Source: Oleiharenicola lentus
GTDB lineage: Bacteria > Verrucomicrobiota > Verrucomicrobiia > Opitutales > Opitutaceae
Assembly: GCF_004118375.1 (NCBI RefSeq)
Contig: NZ_SDHX01000002.1
Span: 124,001-188,000, forward strand
Length of the DNA: 64,000 bases
Direction of reading: 5' to 3'
The stretch's first letter is position 1, and every line of letters starts with the position of its first letter. This document shows, in pieces, positions 1 through 64,000 of the stretch. Under the pieces are notes generated by a model. The model saw only the letters and a list, made by a program, of their open reading frames with translations, did no database searches and had not been told where the DNA came from. The position numbers and the translations under genes were made by a program.

Positions 1-956
1 AGATGCGCGTGGGCGACGAGTCCGTTGGTGAACTTCAACCGCTCCGAGATCCCGGGAAGAAAGGTCAGCCACCCCGTCACCACCAGGAGCAGCCACCACG
101 CCCACGCGGCCCACAGCCAGCGGCCCGAGTCCGCGCTCCAGTCGAAGCGCCGCCAATACAGCGGCAGAAGCGGCACCCAGGCCAGCAGCAGGCCAAGACC
201 GATGATCTGCCCTGGCACATGGTGGGAAACCGAACCATGGCGCATGCCGGCGAACATGCCCCAGGACGCAACCAGCGCGACCCAGAACCAGCCCGCGGGT
301 TTTGTGCGCCGCCGCCCCAGCATAAACGGCAGCAACCCGAAAAGCGTCACAATACCGAGCGTGGACCCGAGCAAGGCCGCCCCGGTGGCACCGCCGCTGT
401 CCGGATTCACCGCCGGGTAGTAGTCGCGTCCGGTGGACACATAAAGCAGAGGCGGCACCGCGAGCAACCCGACGAGCGGAATGCCGCGAACCAGCCGTTC
501 GCTTCGTCCCATGCTCCCGCGCCGCCGCCAAGTGTGTGCGGCCAACACGGCCCACAGGCCAACCATCGCGGCCGGCAGCACGCCCCGCGTCCAGCCGTGC
601 CAGTCGAGAAACAGCTTGCCGCTCGTGTCACCCGCCAGCCACGCGACCCCGCCGAGCAGAAGCGCAAGCGACCAGCCGCCGAGCGCGAACCGGGCCTGCG
701 TCACCACCCGCGGATCAGCCGCGTCGAGATACCAGTGGAGCAAAGCCGCCACCAGCGGAAGCGCGCACCAGCCGTAAAGCTGCCAGTTGAGATGCAGGGG
801 CATCCACCGCCCGTAGGTCAGTGGCGCAACAAGGTCGCCCAACTCCGGCCAAAGCAGGCTGGCCGCCAGCCACAGGCCCACGGCATTGGCCGCAGCCAGC
901 CAGATCAGGCTGTGCCGCGTCGCCACCTGCGCGATGGTGATCCGGGCCGTGTTCAT
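1..956 (-). CDS. Heme-copper oxidase (CcoN)-like membrane protein, C-terminus cut by window edge
   Basis: The frame is open from the ATG at 956 to the window edge, so 318 residues are visible and the C-terminus is missing. It is a polytopic membrane protein. Three stretches line up by eye with subunit I of cbb3-type oxidases: GRWMPLHLNWQLYGW at residues 49-63 (CcoN has a PLHTN stretch whose His binds the low-spin heme), RHGSVSHHVPG at 239-249 followed by a hydrophobic helix, and FTNGLVAHAH at 309-318. Where CcoN carries the CuB-ligand His and cross-linked Tyr (YGHNAV), this protein reads PDSGGATG (185-192), so oxygen reduction is doubtful. Its ATG overlaps the stop of the ABC ATPase gene as ATGA, so it is the last visible gene of a five-gene operon. 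The fold call is moderately sure; the function is unknown. Confidence 0.6.
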   Translation of the reverse strand, partial: MNTARITIAQVATRHSLIWLAAANAVGLWLAASLLWPELGDLVAPLTYGRWMPLHLNWQLYGWCALPLVAALLHWYLDAADPRVVTQARFALGGWSLALLLGGVAWLAGDTSGKLFLDWHGWTRGVLPAAMVGLWAVLAAHTWRRRGSMGRSERLVRGIPLVGLLAVPPLLYVSTGRDYYPAVNPDSGGATGAALLGSTLGIVTLFGLLPFMLGRRRTKPAGWFWVALVASWGMFAGMRHGSVSHHVPGQIIGLGLLLAWVPLLPLYWRRFDWSADSGRWLWAAWAWWLLLVVTGWLTFLPGISERLKFTNGLVAHAH

Positions 957-1627
957 GTCTCCGCGAGCCGCCCGTTGCGCATCCGCACGAGGCGGTGACA
1001 GGCTTCCGCGAAGCGGCGTTCGTGCGTCGCGATCACGACGGCGATGCCATCGCGCTCGGCAAGATCCTTGAGCAGGGCGAAAACCGCGCTGCCGGTCTCC
1101 TCGTCGAGCGAGCCGGTCGGCTCATCGGCGAGCAGCAGCCGCGGCGAGTTCATCAGCGCCCGGCAGATGGCCGTGCGCTGGCGCTCACCGCCGGAAAGAT
1201 CCTGGATGCGGTGGCCCAGCCGGTGGGCCAGCCCGAGTTGCTCGGCCAGCAACCGGATCCGCTGCGTGCGCTGGGCCGATGATACTCCCGTGGCCAGGGC
1301 CGGCACGGCGATGTTCTCCTCCATCGTCAAATCGGGGATCAGGTTGTGCAGTTGGAAAACAAAGCCGAGGTGCCGGCGCCGCAGTTCGATGCGGGCAGCT
1401 TCGTCGCGGGGATCGAGTCCGCAGACGCTCAGTTCGCCCCGGTCCGGCACGTCGAGACCGCCGAGCAGGTGCAACAGCGTGCTCTTGCCGGAGCCGGACG
1501 CGCCCCACAGCGCGACGATTTCACCCGGGCGCACTTGCAGGGACACCTCATGCAGCACGGGCAAGCGGCCGCCGTCATAACTCTTGGCGAGGTGCGTCGC
1601 GCGAACCGGCAGGACAGTCTCACTCAT
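953..1627 (-). CDS. ABC transporter ATPase, MacB/LolD type
   Basis: 224-residue ATPase with all nucleotide-binding motifs: Walker A GASGSGKST at residues 42-50, a Q-loop after FVFQL, signature LSGGERQR, Walker B LLLADEPTGSLD and the switch His in ATHER. Length and the EPTGSLD motif fit the MacB/LolD/FtsE subfamily, which powers lipoprotein release or mechanotransmission rather than classic substrate import. I start at the ATG at 1627 (MSETV); an upstream in-frame ATG at 1663 would add 12 arginine-rich residues inside the permease gene. It overlaps the permease gene by 8 bases and the following oxidase-like gene by 4, so all three should be translated together. It should pair with the permease at 1620-2732; the substrate is unknown. 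Confidence 0.93.
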   Translation of the reverse strand: MSETVLPVRATHLAKSYDGGRLPVLHEVSLQVRPGEIVALWGASGSGKSTLLHLLGGLDVPDRGELSVCGLDPRDEAARIELRRRHLGFVFQLHNLIPDLTMEENIAVPALATGVSSAQRTQRIRLLAEQLGLAHRLGHRIQDLSGGERQRTAICRALMNSPRLLLADEPTGSLDEETGSAVFALLKDLAERDGIAVVIATHERRFAEACHRLVRMRNGRLAET

Positions 1628-2732
1628 AACGCAGGGCCTCCGCCGGTTGAATGCGCGACGCAAAGCGCGCCGGATAAATCGCCCCGAGCACCGCGGTCGC
1701 CAGGGCGGTCACCACGATGCCCACGAGCACGAGCGGCTGGATGGCGGCCTGCACGTAGCCGTTGAATTGCGGCAGGCGCTCGACCACGGCCAAGACCGCA
1801 AATCCGAGTCCCAGCCCGGTAACGATGCCGAGTGCCGCGACCGACGCCGCCTCGGCGAAGATCAGGCCGGCCACCTGCGGGCTGGAGAATCCGCATACGC
1901 GGAGCACCGCGATTTCCCGGATGCGGCTGAAAACTGACAAGAGCATCGTGTTGGCGACGCCCAGTCCGCCGAGTGCGAACGCACACAGGCCGACGGCCCA
2001 GGCGGTGAGATTGAGAATCTTGAAACTGCTGTAGCCCGACGAGAATTCCCGGTTCTCCAGGGCCGTGAGACCCGGGTTCGCCTGCTCGAAAGCCTGTTTG
2101 AAAGCAGCGCCCTGCGACTCGTCGCGCAGCTTCACCGCGACCACGGACGCTGCCGTGCCCCGGTGGAAAAATTCCTGCGCTGACGCCAGCGGCAGGAACA
2201 CGCCGCCATCCTCGAAGCCGTTTTCGGTGCGGAAAATCCCGGCCACCCGGAAGCGGCCGCGACCGATCTCGAGCACCTCGCCCTGTTTCGCCTGCAGGAA
2301 TTCCGCGGCCCGTGAGCCGAGGAAGACTTCTTGCTCCCCGCGGCCAAAACTTTCGCGCGCACCGGCCAGCCATTCTGCCCGCGCGAGACGCGGATCATTT
2401 GCCTCTATGCCGAAACAGGTGATCACGGGATGCCCCGGCGCCGTCACGATGCCGAACAGCATCGGATGCGCCTCGGCCACCTCCGGCCGCGCCCGGACGC
2501 CGGCAACCTGCTCCTGCGTCACGGAGCTGAAAAACAGGTCGGAGACGTTGCGTTCGAAAACCAGGTAGTGGCTGTCCGTGGAAAGAATGCGCTGAAACAT
2601 GCCAATCGCGCCGGTGACGATCGCCAGGATCGTCAGCATCGCGGCCACGCCGAAGGCGATGCCCGCCACCCCGATGGCCGCGCGCAGGCGGTGCCGGCGC
2701 AGGTTGATGAAAACCAAAGCGAGATAGCGCAT
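1620..2732 (-). CDS. FtsX/MacB-family ABC permease
   Basis: 370-residue membrane component of the adjacent ATPase. An N-terminal transmembrane helix (about residues 15-40) is followed by a roughly 200-residue extracytoplasmic MacB-like domain and three C-terminal helices of the FtsX domain (GGLGVANTMLLSVFSRIREIA is the typical cytoplasmic-loop stretch). The protein ends in IQPAEALRYE, the usual P-x-EALR-x-E tail of this family. I chose the ATG at 2732 (MRYLALVF) because the upstream extension to 2804 is not hydrophobic and would lie inside the polyprenyl synthase gene. There are 8 bases between that gene's stop and this start. MacB-type pairs act on lipoproteins, lipids or peptides at the inner membrane; here the neighbours (polyprenyl synthase, YceI) suggest an isoprenoid-linked cargo, which is inference. 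Confidence 0.9.
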   Translation of the reverse strand: MRYLALVFINLRRHRLRAAIGVAGIAFGVAAMLTILAIVTGAIGMFQRILSTDSHYLVFERNVSDLFFSSVTQEQVAGVRARPEVAEAHPMLFGIVTAPGHPVITCFGIEANDPRLARAEWLAGARESFGRGEQEVFLGSRAAEFLQAKQGEVLEIGRGRFRVAGIFRTENGFEDGGVFLPLASAQEFFHRGTAASVVAVKLRDESQGAAFKQAFEQANPGLTALENREFSSGYSSFKILNLTAWAVGLCAFALGGLGVANTMLLSVFSRIREIAVLRVCGFSSPQVAGLIFAEAASVAALGIVTGLGLGFAVLAVVERLPQFNGYVQAAIQPLVLVGIVVTALATAVLGAIYPARFASRIQPAEALRYE

Positions 2733-2740
2733 GGCCGTCC

Positions 2741-3637
2741 TCAGGCGGCCCGGGCCCGCGCCCGGCCGGTGATCGCCGCATGAAACTCGGCGAGGTAATT
2801 CCAACGGGCACCCAACGCCTGCAAGTTCCGGCTCGTGCGGGCGAGCTGTCGCTCCAGCCGGTCAATCCGCCGTTGGGCCGCACCGGGCCCGAGCGCGTTG
2901 ACCAGATTCGGCCGGCTGAGTGCCTGGTCCCGACCGGTATCCTTGCCCGCGTTCATGAGGGTGCCGATCACATCCTTCATGTCGTCGCAGGCCTGAAACC
3001 ACTGGCCCCAGTAAACCGCCAGCGCCTTGAGCAGCCGGAACTCCGCCGCCGAAGGCTCCACCGCCAGCGCAGGCAGGATCAAAGCGAGCTTGAACAGCGC
3101 ACCGGTCTTGCCGGCGGCGATGACCGCGATTTCGCGCCGGTCCGTGGCGCCTTCGCCGAAGCGCAGATCCCGGGCCTGCCCGCCCACGAGCCCGGCAAGG
3201 CCGAGGGTGTCGTCGAGCAGCAGCGCCGTCCGCACCCGCACGGCGGGCGCATGCGCCGCGTAGGCGAGGCCGATCAGCACGTGAGCCCGGTTGATGAAGG
3301 CCAGGGCCGCGAGGATGGCGGTGGCATCGCCATGCACGCGATGCACACAGGCCTGTCCGCGGCGCACCGTGGCGTCGTCCATGCACGGCAAGTCGTCGAG
3401 AATCAGCGAGGCCGCGTGAAAATACTCCACCGCACAGGCCAGCGGCAGCGCCACGGCCTCAGGGAGCTCATGGCTGCGCGCCGCCGAGAGGACCAACCGG
3501 GCCCGCAACAGGCTGCCGAGGGCGGTCGCGGTCTGCGTGATGGCGGCGTGAAGGTGCGGCTCCATTCCCGGTGCCCGGGGCGCATGTTCCTGGAGCGCAG
3601 CCGCCAGTTCCATCCCTTCGGAATCGAGGGTGTTCAT
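2741..3637 (-). CDS. Polyprenyl (farnesyl/geranylgeranyl-type) diphosphate synthase
   Basis: 298-residue all-helical trans-prenyltransferase. It condenses isopentenyl diphosphate with an allylic diphosphate to give C15-C20 or longer chains. Both metal-binding motifs are present: the first aspartate-rich motif DDLPCMDD, in the bacterial DDx4D form, and the second, DDMKD. A Gly-Gly-Gln (VGGQARD) region precedes a conserved Lys-Thr (GKTGALFK). The length is typical of IspA-type short-chain synthases. Its start overlaps the YceI stop by 4 bases, which argues for coupled expression. It is unusual for such a gene to sit between a periplasmic YceI protein and a MacB transporter instead of with dxs/ispA housekeeping genes. 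Chain length cannot be decided from the sequence by eye. Confidence 0.9.
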   Translation of the reverse strand: MNTLDSEGMELAAALQEHAPRAPGMEPHLHAAITQTATALGSLLRARLVLSAARSHELPEAVALPLACAVEYFHAASLILDDLPCMDDATVRRGQACVHRVHGDATAILAALAFINRAHVLIGLAYAAHAPAVRVRTALLLDDTLGLAGLVGGQARDLRFGEGATDRREIAVIAAGKTGALFKLALILPALAVEPSAAEFRLLKALAVYWGQWFQACDDMKDVIGTLMNAGKDTGRDQALSRPNLVNALGPGAAQRRIDRLERQLARTSRNLQALGARWNYLAEFHAAITGRARARAA

Positions 3638-4194
3638 GCGGCCTCCTTTTTGCGTCCCTGCAGATGAAAGCGCACATGGACCAGCGGGTCCACCTTCAGC
3701 AGGCCCATCATCCGGATGACCGGAAGGTCAAACGTGCGCGTGTCCACCACGGCCTCGCCGTCAATCGCGCAGACGTCCCCCTGCGTCACCACCGTCACCG
3801 GAAACTCGAGCAGCTGCGTGTGTCCGTGAAACGTCAGGCGGCCGCGTGCCAGCCAGGCGGCATCTGCCTGCGGCGTGAGGCTCTCGAGCAGAAACTCCCC
3901 GTCGGGAAAACGGTCGGTCTGCTGCCACTCGTGCATGGCCTTGTCGCGTTTCTCCTTGCCAGTTTCCACGTCGGAAAAATGGAACCGCACGCTGGCGGCC
4001 GTCACCCGGCCATCGGGCGCGAGGGTGATGCTCGGTTCGAACTTGGCGAGGCGGCCGGTGAACGAATCCACGGTGGCCTTGACGATGACTTCGATCCGGG
4101 ACTGGGCCGGATCACAGGCCAGCTGGGCGGCTTGGGCGCACCAGCCACCGCCCAGCAGGGCGGCGGCGAGAGCGAGCAGGAAGCGGGGTTTCAT
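3634..4194 (-). CDS. YceI-family periplasmic lipocalin-like protein
   Basis: 186 residues. A cleavable signal peptide (MKPRFLLALAAALLGGGWCAQA) is followed by the beta-barrel YceI domain: SRIEVIVKATVDSFTGRL near the start and a late TFDLPVIRMMGLLKVDPLVHV strand pair. YceI-fold proteins are periplasmic and bind long isoprenoid lipids such as polyprenyl or quinone tails in the family members with structures. It is the first gene of the operon, and its ATGA overlap couples it to the polyprenyl synthase. Seen: signal peptide and barrel pattern. Inferred: it may bind the isoprenoid made by its neighbour. Confidence 0.85.
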   Translation of the reverse strand: MKPRFLLALAAALLGGGWCAQAAQLACDPAQSRIEVIVKATVDSFTGRLAKFEPSITLAPDGRVTAASVRFHFSDVETGKEKRDKAMHEWQQTDRFPDGEFLLESLTPQADAAWLARGRLTFHGHTQLLEFPVTVVTQGDVCAIDGEAVVDTRTFDLPVIRMMGLLKVDPLVHVRFHLQGRKKEAA

Positions 4195-4286
4195 GCGCCC
4201 ACCTTAGCCCGATGACATGAACCCACCGTGAACGGCGGATTAATTCTTGTTCATCCGCCGGGATGGCGGCCGGTGGACGATCCGCA

Positions 4287-5573
4287 TTACTTCAGCCCCG
4301 AGGGCAGCTGCGGCGTGGAAATCAGTTCGGTAAACAATTCCCAACGCATGGCGGAATCACCCTGGGACCGGGCCTCGACCCAGTCGCTGACCAGCTTCAG
4401 GCCGTGGTTGTAGGTGATGACATAGGAACGATACTTCTCGATGAACCGCAGATACTGCTGCGCGCGGGCGGGCTCCATAAGGGAGTATTTCTCCAGACGC
4501 GCGGCGCATTCGGCTGCGGTGATCCGACCGTCGAGGTAGTCGCGCGCGGCCTCGTTGCCGGCGAAGCTGAGTTTTTTGGTGAGCCCGAGCACGCGATAGT
4601 AATCGTCAGCCAGCGCGGGATCGAGCCCGGCCAGCGGGAAGAGGACATCGCGCTCGAAGGCGAGTTTCTCCGTGCCAGGGAAGGCCACGATGATGCCGTA
4701 GTTGGCGGTGCCCTCGGCGATGATGGCGCTGGGACCGAAGAGCGGGTTGACCGAGAACTCCACCCAACCGCGCTCCTTCATCAGCTTCTGTTCGATCAAG
4801 GTCCCATAGACGTGGTGGCCCGGGTAACCCTCGTGCGCGGCGAGATCCACCGCGCGGTCGATGAAGATGGGGAGGTCGGTGTTGATCTGGATGCGGCTGT
4901 GCGCGCTGCCTTGATACCAGTTGTAGCCGGCCCACGGTTTGCCGGTCACGTATTCAAGGGTGAACTTCTCGTCGGCGGGCAGCGGGATGCGCTTGAGCGT
5001 GCGGGCACGCGCCTCGGCGACGGCGGCCTGGAACACGGCGTCGAGCTTCTCCGGCGAAATGATGAACCGGTTGCGGAAGGCCTGAAACCGCGCGGCCACC
5101 GTGCCATCGCCGGGGAGGGCTTGGTCGAGCTCGGCCAGCACGGCATCGTAATGTGCGGTGTCGTGGTGGGGAGCGACGGTGTCGTAGATGAGGCGAGACT
5201 CCTCATCGAAGCTGAACTTCTCGCCGGCGACATGGGCGAGCCGTGTGCTCAACGCCTGCACCTGCTTCGCGAGGTAGGCGTGGCGCATGTGCTGCAGGCG
5301 GTCAAAGCTGGCGGCATCCACCCTCGCGAGGCCGGCTCCGAGCCGTTCCAGCCGGGAGCGAACCTCGGCCAGCGGGAGCTTCTCGGCCTCGGCAGCCGTG
5401 CGCCACTCGGTCGGACCGGAGTAAGCGTCCACGTAATCGCCATCGTGCACACCGGCGGCGAGCGCGAGCCTGACGTAGGATTCGGCGAGGGGATCGAGGG
5501 CGGGTTGGGCGTAGGCCATGGTGGCAGCCGTGGTGACCAGCAGGCCGCTCACGACCAATCGGGTGATCTTCAT
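4287..5573 (-). CDS. Secreted zinc-peptidase-like protein with HEGYPGHH motif
   Basis: 428 residues with a signal peptide (MKITRLVVSGLLVTTAATMAYAQ). The core motif HEGYPGHH lies near residue 245 and corresponds to the HExxPGHH motif of the DUF885 family, which is related to zinc metallopeptidases; a downstream EGTANYG supplies a candidate third metal ligand. It probably acts in the periplasm. I chose the ATG at 5573 because the 22-residue extension to 5639 precedes an obvious signal sequence. Only 4 bases separate it from the upstream LolD-like ATPase, so it belongs to the same operon. Substrate unknown. It is shorter than many DUF885 proteins (about 550-600 residues). Confidence 0.72.
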   Translation of the reverse strand: MKITRLVVSGLLVTTAATMAYAQPALDPLAESYVRLALAAGVHDGDYVDAYSGPTEWRTAAEAEKLPLAEVRSRLERLGAGLARVDAASFDRLQHMRHAYLAKQVQALSTRLAHVAGEKFSFDEESRLIYDTVAPHHDTAHYDAVLAELDQALPGDGTVAARFQAFRNRFIISPEKLDAVFQAAVAEARARTLKRIPLPADEKFTLEYVTGKPWAGYNWYQGSAHSRIQINTDLPIFIDRAVDLAAHEGYPGHHVYGTLIEQKLMKERGWVEFSVNPLFGPSAIIAEGTANYGIIVAFPGTEKLAFERDVLFPLAGLDPALADDYYRVLGLTKKLSFAGNEAARDYLDGRITAAECAARLEKYSLMEPARAQQYLRFIEKYRSYVITYNHGLKLVSDWVEARSQGDSAMRWELFTELISTPQLPSGLK

Positions 5574-5577
5574 GAAA

Positions 5578-6267
5578 TCATGCAACCGCGCCCAGTTCGC
5601 CGTTGTGAAGGGCGAACCTCCGGGCGGCACGGGCGGCATGGGCCGGGTTGTGGGTCACGAGCACGAGAGCGGTCCGCTCCTCGGCACAGACCTCGAGCAG
5701 AAGGCTGATGACCTCGTCGCCGGTGCGTTCGTCGAGGTTGCCGGTGGGCTCGTCGGCGAGAATGACCTGCGGGCGGTTCATCAGCGCCCGCGCCACCGCC
5801 ACGCGCTGGCGCTCACCGCCGGAAAGCTGCGAAGGCAGGTGATGGCCGCGCTCGCCCAGTCCAACACGCCTGAGCAGCGTCGAGGCGCGCTCGCGTTCGG
5901 CATCACCCACCCGACCCACGAGCCGTGCGGCCATGAGCACATTGGCCGATGCGTCGATCTCGGGGATGAGGTAGTAAGCTTGGAAGACCATGCCGAGAAA
6001 CCGCCCGCGCCGGGCGGTGAGTTCGCCGAGACTGAGCCGGTGTGCGGCGTCGGCGCCCCAGAAGAGTTCGCCCGCATCGGGCCGGTCGAGCCCGGCGAGC
6101 AGGTTGAGCAGCGTGCTCTTGCCCGAACCCGACTCGCCGCGGATGGACAAGGTCTCGCCGGCGGCCACGGCGAGATCCACGCCACTCAGCACGCCAAGCG
6201 TTTTGTCCCCGCTCGGGTACGTCTTGGTGAGGCCGGCGGCCCGGAGAACTGGTGCGACGTCACTCAC
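5578..6267 (-). CDS. lolD: Lipoprotein-releasing ABC ATPase, LolD type
   Basis: 229 residues. Walker A GESGSGKST, signature LSGGERQR, Walker B VILADEPTGNLDE and switch His in VTHNP are all intact, with the ADEPTGNLD form typical of LolD. In the Lol pathway this ATPase energises extraction of outer-membrane lipoproteins from the inner membrane. It overlaps the upstream LolC/E-like permease gene by 8 bases, so the pair is a single unit, and is followed 4 bases later by the HEGYPGHH peptidase gene. This is the second MacB/LolD-class ATPase within 5 kb; the two are clearly different sequences. Confidence 0.9.
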   Translation of the reverse strand: MSDVAPVLRAAGLTKTYPSGDKTLGVLSGVDLAVAAGETLSIRGESGSGKSTLLNLLAGLDRPDAGELFWGADAAHRLSLGELTARRGRFLGMVFQAYYLIPEIDASANVLMAARLVGRVGDAERERASTLLRRVGLGERGHHLPSQLSGGERQRVAVARALMNRPQVILADEPTGNLDERTGDEVISLLLEVCAEERTALVLVTHNPAHAARAARRFALHNGELGAVA

Positions 6268-7486
6268 TTCGCAGCGCCTCCACGGGTTTGAGTTTCGCCG
6301 CCCTCCAGGCGGGGATCAGGCCGGCCAAAGTCGCGGCCACGATGGAGAACACGACAATGATGAATACATCCTTGGCCGCCGTGTGGGCGGGCAGGTTGCT
6401 GAACTGGTAGAACTTCACAAAGGCCTCCTCGCCCATCGTCATCCGCGCGATGAAGCCCACAATGGCATTGCGCCAGTGCAGCAGGGCATAGCCAAACAGA
6501 AGACCGGCGGCGGTTCCCGCCACCCCGATGAATCCGCCCTGCACACAGAAGCTCAGCGCCACGTCACGGGCCCGGCCGCCCATCGCGCCGAGCAGGCCGA
6601 TCTCGCGGGTCTTGCGCACAACCGTCACGAGCAGCGAGCTGGTGATCGAGAACGCGGCCACGACGATGATGAACGTGAGCAGGAAGAAGATCATGTTGCG
6701 CTCGAAAGCGAGGACCGCCTGGAAGTCGGCGTTCGCCTCGAACCAGGTGAGCGCCCCCACTCCGGCCGGCAATGCGCGGTTGAGCCGGGCGGCCACGACG
6801 TCCGCATCGGCGCCGGGTTGGAGCCGGACGTTGTAGCCGTGGACCATGCGGTCGAGGCCGTAGAGATCCTGCATCAGGCGCAGCGGGCAGATGACCGTGG
6901 AGCTGTCGAGCTGCTGGTGCCCGATGTGAAAGATGCCGGCCACGCGCACCTCGCGCGGGAGCAACACCTCGTTGTTCTTCATGCGCTCAAGCATGAGTGG
7001 CGTGTAGATGCTGACCGTATCGCCCGGCCGCACGCCCAGACCGCTCGCCAGCAGCGAACTCAGGATCACCGAGTCGTCGTCGAGGTCGTCCAGCGAACCG
7101 GCGGTCAGGTAGCGTTGGAGCGGGATGACCTGGGCGATTCGCTCAAGATCCAAGCCCTGCACCGCCGGGAACGCCGGGCGACGACCGTATTCGAGCATCA
7201 CCACACCCTGCGCATAAGGCGCGAAGGCCGCGATGCCGGGGTCGGCCGCGAGCACTTTTTCCACACCGGCCGCCGGGTCGATCAGACCCCGGGCCTTCAC
7301 CTGCACCTCGCCCTGGGTGTCGATGATCATCCGTTTGATCTGGTGACCGAAGCCGCCCATCACGCTCGTCGAGACCAGCATCAGCGCCACCCCCAGCCCC
7401 ACCCCCAGCACGGAGATCAGCGTGAAAAACGACACCCGCCCGGTCGGGAACAGTTGCTTAAGGGCGAGGTAGATCGGCCAGGGCAT
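6260..7486 (-). CDS. lolC: Lipoprotein-releasing system permease, LolC/LolE family
   Basis: 408 residues. It begins MPWPIYLALKQLFP and has an N-terminal helix (about 20-45), a large periplasmic domain, and three C-terminal helices from about residue 280; it ends LKPVEALRSE, the standard LolC/E tail. In organisms with one permease gene, LolC/E homologues form a homodimer with LolD; no second permease is present here. It is the first gene of a three-gene operon. Upstream lies a 558-base AT-rich spacer shared with a divergent gene, where the promoter must sit. Confidence 0.9.
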   Translation of the reverse strand: MPWPIYLALKQLFPTGRVSFFTLISVLGVGLGVALMLVSTSVMGGFGHQIKRMIIDTQGEVQVKARGLIDPAAGVEKVLAADPGIAAFAPYAQGVVMLEYGRRPAFPAVQGLDLERIAQVIPLQRYLTAGSLDDLDDDSVILSSLLASGLGVRPGDTVSIYTPLMLERMKNNEVLLPREVRVAGIFHIGHQQLDSSTVICPLRLMQDLYGLDRMVHGYNVRLQPGADADVVAARLNRALPAGVGALTWFEANADFQAVLAFERNMIFFLLTFIIVVAAFSITSSLLVTVVRKTREIGLLGAMGGRARDVALSFCVQGGFIGVAGTAAGLLFGYALLHWRNAIVGFIARMTMGEEAFVKFYQFSNLPAHTAAKDVFIIVVFSIVAATLAGLIPAWRAAKLKPVEALRSE

Positions 7487-7563
7487 AGGGTTGAATTAAT
7501 AGACCCGAGTCTGTGATATTGGTGTGGCAAGAATCATATCTGTTTCAGGAAGTCCACCTTCCT

Positions 7564-7712
7564 AACCCGGACATTTCACACTGATGAGCAAGCCAGTCAG
7601 CCAACTGTCCATCCGAGCAACGGGTCGAGCGACTAGATCGTAATTCGGCCGGCAAGTTCGGCCTGACAGGGCGAATATTTCTCACTTCTGGGTATGAAAT
7701 ACTCGGGCTAAC
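7564..7712 (-). repeat. Divergent copy of the ATATTTC/GAAATAT palindromic repeat
   Basis: The segment GACAGGGCGAATATTTCTC ... GGGTATGAAATA ... CGGGCTAACC (7666-7712) matches, in inverse orientation, the first half of the element at 48308-48484, and the preceding GGCAAGTTCGGCC matches the CGACAAAGTCGGCC part of the 42.9 kb copy. CTAACCCGGACATTTCAC at 7565-7582 resembles the other end of that element. The middle is diverged, so this looks like an old copy. Confidence 0.6.
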
Positions 7713-7994
7713 CTCTCGGAGGTGTGGTCACCGACCAATCGCACCCCGGCCTCTAAGATAGCTGGGCCATAAGAAAAACATTCGAACCAAAGTCCCTCAT
7801 GCCAATGGCCAGAAAACGAGATCGTGAACCAAGAATGAAATTTCAGGACCAAACTAGCTCAGTTGTTTTTCGTCGGATTTCTTAACAAAAACGAAAGTTA
7901 ATACATCCATTCGGCCCTGACTATGAAATATATAATGTTTGCTATTAATTCATTATTATCGTTTTGCATGATATTTTAAAACCACTTTCAATTC

Positions 7995-8010
7995 TTGGCA
8001 AGCATCCAGC
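7995..8010 (+). promoter_or_regulatory. Weak candidate sigma-54 promoter of the VPD-CTERM gene
   Basis: TTGGCAAGCATCCAGC has GG and GC spaced by exactly 10 bases, the spacing of -24/-12 promoters, and lies about 35 bases before the ATG at 8045. The -24 half (TTGGCA) is good; the -12 half reads CAGC instead of TTGC. Several exosortase/PEP-CTERM systems use RpoN with PrsK/PrsR, which is why I record it. Confidence 0.2.
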
Positions 8011-8044
8011 TGTTTGCACTTATTCCTTTAATCCGTAATCCCCT

Positions 8045-8638
8045 ATGAACATCCGCGCCCTCCTTAAGACTGTCGGTCTCGCCCTCGCCCTGACCGGCGT
8101 CGCCCAAGCGTCCGACCTGACTTGGACCTCCCAGTTCAGCGGCAGCCCGCTGAAATTTCTCAACTTTAATAATGTCTCTGCAGGGTCGCATTACTACTCA
8201 AACACTTTCGACATCACGCCCAGTGGCTTCAATCCGCTCACGATGACCATCGACTCCGCGGTGGCCTCCTTCGCCTTCGCTGACGATGGCGACTCCTACG
8301 AAGAGTGGGTTGACATCACTCTGGCGGGCAACCTTTTCATCAATGAAGAGGTTGACGGAGCGCATCCGTCCAGCAGCTACGCGTGGTACTCGGACAGCTT
8401 GGGTGTCACCCTCCTCGCCGATCTTCAGGCCGATGGAAAACTTGCCTTCAAGGTGCAGCTTCTCGACACAGTCAGATATAACAAAGAGGATACCTACCTC
8501 AAGGTCGCTAAGCTGGTTGCCAAGGGTCACGAAAATCCTCCCCACAAAGTTCCCGACGAGTCCAACACGGTCATCCTGATGGGTGCGGCGATGCTCAGCC
8601 TTATCGCCCTTCGCAAGCGCTTCGCCCGTCGCGCGTGA
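8045..8638 (+). CDS. Secreted protein with VPDSG-like C-terminal sorting signal
   Basis: 197 residues. N-terminal signal peptide (MNIRALLKTVGLALALTGVAQA) and a C-terminal tripartite anchor: VPDESNT at about 168-174, a hydrophobic helix (VILMGAAMLSLIAL) and the basic tail RKRFARRA. This is the layout of PEP-CTERM-like signals; Verrucomicrobia use the VPDSG variant read by a dedicated exosortase. The Gly is replaced here (VPDESN rather than VPDSGS). The middle is a beta-rich, acidic domain without a family I recognise. Role inferred: exported surface or matrix protein processed by an exosortase encoded elsewhere. A strong terminator follows, so it is probably monocistronic. Confidence 0.8.
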   Translation: MNIRALLKTVGLALALTGVAQASDLTWTSQFSGSPLKFLNFNNVSAGSHYYSNTFDITPSGFNPLTMTIDSAVASFAFADDGDSYEEWVDITLAGNLFINEEVDGAHPSSSYAWYSDSLGVTLLADLQADGKLAFKVQLLDTVRYNKEDTYLKVAKLVAKGHENPPHKVPDESNTVILMGAAMLSLIALRKRFARRA

Positions 8639-8673
8639 TGCGGGTCTTGATTCAATAGCGTCCAATTCTATCT

Positions 8674-8712
8674 ACCGCCGCCGTGGTCTTTATCCATGGC
8701 GGCGGTTTTTTT
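8674..8712 (+). terminator. Rho-independent terminator
   Basis: 13-bp stem ACCGCCGCCGTGG / CCATGGCGGCGGT (one G-T pair), 7-base loop, then seven T. It ends the VPD-CTERM gene transcript. Confidence 0.92.
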
Positions 8713-8795
8713 GTGCCTGATTCAAAACCAACCATCGAGGCTGGCCGCGTCCGTTGACAAACCTGACCCATTCCCCTGAGTCTACCCTTTTCTCC

Positions 8796-11700
8796 ATGCT
8801 GACACCCCTTCCCAGCCACGGCTTCCGGGCGGCAATGGTTACCGGATTGCTCCTCGTTCTGACCACCGGTTGCACCCGAAAGGACGATTTCGCGGAGCAG
8901 CTCAAGCGGGGCGACGAAGCCGTTGCCACCAACCGCTATGACGATGCGGAAAAAATCTTCATGGACGCACTCGTGCTTCGCCAGACAGATCCGCAGGTGA
9001 TCGGCCGGATGGGCATACTCTACTACAATCAGGGTCAAATCGCCCGGGGCTACGCCTTTCTCGAGGAAGCGGTCAAGGGTGCACCCAACAACGCGGACTT
9101 CCAGCTCCATTACGCCCTCGCCTGCTATTCGGTCGGCAAGACGATTGATGCGCGAAAATCGGCTCAGAAGGCGCTGGAGCAGCGCCCCAAGGACGAGGTC
9201 GCGCTGCTGTTGCTTGCAGAGACCTGCGTCTCAACCCGCGACAACGAAGAGACCCGGCGCATTATCGAGGATCTGCGAACCCAAAATGGTGAGGCCGCGG
9301 GCTATTACCTTGCTCTGGGCGCGCTCCGGCGGATGCAACGGGACTATGCCGCAGCCGAAAAGGAATTGGATGCCGCGCTCGCTCTGAACCCGCAATTGAG
9401 CGCGGCGCACGACCAAATGGGCATGCTCTATGCCGCCCAGGGTGACAACGCGAAGGCGGCGGTCAGCTTGAAAACCGCCGCGCAGCTTGCGCCGCCTCGC
9501 GCCACGGTGCGGCTCCGCTACGTGAATCACCTGATTCGCACCGATGCCCGGGAGGAGGCGAAGAAGGAGATTGCCTCGATTCTGGCTCAGGCCCCCGACT
9601 GCATCCCAGCCCTCATTTTGGAGGCTAAGCTCGCGGCGGACGAGCGCCGTCTGACCGATGCCGCCACCAGCGCCCGGAAGGTGATTGATCGGGATCGGAC
9701 CCATTACGAAGCCCTCACGCTGTTGGCGGCCGTAAAATTCCAGGAAGGCGATTTCGAGGGGGGCATCGCACGGCTAAAGGAGGCGGAGGAACACCACCCC
9801 CGCGCCCCCCAGATCAAAATGCAGCTCGCCGCTGCCCACCTCAAAAAAGGCGAGCGGCTAGCCGCCGAGGATTACCTGAAGAAAACCCTGCTCGTCGCCC
9901 CGAACCACGCGGAGGCCACGCAGGCTCTTGCCGAACTTCAGTTGCAAAAGGGCGACGCCATCGCCGCCGCCGCCCAGCTCGAGCCTTTGGTCAAAGCACG
10001 TTCCGGCGGCCGTCGTACTTTGGTGCTCTACGCCCAGGCCTGCTTCGACAAGGGTGATGAAAAACAGGGGCTGACCATCCTGCGTTCACTCGTGGCGCAA
10101 GCCGCCACTGATCCGGACAACCACTACCTGCTTGGTCGGGCTTTGCTCGGTCGCGACCGTCCTGCAGCACGTCAGGCAATCGAGACCACGGTCCGGCTGG
10201 CCGACAAGCACTGGTCTGCGCAAGAGATCCTGGTTGATTTCGACCTGAACGAAAACCGCACCAACGAGGCCGCGTCTCGGATCGCAGCTCTGATTGAGAA
10301 ATATCCCGGGGATCCCGCCCCCCTGCTGTTGCGGGCCAGGATCCGCATATATGCGGATGATCTCAACGGTGCCGAAGCTGACCTGCTTAAGGCCCTGGAG
10401 CTGGATCCCTCTCTCCATCATGCCTATTATGAACTGGCGAGGATCTACTTCGTGAGCAGCCGCAGCCCGGAGGCGCTCGAGAAACTGACCGCCTCGGCGG
10501 CGCAATCCAACACCCCCCGCGCCTATACCCAGCTCGGCATGCTGCAAACCGCCCTGGGGAAAAACAACGACGCCCGCAAGTCCTACGAGCAAGCCCTCGC
10601 TCTGGACCGCGATTTTCCGCCCGCGCTCAACAATCTCGCGATGCTCCTATCCAAAACACCGGAGGATCTCGAACAGGCAGCCAAGCTGGCGCGGCGCGCG
10701 CACGAACGCCTGCCCGCCGATCCGCACATCACGGACACCCTCGGTTGGATTCTCTTCCGTCAGGGACAGCATGCTGCCGCTCTGCCCTATTTCCGGTCCG
10801 CTGCCGAAAAACGGCCGGCAGACGCGGAGATACAGCATCATCTGGCCATGACCCTCTATTGCCTCGAGCAGGAGGAACCCGCCCGGCTGATTCTTCAACG
10901 CCTTGTCTCCGCCAAGGCCGAGGCGGCGTTGGTCGCGGATGCACACCAACGACTGGCCGTGCTGGCCATTGACCCGGAGCGGCCTGCGCCCGGGGCGAAA
11001 GATGAACTGCAGCGATGGCTCGGGCAGGATGCGACTGATCCCGTGGTTCTCGCCCGTCTGGGTGTGATAGAGGCCCGGGAAGGCGATCCGAAGAAAGCGG
11101 CCGAACTTCTCGAATCGGCGCTGAAGTCGAACCCCCGTTCCGTGAGCGCCCTGCTCGCGTTGCTGGATCTTTACGCCGGCCCTTTGGCAAATCCCGGCCG
11201 GGCTCAGGAACTCGCCAAAGCCGCAAGCTCCACTCCTCCCGCCGACAGCAGGATCCCGCCGCGACTCGGCCGCTACGCGCTGCGCTCGGGGGACTTCGCC
11301 TGGGCGGCGTCGCTGCTGCAGGATGCCGCCCGCCAGGCGCCGGACGACATGGACCTGCGCATCGATCACGCCCGCGCACTGTATGGCAGCGGCCGGGTGA
11401 AAGACGCCGAATCAACCCTCGCCGAAGTGCTCAAGGGAAACCCCTCTTCTGTCACCCGGGAGGCGGCCCGGCGCATGTCCAGGATGCTGTCGGTGGTAGA
11501 TCGCCGCGAAGAACTTCCCGCCGCCCGGGTCGAGGCCGATCAAGTCTTGTCGAGCGATCCGTCTGACCTCGCAGCCCTCATGATCGTGGCCGCGGACTCC
11601 GAACGTCTGGAAAAATACCGCGAGGCCGAGCGAATTTATGGTGAGATCCTCGCCCGCCTGCCCGGTTTCGCACCCGCCATTCGAAAACTGGCCCTGCTCC

Positions 11701-12038
11701 AGGCGGATTTTCTGGGCGACGACAAGCAAGCTGAGGAGCTGGCCCAGAAAGCTCGTCGGGCTTATCCGGACGATCCGGAACTTTCCCGCGCGCTCGGCTC
11801 CATCAGCTACCGGCGCGGCGACTATCAGGCGGCCGTTAATACCCTTCGGCAAAGCTGGCGACAGCGCGAAGATCCCCAGACCGCTTTTCTCCTCGGCGTG
11901 GCGCTGTTCGGACTGAAGAATACTTCCGAAAGCCGCACCTTCCTTGAGCGGGCCCTGCAGCTCAAGCTGCCTGCTCAGGAAACAACCGAAGCGGAACGCA
12001 TCCTGCGCGAGATCCGCGGCAACCGCAGCGGTTTCTGA
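8796..12038 (+). CDS. Large TPR-repeat lipoprotein, PrsT-like
   Basis: 1080 residues from the ATG at 8796. The lipobox LTTGC places the lipidated Cys at residue 26, so the protein is membrane anchored and faces outward. Nearly the whole length is tetratricopeptide repeats (recurring A-x-x-x-L-x-x-A-L-x-x-x-P spacing, more than 20 units), e.g. NRYDDAEKIF at the first repeat and YEQALALDRDFPPALNNLA near the middle. PrsT, the TPR lipoprotein of PEP-CTERM/exosortase systems, has the same plan at about 900 residues. The upstream TTG at 8754 is possible but would add 14 residues ahead of a normal signal sequence. Its neighbour is a VPD-CTERM substrate, supporting the link. The PrsT assignment is by architecture and context, not alignment. 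Confidence 0.8.
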   Translation: MLTPLPSHGFRAAMVTGLLLVLTTGCTRKDDFAEQLKRGDEAVATNRYDDAEKIFMDALVLRQTDPQVIGRMGILYYNQGQIARGYAFLEEAVKGAPNNADFQLHYALACYSVGKTIDARKSAQKALEQRPKDEVALLLLAETCVSTRDNEETRRIIEDLRTQNGEAAGYYLALGALRRMQRDYAAAEKELDAALALNPQLSAAHDQMGMLYAAQGDNAKAAVSLKTAAQLAPPRATVRLRYVNHLIRTDAREEAKKEIASILAQAPDCIPALILEAKLAADERRLTDAATSARKVIDRDRTHYEALTLLAAVKFQEGDFEGGIARLKEAEEHHPRAPQIKMQLAAAHLKKGERLAAEDYLKKTLLVAPNHAEATQALAELQLQKGDAIAAAAQLEPLVKARSGGRRTLVLYAQACFDKGDEKQGLTILRSLVAQAATDPDNHYLLGRALLGRDRPAARQAIETTVRLADKHWSAQEILVDFDLNENRTNEAASRIAALIEKYPGDPAPLLLRARIRIYADDLNGAEADLLKALELDPSLHHAYYELARIYFVSSRSPEALEKLTASAAQSNTPRAYTQLGMLQTALGKNNDARKSYEQALALDRDFPPALNNLAMLLSKTPEDLEQAAKLARRAHERLPADPHITDTLGWILFRQGQHAAALPYFRSAAEKRPADAEIQHHLAMTLYCLEQEEPARLILQRLVSAKAEAALVADAHQRLAVLAIDPERPAPGAKDELQRWLGQDATDPVVLARLGVIEAREGDPKKAAELLESALKSNPRSVSALLALLDLYAGPLANPGRAQELAKAASSTPPADSRIPPRLGRYALRSGDFAWAASLLQDAARQAPDDMDLRIDHARALYGSGRVKDAESTLAEVLKGNPSSVTREAARRMSRMLSVVDRREELPAARVEADQVLSSDPSDLAALMIVAADSERLEKYREAERIYGEILARLPGFAPAIRKLALLQADFLGDDKQAEELAQKARRAYPDDPELSRALGSISYRRGDYQAAVNTLRQSWRQREDPQTAFLLGVALFGLKNTSESRTFLERALQLKLPAQETTEAERILREIRGNRSGF

Positions 12039-12050
12039 GCCGCGAAATTA

Positions 12051-12078
12051 CGGACCGGGGTCTGCGACCGCCGGTCCG
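12051..12078. terminator. Hairpin between convergent genes
   Basis: CGGACCGG (12051-12058) pairs with CCGGTCCG (12071-12078) in the 54-base gap between the TPR gene and lysS, which converge. No T-run follows on either strand, so it is a possible bidirectional terminator only. Confidence 0.4.
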
Positions 12079-12092
12079 ATACTCTCGCCGCA

Positions 12093-13595
12093 TCATTTCG
12101 CCTCTTGCGGCCGCAGAGACGGGAACAGGATCACGTCGCGGATGCTCTCGGCCCCGGTGAGCAGGATGCAGAGACGGTCGATGCCCACGCCCATGCCGCC
12201 GGCGGGCGGCATGCCATGCTCGAGTGAGAGCAGGAAGTCGTTGTCGAGGTTCTGTTTGTCCTCACCCACCTGCTTTTCGAACATCTCACGCTGCACAAAG
12301 GGATCGTTCTGCTCGGAGTAGGCCGGGGCCACCTCCATGCCGCCGATGATGCACTCGAACACATCGATCAGGCCGGGGTCCTCGGCGTTGAGCTTGGCCA
12401 GCGGACAAAGTTCCTTGGGCAGGTGCGTGACGAAGGTCGGCTGGATGAGCGTGGGCTCGATGCGCTTGCCGAAGATCTCGTTCACGATCTCGTGCGTCTC
12501 CCAGCCCGGGTGGATGTCGAGGCCGAGCGCCTGCGCGGCGGCCGTCGCCTTGGTGCGGTAGTCGGGCGTGTTGCGGAACGAGCTGAGCTTCGCGCCGCCG
12601 AGCTTGTCGCCCACGGTCGCGTCGATCAGGTCGAAGTAGCGCGCCTCGCGCCACTCGCCGGCGAAGTTGATGGTCTGGCCGCTCGCAGCGTGCTTGATCT
12701 CGGTGGTGCCGATGACGTCGCGCGCGAGGTCCGCAAAGATGGCCTTGAGCAGGTCCATCATGCCGCGGAAATCGGAGTAGGCCTGGTAAACCTCGAGCAT
12801 GGTGAACTCGGGGTTGTGCTTGGTGGACACACCCTCGTTGCGGAACACGCGGCCGATCTCAAACACGCGGTCATAGCCGCCCACGAGCAGGCGCTTCAGG
12901 CGCAGTTCGAGTGCGATGCGGAGGAAAAAGTCGGCGTTGAGCGCGTTGTGGTGCGTCGTGAAGGGCCGCGCGGCGGCGCCGCCGGCGACGCCCTCGAGCA
13001 TCGGGGTCTCCACCTCGATGAACTTCCGGCCCGCCAGGGTGGCGCGGATGCTCGCCACGATCCGGCTGCGCAGCATCAGGCGCTTGCGCGACTCCTCGTT
13101 CACGATGAGGTCGAGGTAGCGCTGGCGGTAGATCTGCTCGCGATCGGTCAGACCGTGCCACTTCTCGGGCAGCGGTCGCAGGGCCTTGGACACGAGCGTG
13201 AACTTGTCCACGCGCACCGTGACCTCTCCGCTCTTGGATTTGAACAGCACGCCCTCGACGCCGATGATGTCCCCGAGATCGAGTTTCTTGAAAGCCATGT
13301 AGGCCTCGTCGCCCACCAGGTCCTTCTTCACGTAGAGTTGGATCTGGCCCTGCTGGTCGAGAATCTTCACGAACTGGCTCTTGCCCATGTCGCGGATGAC
13401 GACGAGTCGGCCGGCGACCTTGACCGGCACGGTGTAATCCTGGCCGTCCACGTGGGCTTTCAGCGCTTCGCCCGAGAAATGCGTCTGCTCGCAGTTGGCG
13501 CGGAACGGATCCGTGCCCGCGGCGCGCATATCCTGTAGCTTCTTCAGCCGCACCGCATGCTGGTCGTGGGTGATGTCCTGGGGGATGTCGCTCAT
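12093..13595 (-). CDS. lysS: Lysyl-tRNA synthetase, class II
   Basis: 500 residues, normal for LysS. An N-terminal OB-fold anticodon-binding domain (about 55-160; GRLVVIRDMGKSQFVKI) precedes the class II core: motif 1 near FIEVETPML, motif 2 FEIGRVFRNEG, with the TKHNPEFTMLEVYQAYSD stretch following, and motif 3 GMGVGIDRLCILLT near the C-terminus. It charges tRNA-Lys in the cytoplasm. I used the ATG at 13595 (MSDIPQD); the upstream in-frame start at 13718 adds a Cys/Gly-rich tail with no homology expected. It stands alone and converges with the TPR gene. Confidence 0.97.
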   Translation of the reverse strand: MSDIPQDITHDQHAVRLKKLQDMRAAGTDPFRANCEQTHFSGEALKAHVDGQDYTVPVKVAGRLVVIRDMGKSQFVKILDQQGQIQLYVKKDLVGDEAYMAFKKLDLGDIIGVEGVLFKSKSGEVTVRVDKFTLVSKALRPLPEKWHGLTDREQIYRQRYLDLIVNEESRKRLMLRSRIVASIRATLAGRKFIEVETPMLEGVAGGAAARPFTTHHNALNADFFLRIALELRLKRLLVGGYDRVFEIGRVFRNEGVSTKHNPEFTMLEVYQAYSDFRGMMDLLKAIFADLARDVIGTTEIKHAASGQTINFAGEWREARYFDLIDATVGDKLGGAKLSSFRNTPDYRTKATAAAQALGLDIHPGWETHEIVNEIFGKRIEPTLIQPTFVTHLPKELCPLAKLNAEDPGLIDVFECIIGGMEVAPAYSEQNDPFVQREMFEKQVGEDKQNLDNDFLLSLEHGMPPAGGMGVGIDRLCILLTGAESIRDVILFPSLRPQEAK

Positions 13596-13696
13596 GGAAC
13601 GGGGGACGCTTGGCAAGCCGCCCGCCCGGGGCAAATGGAAATTGCTGCCGGCGTCCCCGGCTTGCACCCCGCTGGCGGTTGCGCATTTTTTCGGAC

Positions 13697-14962
13697 ATGC
13701 ACCCGCTCCTGCTCGCAATCACGGCCAGCGCCGGTCTCGGTGCCCTCATCGGGCTCATCCGCCAGTGGAGCGAACAGGCCGACAAGCCTCCCGGCGCCGA
13801 ATACAACGGCCTGCGCACCTTCACCCTCTGGAGCGTGCTCGGCTGCGTGGCGGCGTTCCTTTCCTCGGCCTATTCGCCCGCTGTGTTGCCCGTGGTTGTC
13901 GCCGGGGTCGCAGCACAACTGGTGGCCCGGGCTTGGTCGGCCGCGTCCGACACCGCCGGTTCGGTGGGCAGCACATCCTTTGCGGCCGCCATGCTCACGA
14001 TGCTCGTCGGGGCGCTCGTGTATTGGCAGCACCATCAGGCCGCCGTGTTGATCAGCGCCACGACCGGAGTGCTGCTGGGCTTGAAGGCCCGCATCCACGC
14101 GTGGACGCGCGGCTTCACCGACGCGGACATCCGCGGCACGCTGCAGTTCATCGCCATCACCGGTGTGATCCTTCCACTGGTCCCCAACCGCGAACTCGGG
14201 CCGTTCGCCGCCTTCAACCCCTATTCCACGTGGCTCATGGTCGTCCTGATCTCCGGCCTCGGTTTCACCGGCTACGTGGCCATGCGCCTGCTCGGTGCCT
14301 CGGCGGGCATTCTGCTGACCAGCCTGCTTGGCGGCCTCGCCTCGAGCACCGCCACGACCCTCGCCTTCAGCCGCCGCAGCCGCGAGGACCCGGTCCTTTC
14401 GCGGCATTACGCGTTGGCCGTGGTCGCCGCGTGCAGCATGATGCTCCCGCGCGTGCTGGTCGCGCTCAGCGTGTTCAACCGCGACCTCGCCTGGCATCTC
14501 GTTTTGCCCTTCGCGCTCATGGCAGTCCCAGCCCTGGGCTACGGCGTGTGGCTCTGGTTCGCCCGCCGCAACCAAACCCACACCGTCGGCGCGCCCGCGC
14601 TCGCCAATCCCCTGAGCCTGCGTACCGCGGTGAAATTCGCCCTCCTCTACACCGCTATCACCTTTCTGGTGAAAGCCGCCGCCAACTGGGAAATCCTCCA
14701 CACCGGCCTGCTTCCCCTCAGCTTCGTGTCGGGCCTGACCGACATGGACGCCATCTCCCTCTCCGTGGTCGGCAGCCTCAACACCGGCAACATCCCCCTG
14801 CCCCTCGCCGCCCACGCGATCTTGGTCGCCGCCATCGCCAACTCCCTGCTGAAGGCCGGCCTGACCTTCTCGCTGGGTTCGCCGGAGTTGCGCCGCCACG
14901 CCGGCGGCGTGCTCATCCTGACCGCCCTGGGCGGCGTGGGCGGGTGGTGGCTGGTCGCTTGA
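13697..14962 (+). CDS. MgtC/SapB-type membrane protein with DUF4010
   Basis: 421 residues, almost entirely hydrophobic, with about 11-12 membrane segments. The first third carries the MgtC signature order (GLGALIGLIRQWSEQ, GLRTFTLWSVLGC, VGSTSFAAAMLTMLVG); the rest matches the DUF4010 part of two-domain relatives (LLGGLASSTATTLAFSRRS, SGLTDMDAISLSVV). Such proteins are inner-membrane proteins of unknown transport function, sometimes tied to magnesium limitation. I chose the ATG at 13697 (MHPLLLAI) over the 13610 start, whose extension is Arg/Pro-rich and overlaps the lysS promoter area. Confidence 0.85.
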   Translation: MHPLLLAITASAGLGALIGLIRQWSEQADKPPGAEYNGLRTFTLWSVLGCVAAFLSSAYSPAVLPVVVAGVAAQLVARAWSAASDTAGSVGSTSFAAAMLTMLVGALVYWQHHQAAVLISATTGVLLGLKARIHAWTRGFTDADIRGTLQFIAITGVILPLVPNRELGPFAAFNPYSTWLMVVLISGLGFTGYVAMRLLGASAGILLTSLLGGLASSTATTLAFSRRSREDPVLSRHYALAVVAACSMMLPRVLVALSVFNRDLAWHLVLPFALMAVPALGYGVWLWFARRNQTHTVGAPALANPLSLRTAVKFALLYTAITFLVKAAANWEILHTGLLPLSFVSGLTDMDAISLSVVGSLNTGNIPLPLAAHAILVAAIANSLLKAGLTFSLGSPELRRHAGGVLILTALGGVGGWWLVA

Positions 14963-15070
14963 TGCGGCGTTATCCGGCGTGTCAGCGGGACTTATACTCC
15001 CGCCGCGGCCCCGGGCTGAACCAAAGATTGTCTTTGCGCCAGTGCGGGCTTTCGTGACCAATTCCTCCCG

Positions 15071-15967
15071 ATGTCCGCCCAACGCAAACCCGACTGGCTC
15101 CGCGCCAAGCTGCCGACCGGCCCCGCCTACCAGGCGACCCGCCGGATGGTGGAGGACAACAAGCTGCACACCGTCTGCCAGAGCGCCCAATGCCCGAACA
15201 TCGGCGAGTGCTGGTCCCGCGGCACGGCCACGGTGATGATCCTGGGCAACATCTGCACCCGTTCCTGCAACTTCTGCGCGATCCAGAGCGGCCGCCCCAC
15301 CGAGCACGACCTCGGCGAACCCGCCCGCGTGGCCGACGCCGTGGCCAAGATGGGCCTGCGCCACTGCGTCATCACCTCCGTCGCCCGCGACGACCTGAAG
15401 GACGGCGGCGCCAGCGTCTGGGCCGCGACCATCCGCGCCGTCCGCTACAAGAACCCGCACTGCGCCATCGAGGTGCTCGTGCCGGACTTCGTGGGCAAAC
15501 TGGAGCAGGTGGACATCGTGCTCGCGGCCAAGCCCGACATCTTCAACCACAACCTCGAGACCGTGGAACGTCTCCAGCGCCCGGTGCGCGTGCAGGCCCG
15601 TTACGACCGCTCCCGCTCCGTGCTCCAGCACGCCAAGTCCCGCGGTTTCACCACCAAGACCGGCATCATGCTCGGCCTCGGCGAAAAGCCCGAAGAGATC
15701 GAGCAGACGCTCCGCGACATCGCCGCCGACAAGACCGACATCCTCACGCTCGGCCAATATCTTCAGCCCACTCCGCAGCACTGGAAGATCGACCGCTGGG
15801 TCCCGCCGGAGGAATTCGCCCAGTGGAAGAAGCTCGGCCTCGAACTCGGCATTGGCGTCATCGAGAGCGGCCCGCTCGTGCGCTCCAGCTATCACGCCGA
15901 CGAACAGTCCGCGAAATACGTCGGAGAAGAGCATTTGAACGTTCGCCCCACTCTCGCACAGGTCTGA
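15071..15967 (+). CDS. lipA: Lipoyl synthase
   Basis: 298 residues. A radical SAM enzyme that inserts two sulfurs into protein-bound octanoyl groups. Both cluster motifs are complete: the auxiliary cluster CQSAQCPNIGEC (C-x4-C-x5-C) near residues 37-48, and the radical SAM CTRSCNFC (C-x3-C-x2-C) near 63-70. The C-terminal RSSYHADE provides the conserved Ser of the auxiliary cluster. Length is typical. lipB is not adjacent; the next gene, a histidine kinase, starts 85 bases on. Confidence 0.97.
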   Translation: MSAQRKPDWLRAKLPTGPAYQATRRMVEDNKLHTVCQSAQCPNIGECWSRGTATVMILGNICTRSCNFCAIQSGRPTEHDLGEPARVADAVAKMGLRHCVITSVARDDLKDGGASVWAATIRAVRYKNPHCAIEVLVPDFVGKLEQVDIVLAAKPDIFNHNLETVERLQRPVRVQARYDRSRSVLQHAKSRGFTTKTGIMLGLGEKPEEIEQTLRDIAADKTDILTLGQYLQPTPQHWKIDRWVPPEEFAQWKKLGLELGIGVIESGPLVRSSYHADEQSAKYVGEEHLNVRPTLAQV

Positions 15968-16051
15968 TTGCCCGTTGCGCCTTGATTTGGGGTTGCTCGT
16001 AAGCGGGGTCTGTCGTCTCCTCGGGTCGCAAAAGGTCCGGTCGCCTTTTAG

Positions 16052-17791
<1,740 letters not shown>

Positions 17792-17846
17792 TGGGACCGG
17801 GCGCCTCCCGGTTTGCCTTTCCGGCGCCAGCCCGTTTGCTGCCCGG

Positions 17847-18746
17847 ATGCTTTCCCCGCAGTTTCCCCACCCGGCCGCCGGCAAGATTCTCGGCTTCGTG
17901 TTGCTGGGGATCTGCGGCTTGGCCATCGCGGGCACGGTCTTTGTGCAGATTGAGCGCCAACCGGAAGCCTCGTCCGTCTCACGCGGCGCACGCCTGACCG
18001 AGGAAGCCGGCTGCTATGCTTGTCACGGCCGCAGCGAGGAGGAGCCGCGTTTCAATCTCCGCCAGACCGGTCCGGGCAAGTGGCGCGACAAGAACAACCC
18101 GTCATTCTGGGAAAGCGACATCACCGAAGTGAAGGTGCTGGTGGACTGGATCGCGAACGGCGTACCCGCGGCCGACGCCGAGGCACACAAGAAATTACTC
18201 ATTCGTATGCCGGCCTACCGGGACCGGCTCACGCCTGCCGAGATCGAGGACATTGCCGCGTGGATTCTCGCCGAAGGACTCAAACTCCGGGTCGATCTCT
18301 CCTCGCACCAGGCTCCCGTCGCCGGGACCGGCCTCACCCCTGATCAGCTGTTCGCCGCCGGCGACGCCCTTTCCCGCCGCCACGGCTGCTACCAATGCCA
18401 TGGCGAACTCGGCCAGGGCGGCGTGGCCAACCCCGACTCGTTCAAGGGCTACATCCCCGGCTTCCAGGGCCGGGACTTCCTCAAGCTCACCGCCAACGGC
18501 GACCGCGCCGAAATCATCCACTGGATTGATCACGGCCGCGGCCAGGCCGTCGAGTCAGGCTTGCTTGGTCCCATCGCGAAGAAGTTCTTCGACGGTCAGG
18601 CCATTCCGATGCCCGGCTACCGTGACCACCTCTCGGCCGCCGAGAAAGAGCTGCTTGCCGATTACCTCCTCCTGCTTAACAAAACAGGACCCTTGTCCGC
18701 CTCGCAACTCGAGCGGCTCACCCAACTCCTCGCCCCCTCCCCATGA
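17847..18746 (+). CDS. Membrane-anchored diheme c-type cytochrome
   Basis: 299 residues. An uncleaved N-terminal helix (about 12-32) anchors two cytochrome c domains facing the periplasm. The heme sites are CYACH near residue 56 and CYQCH near residue 182; each is followed by a Met-containing stretch (IRMPAYRDRL and IPMPGYRDHL) that should give the axial ligand. The repeated RDRL/RDHLSxAE pattern shows that the two halves are an internal duplication. Role inferred: electron transfer. It overlaps the next cytochrome gene by 4 bases (ATGA). Confidence 0.88.
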   Translation: MLSPQFPHPAAGKILGFVLLGICGLAIAGTVFVQIERQPEASSVSRGARLTEEAGCYACHGRSEEEPRFNLRQTGPGKWRDKNNPSFWESDITEVKVLVDWIANGVPAADAEAHKKLLIRMPAYRDRLTPAEIEDIAAWILAEGLKLRVDLSSHQAPVAGTGLTPDQLFAAGDALSRRHGCYQCHGELGQGGVANPDSFKGYIPGFQGRDFLKLTANGDRAEIIHWIDHGRGQAVESGLLGPIAKKFFDGQAIPMPGYRDHLSAAEKELLADYLLLLNKTGPLSASQLERLTQLLAPSP

Positions 18747-19174
18747 TCACCCGCCGCCTGTTGTCGTTCGCTCTCCTCCTCGCCCTCGTGGCCAGCCGCC
18801 TGGCCGCGGACCCGGTGGTGGACAGTCTGGTCCCGCTCAAACCCGAGGTCCGCAAGGTGCTCAACGAAAGCTGCGTGATGTGCCACGGCGAGGTCATCAA
18901 CGGCGAGAAGGAGCTGCGCGACGACATCGACTACAGCACCGACGACGCCCTGCGCACCACGCTGACCAGTGCCGGGAAACTCAAGCAGGTGATCCTCGAG
19001 GACAAAATGCCGCACAAGCCCCGCCTCTCCCGCCGCCTGCGGGACAACGCCGAGTTGCAGGCCCGCCTTGCGGCCCTGCGCGACAACTACAACAAATCCG
19101 GCCACAAGGAGATCCTCCTCGACTGGCTGAAAGATGTCACCGCCACGACCGGCGACGACAAGAAGAAGCAATAA
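18743..19174 (+). CDS. Small periplasmic monoheme c-type cytochrome-like protein
   Basis: 143 residues with a signal peptide (MITRRLLSFALLLALVASRLAA). One heme-binding CVMCH near residue 50 in the PSCyt1-like context LNESCVMCHGEVINGEKELR. A possible axial Met lies in EDKMPHKP. The C-terminus is Lys-rich (GDDKKKQ). Coupled by ATGA overlap to the diheme cytochrome, so the two probably work together. Confidence 0.82.
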   Translation: MITRRLLSFALLLALVASRLAADPVVDSLVPLKPEVRKVLNESCVMCHGEVINGEKELRDDIDYSTDDALRTTLTSAGKLKQVILEDKMPHKPRLSRRLRDNAELQARLAALRDNYNKSGHKEILLDWLKDVTATTGDDKKKQ

Positions 19175-19208
19175 ACCGCCCCACCCGGGCGGCGCCTGAA
19201 TCAACGCG

Positions 19209-20807
19209 ATGCCCAAGGCGATTACCCGGCTGCTCTGGCTCGCTGCCCTCGCCGTGGTCGCGGTCCAGGCCATGGCGCTCGCCACGCGTTATTTTCAGCC
19301 GTGGCTCGACGGCGACTACCTGTTGGCCGAGCGCTTCGCCGCCGACGTGGTGGCGGGCGTTTATCCGCTCTCGGGCTGGACGCTCAGCTCCTCACCTTAC
19401 CTCTTTCCGGATTTCGCGCTGAGCATCGCTTGGCGCACCCTGCTGGGCCTCGGCGGCGTTCCGCTGCTGCCGTTTTACGTCGTGCTGAGCTACACCGCGC
19501 TGGCACTGCTCGCCGGCTGGTCGCTTCAGCGCGTGGGCGGTCCCGACGGCCAGGGCTGGCTGCACGGCGCGCTCCTGGTGAACGCCGTGCTCGCGTGGCA
19601 GGGCACCGCCGACCACGACCGCTGGCTCTGGTGGCTCGGCTTGCCCAACATGCATGGCGGCGCCGTGCTGCTTGGACTCGCCCAGACCGCCTTGTGGCTG
19701 GGGCCGCCGATGGAGGCTCCGTCGCGCAACCGCTTCATCGTGGCGACCGGGTTGCTGTTCCTCGGTCTCGCTTCGGACACGCTGCTTTTCACGCAGTTCA
19801 TCGTTCCGCTCGGCGCAGCGCTGTTTGTGTGTGCTCCGGCCCCTCGCTGGCAGTCACCTCGGCTGATGGCCTTCGCCAAGGCCGTGGGCGTCGCGGTGGT
19901 GCTGGTCATCGGCCTGCGGCTCACCCTTCACCTGCTGCATTGGGGACACTACCCGGCGGTGGTGCGTTATGCGCCGACCCCCTCTGCCCTCGTCCAGACC
20001 GGCGGACAGCTGCTGGCCGATCTGGCGGGACCCGTCCGGAGGGCGGTGCCGGGATTTCTGGTCACGGGCTTGTTCGCCCTGATTCTTTCCGCGTGGTTGT
20101 CCCGCCGCTCCGGCGTCACCGGCGCTCAGCGTCAGGCCGGTTGGTTGGCGGTGTTTTGCCTGCTGAGCACGCTGGCCTTGCCGGTGCTGGCCGTTTACTG
20201 GCGCAATCCCCAGCACGGACGCTACCTGCTGCCCTGCCTCGTGATCCCGCTCTGGTGGCTGTTCACCCTGCTGCCGCTGGCGAAACTTCGCTCGCCCGTC
20301 GGCGCCGGCATCGTGTCGGTTCTGCTGCTGGGGTTGGTCGGCTGGCGTGCGCCGCAGATTGATTTCGCCCAGTGGGGTTGGCCCTATCCGGAGCCGGTGG
20401 CGGAGCTGGACCGCTTCTTTCCCCAGGAAGATCACGCCAACGGTCTGGCCGAATACTGGACGGCCACCTCCCTGAACGCCACGTCCCACCGAATCCGCCT
20501 CAATCAAGTTCGCCCCGATGGTCGCGTGCAGTTCTGGGGTAACAACGCATTTCATCACTTCACGATGGAAACGCCCGGCGCCACCGCGCCCCTGCACCCG
20601 CGCCGCTACTCGTTCATCATCGCCAACAGTCTCGACCCAGTCGCGCTCAGGACCAAATACGGGGAGCCCGCCCGCATCGCCAATCTCAGTGGCTACGAGA
20701 TCTGGCTCTACGACTCAGCGGGCAGCCGCCGGATCAGCGCCCTCGTCGACGCCGAGGTGCGCGCCTTCCTCGGTGTTCGTCCCGGCACGGAGCGGATTGC
20801 GAGGTAG
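19209..20807 (+). CDS. GT-C-like integral membrane protein, function unknown
   Basis: 532 residues with about nine to ten membrane helices in the first 390 and a soluble C-terminal domain of about 130 residues. The acidic LDGDYLL after the first helix recalls the first-loop Asp of GT-C (dolichol- or undecaprenyl-phosphate-sugar dependent) glycosyltransferases, and the helix pattern fits, but no family motif is secure. A late LPVLAVYWRNPQHGRYLLP loop is also typical of that superfamily. It lies 34 bases after the cytochrome gene and may be co-transcribed. Function not assigned. Confidence 0.55.
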   Translation: MPKAITRLLWLAALAVVAVQAMALATRYFQPWLDGDYLLAERFAADVVAGVYPLSGWTLSSSPYLFPDFALSIAWRTLLGLGGVPLLPFYVVLSYTALALLAGWSLQRVGGPDGQGWLHGALLVNAVLAWQGTADHDRWLWWLGLPNMHGGAVLLGLAQTALWLGPPMEAPSRNRFIVATGLLFLGLASDTLLFTQFIVPLGAALFVCAPAPRWQSPRLMAFAKAVGVAVVLVIGLRLTLHLLHWGHYPAVVRYAPTPSALVQTGGQLLADLAGPVRRAVPGFLVTGLFALILSAWLSRRSGVTGAQRQAGWLAVFCLLSTLALPVLAVYWRNPQHGRYLLPCLVIPLWWLFTLLPLAKLRSPVGAGIVSVLLLGLVGWRAPQIDFAQWGWPYPEPVAELDRFFPQEDHANGLAEYWTATSLNATSHRIRLNQVRPDGRVQFWGNNAFHHFTMETPGATAPLHPRRYSFIIANSLDPVALRTKYGEPARIANLSGYEIWLYDSAGSRRISALVDAEVRAFLGVRPGTERIAR

Positions 20808-20916
20808 TTGGGTAAAGAACGTGCTCAAGCCATATCGATAAATTTTCAGACCGTAGGGGCGCGCTTTGTGCGCACCCGGACGGATCAATTCGCCAGGACG
20901 GGAGGGTGCCGAGACC

Positions 20917-22311
20917 TCACGTGTTCCCCAGTCGTCCGGTCGAGTCGCCGAAGCGCTCGAGGCTGGTCACCCCGGCCTGATCGGCGAGGTCGAGGAAGAG
21001 ATTGCTGAGCGGCTTCGAGCCATGGTCCACATAACGGCCACCGTGGAGGAGCCCGCCGCCGCCGCCCGCGAGGATGAGCGGGAGGTTCTCGTGGGTGTGG
21101 CGGTTGCCGTCGGCGTTGCCGCTGCCGTAGAGGATGCGCGAGTTGTGCAGCAGGGTGTTGCCGTCCACGTCCTTCACTTGGTCCATCTTGGCGAGGAACT
21201 TGGTGAACTGCTCCACATACCAGCGGTCGATCTGCGCGACCTTGGCCACGCGCTCGGCGTTGTTCTGGTGGTGCGAAAGATCATGGTGGCCTTCGGTGAT
21301 GCCGATTTCGCCAAAGGAGCGGTTGTCGCCGTCGTGACCGAGCACGAAGGTGGCGACGCGGGTCGAGTCGGTCTGGAAGGCGAGGAGCATCATGTCATAC
21401 ATGAGCTGCACGTATTCGAAGTGGGTGGCGGGAATGCCGGTCGGGGTGGCGACGACCGGGTCGGGGCCGGCGCCGAATTTCTCGGCCTTCTCGATGCGGA
21501 CCTCGATGTCGCGGATGCCGGTGAGGTATTGGTCGAGCTTTTCCCGGTCACTGAAGTCGAGCCGCCCCTGCATGCGTTTGGCGTCGTCCATCACGGAGTC
21601 GAGAACCGAGCGCCGCTCCTGCATGCGGCGGAGCGCGTTTTCGGCGCGGTGCCCGTGCTCGCCGGCGCCGAAGAGGCGCTCGAAGACCAGGCGCGGGTTG
21701 TTTTCGGGCGTCATCGGCGTGGTCGGCGACTGCCAGGAAATGTTGTATTGGTAGGCGCAGGAGTAGCCGGAGTCGCAGTCGGCGGACTTGCGGTTGAGGT
21801 CGCAGGTGAGCTCGAGCGAGGGGAAACGCGTGAGATGCCCGACCTCCTTGGCGATGGCCTGGTCGATGGAGACGCCGGCGCGGACGTCGGTCGCGCTCTT
21901 GTTGATGCGCACGCCCGTGAGGAACACCGCGTTGCCGCGTGCGTGGTCGCCTCCGCCGTCGTTGCCGGCGTTGGCGTTGGCCTGTTCCAGTCCGCCGAGC
22001 ACCTGGATGTGCGAACGCATCGCCTCCAGCGGGGCCAGCGTGCCCTGCAGGGCAAAGTCGGTGAGGCCGCCGGCCGGCCACCAGTGCGCGGGGATGGCGC
22101 CGTTGGGAAACATGACGAAGGCCGTGCGCAACGGCGCGCCGGTCGCGGTGGTGGCCAGTTGCGCGGCGGCGGCCGCCGCGAACAGGCGCGTGGGGAGCAG
22201 CGAGCCCATCGCCGGCAGCGCGATACACGCGCCCAGGCCTTTCAGGAAACGACGACGGTTCATCAGGGCGACTTGCTCGCGGAGCGTGGCGGTGGGGTGG
22301 CGGGTGTTCAT
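20917..22311 (-). CDS. DUF1552 protein with twin-arginine signal
   Basis: 464 residues from 22311, or 448 from the ATG at 22263 (MNRRRFLKG); the second starts directly on the Tat motif and is equally plausible. RRRFLKGLGACIALPAMG is a twin-arginine signal, so the protein is exported folded. The body is the DUF1552 domain (FPNGAIPAHWWPAGG near the start; GNADGNRHTHENLPLILAGGGGG near the end). These genes always travel with a DUF1592-type cytochrome gene in Verrucomicrobia and Planctomycetes, as here (19-base gap). The role is unproven; an oxidative step in polymer or lipid breakdown is often guessed. Confidence 0.88.
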   Translation of the reverse strand: MNTRHPTATLREQVALMNRRRFLKGLGACIALPAMGSLLPTRLFAAAAAAQLATTATGAPLRTAFVMFPNGAIPAHWWPAGGLTDFALQGTLAPLEAMRSHIQVLGGLEQANANAGNDGGGDHARGNAVFLTGVRINKSATDVRAGVSIDQAIAKEVGHLTRFPSLELTCDLNRKSADCDSGYSCAYQYNISWQSPTTPMTPENNPRLVFERLFGAGEHGHRAENALRRMQERRSVLDSVMDDAKRMQGRLDFSDREKLDQYLTGIRDIEVRIEKAEKFGAGPDPVVATPTGIPATHFEYVQLMYDMMLLAFQTDSTRVATFVLGHDGDNRSFGEIGITEGHHDLSHHQNNAERVAKVAQIDRWYVEQFTKFLAKMDQVKDVDGNTLLHNSRILYGSGNADGNRHTHENLPLILAGGGGGLLHGGRYVDHGSKPLSNLFLDLADQAGVTSLERFGDSTGRLGNT

Positions 22312-22330
22312 GGGGCGGCGGGGTTGGGGA

Positions 22331-24943
22331 TTAGCTGCGAGGAGTGGTCACGGCGGACTGGACGGCCGTGTGCGCCGCAGGTTCACGGCGGCGCTGCTGG
22401 AAGGGGGCGGATTCGATGATGCCGAGCAGGAGGGCGGAAGGACGGGCCTCGGCGGCTTCGAGCCGGTGCACAAGCTGGTCGAGCGTATCGGTGTCGTAGT
22501 ATTCCACGCCGCGGCCGAGGGCATACATGAGAAGTTTCTCGGCCATGTTGTGCAGGTAATCGCCACGGTGCTCCTTCGCGAGGATTTGCTTCAGCTCGCG
22601 AATGTTGGAGAACTTTTCACCGGTGATGAGCTTGCCGCCCGTCTCGACCGGCTGGTTGCTGTCCATGTCGCGCCAGCGGCCCATGGCGTTGAAGTTTTCC
22701 AGGGCAAGGCCGAGCGGGTCCATGCGGTTGTGGCAGGAGCGGCACATGCCGTTGCTGGCGTGCAAGTCGAGGGTCTCGCGCAGGGTCATCTTCGCCAACT
22801 GCTCCTTGGAAGCGATGTTCTCGAGCGGCGGGATGTTGGGCGGCGGCGGCGCGGGCGGGGTGCCGAGGATCTTTTCGAGGATGAATACCCCGCGTTTCAC
22901 CGGCGAGGTGCGCGTGGGATTGGAGGTCACGGCGAGCACGGTGCCCTGGGTGAGCACGCCGCCGCGCGGGCTGTCGGGCGGCAGCTGCACCTTGCGCATG
23001 TCGCGGCCCTTGACGCCCGGGATGCCGTAATGCTCCGCCAGTTCCTCGTTCAGGAAGGTGTAATCCGCGTTGATCAGCTCGATGAGGCTGCGGTCCTCCT
23101 TGAGCACATGGGCGAAGGTCAGCTCGGTTTCCTGCTGCATGGCCCGCCGCAGGCTCCAGGTGAGCTCCGGCTTCGGGGCGCGGAAGACCGGCACGACAAT
23201 GTCCCGCAGTTTTTCCCCCTCGGCCTTTTGCTCGGGGGTGCGGCGATCCACCGGAATGCGGTTGAGCTGCCGGAAACGCTCCAACGCGGCGAGGAACTCC
23301 GGGTTGGGATTTTCGCGCAGGAAAACATCAAGCGGGTTGATCACCACCGTGGTGATGTCGCGCGCCTGCAGCCACTGGCCGGTGAAGTTGCGGACGAACT
23401 CCTGGGACTTGGGGTCGGCCAGCATGCGGCCGACCTGTGACTTGAGGTTCGCCCGCAGACGGCCTTGGGCGGCCAGCCGGAAGAGTTCGTTGTCCGGCAT
23501 CGAGGACCACAGGAAATAGGACAACCGGGACGCCAGCGACCACTCGTCCACCAGCGGATGCGGCTGCCCGGGCTCCAGCGGCAGGGTTTGTTCCTCGCGG
23601 AAAATGAAACGCGGGGAGGCGAGCACGGCGACCATGGCCTGCGCCACGCCGGCCTCGAACGAGCCGCCTTCCTGCGCGGCGGTGCGCTCGGCCAAGCGGG
23701 CGAGTTTCTCAATGGTGGCCTCGTCGGCGGGGCGGCGGAAGGCCCGCGACGCAAAACTGCCCAGGATGCCGCGGAGATAGACCGCACGTTCGGCCGGGTT
23801 GGCCGGCACCGTGCGCGGGAAAAACCGCGCGTAATTGGCCGGCGGCACCCAGTGCTCGGGGGCATAGGGGCCGCGCACGTTCACCGCGTCGAGCCGCAGG
23901 CGCAGCGAACGCTTCTGGTCGCGATCCGGTCCCACCGGACGAATCTCCACCAGCAGGCGGTGTTCGCCCGGCGTCCACTCGCGGTCGAAGGCGAACTTGA
24001 AGGACTTCTCGTAGCCCTCGCGCACGAACTCCTCGTCGAGCACCTGTTCGCCATCGATGGTGAACACGAGACGGCAGCGGTTGTAGTCGAACTGGTCGTC
24101 CACGTAGCGTTCCAAAGCCTTCAGATCTAGTTCCACCTGGTAACGGCCGGCGTGCTCCACCTTGTGCACGGCCTCGACCGTGACCGGCGTGTAGTAGGAC
24201 AGCACCAGCGAGCGTCCTTGAATGGACGGGGCGGGCCGCTCGTAGATGACGGCCGGGGTGGCGGGGGCCGGGGCCGAGGTGGTGGCATCGGCGATGAGCG
24301 TCGCCGGCGTCTCCATGCGCAGCGTGACAAACTGCCGGCCTTCGACCGCCCTCTCGGCCACGACGAGCGGCTGGGTGGGCACGGCACTCGCCACGATCGC
24401 CTGAGCGGCGTCGAGGTATTTCTCCATCAGCATCGGCGAGATGGTCAGCACGTCGCCGTTGTTGTCGAAACCGTGGCCGGTGTCATCGGCCGGGAATTCC
24501 TTCTGCGTGTCGTAGTCCACGCCCATGAGCTCGCGCACGGTGTTGCGGTAATCCACGCGGTTGAGCCGCCGCACCGTCACGCGGCCCGGCTCGGGCTTGG
24601 CGGGATCGAGTTCAAACACGTCGCGCTTGATGAAGGTGGCAAATTTCTCGAGCTCGTCGTGGGTCAGGTAGTCTTCTTCCACCGGTGGCATGATGCGCGC
24701 CCGGGTGTTCTTCAGCACGCGCAGCCAGAGCTTGTGGTCCTTGAGCGAGGCCTCGTCCTTGAACTGGTCGAGGGTCACTCCGCCCTCGCTCTCCCCCTCG
24801 CCGTGGCAGCTGTAACAGTAGGTCTCCAGCATCGGCTGGATGTCCTTCTTGAACGTCTCCATGGCCGCCTGCGCCGGGGCGGTGGCGGGCAGCAGGAGCA
24901 GGCACAAGGACAGGGCGGGGGTGGGCCGGGGAAAGCGTGGCAT
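22331..24943 (-). CDS. DUF1592-family multidomain cytochrome (DUF1587/1592/1588/1585/1595)
   Basis: 870 residues with a signal peptide (LSLCLLLLPATAPAQA). Domain order: an N-terminal cytochrome c part with CYSCH near residue 42; DUF1587 (RRLNRVDYRNTVRELMGV); a carbohydrate-binding-like beta region (about 190-350); DUF1595 (ASRAFRRPADE); DUF1592 (FREEQTLPLEP to SYFLWSSMPDNELF); DUF1588 (DYTFLNEELAEHYGI); DUF1585 at the end, with a second heme motif CRSCH in NRMDPLGLALENFN. Start taken at 24943 (MPRFPRP); the longer frame to 25060 has no signal-like start. First gene of a two-gene unit with the DUF1552 gene. Confidence 0.92.
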   Translation of the reverse strand: MPRFPRPTPALSLCLLLLPATAPAQAAMETFKKDIQPMLETYCYSCHGEGESEGGVTLDQFKDEASLKDHKLWLRVLKNTRARIMPPVEEDYLTHDELEKFATFIKRDVFELDPAKPEPGRVTVRRLNRVDYRNTVRELMGVDYDTQKEFPADDTGHGFDNNGDVLTISPMLMEKYLDAAQAIVASAVPTQPLVVAERAVEGRQFVTLRMETPATLIADATTSAPAPATPAVIYERPAPSIQGRSLVLSYYTPVTVEAVHKVEHAGRYQVELDLKALERYVDDQFDYNRCRLVFTIDGEQVLDEEFVREGYEKSFKFAFDREWTPGEHRLLVEIRPVGPDRDQKRSLRLRLDAVNVRGPYAPEHWVPPANYARFFPRTVPANPAERAVYLRGILGSFASRAFRRPADEATIEKLARLAERTAAQEGGSFEAGVAQAMVAVLASPRFIFREEQTLPLEPGQPHPLVDEWSLASRLSYFLWSSMPDNELFRLAAQGRLRANLKSQVGRMLADPKSQEFVRNFTGQWLQARDITTVVINPLDVFLRENPNPEFLAALERFRQLNRIPVDRRTPEQKAEGEKLRDIVVPVFRAPKPELTWSLRRAMQQETELTFAHVLKEDRSLIELINADYTFLNEELAEHYGIPGVKGRDMRKVQLPPDSPRGGVLTQGTVLAVTSNPTRTSPVKRGVFILEKILGTPPAPPPPNIPPLENIASKEQLAKMTLRETLDLHASNGMCRSCHNRMDPLGLALENFNAMGRWRDMDSNQPVETGGKLITGEKFSNIRELKQILAKEHRGDYLHNMAEKLLMYALGRGVEYYDTDTLDQLVHRLEAAEARPSALLLGIIESAPFQQRRREPAAHTAVQSAVTTPRS

Positions 24944-24977
24944 GAAAGCGACCCGACTTAACGCCAGCGAGGGGCTA

Positions 24978-25058
24978 TTTGCAAACCCGGGACATGCAAT
25001 TCCCGGGGATTTCTGTGCAAACATTTGACGCTTCCCCGGCACCGCCAGTTTGCAATGC
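24978..25058. promoter_or_regulatory. Possible operator: repeated GCAAAC words in a divergent promoter
   Basis: The 140-base gap between the divergent DUF1592 and PhoD genes contains TTTGCAAAC (24978-24986), GTGCAAACATTTG (25015-25027) and inverted GTTTGC (25048-25053), plus a CCCGGG inverted pair between the first two. Repeated dyads in a divergent spacer suggest a shared regulator. Confidence 0.3.
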
Positions 25059-25083
25059 ATGGGGCGCGCCTCAAGCTGAGCGC

Positions 25084-26457
25084 ATGAAACTGCTCCGCGT
25101 CCTCGCCCTCATCTCTTTTTCCGTCCTCGGCGCGCTGTCCTCGGCCCTGGCCGCCGGCTCAATTCTCTCCGGTCCGATGCTCGGCTATCGGGCGCACCGC
25201 GAGATATTCCTGTGGCTGGAAGCCAAGGATGCGCAGCAGGTGACCCTCGACTTCTGGCTCACGGGCAAGCCCGAGACCAAGCGCTCGATCACACAACCCG
25301 CGCCCACTCCCACCCCGGCCGGCGGCCAGATCTTCCACTTCCGGCCCGGCCTGCTCGAGCCGGGCGCCGAGTATGAATATACGCTCAGCCTCGACGGTGT
25401 GAAACAGGACTTCCCCTTCCCCACCCGGTTCAAAACCCATCCCCTGTGGGAATGGCGTACCCCGGCGCCGGACTTCAGCTTCCTCTTCGGCACCTGTGCC
25501 TACTTCAACGAGCCGGCGCATGACCGGCCGGGTGCCGGTTACGGCCGGACCCTGGAGACCTTCCGTCTGATGGGCGAAAGCGGCGCGGACTTCATGCTGT
25601 GGGGCGGCGACAACTGGTATTACCGCGAGGTGGACTTCGATTCCACCAGTGGTCTCTGGTATCGCGCCCAGGTCACGCGCCGGGAGCCGGCCCTGCAGAA
25701 GCTATTTGCCACCATGCCCCAATACGCCGTGTGGGATGACCACGACTATGGCGAAAACGACGCCAACAAGAGCTATGAGCTCAAGGACGAGGCCCTCCGC
25801 GTTTTCCAGGCCTACTGGGGCAACCCCAGTTCCGGCGAGGCCGATAATCCCGGCATCTACACGAAGTTTCGCTGGAGCGACGCGACCTTCTTCCTGATGG
25901 ACAACCGCTGGCACCGCGACGGCGACCACCTGGACGCCGCCGCTGCCGCCGGTCGCAAGACCCAATACGGCGCCCGCCAGCTCGACTGGTTGAAACAAGG
26001 ACTGCTCGCGGCCCAGGAAAACAAGAACTGCAACTTCAAGTTCATCGTCACCGGCGGTCAGGTCGTCACGGATTTCGCCGGCGCCAGCCAGAGCTTCGCC
26101 TACTACCCCGAGGAACGGGCGGAACTCCTCCAGTTCATCGCCCGGCACCGCATCACGGGCGTCATCTTTCTGAGCGGGGACGTGCACTTCACCGAGCTCG
26201 CGCGCCGCAAGATCTCCGACACCCAGTGGGTCTATGAACTGACCTCCTCGCCGCTCTCCAGCGGCGTTTCCCGGCAAAACGTGACCGAGCATGCCGCCGA
26301 TCCCTACCGCGTCCCGGGCACCCAGGTGCAGGACCAAAATTTCTGCCAGGTGCGCATCGCCGGCCCCAAGGAGGCCCGCGAGGTCATCATCACCAGCATC
26401 GACAAGCAGGGCGCCGTTCGCTTCACCCACAAGATTCCGCTGAGCGAGTTGCAGTAA
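25084..26457 (+). CDS. PhoD-like metallophosphatase
   Basis: 457 residues with a signal peptide (MKLLRVLALISFSVLGALSSALA). A short N-terminal fibronectin-like domain leads into a PhoD catalytic domain: FLFGTCAY, LWGGDNWYYREVDF (metal Asp), VWDDHDYGEND (Asp-Asp-His-Asp), and LSGDVHFTEL (His pair), all in the usual order. PhoD enzymes are calcium/iron-dependent phosphodiesterase-monoesterases. The substrate may be phosphodiesters of surface polymers. The upstream in-frame start at 24979 lies in the regulatory spacer and was rejected. Confidence 0.88.
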   Translation: MKLLRVLALISFSVLGALSSALAAGSILSGPMLGYRAHREIFLWLEAKDAQQVTLDFWLTGKPETKRSITQPAPTPTPAGGQIFHFRPGLLEPGAEYEYTLSLDGVKQDFPFPTRFKTHPLWEWRTPAPDFSFLFGTCAYFNEPAHDRPGAGYGRTLETFRLMGESGADFMLWGGDNWYYREVDFDSTSGLWYRAQVTRREPALQKLFATMPQYAVWDDHDYGENDANKSYELKDEALRVFQAYWGNPSSGEADNPGIYTKFRWSDATFFLMDNRWHRDGDHLDAAAAAGRKTQYGARQLDWLKQGLLAAQENKNCNFKFIVTGGQVVTDFAGASQSFAYYPEERAELLQFIARHRITGVIFLSGDVHFTELARRKISDTQWVYELTSSPLSSGVSRQNVTEHAADPYRVPGTQVQDQNFCQVRIAGPKEAREVIITSIDKQGAVRFTHKIPLSELQ

Positions 26458-26534
26458 GCCCGGCGGCCCCGACCGGGTGGGCGCAACCGCGACCATCACC
26501 AGCCGAGCCGCAGACCGGCTGGCTGCGACCAGGG

Positions 26535-26565
26535 CATAAAAAAGGCCGGGCAGACGCCCGGCCTT
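26535..26565 (-). terminator. Rho-independent terminator (minus strand)
   Basis: Perfect 10-bp stem AAGGCCGGGC / GCCCGGCCTT with loop AGAC; on the minus strand it is followed by a T-run. It ends the transcript of the gene at 26590-27666 and may also block readthrough from the PhoD gene. Confidence 0.9.
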
Positions 26566-26589
26566 GAGGTTAACTCAACGTGGCAACGG

Positions 26590-27666
26590 TCACTCCGCGT
26601 TCAGCGGCACGACGACCGTGAGCAACAGCAGCTTGGCGAGGTTCATGCCCTGCTGCTTGGTCAGCTTGTGCCCCTTCAGGTCGATCGTCACGGCGGACGA
26701 GGACACCGACTCACCCATCATGGTGTCCTTGTATTTCATCACGCCGGTGAGCGCCGGGATGGCTTCGTCCTGCGCAAAGAACGCCGACTCGTCGGCCGGA
26801 CCGGAAAACACGGAGGATTCCGACTGCGCGGGTTCGTTGACGCGGATGTCGAACTGGTATTCACCCTCGCCCGAAGCGGCGCGGTTGGCCGCCTCGATCC
26901 ACCGGATGTTGCCGGTGAGCTTGTCCTGATACTGGCGGCCATCGAGCACGTAGGTGATGGTGACGCCGTCAAAATACCAGGCCGTGCGGCCGTAATCATA
27001 GATCATGCTGCCGTTTACGGTGGCCTCGGGATAAATCTGCACCGGACCCGCGGCGAGGACATGCGACTTGAAGTCCATCCGGTCGTAGTTTGTGACCGCG
27101 AGGGCCACGTTCTTGCCGTTGACGGAACGCGTGATGTTCAGCGCCTCCTTCTTGAGTTTGGACATGAACCCCTCCGAGGAGGCCGGCTGCTTGCCGACCG
27201 CGAGGCCCTTGAACAGGGTTTCGAAACCCTTCGCCGTGCCCACGGGGAAGACCACGAGCTTGAGGTCGCCATCGGCAAAACGGTAGGTGTTCTTGTCGTC
27301 AACCGGCACCGTGCCGAATAGCCGGCCAACGTTGCGCGTCTGGCTGGGATTCCGGGGATTCACCACGTCGCAATCGACGGTGTAAACCAGCTTGGCCAGC
27401 TGGGAGGAGCCGACGAGCTTCGAGATATAGGGCGTGTGCTCGATCGTGCCGCGAAACAGCGCGCTGTTGGCGACGTTTACCGAGAGGGTATAACGGTCGG
27501 TCACACCCTCCTTTGGCTTGCCATCGGATTCCGTGTTCGTGCGCGTGCTGAACTTGATGGCCATGTCACCCTTGATGAAAACTTCAGGTGCGGGCGCGGC
27601 GGGTTGCTGGGCAAACGCCCCGGCGGCGAAAGCCAACGTGAGGAGTGAAGCAGCGATGCTTTTCAT
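26590..27666 (-). CDS. Secreted protein of unknown function
   Basis: 358 residues with a clear signal peptide (MKSIAASLLTLAFAAGAFAQ). The rest is beta-rich with no motif I recognise; a hydrophobic C-terminus (AKLLLLTVVVPLNAE) is odd for a periplasmic protein and might be a short anchor. I chose the ATG at 27666 over the one 15 bases upstream because it starts the signal peptide. It follows the coiled-coil membrane protein gene by 11 bases, so the two form an operon. Confidence 0.7.
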   Translation of the reverse strand: MKSIAASLLTLAFAAGAFAQQPAAPAPEVFIKGDMAIKFSTRTNTESDGKPKEGVTDRYTLSVNVANSALFRGTIEHTPYISKLVGSSQLAKLVYTVDCDVVNPRNPSQTRNVGRLFGTVPVDDKNTYRFADGDLKLVVFPVGTAKGFETLFKGLAVGKQPASSEGFMSKLKKEALNITRSVNGKNVALAVTNYDRMDFKSHVLAAGPVQIYPEATVNGSMIYDYGRTAWYFDGVTITYVLDGRQYQDKLTGNIRWIEAANRAASGEGEYQFDIRVNEPAQSESSVFSGPADESAFFAQDEAIPALTGVMKYKDTMMGESVSSSAVTIDLKGHKLTKQQGMNLAKLLLLTVVVPLNAE

Positions 27667-27677
27667 GGGAGGAAATG

Positions 27678-28412
27678 TCATTGGGTGAGCGGACGGGTTT
27701 TCACCCCGCTGCCGGGGATGGAAATGGCATCGGCCGAAGGGCCTTCCAGCATGGCGGTGTCGAGCGAGGCGAGCGCGTCGTTGTAGCTCTTCTGGATCGC
27801 GTCGAAGGCGGTCTCGGCGCGGAGCTTGGCGTAGAACTCATCTTCCGTGAGACCCGAGGTCTCGCGGGCGGCGGCGGCGGCCTGGGCGGCTTCCCAGATC
27901 ATGTTCGCCCGCTTGATCTCCTCCTCGTAGAGCTTGAGCTGCTCGCGCGCCTCCTTCCATTTCTCGCAGCGATGCGCGTAAACCCGGCGCAGGTCAACCA
28001 GGTCGCGGCTGAGTTTAAGGAAACCGGCATCCTCGGGGCCGTAGCTCGCGCGAATCTCATCAACCTTGTCGCTGAAGGTCCGGATCTGGCTGTTGAGCTT
28101 CTCGATGGCATCCTTGCGGTCGCTGAGGGCCTGCGTCTTGGTCTTGAGGTCATTCTGCAGCGTCTCGACCGGATTCTTCGCGGCCTCGGCCTTGATGAGT
28201 TTCAAGCGCATGTTCGCCGCAAACGAGAAGACGACCGGACGCACCATCCAGGCGGCGAGAATGACGCCGACCGCAACGATGAGGCCGATGAGACCGCCGA
28301 TGGCGACCCAGATGTAGGGTGCGACGAGGAAACCCGCGACAAGCAGGGCTCCGTATTTGGCAACATTACCCCAGAAACGGGCCCGGGGATCGCTGATGAC
28401 TGGTTGGTTCAT
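27678..28412 (-). CDS. Membrane-anchored coiled-coil protein of unknown function
   Basis: 244 residues. Two adjacent hydrophobic helices (about 20-57) form an N-terminal hairpin in the membrane; from about residue 70 to 200 the sequence is long charged helix with heptad character (LKTKTQALSDRKDAIEKLN), likely a coiled coil. No enzymatic motif. First gene of a two-gene operon with the secreted protein at 26590-27666. The 253 bases between here and the next gene show nothing I can identify. Confidence 0.7.
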   Translation of the reverse strand: MNQPVISDPRARFWGNVAKYGALLVAGFLVAPYIWVAIGGLIGLIVAVGVILAAWMVRPVVFSFAANMRLKLIKAEAAKNPVETLQNDLKTKTQALSDRKDAIEKLNSQIRTFSDKVDEIRASYGPEDAGFLKLSRDLVDLRRVYAHRCEKWKEAREQLKLYEEEIKRANMIWEAAQAAAAARETSGLTEDEFYAKLRAETAFDAIQKSYNDALASLDTAMLEGPSADAISIPGSGVKTRPLTQ

Positions 28413-28665
28413 GTGGGTGCGAAACTAAATGACGGGGAAAGGGGGGCAGCGAACGTTCCTCGCTCGGAAGCTTCTGACAGAAACACTTAAGCCGGTGCAT
28501 GGCGAGTAGAACCTCATGGAAAACCCGGCTCGTGTTTCTCATCGGCCGTCCCACGCAGCGGGGCGCGCTCATCCGCTTCACCGCAGAGCGACGCGCCTCA
28601 GATACCCGTTTCGCGCTCCACCACTTCCCGCAGAGTATTCAGCGGGAAGCTCGCGCCGTCGGAGG

Positions 28666-29148
28666 TCAGATCCTCTGCGCCAGAGCTTCGAGTTGGTGGG
28701 TGGCAACACCCCAGCCTTCGTGGAAACCCATTTTCTCGTGAGCCTCGCGGTCGGCGGCTGACCAGTGTCGGACCCGGGCGGTGTAGCGGGTCTGCCCGGG
28801 TCCGGCATCCGCAAAAGTAAGGATGATCGTGCAGAATGCTTTCTCTGAAGGTGTCCAGGCCGCCGTGAAGGCATCGGTCATCACCAAGCGCTCCGGCGGC
28901 ACGACCTCGAGGTAAATGCCGGGATTCGGGAATTCCTGGCCCTCGGGGGACTGCATGGTGATGCAGCTCGCCCCGCCCGGCCGGACGTCGAGCACGGCCT
29001 TGGTAGTCTTGAACGGCGGCGGCGTGAACCACTGGACGATGAGCGCCGGCTCGGTCCAGCAGCGCCAGAGTTTCTCGCGCGGCGCGTTGAGCAGGCGCTC
29101 AAGGACGAGTTCACGGTCGGCGGGAAAGTTGCTGGTGTGGTTCGACAT
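28666..29148 (-). CDS. SRPBCC (AHSA1-type) ligand-binding protein
   Basis: 160 residues with the START-like fold pattern of the Aha1 C-terminal-domain family: VLERLLNAPREKLWRCWTEP at the start, VQWFTPP, then PERLVMTDAF and a final amphipathic helix ending EGWGVATHQLEAL. Such bacterial proteins bind small hydrophobic ligands; many are next to ArsR regulators, but none is seen here. Start set at 29148 (MSNHTSNF); the in-frame start at 29175 adds nine hydrophobic residues with no reason to prefer it. A TATAAT lies on the minus strand about 75 bases upstream. Confidence 0.83.
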   Translation of the reverse strand: MSNHTSNFPADRELVLERLLNAPREKLWRCWTEPALIVQWFTPPPFKTTKAVLDVRPGGASCITMQSPEGQEFPNPGIYLEVVPPERLVMTDAFTAAWTPSEKAFCTIILTFADAGPGQTRYTARVRHWSAADREAHEKMGFHEGWGVATHQLEALAQRI

Positions 29149-29387
29149 GAGAAGTGGGGTGGCAGAAAGCACCACGAACGAGTCCGCGGCAATCGGACAC
29201 GCAAGCGGAGATTTATAACGTATTATATTTCAAAAGCCGGGATGTGACGCCTGCTCCCGGACGCGGCTGCTTCCTCCTGGGCCGACCGGCTAGGCCCTTC
29301 TAGCCGCCTGCCCCAGAGCGGGCCGGCGGGGTTTGCGGTATTCTCCGGCGTCCGGTCCCCCATACCCGGCCACATTTCCTCCACGCC

Positions 29388-30812
29388 ATGATCTTCAACT
29401 CCCTCACCTTTGTCGTCTTCTTCGCCGCGGTCCTCGCCGCCTATTGGGCGATCCCCTCCTGGGGCGCGCGCAAGAACATCCTGCTCGGCGCGAGCTACCT
29501 GTTCTATGCCGCCTGGAACCCGCCCTTCGTGCTGCTGCTGGTGCTCTCCACACTGATCGACCACGTCGCCGGCGCCCGGATGGCCGCCGCCACCCGCCCC
29601 GCCGCCCGCAAGGCCTGGCTGGCCTTCAGCCTCGTCGCTAACCTCGGCATGCTCGGCTACTTCAAATACGGCACCTTCGTGCTGGAGAACTTCCAGGCGC
29701 TGCTCGCGCTCGCCGGCATCACCTACGTGCCGCCGCAGATGAACATCGTGCTGCCGGTCGGCATCTCGTTCTACACGTTCCAGACCCTCTCCTACTCGCT
29801 CGACATCTACCGCGGGCAAATGGCGCCGGTGCGGTCCTTCCGCGACTTCGCGCTTTATGTGACGTTTTTCCCGCAGCTGGTGGCCGGCCCCATCGTGCGC
29901 GCCGTGGACTTCCTGCCGCAGATGGTGAACGCCCCGCGCCCGCAGGCCGGTCGTATGGCCTGGGGCCTGTTCCTGATGACGCTCGGTCTGTTCCAAAAGG
30001 CGGTGCTCGCCGACACCCTGCTCTCGGGCGCGGCCGACTCGGTCTTCGGTTTCCGCGGCCCGCTGGCCGGACTGGACGCGTGGACCGGCGTGCTGGCCTT
30101 CTCCGGCCAGATCTTCTTCGACTTCGCCGGCTATTCGACCTGCGCCATCGGCGCGTCGCTCTGCCTCGGTTTCTCGCTCGGGGACAACTTCCGCTTTCCC
30201 TACGCCGCCGTGGGCTTCTCCGACTTCTGGCGCCGCTGGCACCTGTCGCTCTCCACGTTCCTGCGCGACTACCTCTACATTCCGCTCGGTGGCAACCGCA
30301 GCGGCGCGGCTCGCATGGTCATCAACCTCGTCATCGTGATGCTGCTCGGCGGCCTCTGGCACGGCGCGGCCTGGACCTTCGTGGTCTGGGGCCTGATTCA
30401 TGGCCTGATGCTGGTATTGGAGCGCGGGCTGCGCCACCTCTTCAAGGACGCCGCGTGGACCCAGACGCTCGGCGTGCAGCTCCTGCTCGGCCTCGCGACC
30501 TATGTCGTCGTCTGCATCGCGTGGGTCTTCTTCCGCGCCGGCAACTTCGGCACTGCGCTGGGCCTGCTCGCCGCCATGACCGGCAACCTCCCCATCGCCG
30601 GCGAGGCCATCCTGTCCACGCGCCAGATCGCGCAGGTCGCACTGGTTACCGTCGGCCTGCTCGGCGCCCACTGGCTCCTGCGCCACACCACGCTCGAGGC
30701 CGTCGTCGCCCGCAGCCCGCGCTGGGTTTTGAGCGGCGTGTGGTCGCTCATGCTTTTCACCCTCATTCTCAACCAAGGAAACGGCAATGCATTCATCTAC
30801 TTCCAATTCTGA
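29388..30812 (+). CDS. MBOAT-family O-acyltransferase (AlgI-like)
   Basis: 474 residues with about eleven membrane helices. The MBOAT signature is complete: FFPQLVAGPIVRAVDFLPQ, the conserved SDFWRRWHLSLSTFLRDYLY block and the catalytic His in GGLWHGAAWTF. AlgI-type enzymes hand acyl groups across the inner membrane to O-acetylate exopolysaccharides or other polymers. It overlaps the next gene by 26 bases, in the usual pairing with an SGNH/AlgJ-like partner. Target polymer unknown; the polysaccharide locus 14 kb away is a candidate. Confidence 0.93.
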   Translation: MIFNSLTFVVFFAAVLAAYWAIPSWGARKNILLGASYLFYAAWNPPFVLLLVLSTLIDHVAGARMAAATRPAARKAWLAFSLVANLGMLGYFKYGTFVLENFQALLALAGITYVPPQMNIVLPVGISFYTFQTLSYSLDIYRGQMAPVRSFRDFALYVTFFPQLVAGPIVRAVDFLPQMVNAPRPQAGRMAWGLFLMTLGLFQKAVLADTLLSGAADSVFGFRGPLAGLDAWTGVLAFSGQIFFDFAGYSTCAIGASLCLGFSLGDNFRFPYAAVGFSDFWRRWHLSLSTFLRDYLYIPLGGNRSGAARMVINLVIVMLLGGLWHGAAWTFVVWGLIHGLMLVLERGLRHLFKDAAWTQTLGVQLLLGLATYVVVCIAWVFFRAGNFGTALGLLAAMTGNLPIAGEAILSTRQIAQVALVTVGLLGAHWLLRHTTLEAVVARSPRWVLSGVWSLMLFTLILNQGNGNAFIYFQF

Positions 30813-31917
30813 GTTCGCCCGTGTGATTCCCGACGTGCCCTGGAGGGCCGTCCTCACCGCCACCGCCCTGCTCACCTTCGCGGCCACTGCCGGTTGGGAG
30901 CTCGCCGCCCGCGCGCAGGGCTACGGTCCATCACCCGACGACAACGCCGATCTCTGGGCCGAGCAGCGCGCCAAGGTCCGCCCCGACTCCCTCGTCCTCG
31001 TCGGCACCTCGCGCATGCTCTTCAACGCCGACCTCGATGTGCTGGAGCAGGCGCTCGGCCGCCGGCCAATCCAGCTCGCGCTGGCTGGCAGCTCGCCGTT
31101 CCCGATTCTCGAAAACCTCGCGCAGGACGAGTCGTTCCGCGGCACGGTCATCCTCGACATCGTGCCCGCCATGTTCCTCGCGCCCGGCGGTCCGCCCATG
31201 GAGGTTTCGCAGAAGGCGCTGGCGCGTTACCGCGAGTGGACCCCGGCCCAGCGCTGGAGCCATGCGATCGGGAAGCCACTCGATGCGGGCCTTGCCTTTA
31301 TCAATCAGGACGACCTCGCCCTGCCCAAGCTTCTCGAACGAATCCAGCTGCCCGAGCGCGCCGCCTTCAAGTCCCCGCCGAAGCTTCCGCCGTATTTCTT
31401 CGCCGTGGACGGTGACCGTCGCGGCCGCATGGTGCCCGAGGCCGCCGTCATCGGCAGCCCGCTGCAGCAGCGCGTGGCCCACGGCTGGCTTCCGCTCTTC
31501 TCGCCCCCCCCGCCGCCCTCGTTCATCCCGGCCGAGCAGTTCATGGCCATGATGGGTCAGGCGATCGAGGCGCGCTTCGGCCAGACCGCCAGGCTCATCG
31601 CCGACATTCGCGCCCGGGGCGGCAAGGTCGTGTTTGTCCGCATGCCCGTGCAGGGCCCGCTCGTCGAACGTGAGGAGATGCTCGCGCCGCTCGCCGCCAC
31701 CTGGCACCGCCTCGTGCGGGAGAACGCTGTGCCGGCGATCAACTTCACGGATCACGCCGAGTTGAGCGCGTTCACCCTGCCCGAGTGGTCGCATCTCTCC
31801 GCGCCCGACTCCGTCGAGTTCACGAAGCGTCTCGCACCACACCTGCAGCGCGCGCTCAGCCACGGCGATGCCACCGCCACGGCCAACCTCGTCATGCCCG
31901 GGCCCGTTTCCGGCTGA
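30787..31917 (+). CDS. SGNH-hydrolase-like partner of the MBOAT acyltransferase
   Basis: 376 residues. One N-terminal membrane helix (about 20-42), then an extracytoplasmic domain. LVLVGTSRMLFNADLDVLE near residue 70 has the shape of an SGNH block I (with Thr-Ser in place of Asp-Ser), and EWSHLSAPDSVEF near the C-terminus looks like block V (His). Proteins of this kind complete acyl transfer begun by MBOAT membrane proteins. A proline run (SPPPPPS) near residue 240 interrupts the domain. The 26-base overlap with the MBOAT gene supports one transcript. Confidence 0.7.
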   Translation: MHSSTSNSEFARVIPDVPWRAVLTATALLTFAATAGWELAARAQGYGPSPDDNADLWAEQRAKVRPDSLVLVGTSRMLFNADLDVLEQALGRRPIQLALAGSSPFPILENLAQDESFRGTVILDIVPAMFLAPGGPPMEVSQKALARYREWTPAQRWSHAIGKPLDAGLAFINQDDLALPKLLERIQLPERAAFKSPPKLPPYFFAVDGDRRGRMVPEAAVIGSPLQQRVAHGWLPLFSPPPPPSFIPAEQFMAMMGQAIEARFGQTARLIADIRARGGKVVFVRMPVQGPLVEREEMLAPLAATWHRLVRENAVPAINFTDHAELSAFTLPEWSHLSAPDSVEFTKRLAPHLQRALSHGDATATANLVMPGPVSG

Positions 31918-31973
31918 TTCTGGGGAGAACGCGCCCGGCGGGGACCCGGTTCCGGCCGGGCTCCGCCGCATGC

Positions 31974-32675
31974 TCAAAAGCCGAACGAGCCCTGCGGATC
32001 GGAAAACGCCGCCACCGGTTCCACGCAGGCGGGCTCGTCATGGAGCGCGTGGTTGACGATATCGCCTACCGGCCAAGCCTGCATGCGGCTGTCGGCCAAC
32101 GGCACACACAGGCGGGCCACATCCCCCGCGGTGAGCGGCCCCGGTTGCAGCCAGCGGTCCACGCCCGGGTCGTCGAGGATCACGGGCATGCGGTGATGAA
32201 TCGTCGCCATCAGCCGGTTGGGGCCGCAGGTCAGCAGGGCGTAGCCTGCGGGCCGCTCCGCGGTGGGTTCATCGCAAATTCCCGCCATGAAAAACGGCTG
32301 GCGCTCCTTCAGCGAGATGAGATGCGGCTGGCGCGTGCGTTCAGTGATGCGCTTCCATTCGAAAAAACCGTCGGCGGGTACCACGCAGCGGCGCCGCTGC
32401 ACGGCCTCCCGGAAGGTGGGCTTCTCCAACACGTCCTCGGACCGGGCATTGAAATGGACGGGGGACGCCGCGCCTGCGGTCTTGCGGATTGAGCCCAGCC
32501 CCCAGGGCAGGTGTTCCATTTTGGGTCGTCCGCCCGCCCCGGGGCGAACCACCGGGCTGCGCTGGGTGGGCGCGACATTGAACCGCGCCATGAAGGCGTC
32601 GTAGGTTTCCCCCGTGAGGCTCTCGATCAATCGCTTCAGCGCCTCGACCTGCTGGAAGGTGTAGCGTCCGCACAT
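31974..32675 (-). CDS. SRAP-domain protein (YedK/HMCES family)
   Basis: 233 residues starting MCGRYTF; the catalytic Cys is residue 2 and becomes the N-terminus after Met removal. Other family hallmarks are FNVAPTQ (conserved Asn), VPADGFFEWK (Glu) and HHRMPVIL (His). The family forms a covalent thiazolidine link with abasic sites in single-stranded DNA and protects them. The ATG at 32675 is fixed by the need for Cys2; the longer frame to 32750 is artefactual. It lies 34 bases downstream of the PIG-L gene on the same strand. Confidence 0.95.
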   Translation of the reverse strand: MCGRYTFQQVEALKRLIESLTGETYDAFMARFNVAPTQRSPVVRPGAGGRPKMEHLPWGLGSIRKTAGAASPVHFNARSEDVLEKPTFREAVQRRRCVVPADGFFEWKRITERTRQPHLISLKERQPFFMAGICDEPTAERPAGYALLTCGPNRLMATIHHRMPVILDDPGVDRWLQPGPLTAGDVARLCVPLADSRMQAWPVGDIVNHALHDEPACVEPVAAFSDPQGSFGF

Positions 32676-32709
32676 GGCCGTTCGGGTAACCAGTTTCGCC
32701 GCGGGCAAA

Positions 32710-34041
32710 TCACCGCCGGGCCAGAAACGCCTCGCGCAACCGCATCGCATCCTCGCGGGTCAGCACGAAGAACAGTTCGTTGGGGCGCGGACCACGCCGG
32801 TAGTAGTCGTGGTGTTTCCAGGACGCGCGGACCTCCTCGGTCACCGGCGGCGTCCCGTCGCGCAGATCGAAGGCCCGCAAATCGTGCATGTCCTCCAGGG
32901 CGACCAGCTTCAGTTTTTGGTCCAGCGGCGAAAGCGGCAGGGAACGCAGGCCGCTGAAGAAAAGCTCCGGGCGGCTGGTGGGCGGCAGACCGCTCATCGC
33001 CGCGCGGTCGCCCAGCGGCCAGGCCTCGTTCTCCAGCGCGTGGTTGGTATAGAGCAGCAGTTCGCAACGGCCTTTCCACTTCGTCAGGGCCTCGATCAGT
33101 GCAATCGTGGTGAACTGGTGATCGGGGTGCGCATCAAGCAGCGGGTGCGGAGCGGCGATGACCTCAGGGTTCACGCGTTTCAGCTCCCAGACCAGGTCAT
33201 CCACCAGCGCCTGCCAGGTGCCCTTGAAGGGACGGGCGCGAAGCCCGGAGTCCATATTGAAGCTGCGGTAGTAACCGGGCTCGTCCAGCTTCGCCCTGAG
33301 CGGCGGCACCACGGTCGCCGGCGCCGCCTGCATCTGCCGCAGCACGCCGTCATAGTAGCCGAGGTTGCGCGCCTTGCCGGGTAACACCCCGCCGTAGAAG
33401 GGCACGCTGATGCTGTCCCAGGTGCGGATCCAGCCCTTGATCCGGAAGTGCTCGGCGGGCTCCGGAAAAAGTGTGCCGAAATTCTCCCCGCCGGCGTCGC
33501 CGGCCGTCACCGTGATCACATCGGCGCCGGTCTGCCGGTAGAGGCCGAAGGCCGCGATCTCGGCGTCGTCAGGATGCGGCGCCAGCACGAGCACGCGTCG
33601 CCCGGCGAGCGGCGCGTTGCGATGGAAAAACAACCGCGCCTTCCCGGTCTGCCAGGCAACACTCCGGCCGCTCAGCACCACGGTATCTTCCGCGGCCGCG
33701 CGCAACGGACTCAGATCGAGAAAGCGCCGGCCTCTCGCGCCAATTTCAAAGGCCTGTCGCACGGAAACGCCGCCACGCGCGGCGGTGATCTCCGGCACTT
33801 CCCCGCCCTCCACCGCGACGTTGATTTCCAGGAAGACCGTGTCGCCCGGCCTGGCCTCGGCCGGCCAGGCAAATCCGTCGGGCTTCAGATCAACATTCAC
33901 CATGGCGGTCGCCGTCGCCGCCAGATCGTAGGCATAATCGCCCTGCGGATTGAAACGCGGACGCTGCGCCACCGCCGCCGTCACCAGTCCGAGGCCGAAA
34001 ACCAGGACCGCGTATCCAACGCGTGGAGGCGTGAAAAGCAT
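32710..34041 (-). CDS. Secreted PIG-L/LmbE-type deacetylase
   Basis: 443 residues. N-terminal membrane/signal helix (VGYAVLVFGLGLVTAAVA), a beta-sandwich of about 110 residues, then a PIG-L domain with the zinc motif LAPHPDDAEIAAFG near residue 155 and a second HPLLDAHPDHQ near 290. The family removes N-acetyl groups from GlcNAc-containing molecules. The ATG at 34041 is preferred over the GTG at 34056. Divergent from the DUF3500 gene (84-base gap). Confidence 0.85.
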   Translation of the reverse strand: MLFTPPRVGYAVLVFGLGLVTAAVAQRPRFNPQGDYAYDLAATATAMVNVDLKPDGFAWPAEARPGDTVFLEINVAVEGGEVPEITAARGGVSVRQAFEIGARGRRFLDLSPLRAAAEDTVVLSGRSVAWQTGKARLFFHRNAPLAGRRVLVLAPHPDDAEIAAFGLYRQTGADVITVTAGDAGGENFGTLFPEPAEHFRIKGWIRTWDSISVPFYGGVLPGKARNLGYYDGVLRQMQAAPATVVPPLRAKLDEPGYYRSFNMDSGLRARPFKGTWQALVDDLVWELKRVNPEVIAAPHPLLDAHPDHQFTTIALIEALTKWKGRCELLLYTNHALENEAWPLGDRAAMSGLPPTSRPELFFSGLRSLPLSPLDQKLKLVALEDMHDLRAFDLRDGTPPVTEEVRASWKHHDYYRRGPRPNELFFVLTREDAMRLREAFLARR

Positions 34042-34125
34042 GCGCTCGTCTGGCACGGAACCCGCCGGGCCGCAAGGCCCAAGCCCCCTGCTTGCACCAC
34101 GCTGGCATCCGGATAATCATCCTGC

Positions 34126-35163
34126 ATGCCCCACCCCACCCGGCTCGCCGCGCTGTTGCTGGTCACCTGCCTGTCTGTCTTCGGCCACGAGGATCATCCG
34201 CCCGGCGAAGAGATGGCTGATGCCGCCACGGCGTGGCTCCAGTCGCTCGACGGAACCCAGCGCCAGGCCGCCGTCTATCCGCTCGCCGACGAAGAGCGGG
34301 AAAACTGGCACTTCGTGCCCAAGGCCCGGAACGGCGTTCCGCTCAAGGAGATGACGCCCGCCCAGCGCAAGCTCGCGCGCGACCTGATTGCCGCCGGGCT
34401 CAGCCAGCGCGGCCTGCTCACGACCGATGCGATCATCGCCCTGGAGGATGTGTTGTTCGCGATGGAAGGCACCGCCCGCCGCGATCGCGGGCTTTATCAC
34501 TTTACGATCTTTGGCGCGCCGGACCGCCTCGGCACCTGGGGTTGGCGCATCGAGGGCCATCATCTCTCGGTGAATTTCCTCATCGTGGAAGGCACGAGGA
34601 TTTCGGCCACGCCGATGTTTTTCGGCTCGAATCCCGCCGAGGTGCGTATCGCGCACGCGCATAAAGGCCGGCGTGCGCTTGCGGCCGAGGAAGACCTCGG
34701 CCGCGCCCTCATGCTTTCTTTCAACCCCGAACAGCGGAGCACAGCCTTGATCAGTACCCGGGCCCCCGCCGACATCATCACCGGCAACGACCGTCAGGCC
34801 CTGCTCGCCGCGCCCAGCGGCCTGTCCTACGCGCAGATGAACCACGCCCAACAGGCGCAACTGCGCGCGTTGACCGAAGTGTATGCCGGACGCCTCCGCG
34901 CGGAGCTGGCCGCCGCCGAACTGCAAAAGATTGCCGACCGCGGTTGGAACAAGGTCCACTTCGCCTGGGCCGGCGGACTTGAGCGCGGCGACGCCCATTA
35001 CTACCGGATTCACAGCCCCGACTTCGTCATTGAATATGACAACACGCAGAACGGTGCGAATCACATCCATACGACCTGGAGGGACTTCCGCGGCGATTTC
35101 GGTCGGGACCTGCTCAAGGAACACCATCTTGAGTCACACGCTCAGGATAAGGCCAAACACTGA
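34126..35163 (+). CDS. DUF3500 secreted protein
   Basis: 345 residues with a signal peptide (TRLAALLLVTCLSVFG) and the DUF3500 pattern: GLYHFTIFGAPD, TWGWRIEGHHLSVNF, and a late HFAWAGGLERGDAHYYRIHSPDF followed by NGANHIHTTWRDF. The many conserved His/Asp residues suggest a metal site, but no activity is established for the family. It stands alone, divergent from the PIG-L gene. Confidence 0.85.
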   Translation: MPHPTRLAALLLVTCLSVFGHEDHPPGEEMADAATAWLQSLDGTQRQAAVYPLADEERENWHFVPKARNGVPLKEMTPAQRKLARDLIAAGLSQRGLLTTDAIIALEDVLFAMEGTARRDRGLYHFTIFGAPDRLGTWGWRIEGHHLSVNFLIVEGTRISATPMFFGSNPAEVRIAHAHKGRRALAAEEDLGRALMLSFNPEQRSTALISTRAPADIITGNDRQALLAAPSGLSYAQMNHAQQAQLRALTEVYAGRLRAELAAAELQKIADRGWNKVHFAWAGGLERGDAHYYRIHSPDFVIEYDNTQNGANHIHTTWRDFRGDFGRDLLKEHHLESHAQDKAKH

Positions 35164-35229
35164 TCTGTGCCTATTCCGCTGGAGACCTGTTGTTTAGATT
35201 CTGGTTAAGCAGCAGTCTGAAATTTCTTA

Positions 35230-35447
35230 AAAAAGTTCTGGACTCATGCAGTCCAGTTCGCGACATTCAACCTGCATCAGGAAAGGATCGGCCGAAAGAC
35301 CGGTTCTGCCAACCGAGCCTAGGAGTGGTTACGGTGGTTTCGAGTGACGCAAGTCACCCGGATGTGAGAGCGGTAAAACGCTCTAACAAAAAACTCCTCC
35401 TAAAAAGCGAAACGCCGCCTGATGCCCTCAGGCGGCGTTCGTTTTTC
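35230..35447 (+). ncRNA. Candidate structured RNA ending in a terminator
   Basis: The 340-base gap between DUF3500 and the next small gene folds well by eye. CTGGACT/AGTCCAG (35238-35256) is a perfect hairpin. AGGAGT (35321-35326) pairs with ACTCCT (35393-35398) and encloses two hairpins: GTGAC-GCAA-GTCAC (35344-35357, a GNRA tetraloop) and AGAGCG/CGCTCT (35367-35384). A 12-bp terminator stem AACGCCGCCTGA/TCAGGCGGCGTT (35411-35439) plus five T (35442-35446) ends it. It matches no riboswitch consensus I can recall. It could be a small RNA or a leader that attenuates the gene at 35504. Confidence 0.45.
35411..35446 (+). terminator. Rho-independent terminator
   Basis: Perfect 12-bp GC-rich stem, 5-base loop, then GTTTTT. 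It ends the candidate RNA (or DUF3500 transcript) 57 bases before the next start codon. Confidence 0.92.
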
Positions 35448-35503
35448 CGGAAAAACCCTGATGCGCGAACGATTAACCAAAAACAGCTAACCGCTCACGC
35501 ATC

Positions 35504-35764
35504 ATGTCCGCCAACCTCCTCACCCTCGCCTCGCTGCGCATCAGCGAATCGAACCCGAACCACCACCTCTGGAACAACAACGGGACGTGGTTCCTCCACT
35601 ACACGGTCTATCCGACCCCCTTTACCAAGGAGCGCATCCGCCGCTCGCTCGGCACGAAGGACGTGAAGGTCGCCCGCGAACGCCGCGACAACTTCTTCAG
35701 CCTGCTCGCCAAGCAGGGCACCTCCGGTGTGCCGGTGGCGGAACAGACCTCGGCTTTCGCCTGA
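35504..35764 (+). CDS. Stand-alone integrase arm-type (AP2-like) DNA-binding domain
   Basis: 86 residues. NNNGTWFLHYTVYPTPFTKE followed by RRSLGTKDVKVARERRDNFF has the pattern of the N-terminal arm-binding domain of tyrosine recombinases: three short strands, then S-L-G-T-x-D, then a helix rich in Arg. No SAM-like core-binding or catalytic domain follows; instead the frame stops cleanly and a strong terminator follows at 35790. It is therefore either a free-standing DNA-binding protein or the stub of a lost integrase. Flanked by terminators on both sides, it forms its own transcription unit. Confidence 0.6.
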   Translation: MSANLLTLASLRISESNPNHHLWNNNGTWFLHYTVYPTPFTKERIRRSLGTKDVKVARERRDNFFSLLAKQGTSGVPVAEQTSAFA

Positions 35765-35789
35765 GCCTGATCATCACCGTAAGCTTCCC

Positions 35790-35818
35790 AGGCGCGCCCA
35801 CCGGCGCGCCTTTTTTGT
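35790..35818 (+). terminator. Rho-independent terminator
   Basis: Stem AGGCGCGCC / GGCGCGCCT with loop CACC, followed by six T and GTTTT. It ends the small integrase-arm gene. Confidence 0.93.
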
Positions 35819-35863
35819 TTTCGCGGCAAAAGGCTCGCGGCGCGGAGAGCCCCGCCCCGCCGT

Positions 35864-38800
35864 TCAAGGAATCCGCAGCTGCATGCCGATGCGGAGCGCG
35901 CTGCTGCCCTGGAGCACGTCGCGGTTCGCTTGGAAAATTTCCTGCCAGCGGTTGGGCGTGCCGTAATAGCGGAGGCTGATGCGGGAGAGGGAATCGCCCT
36001 CGGCCACCGTGTGGAACCGCACCTCGGCCCCCGGACTGGGCGCCGTGCGCACCACCGGCGTGCCGCCCGAGGCGATGGTCGCGGCCGGAGTGCCCAGTCG
36101 CGCCGCCGCGGCAATCTGATCCAGCGTCCCCTGTGCCTGGTTGAGCCGGGCGGACAAAGCCGCGTTCTCCGTGCGGAGCTGGGTGATGGCCGCGATGCGT
36201 TCGCGATCCTGCGCCGAGTGCGCCTCGGTCAGGCGGGCCTGGTTGACGCGCGCCGCCTCGAGCTCCCGCCTGAGCTGAGCCAGTTGGGCCGTGACTGCAT
36301 CCACGTTCTGCTGGCTGCTGCGCTCGGCTTCGGTTTTGAGCTGCTCCGCGGTGCGCGCCACCTGGGTGAGTCGCGCGATGTCGGCCCGGTAGGAGTCCAC
36401 CAGGCGGCGCATGTCCTCGCGCTCCCGTTCGAGTTGGGCATTCGCCTGGGTCAGCTCGGCCACGGTGGAGGTGTGGGCCTCGTCGGCCCGGTCCGCCTCG
36501 GCCACCCGCGTCTGCAGGGCCCCGAGGTCCGCCTGCGCCTTCTCGGCCGCCTGCTGGCTGGCGGCGGCCTGCTGGTTCAGTTCGGCGTGGACCTTCTCCA
36601 GCTCCGCATGCTCACGCTGCAACTGCACGAGCTGGGCGCCCACGGCTTCCAACCGCTCCTGGAGCGCGGCCTTTTCGTCGGCCATGCCGGGCAGCACGGT
36701 CGCCACTTTCTGTGCGTCGGCCAGCTGGGCCCGCAAAGTTTCGCGTTCAAGGGTGAGCGAACGGACCTCGGCCGTCTGTTGCTGCACCTGCCGGCGGGAT
36801 TCCTCGGCCGCGGCGGTGAGTTCCCGGATACGTCCCTGCAGCTGGGCCATCTCGTCGCGACCGGCCGCGGTGTCGCTCTCCTTCGCGGAGACGAGGGCCC
36901 GGTTGGCCTCGGTGAGGGAGCGGTTGGTCTCGCGCGTGCGCTGCAGCTGGGCGGCCAGCGTGCTGATCTCGCGCGCCGCGTTGGTGCGCTCTTCCTCGGC
37001 CTGCGCCTCAAGTTCCTTCACGCGCGCCTGCAGCGTGCTGATTTCCATCCGGAAGGCGTCGGGATTGGCGGCGCTGACCGCCTGCGACTGCGCCGCCAGC
37101 GAGGCGGCCGCGGACTTCTGGGCGTTTTCCAGATCCTGTTCCAACTTCTGGTTCTCGGCGGTCAGCTCGGCCACCGTCGCGTTGAGCTTTTCCACCGTGC
37201 GATTGGCCTCGGTGAGCTCGGTTTGCGCGCGCTGGGTGTCGTCCTGGCCGCGGGTGCGCACGGTCAGCGCATCGGCCAGCTGCTTTTCCGCCTCGCTCAG
37301 GCGCGCCTGCACCTGGGCCAGGTCCTGACGGCTGCGCTCGAGCCCGGCACTCAGCTGGGTATTGTCACGCACCAGCTGTTCGTGCTTGCCGCGTGCGACG
37401 GCGCCGGCCGCCAGCTCCTGCTTCAAGCGGTCATTTTCGCCGGTCAAGCGGACTGCATCGGCCGCCCCCGCCCGGAGCTTCGCAAGTTCGTCGCGCAAAC
37501 CGGCGACCTCGGTGCCGCCCTGTTTCGCCGACGCCAACTCGCCTTCGAGCCGGTCGTTGACCGCCGTCAGCTCGGCGACCGCGGCGCTGCTCTTTTCCAA
37601 AGCCACGTTGGCCTCGCTCAGCTGACGCCGCAAATCGGCGGCGCCCGCACCGGAATTCTCGCCCTGCTGCCGGGCCGCGGTCAGGTCACGCTCCAGCCCG
37701 GCAATCCGGGAGTTGGCCAGCATCAGCGAATCGCGCAGGGCGGCCACGTTGCTGGCATCCGTCCGGACATTGGCCAGCTCCGTCTGCAACGCCTGGTTTG
37801 CCGCCGAAAGGGTCGCTACCTCGGACGACAAACGGGCGGCGTCGGGCCCCGGCGCGGTCGGACGGGCGGAATCGGCCAGCTGCTTTTCCAGTCCGGCCTG
37901 CCGCTGGCGGAGATCGGTCACCGTCGCCTCGAGCGCGGCAACCGCGGCGGTCTTTTCATTGAGTGTTTTCTCCAGCGCCTGGGACCACTGCTCCAAGTCC
38001 TTCTTTTCCGTCTGGAGTGTGCGGATCTCCTGCTGGAACTGGGCCAGGGCCTGGTCGCTCGCGGGGCGCGACGGGGCGGAGGCTTTGCTTTCCAATTCGG
38101 TCACGCGGGCGGTCAGCTGGCGGTTTTCGGTTTCCAGCTTGGCGGCCAGCTCCCGGGCGGAGCGCACGGCCGCCGCGGTCTGTTCTGGATCGGTGGTGGC
38201 GCCGGTGGGCTGGCTGCGCAGGGCGCGCAACTGGGTGTTCAGCGCGAGCAGCTCGATGGTGGCGCGTTTGACCTCGTCGTTGAGCCGGGCGTTGTCGCGC
38301 TGGAGAGTCGCCATGAGGCCGGATGGCTGGGCGGGCTCCGCGCCGCCCGCCGCGGAGGTCGAGGCCGCCGTCTCCTTCTCCTGCTGCAGTCGACGGTTGG
38401 CCTCGGCGAGTTGCGCGCCAGTTTGCTCCGCCTCCCGCAGGGCGGCGGCCGACTTCTCCAACCGGGCCGTGAGGGCGGCGACCTCCGCCTGAAGGCGGGT
38501 CAATTCCGCCGGCGCGGGCGCCGTCTGGCCACCCGCTCCGGCCCGAATTTGCTGCAACTCCTGCTGCAAGTCGCGAATCTGGGCCGCCAACATGGCGGAC
38601 TGGCGTTCGGCGGTCTCTTTGTCCGCGGTCAGCGACTCCACGCGGGCAGCCAACCGGCGGCTTTGTTCCCGCAACTGCTCCACCAGGTTGGTCGGAGCCG
38701 GGCCGGCGGCCGGGGCCGCGCTCGTGTTCGAAGACGCCGCGGCGCCAGCGGCAGAGGCTCCTCCCAGTTGCCGGGTGGCCGCGGCGAGTTGCTCCGGACT

Positions 38801-39634
38801 GAGGCGGCGCGCCAAGGCGTCACGCGCCTCCGGCTTCGCTCCGCCCTGGACCGCCCGGCTCAGCCAGACCAAGCCTTGGACGGGATCGGGCGCCACGCCC
38901 GGGCGGCCCTCGGCCAGGATGAGCCCGTAGTTGACCTGCGCCGGGATGAAATTCTGCTCGGCCGCGGCCCGATAAAACGAGGCCGCTGCCGCCAGGTCGC
39001 GCGCCACGCCGCGCCCGTCCTCCAGCAACAGCGCATAATTGTACTGGCCGCGGGCGTAACCGCGCTCGGCGGCCATGCGATACCAGCGGGCGGCCTGGGC
39101 GTCGTCCTTTTTGACCCCGTTGCCGGATTCGTAGGCGAAGCCGAGGTTGAACTGGGCCTCGACGATCCCGCTGTCCGCCGCCTGCTTGAACCAGAGGTTG
39201 GCCTCGAAGTGATCCTGCCCCACCCCGCGTCCGGCCGCATACATGTTGCCCACATTGAACTGCGCGGGCGCGAACCCCTGCTCCGCCGCGGCGAGGTAGA
39301 ACTTGAAAGCCTGCTTGTCGTCGGCTGCCACCCCGCGGCCCAGTTCATGGGCGAGACCGACGTTGAACTGCGCGGGCGCCAACCCTTTCTCGGCGGCGCG
39401 CAGGTACCACTTGAATGCCTCGGCGAGGTCCGGGCGCAGACCGTTGGTGCCGTTGGCGTGGGCATTGCCGAGCGCCGTCATCGCCTCGGCATCCCCGGCC
39501 TCGGCCCGGCTGGTGATGCGATCCCAATCCGGCGCGTCCTGGCCCTGAACCGGCCCCGTGGCCGCGAGGGCGCCGGCCAGCAGTCCTGTTCTTACGGTTG
39601 AATTAAGCCTCTTGAGCAGGGCGATTTTTCGCAC
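35864..39634 (-). CDS. Giant Sel1-repeat / coiled-coil / LysM exported protein
   Basis: 1256 residues. A signal peptide (TGLLAGALAATGPVQGQ, about 17-32) is followed by seven Sel1-like repeats (about 40-275; recurring A-x-x-W-Y-x-x-A-A-E-x-G-x-x-x-A-Q-x-N-x-G). Then comes an unusually long coiled coil (about 330-1180) rich in Ala, Glu, Gln and Leu, and finally a single LysM domain (about 1205-1256; TVAEGDSLSRISLRYYGTP, NRWQEIFQANRD). LysM binds peptidoglycan or GlcNAc polymers, so the protein may span the periplasm or tether an envelope complex. It lies 3 bases after the ATP-grasp-like gene on the same strand, forming an operon. Confidence 0.85.
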   Translation of the reverse strand: MRKIALLKRLNSTVRTGLLAGALAATGPVQGQDAPDWDRITSRAEAGDAEAMTALGNAHANGTNGLRPDLAEAFKWYLRAAEKGLAPAQFNVGLAHELGRGVAADDKQAFKFYLAAAEQGFAPAQFNVGNMYAAGRGVGQDHFEANLWFKQAADSGIVEAQFNLGFAYESGNGVKKDDAQAARWYRMAAERGYARGQYNYALLLEDGRGVARDLAAAASFYRAAAEQNFIPAQVNYGLILAEGRPGVAPDPVQGLVWLSRAVQGGAKPEARDALARRLSPEQLAAATRQLGGASAAGAAASSNTSAAPAAGPAPTNLVEQLREQSRRLAARVESLTADKETAERQSAMLAAQIRDLQQELQQIRAGAGGQTAPAPAELTRLQAEVAALTARLEKSAAALREAEQTGAQLAEANRRLQQEKETAASTSAAGGAEPAQPSGLMATLQRDNARLNDEVKRATIELLALNTQLRALRSQPTGATTDPEQTAAAVRSARELAAKLETENRQLTARVTELESKASAPSRPASDQALAQFQQEIRTLQTEKKDLEQWSQALEKTLNEKTAAVAALEATVTDLRQRQAGLEKQLADSARPTAPGPDAARLSSEVATLSAANQALQTELANVRTDASNVAALRDSLMLANSRIAGLERDLTAARQQGENSGAGAADLRRQLSEANVALEKSSAAVAELTAVNDRLEGELASAKQGGTEVAGLRDELAKLRAGAADAVRLTGENDRLKQELAAGAVARGKHEQLVRDNTQLSAGLERSRQDLAQVQARLSEAEKQLADALTVRTRGQDDTQRAQTELTEANRTVEKLNATVAELTAENQKLEQDLENAQKSAAASLAAQSQAVSAANPDAFRMEISTLQARVKELEAQAEEERTNAAREISTLAAQLQRTRETNRSLTEANRALVSAKESDTAAGRDEMAQLQGRIRELTAAAEESRRQVQQQTAEVRSLTLERETLRAQLADAQKVATVLPGMADEKAALQERLEAVGAQLVQLQREHAELEKVHAELNQQAAASQQAAEKAQADLGALQTRVAEADRADEAHTSTVAELTQANAQLEREREDMRRLVDSYRADIARLTQVARTAEQLKTEAERSSQQNVDAVTAQLAQLRRELEAARVNQARLTEAHSAQDRERIAAITQLRTENAALSARLNQAQGTLDQIAAAARLGTPAATIASGGTPVVRTAPSPGAEVRFHTVAEGDSLSRISLRYYGTPNRWQEIFQANRDVLQGSSALRIGMQLRIP

Positions 39635-39637
39635 GGT

Positions 39638-41059
39638 TCACGTTAAGGGGGAAACCCTGCACGGGAGCAAGGCTGCATCGGTCATGCCGTGGATGATCTT
39701 CTTGTCGGGCGGGCAGAACGTGGCGAGGGCGCCGGACAACCGGGCCTGGCCTCCGACCACGAAGTAATACGGGCACAGGCGCAGCCGGCCCGATCGCTCG
39801 CGGGCGGAGGGCGCCGAGCCGGCGTCTTCCGCGTGATAGAGCGGGTGCGACAGGCGCTTGGGTTTGCGGTATTCCTGCAGCACGTGGAGATTGGTCGGGG
39901 CGAGCCGTAGCGCCTGGTCCACGCCGGCCTGCCATTCCTCCCGCGAACAGTCGCTGCCCAGCACCACGCTGCGCGCGCCCCAGGCGGTCTCGTGGAAACC
40001 GGAAATCTTGATGATGAGGTCCCGCTCCTTCTGTGAGGCGGAGGCGAGATCGCGCCAATCGTTGGGCATCCGGCCGCCCACCGGCGGGCCGTCGAGCACG
40101 GCACCGGGCGGCAGCGGCGCCGGGTCCATGATCCACGAGCGCGGGATGAGCTTTTGCAGGAGCTTGAGCGAGCGGCCGCTGAGCGACTCCGCCCAGAACT
40201 CGCGCAGGAGGTGGTGGTGAAACAACGCCAGGGCGAGCTTCTCCTCCTGGAAATGCCGCATCGGCGGGGCGATCGCCACGGCGCCGCTCTGCCAGGCCTC
40301 GAGGATGTCGGCCCGGACGCGAATATTGGCCCAGTCGAAGAGCTCGAAGAAGCGGTAGATGATGTCAATTTTCTCGGGCGTCCCCTCCACGTCGAAGAAG
40401 AGTTCGCCGCCAAGGGGGAAGACATCCTCGGGCCGCATGCAGAATATCCGATGGCCGCGCCGTTGCAGCTGTTCGCACAACCACTGCATTTCCGGCCGGT
40501 AGGTCGCCGCCTCGTCGCTCACCAGGATGGCGATGAGCGGATTGCGCATCTCGGGCCGCAGCGCGGTGAGGGACTGGTGGAAATTATCGATCATGACATC
40601 GCCCTGGCCCAGCACCGAAGCGTCGCCTTGCGCGGCATAGAGGCGGTTGAGGAAAGCCGTCAGGCCGATGCCGCCGGGCACGGAGTCCAGCTCGGTCAGC
40701 GCAAAGCCCTCCTCGGTGAGCAGCAGGTCCGGGCGCAGCACGGTGGGAAAGGCGCCGCGGTTGCGGGCATCCCGGGCGTGATACACCAGCTCGGGCGGCT
40801 TGCCGCGGTCGAGATACTGGGCGACCCACGGGGCGAGCAGCGGCTTGTTGCGGAGCAGGTTCTTCCCCGCGGCGGACCGCAGGTAGAGCGTTTCCAAGGC
40901 CTGGTGAAACTCGAGACAAGCGGCGCCGATCTGCTCCAGCTCCTGCACCTGCGCCGGCGTCAGCGGCCACGCCTCGGGCGAGAGCTGCCAGGACTTGTCC
41001 TCAAACAGCGGCTGCGAGGCGAAGGCGGACCGGAGGGTGTCGTAGGTGAGGACGGACAT
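39638..41059 (-). CDS. Circularly permuted ATP-grasp-like protein
   Basis: 473 residues, cytoplasmic. The order LRPDLLLTEEGFALTELDS, LIAILVSDEAATYRPEMQWL, KIDIIYRFFELFDW and IAPPMRHFQEEKLALAL parallels that in glutathionylspermidine-synthase-like, circularly permuted ATP-grasp proteins (Glu of ELDS and Lys of QEEK as ATP contacts). Such enzymes form amide bonds. The match is from pattern memory only. Start set at 41059 (MSVLTYD). It shares an operon with the Sel1/LysM gene (3-base gap), suggesting a job in the envelope. Confidence 0.5.
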   Translation of the reverse strand: MSVLTYDTLRSAFASQPLFEDKSWQLSPEAWPLTPAQVQELEQIGAACLEFHQALETLYLRSAAGKNLLRNKPLLAPWVAQYLDRGKPPELVYHARDARNRGAFPTVLRPDLLLTEEGFALTELDSVPGGIGLTAFLNRLYAAQGDASVLGQGDVMIDNFHQSLTALRPEMRNPLIAILVSDEAATYRPEMQWLCEQLQRRGHRIFCMRPEDVFPLGGELFFDVEGTPEKIDIIYRFFELFDWANIRVRADILEAWQSGAVAIAPPMRHFQEEKLALALFHHHLLREFWAESLSGRSLKLLQKLIPRSWIMDPAPLPPGAVLDGPPVGGRMPNDWRDLASASQKERDLIIKISGFHETAWGARSVVLGSDCSREEWQAGVDQALRLAPTNLHVLQEYRKPKRLSHPLYHAEDAGSAPSARERSGRLRLCPYYFVVGGQARLSGALATFCPPDKKIIHGMTDAALLPCRVSPLT

Positions 41060-41133
41060 GGCTTCAGCGGAAGAAAGGCGGCGGGGGCGGAAACACAAAC
41101 TGTGCCGGGGACTTTCGCATCCGCTGTGCGCTC

Positions 41134-42280
41134 TTACTCGTCGTCGATCTGGATGTCCTTGTTGCGGTGGCGCGGGCAGCCGGCGCGGAGCCAGCCGGTG
41201 ATGAAGCGGTCGAGGTCGCCATCAAGCACGCCCTGTGTGTCGCTGGTGCTCACGCCGGTGCGCAGGTCCTTCACCATCTGGTAGGGCTGGAGCACGTAGC
41301 TGCGGATCTGGGACCCGAAGCCGATCTCGCCCTTCTCACCGTAGAACTTCTCCATCTCGCTGCGCTGCTCGTCGAGCTTGCGCTCGTAGAGGCGGGCCTT
41401 GAGCACGTTCATGGCCGAGGCCTTGTTCTTGATCTGCGAACGCTCGTTTTGGCACACCACCACGACACCGGTCGGGATGTGCGTGATGCGCACCGCGGAG
41501 TCGGTGGTGTTGACGCCCTGGCCGCCCTTGCCGGAGGAACGGTAAACGTCGATGCGGATGTCGCTGTCGGGCACCTCGATGTTGATCTCCTCGTTGATCT
41601 CGGCGACGACGTCCACCGCGCAGAACGAGGTGTGGCGGCGCTTGTTGGAATCGAAGGGGCTGATGCGCACGAGGCGGTGAACGCCGCGCTCGGCCTTGGC
41701 GTAGCCGTAGGCGTTCTCGCCCTTGATGAGGATCGTGGCCTTGGAGATGCCGGCCTGGTCGCCGGGCTGCACGTCCATCAGCTCGACCTCGAAGCCGCGG
41801 CGTTCGCACCAGCGCGAATACATGCGGAAGAGGATGTCGGCCCAGTCGTTGGACTCGGTGCCGCCGGCACCGGCCTGGATGCTGAAAATGGCGTTGTTGC
41901 GGTCGAACTGGCCGGTGAGGAAGGAGGCGATCTCGATCTGGTCGAGCTCGGCGACCATCGCGGTGACGGTCGCGTTGAGCTCCTTGCCGGAAGCCTCCTG
42001 CTCGGCCGGGCTCGCCATCTCGATCAGCTCGATCATGACGGCGGCGTCATCGAGCTTCTTGTTGAAGGCCACGAGGCCTCCGATCGTCTTCTTCAGGCCG
42101 TTGAGCTTGGCGATGTGCTTTTGGGCGCGTTCGTTGCTGTCCCAGAAGGTCGGGTCACCCATCTGACCCTCCATCGCCTCTATCTCGCGCTGCTTCTGTT
42201 CGACGTCAAAGAAACCTCCATAAGTAGCCGGCGCGCTTCTTTATGTTTTCAAGGTGGGAAAAGGTCTCGGGTGCGATCAT
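41134..42280 (-). CDS. prfB: Peptide chain release factor 2, made by programmed +1 frameshift
   Basis: Two frames are joined. The zero frame starts at the ATG at 42280, preceded by GGAG, and runs 24 codons to TGA at 42208-42206. A +1 shift there gives a continuous protein of 381 residues (E. coli RF2 has 365). The body has RF2's stop-codon-reading motif SPF ([10 protein letters not shown]), which recognises UGA and UAA, and the catalytic GGQ in [10 protein letters not shown]. If the internal ATG at 42174 were used, the protein would lack 35 residues of helical domain 1. Expression is autoregulated: low RF2 slows termination at the UGA and favours the shift. Confidence 0.96.
42203..42222 (-). 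promoter_or_regulatory. prfB programmed frameshift site
   Basis: On the minus strand the site reads TGGAGGTTTCTTTGAC: a Shine-Dalgarno-like GGAGG, a 3-base spacer TTT, the slippery CTT codon, then the in-frame stop TGA followed by C. This matches the E. coli element (AGGGGG, spacer, CTT TGA C) in every functional part. Confidence 0.95.
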
Positions 42281-42346
42281 GGACGCGCTCCACCCTTGGC
42301 ACCCGGCCGGACGCCGCAAGCGGAAAGTCCACCCGGCGGCCGGATA

Positions 42347-42372
42347 CAAAAAAGCCGCCCCGTGGGGCGGCT
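42347..42372 (-). terminator. Rho-independent terminator (minus strand)
   Basis: 9-bp stem AGCCGCCCC / GGGGCGGCT with a 2-base apex; on the minus strand a run of T follows. It ends the small membrane protein gene and insulates prfB. Confidence 0.9.
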
Positions 42373-42400
42373 GAGACCGGGGCTTGAACCGTTGACGCGA

Positions 42401-42751
42401 TCACTCGAAGGCGTTGCCAAACCACTGCTGGAACTTCTCCCCCAGCACCGGAATGGGCTTCTGCTGGCCATTGACGGCCGCGATGAGGCCCATGACCCAG
42501 AACACCAGCAGACCGATCCAAATGATGGGCAGCATAATCCAGCCCAGGATCGGAATGATGCCGACGAAGCCACCGACCAGGCCGCAGATCACGAGACCCA
42601 GCATCTGGCGCAGGTGGTAGGAACCGAGCTTCGTCTTCTTGCTGCTGTGCATGACGATCGCGACGATGAAACCGATGATGGTGATGTAAGAGAGGATGGC
42701 GACGGTGCGATCCTCGGTCGTGGCGGCAGGCGGAGGCGTATCGGTGGACAT
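42401..42751 (-). CDS. Small DUF4870/Tic20-like membrane protein
   Basis: 116 residues. A Pro/Thr-rich cytoplasmic N-terminus, then about three membrane helices (ILSYITIIGFIVAIVM, MLGLVICGLVGGFVGII, IIWIGLLVFWVMGLIAAV) with SYHLRQMLGL between the first and second. This is the layout of DUF4870 proteins (F/Y-HxxQ motif after helix one). Function unknown. A dedicated terminator follows. Confidence 0.8.
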   Translation of the reverse strand: MSTDTPPPAATTEDRTVAILSYITIIGFIVAIVMHSSKKTKLGSYHLRQMLGLVICGLVGGFVGIIPILGWIMLPIIWIGLLVFWVMGLIAAVNGQQKPIPVLGEKFQQWFGNAFE

Positions 42752-42897
42752 GGGACTATGGGTTGGATGTGTGCGTAACCGGAGGTGACTGACCTCGGCA
42801 GCCTGACGGAAGCCGGGCGACGCGTCAACGCCCCGCTCATCGCGCCGAGCTGGCCGATCGGCTAGCCCGCCAATTTCGCACCTGAGGTGAGAAACTG

Positions 42898-43011
42898 GCG
42901 CCCTGTCGGGCCGACTTTGTCGGGGCTAACCGCGACGGAGTCGCTTTTGCCGAAGGCAAAAACGGATATTTCTGATTCAACGTCTCTCACGGGGGTGAAA
43001 TATCCGGGCTA
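42898..43011. repeat. Palindromic repeat element, copy A
   Basis: About 114 bases running GCGCCCTGTCGGGCCGAC ... GTCGGGGCTAACC ... TTTTGCCGAAGGCAAAAA ... GGATATTTCTGATTCAAC ... GTGAAATATCCGGGCTAG. Contains nested inverted repeats (TTTTGCCGAAGGCAAAA; GGATATTTC with GAAATATCC). It is about 85-90% identical by eye to 48371-48484. Its last CTAG supplies the stop codon of fcl, so the element has invaded the 3' end of that gene or serves as its transcript end. Confidence 0.85.
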
Positions 43012-43944
43012 GCAACGCAGCGAGCCGGCTTTCAGCTCGGCCAAATAGCTGGCGTAGGTCAGGCGCACGCCGTCGCGCAGGGCGGTTTTCGCTTTCCAGC
43101 CGAGGGCCGCGAGCTTGGAGACATCCATCAGTTTGCGCGGCGTGCCGTCGGGCTTGGTGGCATCCCACGCAATCCGTCCCGTGAATCCCGTGACCTCGGC
43201 CACCAGCTCGGTGAGCTCCCGGATTGTGACGTCGGTGCCGGTGCCGATGTTGAGCAGGTCGGGCGGGTTATCCAGACGCAGCAAGAAGGCGCAGGCGTCG
43301 GCCAGATCGTCCACATGCAGGAACTCTCGCTTCGGCGAACCCGAGCCCCAGGCCACAACCTCGGGCCGCCCGGCTTCCTTCGCCTCGTGAAACTTGCGGA
43401 TGAGCGCGGGCAGCACATGCGAGTTCTGCGGGTGATAGTTGTCGCCCGGACCATAGAGGTTGGTGGGCATCGCCGAGTGGTAGAGCACGCCGTGCTGCTT
43501 GCGGTAATACTCGCAGAGCTTGAGCCCGGCGATCTTGGCGATGGCGTAGGCCTCGTTGGTCGGCTCCAGCGGGCCGGTGAGCAGGCAGGACTCGGGCATC
43601 GGTTGCGGCGCGAGCTTCGGATAGATGCAGGAGCTGCCAAGGAAGAGGAACCGTTTCACGCCCGCGGCGTAGGCGCCGTGGATCGTGTTGGTGGCAATGA
43701 CGAGGTTGTCATAGGCGAAGTCCGCCGGGTAGGTGTTGTTCGCGTGGATGCCGCCGACCTTGGCCGCGGCCATGATGACGACATCGGGCTTCTCCGCGGC
43801 CAGGAAAGCGTGGACCGCCGCCTGGCTGGTGAGGTCGAGCTCCTTGCGTGTGCGCAACACCAGCTGCACGCCCGGCTCGGCCTGGAAGCGGCGCACAAGC
43901 GCGCCACCGACCATGCCGTTGTGTCCTGCAATGAAGAGTTTCAT
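43009..43944 (-). CDS. fcl: GDP-L-fucose synthase
   Basis: 311 residues, extended SDR fold. The NADP site is [12 protein letters not shown] at the N-terminus; catalytic Ser in LGSSCIYP and Tyr/Lys in YAIAKIAG (YxxxK). [15 protein letters not shown] is typical of the family. It converts GDP-4-keto-6-deoxymannose to GDP-L-fucose by epimerisation and reduction. Its substrate comes from Gmd, encoded two genes upstream on the same strand. Its stop codon lies in a repeat element and its start is preceded by a CTAG heptamer array. Confidence 0.95.
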
Positions 43945-43981
43945 GAGCTAGTTGCTAGTTGGCTAGGAGCTAGGAGCCTAG
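43945..43981. repeat. CTAG heptamer array, left flank of the S23 gene
   Basis: Read on the minus strand: CTAGGCT CCTAGCT CCTAGCC AACTAGC AACTAGC, a 7-base period built on CTAG. It encodes the last residues and the TAG stop of the S23 gene and reaches within one base of the fcl start codon. Confidence 0.85.
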
Positions 43982-44323
43982 ACTGCCGATGAACCGATTC
44001 AGCATTCGGCCGATTTCCTGGTTCTCGCTCTGGAGCGGTTCGACTGCGGACGCTTTGTCAGGGTGGCACTCGGCTAGATAACGAAGCCATTCGCCAGCCT
44101 CATCGTTGGAGGCGAGGGCAATCACCAGGAAGCGGTGGTATTCCGCTGCATACTCGCGGCGCCCGTATCCCTCCACGATGTTCGCCGAGACGGACTTCGA
44201 GGCGCGTCGAAGTTGGCTGCCACTTTCGAATAGTTCGAACTTCGGCAAGTCCATACTAAGCCTGTGGCAGGCGACGCCAAATTCATGCGCGCGTTGATAG
44301 ACCTGAAGGTTCTGGCAGGACAT
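43970..44323 (-). CDS. S23-type four-helix-bundle protein
   Basis: 117 residues of the 23S-rRNA intervening-sequence protein family: LQVYQRAHEFGVACHRLSM, LRRASKSVSANIVEGYGR and AAEYHRFLVIALASNDE are the standard helix signatures. Members form homopentameric helical bundles; the related Avd protein assists diversity-generating retroelements, but most stand-alone copies have no known role. It lies between gmd and fcl, which are normally adjacent, and is bounded on both sides by CTAG heptamer arrays: its ATG directly follows one and its stop lies in the other. This suggests that it arrived as a cassette. Confidence 0.88.
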   Translation of the reverse strand: MSCQNLQVYQRAHEFGVACHRLSMDLPKFELFESGSQLRRASKSVSANIVEGYGRREYAAEYHRFLVIALASNDEAGEWLRYLAECHPDKASAVEPLQSENQEIGRMLNRFIGSLGS

Positions 44324-44366
44324 GATCAGTGGACTAGAATCTAGTGACTAGTTGCTAGCGACTAGA
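44324..44366. repeat. CTAG heptamer array, right flank of the S23 gene
   Basis: On the minus strand: CTAGTCG CTAGCAA CTAGTCA CTAGATT CTAGTCC ACTGATC, then the S23 ATG. The first unit carries the TAG stop of gmd. Exactly 7-base period over six units. Confidence 0.9.
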
Positions 44367-45378
44367 GCTTGGGCAGGTTCGCGATCTGGGCCTCGCGCTT
44401 GGCGAGCTCGAGGTCGGCCTCGGTCATGATCTTCACCAGCTCCTTGAACTTTACCTTCGGCTCCCAGCCCAGCTGGCGCTTGGCCTTGGCGGGATTGCCG
44501 ATCAGCAGCTCCACCTCGGCGGGGCGCTCGTAGCGGGCGTCGTATTTGACGTGTTTCTCCCAGTCGAGGCCGAGCAGGCCGAAAGTCTCGACGATGAACT
44601 CCTTCACCGTGTGCGTCTCGTTGGTGGCGACCACGTAGTCGTCGGGTTTGTCCTGCTGAAGCATCACCCACATCATCTCGACGTATTCCTTGGCGTAGCC
44701 CCAGTCGCGCTTGGCGTCGAGGTTGCCCATGTAGAGCGACTCCTGCAGGCCCAGCTTGATGCGGGTGGCCGCCCGGGTGATCTTGCGGGTCACGAAAGTT
44801 TCACCGCGCCGCGGACTCTCATGGTTGAAGAGGATGCCGGAGGAGGCGTGCAGGTGGTAGCTCTCGCGATAGTTCACCGTGAGCCAATGCGCATACATCT
44901 TGGCGCAGCCGTAGGGCGAGCGCGGCCAGAACGGTGTCTCCTCGGTCTGGGGCACTTGCTGGACCTTGCCGAACATCTCGGAGGAAGAGGCCTGATAGAA
45001 CCGGCATTTCTTGACGAGACCCGCCTCGCGGATCGCCTCGAGGATACGCTGGGCACCGAGGCCCACGACGTCGCCGGTGTACTCCGGGATGTCGAACGAC
45101 ACGCGCACGTGCGACTGGGCCCCGAGGTTGTAGATCTCGTCGGGCTGGAGATCATAGAGCAGCTTCACCATCTGCACCGAGTCGGCGAGATCGCCGTAGT
45201 GGAGGAACAGCTTCACGCCGTTGATGTGCGGGTCGCGGTAAAGGTGGTCGATCCGGCTCGTGTTGAACGTCGAGGCCCGGCGGATGATCCCGTGCACCTC
45301 GTAGCCTTTGGCGAGCAACAGCTCGGCAAGGTAGGATCCATCCTGGCCGGTGATGCCGGTGATCAGGGCTTTTTTCAT
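44362..45378 (-). CDS. gmd: GDP-mannose 4,6-dehydratase
   Basis: 338 residues, extended SDR. NADP-binding [15 protein letters not shown] at the N-terminus, [13 protein letters not shown], catalytic SSSEMFGK (Thr replaced by Ser) and [10 protein letters not shown] (YxxxK). It makes GDP-4-keto-6-deoxy-D-mannose, the shared precursor of GDP-L-fucose and GDP-D-rhamnose. With fcl it completes the GDP-L-fucose branch. Its stop codon lies within a CTAG heptamer. Confidence 0.96.
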
Positions 45379-45423
45379 TAATTCAGTAGCTAGAAGGAAG
45401 CCGGGGCCGCAAGCAAGCGGCGG

Positions 45424-48147
45424 TTAACCCAGCGCGGCCAGCAGACGCTCGTTCTCGGCCTTCTTGGCTTGGAGGTCGGCGAGCTGCTTCTTCGCGCCAT
45501 CCAGCACCGCGGGCGGGGCTTTGCTGACGAAGGCTTCGTTCGACAAGCGCGCCTGCGTGCCGGCGATGTGCTTGGCGAGGGTTTCGATTTCCTTCTGCAG
45601 ACGTGCCTTTTCGGCGGCGGGGTCACCCTTCAGCTGCTTGATGAGATTCCACGAACCGAGCGCGGTGACCGTGACCGGCGCGGCCGGCGACATCGCGCCG
45701 CGCGTGATGGTGGCTGCACCGGCCATGCGTTTGATCTTGGCCAGGTTGGCGTCGAGAATCGCCCAGTGGGCGTCGGAAGCCTCGACGATGAACTCCGAGG
45801 CCTTGTTGGCGGCCTCGCCGTGCTCGGCCTTGAAGGCGCGCACCTGCGAGACCACGGCCTTGAGCGTCTCGACCTGCGAGGCGGCGGTGGAGTCGATCTG
45901 CAAACCGCGACCGGCAAACTGCGACGGGCTCTCCAGCTGCGTGTCGCGCATCAGGAAGGTGCCTTCGGCCCCGTAGCCGAGCTGGTGCCAGAGCTCCTCC
46001 GTGATGAAGGGAATGAACGGATGCAGCAGCAGCAGCGTCTGGCGCAGCACGAGGTCCTGGATGGCGAGGCAGTTGGCCTTCGTCGCCGGGTCCTGGAGCT
46101 TCGCCTTGGAGACCTCCACATACCAGTCGCAGAAATCGTTCCAGAAAAAGCCATAGAGCGCCTGCACGGCCGCGCTGAACTCGAACTGGTTGAAGCAACG
46201 GTCCACCTCGCGCGTGGTCGCGAAAAGGCGGTCGAGGATCGCGTGGTCGTCGGCGTCGAACTTCGCCGGCTCGATCCGGGCCAGGATGGCGCCGGGCGAG
46301 GAATTGTCGGCCATGTCGCCGCTCATCTGGCGGAAACGGCACGCGTTCCAGAGCTTGTTGCAGAAATTCTTGCCGCTTTCGATGCGGTCTTCCTGGAAGC
46401 GGATGTCCTGGCCCTGCGGGGCGATGGACACGATGCCGAAGCGCAGGCCGTCGGCGCCGTACTTGGCAATGAGGTCGAGCGGGTCGGGCGAATTGCCGAG
46501 CGACTTCGACATCTTGCGCCCCTGCGCATCGCGGATGATGCCGGTGAAATACACGTCCTTGAACGGAATCCGCTTCGCCAGCGGCTCGCCCGGGTGCGTG
46601 AACTCCAGGCCGGCCATGATCATGCGCGCGACCCAGAAGAAGATGATGTCCGGACCGGTCACGAGCGTGTTGGTCGGGTAGAAATAGTCGTAGCCGGCCT
46701 TCGCCATCGCGTCCTTGTCCGGCCAGCCGAGCGTGGCAAAGGGCCAGAGCCACGACGAGGCCCAGGTGTCGAGCACGTCGTCTTCCTGCACCCAGTTGTC
46801 CTTGTCGGCCGGTCCTTCGAGGGAGACGTGAACCTTTTTCGGATCGGCGAGATCGGCCTCCGTGAGCTTCTCCTTGTCGAGGCCCTTGGCATACCACACC
46901 GGAATGCGGTGGCCCCACCAGAGCTGGCGGCTGATGCACCAGTCCTGGATGTTCTCGAGCCAGTGCAGGTAAACCTTGGACCAGCGCTCGGGATGGAAAC
47001 GGATGTGGCCGTCGCGCACGGCCGCCTTGGCCTCCTCGACCCGCGGGTATTTGAGCCACCACTGCCAGGTGAGGCGCGGCTCGATCGGCACGTCGGCGCG
47101 CTCGGAGTAGCCGACGTTGTTCTCGTAGAGCTCCTCCTTCACCAGCGCGCCGGATTCCTTGAGCAACTCGGCGGCCTTCTTGCGGCCGGCAAAGCGGTCC
47201 AGGCCCGCGAGCGCGGGGCCGGCCAGCTCGTTGAGCGTGCCGTCGGCGTTGAGCACGTCCACGACCGGCAGCTTGTGCCGCAGGCCGATGTCGAAATCCA
47301 CCTTGTCGTGCGCGGGTGTGATCTTGAGCGCGCCGGAGCCGAACTCCTTGTCCACGGCGCTGTCCGCGACGATCGGGATTTCCGCCGCCGGACCGATGGG
47401 CCGACGCACCTTCTGGCCGATGAGCGTGGTGTAGCGCGGATCATCCGGATGCACGGCAATCGCCACGTCACCGGGAATCGTCTCGGGGCGCGTGGTTTTC
47501 ACCTCGATGAACTGGCCCGGCTGACCGACCAGCTCGTAACGCACCTGATACAGAAAACCCTTGGCGGGCTTCATGATCACTTCCTCGTCGGAGAGCGCGG
47601 TGAGCGAAACCGGGCACCAGTTGACCATGCGCTTGCCGCGGTAGATGTGGCCCTTGCGGTAGAGATCGACGAACACGCCCAGGACGGCCTGCGAGTAAGG
47701 CGCGTCCATCGTGAACTGCGTGCGGTTCCAATCGCACGAGGCGCCGAGCGCCTGCAGCTGCTTCAGGATGATGCCGCCCTTGTCATCGCGCCAGGCCCAA
47801 ACCTTCTCGAGGAATTTTTCGCGACCGAGGTCGCGGCGGTGTTTCTTTTCCTTGCGCAGTTCGCGCTCCACCACCGCCTGCGTGGCGATGCCCGCGTGGT
47901 CGGTACCCGGCAGCCACATGGCCTCGCGGCCTTCGAGGCGCGCGCGGCGGATGAGGATGTCCTGCAGGGTGTTGTTGAGCACATGGCCCATCGTGAGCAC
48001 GCCCGTGACGTTGGGCGGCGGGATCATGATCGTGTAGGGCGCCTTGGCGGGATTGACCCGGCCCGCGAAGCAGCCGGCCTGCAGCCAGTCGGCATACCAC
48101 TTCTTTTCAACGTCCTGCGGTTCGTAGCTCTTGGTGATCGTGGCCAT
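45424..48147 (-). CDS. valS: Valyl-tRNA synthetase
   Basis: 907 residues, class Ia. The HIGH equivalent is in PPPNVTGVLTMGHVLNN near residue 45; KMSKS appears as GRKMSKSLGNSPDP near 535. The editing (CP1) domain lies between (TTRPETIPGDVAIAVHPDD). The C-terminus has the anticodon-binding bundle and a terminal coiled coil (KARLQKEIETLAKHIAGTQ) typical of ValRS. It charges tRNA-Val in the cytoplasm. Housekeeping gene bordering the polysaccharide locus. Confidence 0.97.
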   Translation of the reverse strand: MATITKSYEPQDVEKKWYADWLQAGCFAGRVNPAKAPYTIMIPPPNVTGVLTMGHVLNNTLQDILIRRARLEGREAMWLPGTDHAGIATQAVVERELRKEKKHRRDLGREKFLEKVWAWRDDKGGIILKQLQALGASCDWNRTQFTMDAPYSQAVLGVFVDLYRKGHIYRGKRMVNWCPVSLTALSDEEVIMKPAKGFLYQVRYELVGQPGQFIEVKTTRPETIPGDVAIAVHPDDPRYTTLIGQKVRRPIGPAAEIPIVADSAVDKEFGSGALKITPAHDKVDFDIGLRHKLPVVDVLNADGTLNELAGPALAGLDRFAGRKKAAELLKESGALVKEELYENNVGYSERADVPIEPRLTWQWWLKYPRVEEAKAAVRDGHIRFHPERWSKVYLHWLENIQDWCISRQLWWGHRIPVWYAKGLDKEKLTEADLADPKKVHVSLEGPADKDNWVQEDDVLDTWASSWLWPFATLGWPDKDAMAKAGYDYFYPTNTLVTGPDIIFFWVARMIMAGLEFTHPGEPLAKRIPFKDVYFTGIIRDAQGRKMSKSLGNSPDPLDLIAKYGADGLRFGIVSIAPQGQDIRFQEDRIESGKNFCNKLWNACRFRQMSGDMADNSSPGAILARIEPAKFDADDHAILDRLFATTREVDRCFNQFEFSAAVQALYGFFWNDFCDWYVEVSKAKLQDPATKANCLAIQDLVLRQTLLLLHPFIPFITEELWHQLGYGAEGTFLMRDTQLESPSQFAGRGLQIDSTAASQVETLKAVVSQVRAFKAEHGEAANKASEFIVEASDAHWAILDANLAKIKRMAGAATITRGAMSPAAPVTVTALGSWNLIKQLKGDPAAEKARLQKEIETLAKHIAGTQARLSNEAFVSKAPPAVLDGAKKQLADLQAKKAENERLLAALG

Positions 48148-48235
48148 GGGTCGGGATGAGCCGGCCAGTTAGAAGCCCGCCCCCGCGTCTGACAAGCCGG
48201 ATAGGTCGCCCCAGCTGAGGTGGTGCCGTTCCGGG

Positions 48236-48270
48236 CCAGTTGAAGTGGAGAGTTTAAGTTGAAGAAAAGC
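48236..48270 (+). repeat. Direct repeat flanking the export lipoprotein gene, left copy
   Basis: Near-identical to 49512-49547: AGTTGAAG, four variable bases, then AGTTTAAGTTGAAGAAAAGC. The two copies bracket 1.27 kb that holds the Wza-like gene. Confidence 0.75.
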
Positions 48271-48307
48271 CAGGCCGCCTTTTTCACACCCAGAGGAGAG
48301 AAAGATG

Positions 48308-48484
48308 CGCCCTGTCGGGCCGACTGTGTCGGGGCTAACCCGTATATTTCAGACCCAGAGGAGAGAAATATTCGCCCTGACGAGCCGACTGTGTCGGGGC
48401 TAACCGCGACGAAGTCGCTTTTGCCGAAGGCAAAACGGATATTTCTGATTCAACACCTTTCATTGCGCTGAAATATCCGGGCTA
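48308..48484. repeat. Palindromic repeat element, copy B (one and a half units)
   Basis: A partial unit (48308-48370: GCGCCCTGTCGGGCCGAC ... CGTATATTTCAGACCCAG ... GAGAGAAATATTCGC) runs into a full unit (48371-48484) nearly identical to the element at 42898-43011 and ending GAAATATCCGGGCTAG. The terminal CTAG is also the first unit of the heptamer array that follows. Confidence 0.85.
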
Positions 48485-48594
48485 GTCCCTAGTCCGTCCT
48501 CCGGTTTCCGGTTTCAGGTTTCAGGTTTCAGGTTTCAAGTTTCAGGTTTCCGGCCTCCGATCTCCGGCCTCCAGCCTCCGGTCTCCCTTTTCTT
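48482..48594. repeat. Heptanucleotide tandem array H3
   Basis: Strict 7-base period: CTAGTCC CTAGTCC GTCCTCC GGTTTCC, four GGTTTCA, AGTTTCA, GGTTTCC, GGCCTCC GATCTCC GGCCTCC AGCCTCC GGTCTCC. The plus strand is pyrimidine-rich and the last three bases are usually TCC or TCA. Confidence 0.92.
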
Positions 48595-48788
48595 TTGCCT
48601 ACGTTTTGGACGAATGTTCAAGAACGTCGGACAAACACATGTCCGGCAAGCATGCCGGAACAGTGCTCCCTCCTCCTTTCTCCCGCGCGGAGCCTGCACG
48701 CACCCGCGCGCCGCCGGCGAAGCCGGCCTTTACATGCCCCGCCGAACCGGTTTACTTGGCGTTTCTCCCTGCGATCGTCTCATTTACC

Positions 48789-49472
48789 ATGAAAAGCCCC
48801 GCTCCTCTTTCCCCCTGCCTGTCGCTTACCTTCCTTCGGTCCTTGGCCGCATTACCGGCCTTGCTGGCGTTGGGCGCTACCTGGTTGCTTACCGGCTGCA
48901 CCACGACCACCTCTGAAGTCGCCTCGGCCGAACAGGCGGCTCAAGCCCAGATGTCCGCTGATCAGCAATCGGCGGACGCCCTGGCCCTCAAGGAGGGTGA
49001 CGTGATCAAAGTCAGTTTCCCCGGCGTGCCTTCGATGGATGCCACGCTGCCGGTGCGGGCCGACGGCCGGGTCGCGCTGCCACTGGTGGGAGACCATGCC
49101 GTGGCCGGCAAAAGCATCGAGGCCCTTACCAAGGAGCTCCTGGCTCTGTATGAACCGCAGTTGGTTTCCAAGGAGGTCCAGGTCTCGCTGGTTTCCTCCA
49201 GCTTTACGCTCTATGTCACGGGCGCCGTGCTGCGTCCCGGCAAGATTGTGGCCGAACGGCGCATTTCCGCCTTCGATGCCATCATGGAAGCTGGCGGTTT
49301 CGACAAGGCCCGGGCCAACCTCAAGGCGGTCGTCGTCGTGCGCCAGGAGGAGGGTCAGACCAAGAGCTATACCCTCAATTTGGACCAGGTTTTCACCGGC
49401 GGCCAAAGCGTCCCATTCTATCTCAAGCCCTTCGATACGGTTTACGTCCCGACCAAGTTCAACTGGTTCTGA
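48789..49472 (+). CDS. Polysaccharide export lipoprotein, Wza/BexD type
   Basis: 227 residues. Lipoprotein signal (LLALGATWLLTGC, lipidated Cys near residue 37), then the Poly_export domain (ALKEGDVIKVSFPGVPSMDATLPVRADG) and one SLBB-like domain (FTLYVTGAVLRPGKIVAERR). It is short, like PEP-CTERM-associated export proteins, and would form the outer-membrane exit for the polymer. The ATG at 48789 is fixed by the signal sequence; the open frame upstream to 48606 is repeat-derived. It is separated from the rest of the locus by a 1.37-kb spacer. Confidence 0.9.
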   Translation: MKSPAPLSPCLSLTFLRSLAALPALLALGATWLLTGCTTTTSEVASAEQAAQAQMSADQQSADALALKEGDVIKVSFPGVPSMDATLPVRADGRVALPLVGDHAVAGKSIEALTKELLALYEPQLVSKEVQVSLVSSSFTLYVTGAVLRPGKIVAERRISAFDAIMEAGGFDKARANLKAVVVVRQEEGQTKSYTLNLDQVFTGGQSVPFYLKPFDTVYVPTKFNWF

Positions 49473-49511
49473 CCCGGGCGGCTTTGCCTTTGCCCCGGAT
49501 TCCACCCGGCG

Positions 49512-49547
49512 GGTAGTTGAAGCCGGAAGTTTAAGTTGAAGAAAAGC
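49512..49547 (+). repeat. Direct repeat flanking the export lipoprotein gene, right copy
   Basis: TAGTTGAAGCCGGAAGTTTA followed by AGTTGAAGAAAAGC; pairs with the copy at 48236-48270. Confidence 0.75.
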
Positions 49548-49884
49548 GTTGGAAGTTGGCTTTCGATTTCTGGTATCTGACGTCTGACGTCCGATCTGAG
49601 CAGCCCGGAATCCTTGGTCTTTGTCTCCGTGTTGCCTTCTCCCTGTCTCGCCTTTCCGTCGTCGGTCGGACCGTCTACTGACTTTAGTATTACTTGGTCC
49701 TTGGTCCCTAGACCGAGGGCGGTGTAAAGATTTCTGCGGTCGCGTGCGGATAGGCAGAGCTGGATTCTTCGCTTCGCTCAGAACGACACGCTTAGGGAGC
49801 GCATTTTCATCACGGGCATCCTCAGCGCAGCGAAGCCGCAGTTTTCACCGGTCGAAAACGGCTACAGTTCAACTAAAAATGCCA

Positions 49885-50038
49885 AAGTCCCGCCTCCAGT
49901 CTCCGTCCTCAGGTTTCAGGTTTCCGGCCTCCGATCTCCGGCCTCCAGTCTCCGTCCTCCGGCGCGTCCCGCGCCTCCTTCCCTCCTCCCGGCGCACCGC
50001 GCCCCTTCACCCTACTCCCTGTTCCCGGCTCTCAGGCA
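49885..50038. repeat. Heptanucleotide tandem array H4
   Basis: From 49894: AGTCTCC (imperfect lead-in), GTCCTCA GGTTTCA GGTTTCC GGCCTCC GATCTCC GGCCTCC AGTCTCC GTCCTCC, then GGCGCGTCCCGCGCC and looser units. The order GGTTTCC-GGCCTCC-GATCTCC-GGCCTCC is the same as in array H3. Confidence 0.88.
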
Positions 50039-50210
50039 GCGCCTCCCACCCTTTGGGCTGCGACTTGGGGGCGAGGGACTCGACCGCCATCGGGTAAGCG
50101 CTGAATCCAGACTCTCCTTCGATGCCTTCCGGCGCATGGCGCAAAGCCCGGTGCAGAACAATCCCCCCACCTCCGAGGGTAAGAGCAATCGATGCGCAGA
50201 GTAAGATCAC
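50007..50210 (-). CDS. Possible small membrane protein
   Basis: 67 residues: a hydrophobic N-terminus (MILLCASIALTLGGGGIVLH) then RALRHAPEGIEGESGFSAY. The HAPEG...GF stretch looks more like protein than chance, and the start faces the AT-rich spacer. However, the last 15 or so codons run into heptamer-type sequence and no homologue can be checked. Weak call. Confidence 0.3.
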   Translation of the reverse strand: MILLCASIALTLGGGGIVLHRALRHAPEGIEGESGFSAYPMAVESLAPKSQPKGWEALPESREQGVG

Positions 50211-50846
50211 CCCCTCACAATCGGCGCGGCACGGACGATTTTTAGGATAAAAATTTCACTGAGAGTGCAGGCAACTTTACACAAATGCGTTTTAGATCGG
50301 AGTCACCTCAGGATAACAAATGACTCATACTTGCATTAACAGCTCCCTATTCGTCGCATTTTGCCATAAGAATACTTTCTGAGTGAATGCCCTACAAAGC
50401 ACCTGACATACGGCCATTTAGACTAGGAGAAACAAAGAGGAATCGAGCCTGCCTTATTGCATATTTGTTTCATTATAAATAATCTAGGCACGATTGCTCA
50501 GAATATTTCGCATGTGTTAGCGCACCCCTAGTGATTTGTGTTAAATAGGTTACGAACCATAAATGTGAATTAATTTAACTTGCACGACTTTCGTGTTTGA
50601 TGCCTAAAAATCCTGTGAAGCTTATCCACCCTGCTGCGTATATCTCGGAATCCACGCTACCCTGACCCTCGGGAAATTTCATCCAAGTAGCATTATCGGT
50701 GTGATATCCGCGCTAGAAAGTTATAAAATACCCGCTCCCTCATCGGTAAGCTTCCACAACCACACACCCCTCAAGGATTCGAAGTATTTTGGGCCCACTC
50801 TCAAATTTAATGCAGTATTTCTGCCCCACGCTTAACCGATTCAATC

Positions 50847-51596
50847 ATGGAATACTACTGCTCCACTAATCACCTTAGAGCCCATGATCGACATGTGCCG
50901 CTACCCTTGTGGAAGCGTAGTTTGGATATCCTTTGCTGCTTATTCGCTTTGCCGGTGCTTTTGCTTTGCACGCTCATGATGTCAGTAATCACCCGGATCG
51001 TTTCTCCCGGACCTATCCTATTTCGGCAAAAACGCATTGGTCTGAATGGCCAGACCTTCAAGATCTACAAATTCCGAAGCATGCGGGTGAATGCCGAAAC
51101 GACCAACCATCAGAATCATTTTAAGGAATTGGTCAGCACAAGTGCTCCCATGGTCAAACTTGATGCTAAAGGCGACTCTCGCCTGCTGCCGGGCGCGTGG
51201 CTTTTACGCGCTTCGGGCTTGGACGAATTGCCGCAGATCATCAATGTGCTAAAAGGGGAAATGAGTTTGGTCGGTCCACGTCCGTGCCTGCCCTCTGAAG
51301 CCGATCTATATCAACCATGGCAGAGGCAGCGATTCAATGCTTTGCCCGGCCTTACGGGCCTCTGGCAGGTTTCGGGAAAAAACCGGACAACCTTTGATGA
51401 AATGATCCGCCTGGACATCCGCTACTCCCAAAATATGTCGCTGTGGCTCGACCTCAAAATTATTGTCCTGACCATTCCAGCTTTGCTGATTCAGCTTTAT
51501 GACACACGGGTTGGCCGTCGGTCGGCAGCGGTCAGCCTCCATACTGCAGCTCCATTTTCGATGTCACAAAATCGAGCTTCCGCGAACATCCCTTGA
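50847..51596 (+). CDS. Undecaprenyl-phosphate sugar-1-phosphate transferase
   Basis: 249 residues, a monotopic phosphoglycosyl transferase of the short (catalytic-domain only) kind. One N-terminal membrane segment (LDILCCLFALPVLLLCTLMM) is followed by the catalytic core: SPGPILFRQKRIGLNG, YKFRSMRVNAE, LRASGLDELPQIINVLKGEMSLVGPRP (catalytic Asp-Glu in LDELPQ) and PGLTGLWQVSGKN. It starts polymer synthesis by loading the first sugar phosphate on the lipid carrier. The last 35 or so residues are unlike the family and may be an added tail. Confidence 0.93.
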   Translation: MEYYCSTNHLRAHDRHVPLPLWKRSLDILCCLFALPVLLLCTLMMSVITRIVSPGPILFRQKRIGLNGQTFKIYKFRSMRVNAETTNHQNHFKELVSTSAPMVKLDAKGDSRLLPGAWLLRASGLDELPQIINVLKGEMSLVGPRPCLPSEADLYQPWQRQRFNALPGLTGLWQVSGKNRTTFDEMIRLDIRYSQNMSLWLDLKIIVLTIPALLIQLYDTRVGRRSAAVSLHTAAPFSMSQNRASANIP

Positions 51597-51752
51597 ATCT
51601 GGATGTTGCATTTTGGTGAGTCTCAAGTTGGGAATGGCTGCCGTTGGGTGAAGTTCAGTCAGTCTGCCATGCAAGCAGGCTGAGCCGAACCTGAATGCGC
51701 CCGAACCCCTTGTTAATATTCTGTTTCCGCTGATATCTAAATCACCTAAACC

Positions 51753-52898
51753 ATGAGCAAAGTGCTGAACGTTGGCGTCGTCGGTTGCGGCTACTGGGGG
51801 CCAAACCTGATCCGGAATTTTCGATCCCTCCCTGATTGCCGGATGCGGACCATCTGCGATGCCAGCGAAGCAAGACTCCGGCACCTCAAGACGCTGTATC
51901 CGGAGGTGGAAGCCGAGACCAAGTTCGAAAACCTCCTAAACGATACGACGCTTGATGCCATCGTGATTGCGACGCCAGTCCGTCACCATTTCCCCATGGC
52001 CAAGTCGAGCTTGCTGGCTGGCAAGCACACCTTCATTGAGAAACCCCTCGCCGCCTCCGTCGCCCAGTGTGAGGAGCTTGTTGACCTCGCCAAGAAACAG
52101 GGGCTGATCCTGATGGTGGGCCACACCTTCCTTTACTCACCGGCCGTGCGCAAAATGAAGGAGATTGTCGACAAGGGAGACATCGGCGAAATTCGATACA
52201 TCTCGGCCCGCCGCCTGAACTTGGGCCTCTTCCAGAAGGATATCAATGTGGCCTGGGATCTCGCCCCGCACGACATCTCAATCATCCTGCACATCATGAA
52301 CGAGACGCCTTTGCGCGTGAATTGCCAGGGCACAGCTCACGTGACTCCGGGCATCGAAGATGTCACATCGATGAGCCTCTCCTTCACCCGGGAAAAGTCC
52401 GCCATCATCCAAAGCAGCTGGCTCGACCCGAAGAAAATCCGTGAGATGACCATTGTCGGCAGTGAACGCATGATCGTTTACGATGACGTGGCGCCCCAGG
52501 AGAAGATCAAGATCTTCGACGTGCGTGTCGAACGTCCACCCCACTACGATACCTTCGCAGAGTTCCATTACGCCTATCACTACGGCGACATGTATAGCCC
52601 CTACATCAAGCAGGACGAACCCCTGAAAACGGAGTGCCAGCACTTCCTTGATTGCATCAGATCCGGCAACACTCCCATCACGGATGGACGACGCGGCCTT
52701 GAGATCGTTCGCATCCTCGAGGCCTCATCGCAGTCGCTCAAACTTCATGGCGCACCGATCGAGTTGCCCAGTGCGGCCAAATCATCCGCTGGTTCCTCCT
52801 CCAGCCGCTCTCCGGTGACTGACAGCAGCGGTTCCCGTTCGCCCCTAGCCGTCGGTGCTATCAAGCCAATCGGCGACAGTGCGAACAAGGCAGGCTGA
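51753..52898 (+). CDS. Gfo/Idh/MocA oxidoreductase, WbpB-like
   Basis: 381 residues. Rossmann NAD site VGVVGCGYWGPNLIRNF at the start, FIEKPLAASV (catalytic Lys of EKP) near residue 97, and the C-terminal beta-sheet domain (WDLAPHDISIILHIM). With the acyltransferase and aminotransferase that follow, it forms the WbpB-D-E order that makes UDP-2,3-diacetamido-2,3-dideoxy-glucuronate; WbpB oxidises C3. The last 40 residues (SSAGSSSSRSPVTDSSGSRS) are low complexity and not part of the fold. Confidence 0.88.
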   Translation: MSKVLNVGVVGCGYWGPNLIRNFRSLPDCRMRTICDASEARLRHLKTLYPEVEAETKFENLLNDTTLDAIVIATPVRHHFPMAKSSLLAGKHTFIEKPLAASVAQCEELVDLAKKQGLILMVGHTFLYSPAVRKMKEIVDKGDIGEIRYISARRLNLGLFQKDINVAWDLAPHDISIILHIMNETPLRVNCQGTAHVTPGIEDVTSMSLSFTREKSAIIQSSWLDPKKIREMTIVGSERMIVYDDVAPQEKIKIFDVRVERPPHYDTFAEFHYAYHYGDMYSPYIKQDEPLKTECQHFLDCIRSGNTPITDGRRGLEIVRILEASSQSLKLHGAPIELPSAAKSSAGSSSSRSPVTDSSGSRSPLAVGAIKPIGDSANKAG

Positions 52899-52924
52899 AA
52901 ATCGCCAGGTCCACCTGCTTTCCC

Positions 52925-53410
52925 ATGTCGCCTCCCTCCCAGCCCAACCAGCAGATTGCCGCCAGCGTCAAGCTTGGCCAGGGCGTCAAGATCTTCGGTT
53001 TCGTCAACCTCTATGGTTGTGAGATCGGGGACGAATCCAAGATCGGCACCTTCGTGGAAATCCAGAAGGGCGCCAGGATCGGAAGACGCTGCAAGATCTC
53101 CAGCCACACCTTTATCTGCGAAGGCGTGACCATCGAGGACGAGGTTTTTGTCGGCCACAGTGTGACCTTCACCAACGACATGTTCCCTCGCGCAGCCAAC
53201 GCCGACGGCAGTCTCCAGACGGAGGCCGACTGGAAATGCCTGCCCACCGTGGTCAAGCGCGGCGCCTCCATCGGCTCCGGCGCTACGCTGCTGTGTGGAA
53301 TCACGATCGGCGAGGGTGCAGTCGTCGGAGCCGGTGCGGTTGTGACCAAGAATGTCGCGCCGAAGACCATCGTGGCCGGCAACCCCGCCAAGGTCCTCCG
53401 CTCGCTCTGA
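52925..53410 (+). CDS. Left-handed beta-helix N-acyltransferase, WbpD-like
   Basis: 161 residues of hexapeptide repeats (ASVKLGQGVKIFGFVNLYGC, IGTFVEIQKGARIG, ISSHTFICEGVTIED). HSVTFTNDMFPRA is the active-site loop seen in WbpD-type 3-N-acetyltransferases. It would acetylate the 3-amino group made by the aminotransferase downstream. Starts 26 bases after the oxidoreductase gene. Confidence 0.92.
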   Translation: MSPPSQPNQQIAASVKLGQGVKIFGFVNLYGCEIGDESKIGTFVEIQKGARIGRRCKISSHTFICEGVTIEDEVFVGHSVTFTNDMFPRAANADGSLQTEADWKCLPTVVKRGASIGSGATLLCGITIGEGAVVGAGAVVTKNVAPKTIVAGNPAKVLRSL

Positions 53411-53440
53411 GCGCACCACACCCGTGTGACCCGAGTTGAA

Positions 53441-53812
53441 AATTTCTGGTCCCTGTTCGCTAGACGCTCCACCTTTTTCCCACCGTCCTCCAGCCTCCCA
53501 TCTCCTTACTCCCACCGTTTACCGTCCATTGTAGCCCCGCCTCCGGTCTCCCTTCTCTGCCCTGCCTCCTCCCTTCTCCTTTCTCCTTTCTCCTGTCTCC
53601 TGTCTCCTGCGCGCCACGCTCGCCCTCCTCAGGTTTCCGTTCTCCACCCCTCCGTCCTCCGCCCTTGTTACTTGATACTTGTTTCTTGTCACTTACCTCC
53701 CGTCCTCCGTTCTCCCTAGTTCCTAGTCGCTAGTCACTAATCGCTAGACCCTAGAACCTAGTCCCTAGTCCCTGGTCCCGAGTCCTTCCTCCCTTCTCCT
53801 TTCTCCTCATCC
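53441..53812. repeat. Heptanucleotide tandem array H5
   Basis: Fills the whole 405-base gap before the aminotransferase gene. Clear runs: CTTCTCC TTTCTCC TTTCTCC TGTCTCC TGTCTCC; GTTACTT GATACTT GTTTCTT GTCACTT; and CTAGTTC CTAGTCG CTAGTCA CTAATCG CTAGACC CTAGAAC CTAGTCC CTAGTCC CTGGTCC CGAGTCC TTCCTCC CTTCTCC TTTCTCC. The units change one or two bases at a time while the 7-base phase is kept. Confidence 0.93.
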
Positions 53813-53815
53813 GCA

Positions 53816-54949
53816 ATGTCCCAGTCCAAAATCCCGTTTCTCGACCTGAAAGCCCACCACGATCCGATACGCCAGGAAGTCATGGCGGCGATGAACGAGG
53901 TTATTGACGCAAACGCCTTCGCCGGCGGTCCCTTCGTCGCTCGCTTTGAGGAGGCCTACGCCAAGTTCTGCGACGCCAAGTTCTGCATCGGCGTTGGCAA
54001 TGGCACGGACTCGCTCTGGTTCTCACTCCTTGCCCTGGGCGTCGGTCCCGGCGATGAGGTCATCACCGTGCCCATGACCTTCATGGCCACCGCCGAGGCG
54101 ATCACCTATGCCGGCGCCAAGCCCGTCTTCGTGGATATTGATCCGCAGACCTACACGATCGATCCCACCCAGATCGAGGCCGCCATCACTCCCCGCACCA
54201 AGGCCATCATGCCGGTGCATCTCTTTGGGCAGTGCGCCGACATGGACCCTATCATGGCAATTGCGAAGAAGCACAATCTCTTCGTGGTGGAGGATGCCGC
54301 CCAGGCTCAGGGCACCACCTATCGCGGCCGCAAGGCTGGCACCATTGGCCACGCCGCCTCTTTCAGTTTCTATCCCGGCAAGAACCTTGGCGCCTGGGGC
54401 GAAGCAGGAGCCGTCACCACCAACGACGCCGCTCTTCGCGAAAAGGTGGCCATGTTCCGCGAGCACGGCCAAAAGAAGAAATATTACCACGATGTCGTGG
54501 GCTGGAACGGCCGCATGGACGGTCTTCAGGCCGCGGTCCTTAGCGTGAAGCTCAAGTATCTTGAACAGGCCAACAATCAGCGCCGGCGGGCTGCCGCCCT
54601 TTACAATCAACTGCTCGCGGGGACCCCGGGGGTCACCCTGCCGAGCGAGGCGGCATACGGCCAGTCCATCTACCACATCTACGCCGTGCGTGCTGCCCAT
54701 CGCGATCGCCTGATCCAACTGCTCGGCGAACGTGGCGTCGCCACCGGCATTCACTATCCGGTCCCGGTCCATCTGCAGCAGGCTTACGCCAATCTTGGCT
54801 ACCGCCGTGGCAACTTTCCTGTCAGCGAAGCCTGCGCCGACAGCTTCCTGTCCCTGCCCATGTTTCCCGAGCTGACGAACCAGCAGATCGAAATCGTGGT
54901 CCGGGAGTTCAAGGACTGCCTGCGCCTTGTCGCTGGCGGGGCTGCCTGA
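53816..54949 (+). CDS. DegT/DnrJ/EryC1 sugar aminotransferase, WbpE-like
   Basis: 377 residues, PLP fold type I. IPFLDLKAHHDPIRQEV at the start is the family signature; VVEDAAQAQGTTYRGRKAG holds the PLP-ring Asp; the Schiff-base Lys is in SFYPGKNLGAWGEAG near residue 186. C-terminal YPVPVHLQQAY completes the pattern. Expected reaction: amination of the 3-keto sugar made by the WbpB-like enzyme. It starts four bases after heptamer array H5. Confidence 0.93.
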   Translation: MSQSKIPFLDLKAHHDPIRQEVMAAMNEVIDANAFAGGPFVARFEEAYAKFCDAKFCIGVGNGTDSLWFSLLALGVGPGDEVITVPMTFMATAEAITYAGAKPVFVDIDPQTYTIDPTQIEAAITPRTKAIMPVHLFGQCADMDPIMAIAKKHNLFVVEDAAQAQGTTYRGRKAGTIGHAASFSFYPGKNLGAWGEAGAVTTNDAALREKVAMFREHGQKKKYYHDVVGWNGRMDGLQAAVLSVKLKYLEQANNQRRRAAALYNQLLAGTPGVTLPSEAAYGQSIYHIYAVRAAHRDRLIQLLGERGVATGIHYPVPVHLQQAYANLGYRRGNFPVSEACADSFLSLPMFPELTNQQIEIVVREFKDCLRLVAGGAA

Positions 54950-54964
54950 TCGCGGCCAGCCTGC

Positions 54965-56056
54965 TTGTGCAATGTGATACCGGTCTCGAGCACCTCTCCT
55001 GCTCCGGGCACGCCCGGTATCAACCAGCTGGATCCCCGGAAGCATGCCGCGTGGGACGATAACGTGCGCACCTTGGAAGGTGCGACATTCTTCCACTCGG
55101 CGGCCTGGGCCCGAGTGCTGCAGGAGGCCTACGGCTACCAGCCGCACTACCTCACTAAGAGCGATGCGACGGGAAAATTGACCGCCCTCCTGCCCCTGAT
55201 GGAGGTATCCAGCTGGCTGACGGGAAAACGCGGCGTTGGCCTCCCTTTCACCGACCTAGTGGAGCCACTTTGCTCCGATCCCGCAAACTTCCGCGAGCTG
55301 ATCGACGCAGCCCTGGCCTTGGGCCGCGCGCGCGGATGGAAATACCTCGAGTGCCGGGGCGGAAAATCTTGGCAGCCCGAAGCTCCGGCCTCGACCAGTT
55401 TCCTGCGCCATACACTGACCTTGAACGTCGGCGAAGCCACCCTGCTGGCTGGGTTTGACGATTCTGTGCGTCGCGCCATGCGCAAGGCCGAGCGCAGCGG
55501 CGTGAAAGTGGAGTTCTCCCGCTCCCCTGAGGCGATGAATGCCTTTTATGGGCTCATGTGCCAGACCCGCCGCCGTCATGGCGTGCCGCCCCAGCCCTAT
55601 CGCTTTTTCACGAACATCCAGCGTTATATCTTGGCTGAGCGGGAGCAGGGCTGGATCGTGCTCGGCCGGGATGCGAGCGGACTGCCCGTAGCCGGCGCGA
55701 TCTTCCTGCATTTCAACCGGCGGGCCATCTACAAATTCGGCGCCTCCGATGAGAACCGACAGGAGCTGCGAGCCAACAATCTGGTTTTCTGGCGGAGCAT
55801 CCAGCATTATGCCAACGCAGGCTTTCTCGAAATGGATTTCGGCCGCACCTCCCTCGGCAACGAAGGACTGCGAAAATTCAAACTTGGTTGGGGCACGCGG
55901 GAAGAGTCGGTCGAATACACCCGGTTTGATTTTCGGACATCTGGCCATGTTACGGCCAAGGATGAAGCCCAGGGCTGGCATAACCAAATTTTCCGAAACC
56001 TGCCCCTGCCTCTGTCGCGCCTGGCCGGCCGCTTCCTTTACCGCCACATTGCCTAG
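54965..56056 (+). CDS. FemAB/GNAT-like protein of exosortase-type polysaccharide loci
   Basis: 363 residues. A double GNAT fold of the FemAB family: FFHSAAWARVLQEAYGYQPHYL, RAMRKAERSGVKVEF, FYGLMCQTRRRHGVPPQPY, YKFGASDENRQELRANNLVFW, and FDFGRTS are all in place and match the FemAB-related proteins of XrtA/PEP-CTERM loci. Likely transfers an amino acid or acyl group during polymer synthesis. The start is uncertain: TTG at 54965 or GTG at 54974; no ATG precedes the conserved region. It lies 15 bases after the aminotransferase gene. Confidence 0.85.
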   Translation: MCNVIPVSSTSPAPGTPGINQLDPRKHAAWDDNVRTLEGATFFHSAAWARVLQEAYGYQPHYLTKSDATGKLTALLPLMEVSSWLTGKRGVGLPFTDLVEPLCSDPANFRELIDAALALGRARGWKYLECRGGKSWQPEAPASTSFLRHTLTLNVGEATLLAGFDDSVRRAMRKAERSGVKVEFSRSPEAMNAFYGLMCQTRRRHGVPPQPYRFFTNIQRYILAEREQGWIVLGRDASGLPVAGAIFLHFNRRAIYKFGASDENRQELRANNLVFWRSIQHYANAGFLEMDFGRTSLGNEGLRKFKLGWGTREESVEYTRFDFRTSGHVTAKDEAQGWHNQIFRNLPLPLSRLAGRFLYRHIA

Positions 56057-56634
56057 GCGCGGCAAGCCGCGCCGTAGGCGGGAGGAGGAATCACGGAGAA
56101 AGGAGCATGGAAGACGGAATCCTTTGTCCCTTGTCTCTGGTCCTTGGTCCTTTGTTCCGCCCTCCGTCCACTGTCCACCGTCCGACCCGTTGTCCGTAGT
56201 CAGTGGTCAGTAGTCCGATCTCCGAACTCCGATCTCCTGTCTCCGTCCTCCCTCCTCCCTTCTCCTTTCTCCTGCGCACCACGCGCGCCCGCCTCCGGTT
56301 TCCGATTTCAGGTTTCAGCTTTCAAGTTTCAGTCCTCCGCCCTTGTTACTTGATACTTGTTCCTTGTTACTTCGCTTCACACTTCTGCCTTAGTCCATGG
56401 TCCCTCGTCCCCGGTCCTTTGTTCCGCCCTCCGCCCTACCCTCCTCCGGTCTCCGGTCTCCCTAGTCCGTAGTGACTAGTCACTTGATGCTAGTCGCTAG
56501 TCCCTGGTCCTTGGTCCTTCCTCCCTGCTCCCTTCTCCCGGCGCGCCCCGCCGCGCCTCCGATTCCCATGGACGACCCCTCGTTTGGCCCCTTAACTTTC
56601 CCCATCTCTTTCCCGCGACATCCGGATTCCACGA
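56057..56634. other. Repeat-filled spacer before the Wzc-like gene
   Basis: 578 bases without a gene, nearly all heptamer-type sequence (see array H6); begins with the hairpin GGCGCGGC-AA-GCCGCGCC (56056-56073) just after the FemAB stop codon. Confidence 0.85.
56105..56560. repeat. Heptanucleotide tandem array H6
   Basis: The longest array. Runs include CCTTTGT CCCTTGT CTCTGGT CCTTGGT CCTTTGT; AGTCAGT GGTCAGT AGTCCGA TCTCCGA ACTCCGA TCTCCTG; and CTAGTCG CTAGTCC CTGGTCC TTGGTCC TTCCTCC. Positions 56332-56361 are identical over 30 bases to 53654-53683 in array H5. Confidence 0.93.
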
Positions 56635-58866
56635 ATGGCCACTCCCACCACCAATCCCACCGCCACATTCAAGATCAGCGACCTCTACTACGTCCTGTTC
56701 CGTCACAAGTGGAAGATCATCATCTGCACCATGCTCGGCTTGGGAGCAGCCGCCGCGGTTTATAAGCTCAAACCGCCCCCCTACCAATCACGCGCCAATC
56801 TCTTGATCCGCTTCGTTATCAGCGAGGGGCGCTCGATGGATCCCGGGGCCAACGACACGATCACCATGTCCCCGGATGGCCGCGGCGCCACGGTCCTGAA
56901 TTCCGAGCTCCAGATCTTTACCAGCCGGGATCTGGCCGAGACCGTCGCCCGCAATGTCGGTCCGGATAAAGTGCTAACTGGCATCAGTGATTCCAAATCT
57001 CTCGCTGAAGCCACAAGCGTTGTTCGCGCTGGATTATTTGCGGAGACTCCTCGCAACAGCAGCACGATTGAGGCCTACGTCACTCACCCCAATGCCGAAA
57101 TGGCGCAGGCCATCATGCGGGAGTACGTCAACGCTTACCTCAAACGTCACCAGGAAATCCACCGCGCCGCCGGCATGGTCGGCGAATTTCTGGCCCAGGA
57201 GACCGACCAGTTGCGGGCCCGGCTTACGCAGACTGAGGAACAGCTCCGGGCGGTGAATGCCAAGGCCGGGGTCGTTTCCCTGGAGGCCTCGAAGCAGGCC
57301 TATGCCGACCAGATGAACCGCATTCGCGACGCCATTTTCACCGCCCAGGCGGAACTCGCTGGCCGGATCTCCGTGTATGAGCAGATGACAAAACTCCTCC
57401 AGCCCGCCGCCGCGGAGGCCACCGCGACCGAGCCGGCCCCTGTGCCGCCCGCACAGATTGAGGCCTATCAGCGCGTCCTGGCCCAGATCAGCCAGTTGCG
57501 GGGCCGGGAGGCCGAGCTGTTGAACTATTTTAAGGAGGGCTCCGCGCGCATTCAGGAAGTGCGGGCCCAGGTGGCCGAGGCCGAGGCTTCACGCCAGCAG
57601 CTGATTGCCGCCCACCCCGGGCTCGCGCGCGTGAACACCGCCGTGGTGGTGGCGGCGGGCAACCGCCCCGGCGGCTACGATCCCGTGACGGAAGGCGCCC
57701 AGATCACCGCTCTGCAAGCGAGACTCAAAGCCCTCAACGCGCAGATGGAGCAGGTTCGAGCCGAGGCGGCCAACCTCGACCAACTGGAAGTATCCATCCT
57801 CGAACTGCGTCGCCGCAAGGAACTCGAGGAAACCAATTACCGCCGCTATGCCGCGAGCCTGGAGCAACAGCGCATCAAGGAAGCCATGGGCGACGGCAAG
57901 GTTTCGAATATCAGCATCGTGCAGTCCGCCACCCCGGCGGCGCAAGACTGGATGCCACTGCGCAAGCTCACCGCCGGCATCGCCGCCGCTGGTTTGATTC
58001 TGGGTCTGGCTTGGGCCTTCCTCATCGAGATGTTCCTCGATCACTCCATCCGGCGCCCGGGCGAGGTGGAACGCACCCTGCGCGCCCCCCTCTTCATCGC
58101 CATTCCCCGGCTCAAGACCGCCCTTGCCGCAGGTAAAAGCCGGCGAAAACTGTTGCCGGCTGCGGGCAGCAAGCCGGTGGGCGACGCCGACCAAAACGCC
58201 GCCGGGTCGGGGAATGGGATGTCTTTGGCCACAACCGAGCTGGAACCCTTCCATCAAACCCTGCGCGACCGCTTGATCAGCTACTTCGAGAGCATCAACC
58301 TCCGGCACAAACCCAAGCTGATCGCCGTGACTGGACTGGGGCGCAGCTCGGGCGTCACCACCACCGCCTCCGGCTTGGCCCGTTCCTTGTCCGAGACCGG
58401 CGAGGGCAACGTCCTCCTCGTGGACATGACCCAGGGCCAGGGCTCCGCCCAGCACTTCCAGCGCGGCACCCAGATCGGCTTGGACCAGCTGCTCGACACC
58501 CGCAACTCGGCATTTGTCCGCGACAACCTCTACGTCGTCAGCGAAAGTTCCGGCGGCGAGCGTCTCGCCAAGGGCCTCCCCCAGCGTTTCAACCAGCTCG
58601 TGCCGAAGCTCAAGGCCAGCGACTTCGACTACATCATTTTCGACATGCCGCCGGTGAACCAGATCAGTATCACCCCCCGCCTCGCCCAGTTCATGGATAT
58701 GACCCTCCTCGTGGTAGAATCCGAAAAAACCGACCGCCATGTCGCGGAACGCGCCGCGGAGCTTCTGACCCAAGCCAAGACCAATGTCGGCGTCGTGCTC
58801 AACAAAAACAATCCCTACGTTCCCGCCCGACTGCAACAGGACAGCAATTTTTTCCTGGGCGCATGA
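56635..58866 (+). CDS. Wzc-like chain-length/tyrosine-kinase-type protein with degenerate ATP site
   Basis: 743 residues. Wzz domain with two membrane helices (about 26-45 and 443-465) around a periplasmic coiled-coil region, then a cytoplasmic BY-kinase-like domain from about 555. The Walker A position reads TGLGRSSGVTTT: the catalytic Lys of GxGKT is Val. Walker A' reads LLVDMTQGQ (normally D-A-D), while Walker B FDYIIFDMPP keeps its Asp. The C-terminal Tyr cluster of true BY-kinases is absent. It therefore probably works as a structural co-polymerase without kinase activity. It controls polymer length or export together with the Wza-like lipoprotein. Confidence 0.87.
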   Translation: MATPTTNPTATFKISDLYYVLFRHKWKIIICTMLGLGAAAAVYKLKPPPYQSRANLLIRFVISEGRSMDPGANDTITMSPDGRGATVLNSELQIFTSRDLAETVARNVGPDKVLTGISDSKSLAEATSVVRAGLFAETPRNSSTIEAYVTHPNAEMAQAIMREYVNAYLKRHQEIHRAAGMVGEFLAQETDQLRARLTQTEEQLRAVNAKAGVVSLEASKQAYADQMNRIRDAIFTAQAELAGRISVYEQMTKLLQPAAAEATATEPAPVPPAQIEAYQRVLAQISQLRGREAELLNYFKEGSARIQEVRAQVAEAEASRQQLIAAHPGLARVNTAVVVAAGNRPGGYDPVTEGAQITALQARLKALNAQMEQVRAEAANLDQLEVSILELRRRKELEETNYRRYAASLEQQRIKEAMGDGKVSNISIVQSATPAAQDWMPLRKLTAGIAAAGLILGLAWAFLIEMFLDHSIRRPGEVERTLRAPLFIAIPRLKTALAAGKSRRKLLPAAGSKPVGDADQNAAGSGNGMSLATTELEPFHQTLRDRLISYFESINLRHKPKLIAVTGLGRSSGVTTTASGLARSLSETGEGNVLLVDMTQGQGSAQHFQRGTQIGLDQLLDTRNSAFVRDNLYVVSESSGGERLAKGLPQRFNQLVPKLKASDFDYIIFDMPPVNQISITPRLAQFMDMTLLVVESEKTDRHVAERAAELLTQAKTNVGVVLNKNNPYVPARLQQDSNFFLGA

Positions 58867-59106
58867 TGCGAGCTCCACGCGGCGGCTCATTCGCGGCATC
58901 TCCACGCATACAGGGAGCCGCCGGTAGCGATGTTCTCGCTGGCGCTGGAACCATGGGCGGGATCATCCTACTGGCCATTCCCCAACACCAGACTGGTATG
59001 ATCCTAGGCCGCCTCGTTCACCCGCCGAGAAAACGCTTCACCGCCGCTGCCCGCAGCTGACAAACATCGCCAACGGAAACCTCTCACCCAGTCCGAATTC
59101 TGACCG

Positions 59107-61260
59107 ATGCTGCATCGCCGACTCTACTACCTCCTGAAGCCTTTTCTTCCCTGGAGCCTGCGCATGGGCTTTCGCCGGATTCTCGCGCGGCGCCTGCGCC
59201 GCATCCATTCCGCGGTCTGGCCGATCCAGGCCAACGCCGCCACCAAACCGACCGGCTGGCCCGGCTGGCCCGAAAACAGTCAGTTTGCCTTCGTGATCAC
59301 CCACGATGTGGAAGGCCCCGAAGGGCTCGCGAAATGCCGGCAGCTCGCGGAGCTTGAGATGGAGATGGGTGTTCGCTCCTGTTTCAACTTCATCCCGGAG
59401 GGGCCGTATGCCGTGCCGCCGGAATTGCGCGCCTGGCTGGTTGGGAACGGCTTCGAAGTCGGGGTCCATGACCTCCGGCACGACGGTCACCTGTATGATT
59501 CGCGCCGCGGGTTCGAGGAGCAGGCCGTCCGGATCAACCATCACCTGCAGGACTGGGGGGCCTCGGGGTTTCGCGCCGGGTTCATGCTGCGAAACCTCGA
59601 GTGGTTGCACGACCTCAAGATCGAATACGACTCCTCCACCTTCGACACGGATCCCTTCGAACCCCAGTCTTCGGGCGCCGGCACCATTTTCCCGTTTTGG
59701 GTCTCAGCTCCGCCGCCGCGCACCGTGTCCGCCAACGGGAGATACCTCACGCCGCCACCAAATACCTCGGGCTACATCGAGCTGCCCTACACCCTCCCGC
59801 AGGACTCGACCCTGTTCCTGCTGCTTCGTGAAACCTCGCCCGAGATCTGGTTGCGCAAGCTGGACTGGGTTGCCGGCCACGGGGGCATGGCACTCGTCAA
59901 TGTCCATCCCGACTATGTCCGTTTCGACGGTGAGGCCGCGAGCCCGCGCACCTTTCCGGTGTCCTATTACCGCGAACTGCTCGCGCATGTCCGCCGCCAG
60001 CACACCGGCAGATACTGGCAGGCCCTGCCCGGCCAGGTGTCGCGCTTCGCCCGCGGCCTGAGCCCGCTCCCCGCCCTGCCGCGCCCGCGCAGGATCTGCA
60101 TGATCAGCCATTCGTTCTACGAAAGCGACAACCGCGTGACCCGCTATGCGGAGGCCCTCGCGGCTCGCGGCGACCATGTTGACATTCTCGCCCTCCGCCG
60201 GTCCGCCGATCTGCCCCGCCAGGAAACGATTCAAAATGTGTGCGTGCATCGCCTGCAGGACCGCTTTGGCAAAAACGAGCAGTCGAAGCTGTCCTACCTG
60301 TGGCCGCTGCTGCGCTTCCTCCTCGCCTCCTTCTGGTGGCTGACGCGCAGCCACGCCCGCCGGCGCTACGACCTGATCCACGTCCACAACATCCCCGACT
60401 TCCTGATCTTCGCGGCCTTGTATCCGAAGATGACCGGCACGCCCGTCATCCTCGACATCCACGACATCGTGCCGGAATTTTTCACCAGCAAGTTCGGCCA
60501 GCGCGCGTCCGGGGTTTCCTTCACCTTGCTCAAGCTGATGGAGCGCTGCTCCGCCGCCCTGGCAAACCATGTGATCATCGCCAATCATCTTTGGCTCGAC
60601 ACCTACACCGGGCGCACCGGCACCCGGGATCGCAGCACCGCGTTCATCAACTACGTTGATTCCCAGGTTTTCGTTCCCGCTCCCGCCCCGCGCGACGACG
60701 GGAAAAAAGTGGTGATTTTCCCGGGCGGACTGCAATGGCACCAGGGCCTGGACATTGCCATCCGTGCGTTTCCGGCGGTGCGCGCGGCCGTGCCCGGGGC
60801 GGAATTCCACATCTACGGCGACGGCAACGCCAAGGAATCCCTCGTCGCCCTGACCCGCGATCTCGGCCTCGACGGTTGCGTCCGCTTTTTCGAACCGACC
60901 AATGTCCGCAAGGTCGCCGCCATCATGGCCCGGGCGGACCTCGGCGTCGTGCCGAAGCGCGCCGACTCCTTTGGCAACGAGGCCTACAGCACCAAGATCA
61001 TGGAATTCATGTCGGTCGGCGTTCCCGCCGTGGTGTCCAGCACCAAGATTGACCGGTATTACTTCGACGACACGGTGGTGCGCTTCTTCCCCTCCGGCAA
61101 TGTCGAGGCCCTCGTCGCGGCCCTGATCAGCCTGTTGAGCGATGCGGAGCTGCACCGGCGGCAGGCGGCCGCCGGACTGGAGTATGCCCGGCTGAACTGT
61201 TGGGAAACCCGCAAGCATGACTATCTCGGCCTGGTTGATCGCCTGAGTCCCTTCTGCTGA
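59107..61260 (+). CDS. Polysaccharide deacetylase fused to a GT4 glycosyltransferase
   Basis: 717 residues in two parts. Residues about 60-310 are a NodB-like deacetylase: FVITHDVEGPEG (catalytic and metal Asp) and GVHDLRHDGHLYD (metal His). Residues about 330-717 are a GT-B glycosyltransferase family 4: MISHSFYESDNRVTRYAEAL, YDLIHVHNIPDFLIF, and VVPKRADSFGNEAYSTKIMEFMSVGVPAV (nucleotide-sugar Glu). A 240-base gap precedes it. The fusion suggests that one enzyme adds a sugar and removes an acetyl group in the same pathway. Confidence 0.9.
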   Translation: MLHRRLYYLLKPFLPWSLRMGFRRILARRLRRIHSAVWPIQANAATKPTGWPGWPENSQFAFVITHDVEGPEGLAKCRQLAELEMEMGVRSCFNFIPEGPYAVPPELRAWLVGNGFEVGVHDLRHDGHLYDSRRGFEEQAVRINHHLQDWGASGFRAGFMLRNLEWLHDLKIEYDSSTFDTDPFEPQSSGAGTIFPFWVSAPPPRTVSANGRYLTPPPNTSGYIELPYTLPQDSTLFLLLRETSPEIWLRKLDWVAGHGGMALVNVHPDYVRFDGEAASPRTFPVSYYRELLAHVRRQHTGRYWQALPGQVSRFARGLSPLPALPRPRRICMISHSFYESDNRVTRYAEALAARGDHVDILALRRSADLPRQETIQNVCVHRLQDRFGKNEQSKLSYLWPLLRFLLASFWWLTRSHARRRYDLIHVHNIPDFLIFAALYPKMTGTPVILDIHDIVPEFFTSKFGQRASGVSFTLLKLMERCSAALANHVIIANHLWLDTYTGRTGTRDRSTAFINYVDSQVFVPAPAPRDDGKKVVIFPGGLQWHQGLDIAIRAFPAVRAAVPGAEFHIYGDGNAKESLVALTRDLGLDGCVRFFEPTNVRKVAAIMARADLGVVPKRADSFGNEAYSTKIMEFMSVGVPAVVSSTKIDRYYFDDTVVRFFPSGNVEALVAALISLLSDAELHRRQAAAGLEYARLNCWETRKHDYLGLVDRLSPFC

Positions 61261-61396
61261 AAGACGGCCCCGGCCCATGCGAAACAGCAATCCAGTCCGC
61301 CATGCCCGACCGCTCCTCCCTGCTCCGGCGCCGGCGCCCGTTGCCGAATCGGACCTCCGGCTTCCGAAACCCCGCCTCCCCCGGTTCTGATTTCCC

Positions 61397-62407
61397 GTGC
61401 GCCTCGACCGCCTGATCTCCCTCGGCCTCGTCGATCCGGTTCTCCGGCTGAAGGGCGCACCCGCCCCAGCAACCGCAGGCCGCGCCGCGGTCAGCCGCCT
61501 GCCCGTCCTCATGTATCACCGGATTGCCGATGATCCTGAGCCGGGCATCTCGCCTTATTACCGCGTGTGCGCTTCGCCGCGGCGCTTTGCCGAGCAGATG
61601 CAATGGCTGGCCGACTTGGGCTATCGGGGCGTGACGCTCAGCGAGGGGTTGCAAGCACTGAAGACACAGGGCGAAGGGGACAAGGTGCAGGGTATGAAAG
61701 AGGAAGTAAGATTCGCGAACGGTGCCGGCACCCAGTCTCCGGCCTCCGGTCTCCAGCCTCCAGCCTCAGGCGCCCCTTCTCCTTTCTCCGCTGCCCTTTC
61801 TCCCCCAACTTCTCAAAAGTTGGTCGCCATTACCTTCGACGACGGTTTCCGCGATTTTCACACGGCCGCCTATCCCGTCCTCGCGCGCCACGGGTTCACG
61901 GCGACCATGTATCTGCCCACGGCCTATGTCGGTGAGACCCGGCTGAGTTTCAAGTCCCACGAGTGCCTGACCTGGCCCGAGGTGCGGGAACTGCGGCGGG
62001 CCGGCATCGAATTCGGGTCGCACACGGTCAGCCACCCGATTCTCGTTCGCCTGGGCTGGCCCGAGATCGGACGCGAACTGCACGACTCCCGGCAAATGAT
62101 CGAACAGCATCTCGGCGCCAGCGTCACCAGCTTTGCCTACCCCTACGCGTTTCCCTCGGCCGACCGGGACTTCACCGCCCGCCTGCGCGAAATGATCGGA
62201 GAGGCCGGTTACGCCACCTGCGCCACCACCGAAATCGGCACGGTGACCGCGGGCGACGATCCGCTGCAGCTGCGCCGGCTGCCGGCCAACGGCTGCGACG
62301 ACTTCCCGCTGCTCCGGGCCAAGGTCTCCGGCGCCTACGACTGGCTTCATTCTGTCCAGAGCGTCTTCAAGCGGCTCAAACCCCGTCCGGCGCGCCCCGC
62401 CGCCTAA
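61397..62407 (+). CDS. Polysaccharide deacetylase carrying a repeat-derived insert
   Basis: 336 residues from a GTG at 61397. NodB-type domain: PVLMYHRIADDPEPGISPYYRV at the start, VAITFDDGFRDF (catalytic Asp-Asp) near 144-155, GSHTVSHPIL (metal His pair) near 213-222, and FAYPYAF. Between the first helix region and the TFDDG strand lies an extra stretch of about 48 residues (91-139). This stretch is Pro/Ser/Ala-rich with a 7-residue periodicity, and is encoded by heptanucleotide repeats (61734-61803) preceded by a purine-rich stretch. In relatives this linker is about 10-15 residues. The insert lies in a surface loop, so activity may survive. Confidence 0.88.
   Translation: MRLDRLISLGLVDPVLRLKGAPAPATAGRAAVSRLPVLMYHRIADDPEPGISPYYRVCASPRRFAEQMQWLADLGYRGVTLSEGLQALKTQGEGDKVQGMKEEVRFANGAGTQSPASGLQPPASGAPSPFSAALSPPTSQKLVAITFDDGFRDFHTAAYPVLARHGFTATMYLPTAYVGETRLSFKSHECLTWPEVRELRRAGIEFGSHTVSHPILVRLGWPEIGRELHDSRQMIEQHLGASVTSFAYPYAFPSADRDFTARLREMIGEAGYATCATTEIGTVTAGDDPLQLRRLPANGCDDFPLLRAKVSGAYDWLHSVQSVFKRLKPRPARPAA
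61727..61803. repeat. Heptanucleotide array H7 inside a coding sequence
   Basis: AGTCTCC GGCCTCC GGTCTCC AGCCTCC AGCCTCA GGCGCCC CTTCTCC TTTCTCC GCTGCCC TTTCTCC (61734-61803), in phase for ten units. Three heptamers make 21 bases, i.e. seven codons, giving the peptide rhythm SPASGLQ / PPASGAP / SPFSAAL. Confidence 0.93.
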
Positions 62408-62505
62408 TGGTGGATTGCATCCCATGCGACACGGCATTTTGAATGCGTCCCGCCCGGGCCTTCCTCCGGATCGCGCGCCCATCTCCTGACCATCGCACCC
62501 GCCCC

Positions 62506-63381
62506 ATGAACGGACACCCGCAATACATCGTGATCACCCCCGTGAGGAACGAGGAGGGAAATTTCCCGCACACCATCGTCTCGTTCGAGCGGCAGACAGT
62601 CCGTCCCGCCCTCTGGGTGATCGTGGACGACGGTTCGACGGATCGCACCGCAGCGATTATCGACGAGGCGGTCGCACGCCACGACTGGATCAAGGTGGTG
62701 CACCGCCCGGACCGGGGCTTCCGGCAGCCCGGCACGGGCGTGGTGCAGGCGTTCAACGACGGTTTCGCCCTGGTGGGGGCACGGGCTTGGGACTATCTGG
62801 TTAAGTTCGACGGCGACCTTGCCTTCGAACCGGATTATTTCGCCAGCTGCTTCGCCCATTTCGACCGGGACAGCCGCCTCGGCATCGGCGGCGGCCTCAT
62901 CTGCCAGAACACCCCGGCGGGGCTGGTCGGCGAGACCCTGGGCGATCCGGCCTTCCATGTGCGCGGCGCCACCAAGATCTACCGGCGGGCCTGCTGGGAG
63001 CAGATCGGCGGCCTGCACATGGCCCCGGGTTGGGACACCCTCGATGAATTGAAGGCCAACCAGCAGGGCTGGGTCACCCGGACCTTCCCCGAATTGAAGA
63101 TTCACCAGCTCAAGGACACCGGCTCGGCCGACGGCCGCTGGCGCAACCTGGTGAAGAACGGCCTGGCCAACCACATCACCGGCTACCACCCGCTCTTCAT
63201 GCTGGCCAAATGCGCCAAGCGCACCTTCGCCCCGCCCTACTTGGTGGCCTCCGCCGGGCTGGGCTGGGGCTACTTCAAAGGCTGGCTGCAACGCGTGCCC
63301 CGCGTGCCCGATCCTGATCTGATCCGCTACGTCCGGGGCCAGCAATTGCGCAAGCTGAGCGGCCGGAGCAGCATCTGGTAA
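62506..63381 (+). CDS. GT2 family glycosyltransferase
   Basis: 291 residues, GT-A fold: YIVITPVRNEEGNFPHTI at the start, WVIVDDGSTDRT (nucleotide-binding Asp) and LVKFDGDLAFEPDYF (DxD-type metal site). A C-terminal amphipathic helix region may touch the membrane. The ATG at 62506 is chosen because the 21 residues upstream are Arg/Pro-rich and precede the first strand. It adds one sugar to the repeat unit; donor unknown. Confidence 0.92.
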   Translation: MNGHPQYIVITPVRNEEGNFPHTIVSFERQTVRPALWVIVDDGSTDRTAAIIDEAVARHDWIKVVHRPDRGFRQPGTGVVQAFNDGFALVGARAWDYLVKFDGDLAFEPDYFASCFAHFDRDSRLGIGGGLICQNTPAGLVGETLGDPAFHVRGATKIYRRACWEQIGGLHMAPGWDTLDELKANQQGWVTRTFPELKIHQLKDTGSADGRWRNLVKNGLANHITGYHPLFMLAKCAKRTFAPPYLVASAGLGWGYFKGWLQRVPRVPDPDLIRYVRGQQLRKLSGRSSIW

Positions 63382-63461
63382 TCCACCTCCGCGCCCCCAT
63401 GTGCCCCCTGTCCCGGATACCATGTCCTCAAACTGCCGGCACCAGGCCGGATTGAGCATCC

Positions 63462-64000
63462 ATGTCGTCACCCGACGTATCCATCATCATCGTCAACTGG
63501 AACTCCAAGGACTACCTGCGCGCCTGCCTGCAATCCTTGGGCCGACACCACCCGCCCGGGCTGAAGCTTGAGATCATCGTGGTGGACGGCGCCTCCTTCG
63601 ATGGCTGCGACCGTATGCTGGCGGCCGAATTTCCCGAAGTGCGGTTCATCCAAAGCCGGGAAAACATCGGCTTTGCCCGGGCCAACAACCTCGGTGCCCG
63701 CCACGCCGGCGGACGCAACCTCCTGCTCCTGAATCCCGACACGGAATTCATCGAGGATTCTCTCTCCCTCCTGGGGGCCCGGCTCGAATCCCTGCCCAAA
63801 GCCGGTGCGGTCGGGTGCCGTCTGCTGAACACGGACCGCTCGCTGCAGACCACCAGCATCCTGAATTTCCCGACGATATTGAACCGCGTGCTGGATTCCG
63901 AATACCTGCGCCGGAGGTATCCGGATTCCTCGCTCTGGGGCAACGCCGCGCTCTTTCGCCAGGGCACAACCCCGGTGGCAGTCGAGGCCCTGTCCGGTGC
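63462..64000 (+). CDS. GT2 family (rhamnosyltransferase-like) glycosyltransferase, cut by window edge
   Basis: About 179 residues are visible from the ATG at 63462; the gene continues past the window. SIIIVNWNSKDYLRACLQSL, IVVDGASFDG, ENIGFARANNLGA and LLLLNPDTEF are the standard blocks of WbbL/rhamnosyl-type GT2 enzymes (NPDTE is the metal site). In the usual VVDNASxD block the Asn is Gly here. It follows the previous GT2 gene by 80 bases. Confidence 0.93.
   Translation, partial: MSSPDVSIIIVNWNSKDYLRACLQSLGRHHPPGLKLEIIVVDGASFDGCDRMLAAEFPEVRFIQSRENIGFARANNLGARHAGGRNLLLLNPDTEFIEDSLSLLGARLESLPKAGAVGCRLLNTDRSLQTTSILNFPTILNRVLDSEYLRRRYPDSSLWGNAALFRQGTTPVAVEALSG

Follow-up and report, generated by a model that had tools for sequence, protein, structure and literature searches.

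The heptamer arrays of the polysaccharide locus

The window, by which we mean the whole stretch of DNA analysed here (64,000 nucleotides, G000:C2:124001-188000), belongs to a source genome (G000) of two contigs and 4.71 Mb. Its polysaccharide locus encodes an epimerase, a dehydratase, an export protein, a sugar transferase, an oxidoreductase, a hexapeptide transferase, an aminotransferase, a FemAB/GNAT-like protein, Wzz, glycosyltransferases and a deacetylase; a valyl-tRNA synthetase-like gene also sits within it. Between the epimerase gene and the GDP-mannose dehydratase gene, and not in a 23S rRNA helix, lies the gene for a 117-aa S23/23S_rRNA_IVP four-helix-bundle protein (43970-44323, minus strand; locus L032), with matches to PF05635 (E = 3.6e-26), the '23S rRNA intervening sequence protein' family, TIGR02436 (9.7e-26) and PDB structure 2gsc (1.8e-5). 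This gene is framed by two short arrays, neither of which is assigned a strand. The left arm (43948-43981; sequence reading and TRF) has five CTAG cores at 43948, 43955, 43963, 43970 and 43978 (pitch 7 or 8) and reaches into the S23 gene at its 3' end, so that the stop codon of this gene falls within the fourth core. The right arm (44334-44368; sequence reading) has five CTAG cores at 44334, 44341, 44348, 44355 and 44362, at an exact 7-bp pitch, and its last core contains the stop codon of the neighbouring dehydratase frame. Both arms fall below the lag-7 threshold of at least 19/28, and the inverted score of the locus was 8.8 against a cut-off of at least 11; by eye, CTAG pentads flank both sides. 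The arrays at the left end thus belong to an S23 gene that the original prediction had missed.

A lag-7 scan (28-base windows, regions called at no fewer than 19 matches) returned 14 strong regions in 43945-61803 and none in 1-43944, and dinucleotide shuffles of 43945-61803 (n = 200) gave a mean of 0.045 regions and a maximum of one. This bears out the original prediction on two counts, namely that degenerate heptamers hold a seven-base phase through the spacers and that the region before 43 kb lacks them. At a looser cut-off of at least 17 matches, one weak region appeared in the first part (14931-14965). Lags of 4, 5, 8, 10, 11 and 13 gave no regions in either part of the window, and lags of 6, 9, 12 and 15, which follow the coding period, gave 0 to 8.

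The arrays to the right of the S23 element are all placed on the plus strand. This included a mosaic array of the CTAGTCC, GGTTTCA and TCCGGCC families, without an S23 gene, at 48479-48597 (lag-7 scan, TRF and sequence reading), as well as a short TCTGACG array at 49560-49595, TCAGGTT and TCCGGCC arrays at 49888-50026 and a long mosaic array at 53494-53809 (lag-7 part 53553-53809), the last three found by the lag-7 scan. Purine-rich heptamers (GGARNNN) at 56078-56120, seen by eye and below the lag-7 threshold, are a possible left arm of the array that follows, which is the longest mosaic of all and is built of TTTC, CTT and CTAG blocks (56115-56551; lag-7 scan and sequence reading). By eye, the CTT pentad at 53664-53695 belongs to the family seen both in the L038 S23 arms and in the S23-less hairpins of G000, and the CTT block at 56344 is likewise of the type of L038 and the CTTG hairpins. 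In these long mosaic arrays, several arm families seem to be stacked on one another. Similarity between units in 56085-56545 fell from 0.64 through 0.50, 0.44, 0.39 and 0.31 to 0.29 at distances of one to six units (background 0.27); the units therefore drift stepwise, which suggests later 7-bp slippage.

A separate structured repeat of ~190 bp (48275-48482), with an internal 65-bp duplication (48282-48405), abuts the first mosaic array, and a second copy was seen by eye near another S23 gene of the source genome (about L036:1311-1465). About 20 bases (GTTTAAGTTGAAGAAAAGC) are common to 48252 and 49529 (by eye). No known Rfam family matched 43000-64000 at the gathering threshold.

One array lies in a gene, as had been predicted. 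An apparent heptamer insert (61668-61800, plus strand; by eye and lag-7 scan) interrupts the deacetylase frame (61397-62407), which stays open and carries a polysaccharide-deacetylase domain; purine heptamers (AGGGNNN) at 61668-61695, seen by eye, are followed by CTCC heptamers at 61725-61776. The sole congeneric homologue found (genome G012) is ~44 codons shorter at the ~61668-61800 stretch (by eye), and the ten plasmid homologues listed, of 113 records, lack 45 to 57 codons across the part that aligns, which does not place the gap.

The arrays had been tied to the polysaccharide locus, and this part of the original prediction did not hold: when 160 kb of the 4.71-Mb genome were sampled systematically, 10 lag-7 regions were found (6.2 per 100 kb). 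By the merging rule of that sample, 43945-61803 holds 9 regions in 17.9 kb, so the predicted higher density stands but confinement to the locus does not, and repeats specific to polysaccharide genes are contradicted by the genome-wide occurrence. Two more dense zones carry polysaccharide or export genes (C1:1780-1830 kb and C2:198-214 kb) and one does not (C2:1136-1146 kb), in a map that is biased because zones were picked by similarity to the window's array. In the last of these (G000:C2:1136000-1146000; L180 and L192), mosaic heptamer arrays lie beside alcohol-dehydrogenase and HipA-like genes, with no polysaccharide gene in the two frames scanned. That the arrays are recombination substrates for shuffling polysaccharide genes is unlikely: their density here and in the two zones with such genes would suit it, as would the one exact 30-bp match that links the spacer at 53654 (53654-53683) to that at 56332, but arrays occur genome-wide, and relatives have them in what we take to be the livK-livH spacer.

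Inverted heptamer arms at S23 loci of many phyla

Short repeat arrays are visible by eye beside the S23 genes of G000. The genome has nine matches to the S23 family, seven of which have inverted arms by score; the two loci below the cut-off of at least 11 are L036 and the window's own L032. We surveyed the source genome, its genus and its phylum, where 65 of 66 loci were usable (L094 was dropped for length). A flank lag-7 score of at least 18/28 was found in 91/130 S23 flanks compared to 1/129 stretches lying 600 bp farther out. At the same 65 loci, lag 14 passed in 52 flanks and lag 8 in 12, each with 0 in the control, and the remaining lags were near their controls. The inverted score was at least 11 in 57/65 loci, compared to 8/65 in direct orientation and 28/300 when the arms of mismatched loci were paired.

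Named loci of many bacterial phyla behaved alike. The best 80 of 581 were taken, of which 77 were usable (L113, L121 and L169 were dropped, the flank being too short). Flank lag-7 scores of at least 18/28 were found in 96/154 flanks compared to 9/148 controls, lag 8 in 24/154 compared to none, and inverted scores of at least 11 in 70/77 loci, compared to 11/77 in direct orientation and 29/300 mismatched pairs. Among additional loci of the genus, scored with wider flanks and no control of their own, 37/40 passed; one of the three misses, L333, is an artefact of a region cut too short. The 21 genus genomes held 112 S23 matches, 78 of which were examined. A control family from the same genomes, Y1_Tnp, had a lag-7 region at 0/30 loci (30 taken of 85 matches), compared to 24/29 for S23. 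S23 genes of many phyla thus sit between two short reverse-complement arrays of 7-bp, sometimes 8-bp, units. The arrays are therefore not special to one phylum. They had been proposed as landing sites; a link to mobility survives from that idea, but at S23 genes they basically come as two short, mutually inverted runs and not as a direct array.

S23/four-helix-bundle genes were found in 78/115 sampled genomes of this phylum and in 0/14 well-known control genomes. The co-occurrence of genes and arrays was uneven. Genome G107, from a member of the family, lacks any PF05635 match, yet has 6 array regions in 160 kb (3.8 per 100 kb); its heptamer array loci include L205, L206, L210 and L211. In 100 kb sampled from G102 and 60 kb from G100, both S23-bearing, 0 and 1 lag-7 regions were seen, respectively. 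Arrays with an inverted partner numbered 6/10 in the sample of G000, 6/19 in G118, 0/11 in G001, 0/9 in G110 and 0/6 in G107. S23-less hairpins and single arms are numerous, and solo arrays are common in some genome samples.

Pairing between the arms

An arrangement of this kind is familiar from the intervening sequence (IVS) of Coxiella 23S rRNA, which is reported to have a 28-bp terminal inverted-repeat stem, heptamers before the S23 ORF and a cut by RNase III (PMC4990558). An explanation at the level of RNA follows from it: the arms pair in the transcript, RNase III excises the S23 segment and pairing preserves the heptamers. The complementarity of the arms within each locus agrees with this. 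Selection on an RNA stem would be expected to leave an excess of G.U pairs, but the arm-to-arm mismatches on the S23 sense strand (128 loci, 4139 aligned positions) comprised 140 GT, 208 AC and 332 others; there was no G.U excess in the 128 loci, and RNA-stem selection is weakened as a candidate. AC mismatches thus outnumber GT between S23 arms. The order of units between arms is also only weakly kept (82% in register compared to 77% with units shuffled; p < 0.05 at 12/64 loci, by a test that is biased upward through block choice), and S23-less hairpins and single arms occur in number. We consider the RNA-level explanation possible but doubtful.

Arm length and number of cores

The arms are of narrow length. 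Medians were 31.5 and 31 nt and quartiles 30 and 38 for the 82 upstream and 66 downstream passing arms (142 loci), and the commonest arm, ~32 nt long, consists of five ~4-nt cores spaced at 7 nt. Among 284 S23 arms overall, 136 were scorable at pitch 7; five cores were counted in 66 of these, four in 28, six in 22, seven or more in 19 and three in one, a distribution in which the share of five is inflated because the count adds cores and favours longer arrays. Because it maximises over phase, roughly one synthetic array in five was overcounted by one core, and short arrays are found less often (205/400 with four cores compared to 293/400 with five). In an alternative count, with phase set by conservation, four and five cores occurred in 30 and 27 of 81 upstream arms and in 24 and 21 of 64 downstream arms, respectively. 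The peak at five was sharper within individual families, with five cores in 16/26 GTAG arms (20 sites, G001) and 16/22 CTTG arms (G000); pentads were less clear at pitch 8 (five cores in 8/28). Three loci (L096, L100 and L102) have long regular arms of about 16 to 24 units, compared to the usual four to six.

The S23 structures 2gsc and 2rld have 5 chains each, and the Xanthomonas S23 protein is described as a homopentameric toroid (PMC4990558). The five cores may correspond to the five S23 subunits.

Arm sequence follows the S23 lineage

We compared arms between loci of different phyla, using pairs without a common 14-mer in the outer flanks, with the ORF masked and a match defined as a periodic arm match score of at least 11. 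Phyla were assigned from record titles, and the phylum of this genome was pooled with Planctomycetes and Kiritimatiellae. Arms matched in 22/399 pairs below 45% protein identity (a 12% sample of such pairs), 123/1394 at 45-50%, 159/988 at 50-55%, 59/340 at 55-60%, 31/67 at 60-65% and 12/21 above 65%. Permutation of locus labels, taking pairs from 45% up, gave p = 0.0003. Arms matching across phyla included those of Thiohalocapsa and Ruminococcus (AGTGGTT) and of Desulfobacteraceae and Nitrospirae. Within the genus, the S23 genes of L048 and L049 are 85% identical and have like arms without a common outer 14-mer. Arm sequence therefore tracks the S23 protein lineage between phyla without shared flanks.

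Degenerate tandem heptamers in spacers are known from cyanobacteria as STRRs, and the present arrays might be of that type or products of ordinary simple-sequence slippage, with no relation to S23. The stepwise drift of the tandem heptamers and the common solo arrays of some genome samples fit such an origin. It leaves unexplained why the arrays are linked to S23, why they are inverted, why arm length varies so little and why arms co-travel with the S23 lineage, and as a full account it is contradicted by the S23 association; we regard it as very unlikely. Slippage may well account for the length of the window's mosaic arrays. The likeness to STRRs is that both are degenerate tandem heptamers in spacers; to our knowledge neither an inverted arrangement nor an S23 link is part of how STRRs have been described.

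S23-less hairpins and alleles at orthologous sites

By eye, G000 contains many small hairpins with CTTG arms, whose short loops are unlike each other. A second kind was followed with the pattern GTAGYGR across 21 genomes, giving 119 hits in G015, 63 in G001, 46 in G008, 34 in G016 and fewer in nine others; these hits overlap and take in arms of S23 loci, and are not element counts. Eight of the 21 genomes, G000 among them, had no hits, and a reversed-pattern control gave 0 in all 21. In G001, the 63 hits fell into 27 sites. Both arms were found in 7 sites by the exact pattern and in 11 of the other 20 by a fuzzy scan, which gives 42 runs in the 160-kb sample of that genome, so that an occasional chance partner is expected. 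The order in the two-armed sites of the fuzzy scan was a GTAG arm and then its complement in every case.

GTAG hairpins match the S23 loci L048 and L049, with one pattern hit at L316 too. No S23 gene with GTAG arms was found in G015 or G001, all of whose S23 matches (8 and 2) were examined. The genomes richest in GTAG hits therefore give no support to dependence on S23; in G015 and G001, either a helper was lost, another S23 protein acts on the hairpins, or S23 is a passenger.

Hairpins scattered between genes are reminiscent of REPs, and mobilisation by Y1 (RAYT-type) transposases might be proposed for them, given Y1 matches in 16/21 genomes. At none of 30 Y1 loci (of 85 matches) did a heptamer array lie closer than ~1.5 kb, and Y1 counts do not track GTAG hits (G017 has 9 matches and 0 hits; G001 has 2 matches and 63 hits). 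Y1/RAYT mobilisation is weakened by both results, and we hold it to be highly improbable.

The site of the window's S23 element could be compared among relatives. In 18 alleles of the epimerase-dehydratase site read by eye, the genes abut in 7, an S23 element is present in 2 (G000 and G016), an S23-less GTAG-type hairpin in 2 (G015 and G001), another kind of hairpin in 3 and other inserts in 2, and 2 are not syntenic. Hairpins of a different kind, with units near 9 bp (such as ACACGGAAG), were seen by eye at this insertion site in L292, L296 and L295 (G017, G010 and G013, respectively). A second spacer, presumably flanked by livK and livH, had no match in G000. Its 12 alleles comprised 5 with S23 (the G010 copy with an internal stop), 1 with the left array only, 1 with the right array only, 4 without and 1 with the genes abutting. 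The same spacer thus occurs without an insert, with an S23-less heptamer hairpin, or with an armed S23 gene. Comparison of empty and filled alleles of both spacers by eye gave no clear target-site duplication.

These alleles bear on an alternative in which S23 would act as a regulator, with the heptamer arrays as operators of a regulon rather than the ends of an element. Five cores at even spacing, together with a pentameric protein, resemble a protein-binding site, and the hairpins observed are mostly intergenic (by eye). Against such a role, one spacer is empty, hairpin-bearing or S23-bearing among congeneric genomes, an inverted arm lies downstream of the gene too, and pattern hits range from 0 to 119 within one genus. 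We judge it quite unlikely.

Discussion

The arrays are probably the terminal inverted repeats, in iterated form, of small mobile elements with a single S23 gene, and of S23-less hairpins of like make. This fits because the gene has cognate inverted ends and unevenly distributed gene-less relatives, because presence and absence both occur at orthologous sites, and because arm-gene units are common to different phyla. Under this mobile-element reading, the S23 pentamer would bind an arm, each subunit taking one core, and draw the two inverted arms together, and the paired ends could then allow copying or insertion of the segment, with S23-less copies mobilised in trans. The window's long mosaic arrays would consist of arms from several lineages that had accumulated, nested or recombined and later drifted through 7-bp slippage, which was presumably tolerated in spacers and once within a coding gene. 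Our most economical guess is an S23 ring that recognises the pentads and brings both ends together; we know of no nuclease or transposase activity of S23.

Each of the known systems that come to mind is matched in part. In REP/BIME and RAYT systems, a gene is flanked by short inverted repeats and many gene-less intergenic hairpins are alike. A flanked gene and dispersed gene-less hairpins are features in common, but the gene here is S23 and not a Y1 transposase, as the array-free Y1 loci underline, and the arms are iterated heptamers. MITEs are short gene-less inverted-repeat elements akin to longer gene-bearing ones, with uneven copy number. The S23-less GTAG hairpins similarly have gene-bearing relatives (L048 and L049), though none in G015 and G001; unlike for MITEs, no transposase-bearing relative was found, target-site duplications were not clear by eye, and the loops are dissimilar by eye.

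A copying process in the form of reverse transcription, which the original prediction would have allowed, is not favoured. The S23 protein of L070 matches Avd of diversity-generating retroelements (NF033474, 6.4e-9, below the cut-off of that model). In contrast to Avd systems, G000 has no reverse-transcriptase (PF00078) match, and the window's S23 protein has no NF033474 match at 0.001. As PF00078 is present in only 4/21 genomes of the genus, reverse-transcriptase copying is weakened as a candidate.

The closest precedent remains the Coxiella 23S rRNA IVS. In the IVS of Coxiella burnetii, the S23-family ORF likewise lies in a loop between inverted repeats, with a 28-bp stem and ORF-adjacent heptamers whose copy number varies between strains (PMC4990558). 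In contrast, the window's element lies between protein genes and not in an rRNA helix, its heptamers form both arms, arm sequence is lineage-dependent, and S23-less hairpins and long mosaic arrays exist. Our searches of open PMC (titles and abstract starts, several searches being broad) found nothing beyond the Coxiella paper on heptamer arms at S23 genes generally or on S23 elements outside rRNA. Heptamers beside an S23 ORF are thus already recorded for the Coxiella IVS (PMC4990558), and the extension made here is their much wider range.

According to the Coxiella paper, S23/four-helix-bundle proteins have no known function (PMC4990558). That cognate heptamer arms in inverted orientation regularly stand on both sides of their genes provides a concrete candidate ligand for such a protein, ties rRNA intervening sequences to a broader class of elements and explains one class of the heptamer repeats that occur in spacers of bacteria. 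The arrays resemble the termini of a small mobile element, widespread among bacteria but little noticed, whose only gene encodes a ring-forming protein. More tentatively, S23 elements could be phylum-spanning minimal mobile elements without a recognisable nuclease, their pentad ends being read by the S23 ring, which would mobilise its own segment as well as S23-less hairpins. If this is true, the S23 protein of rRNA intervening sequences would be their mobility factor.
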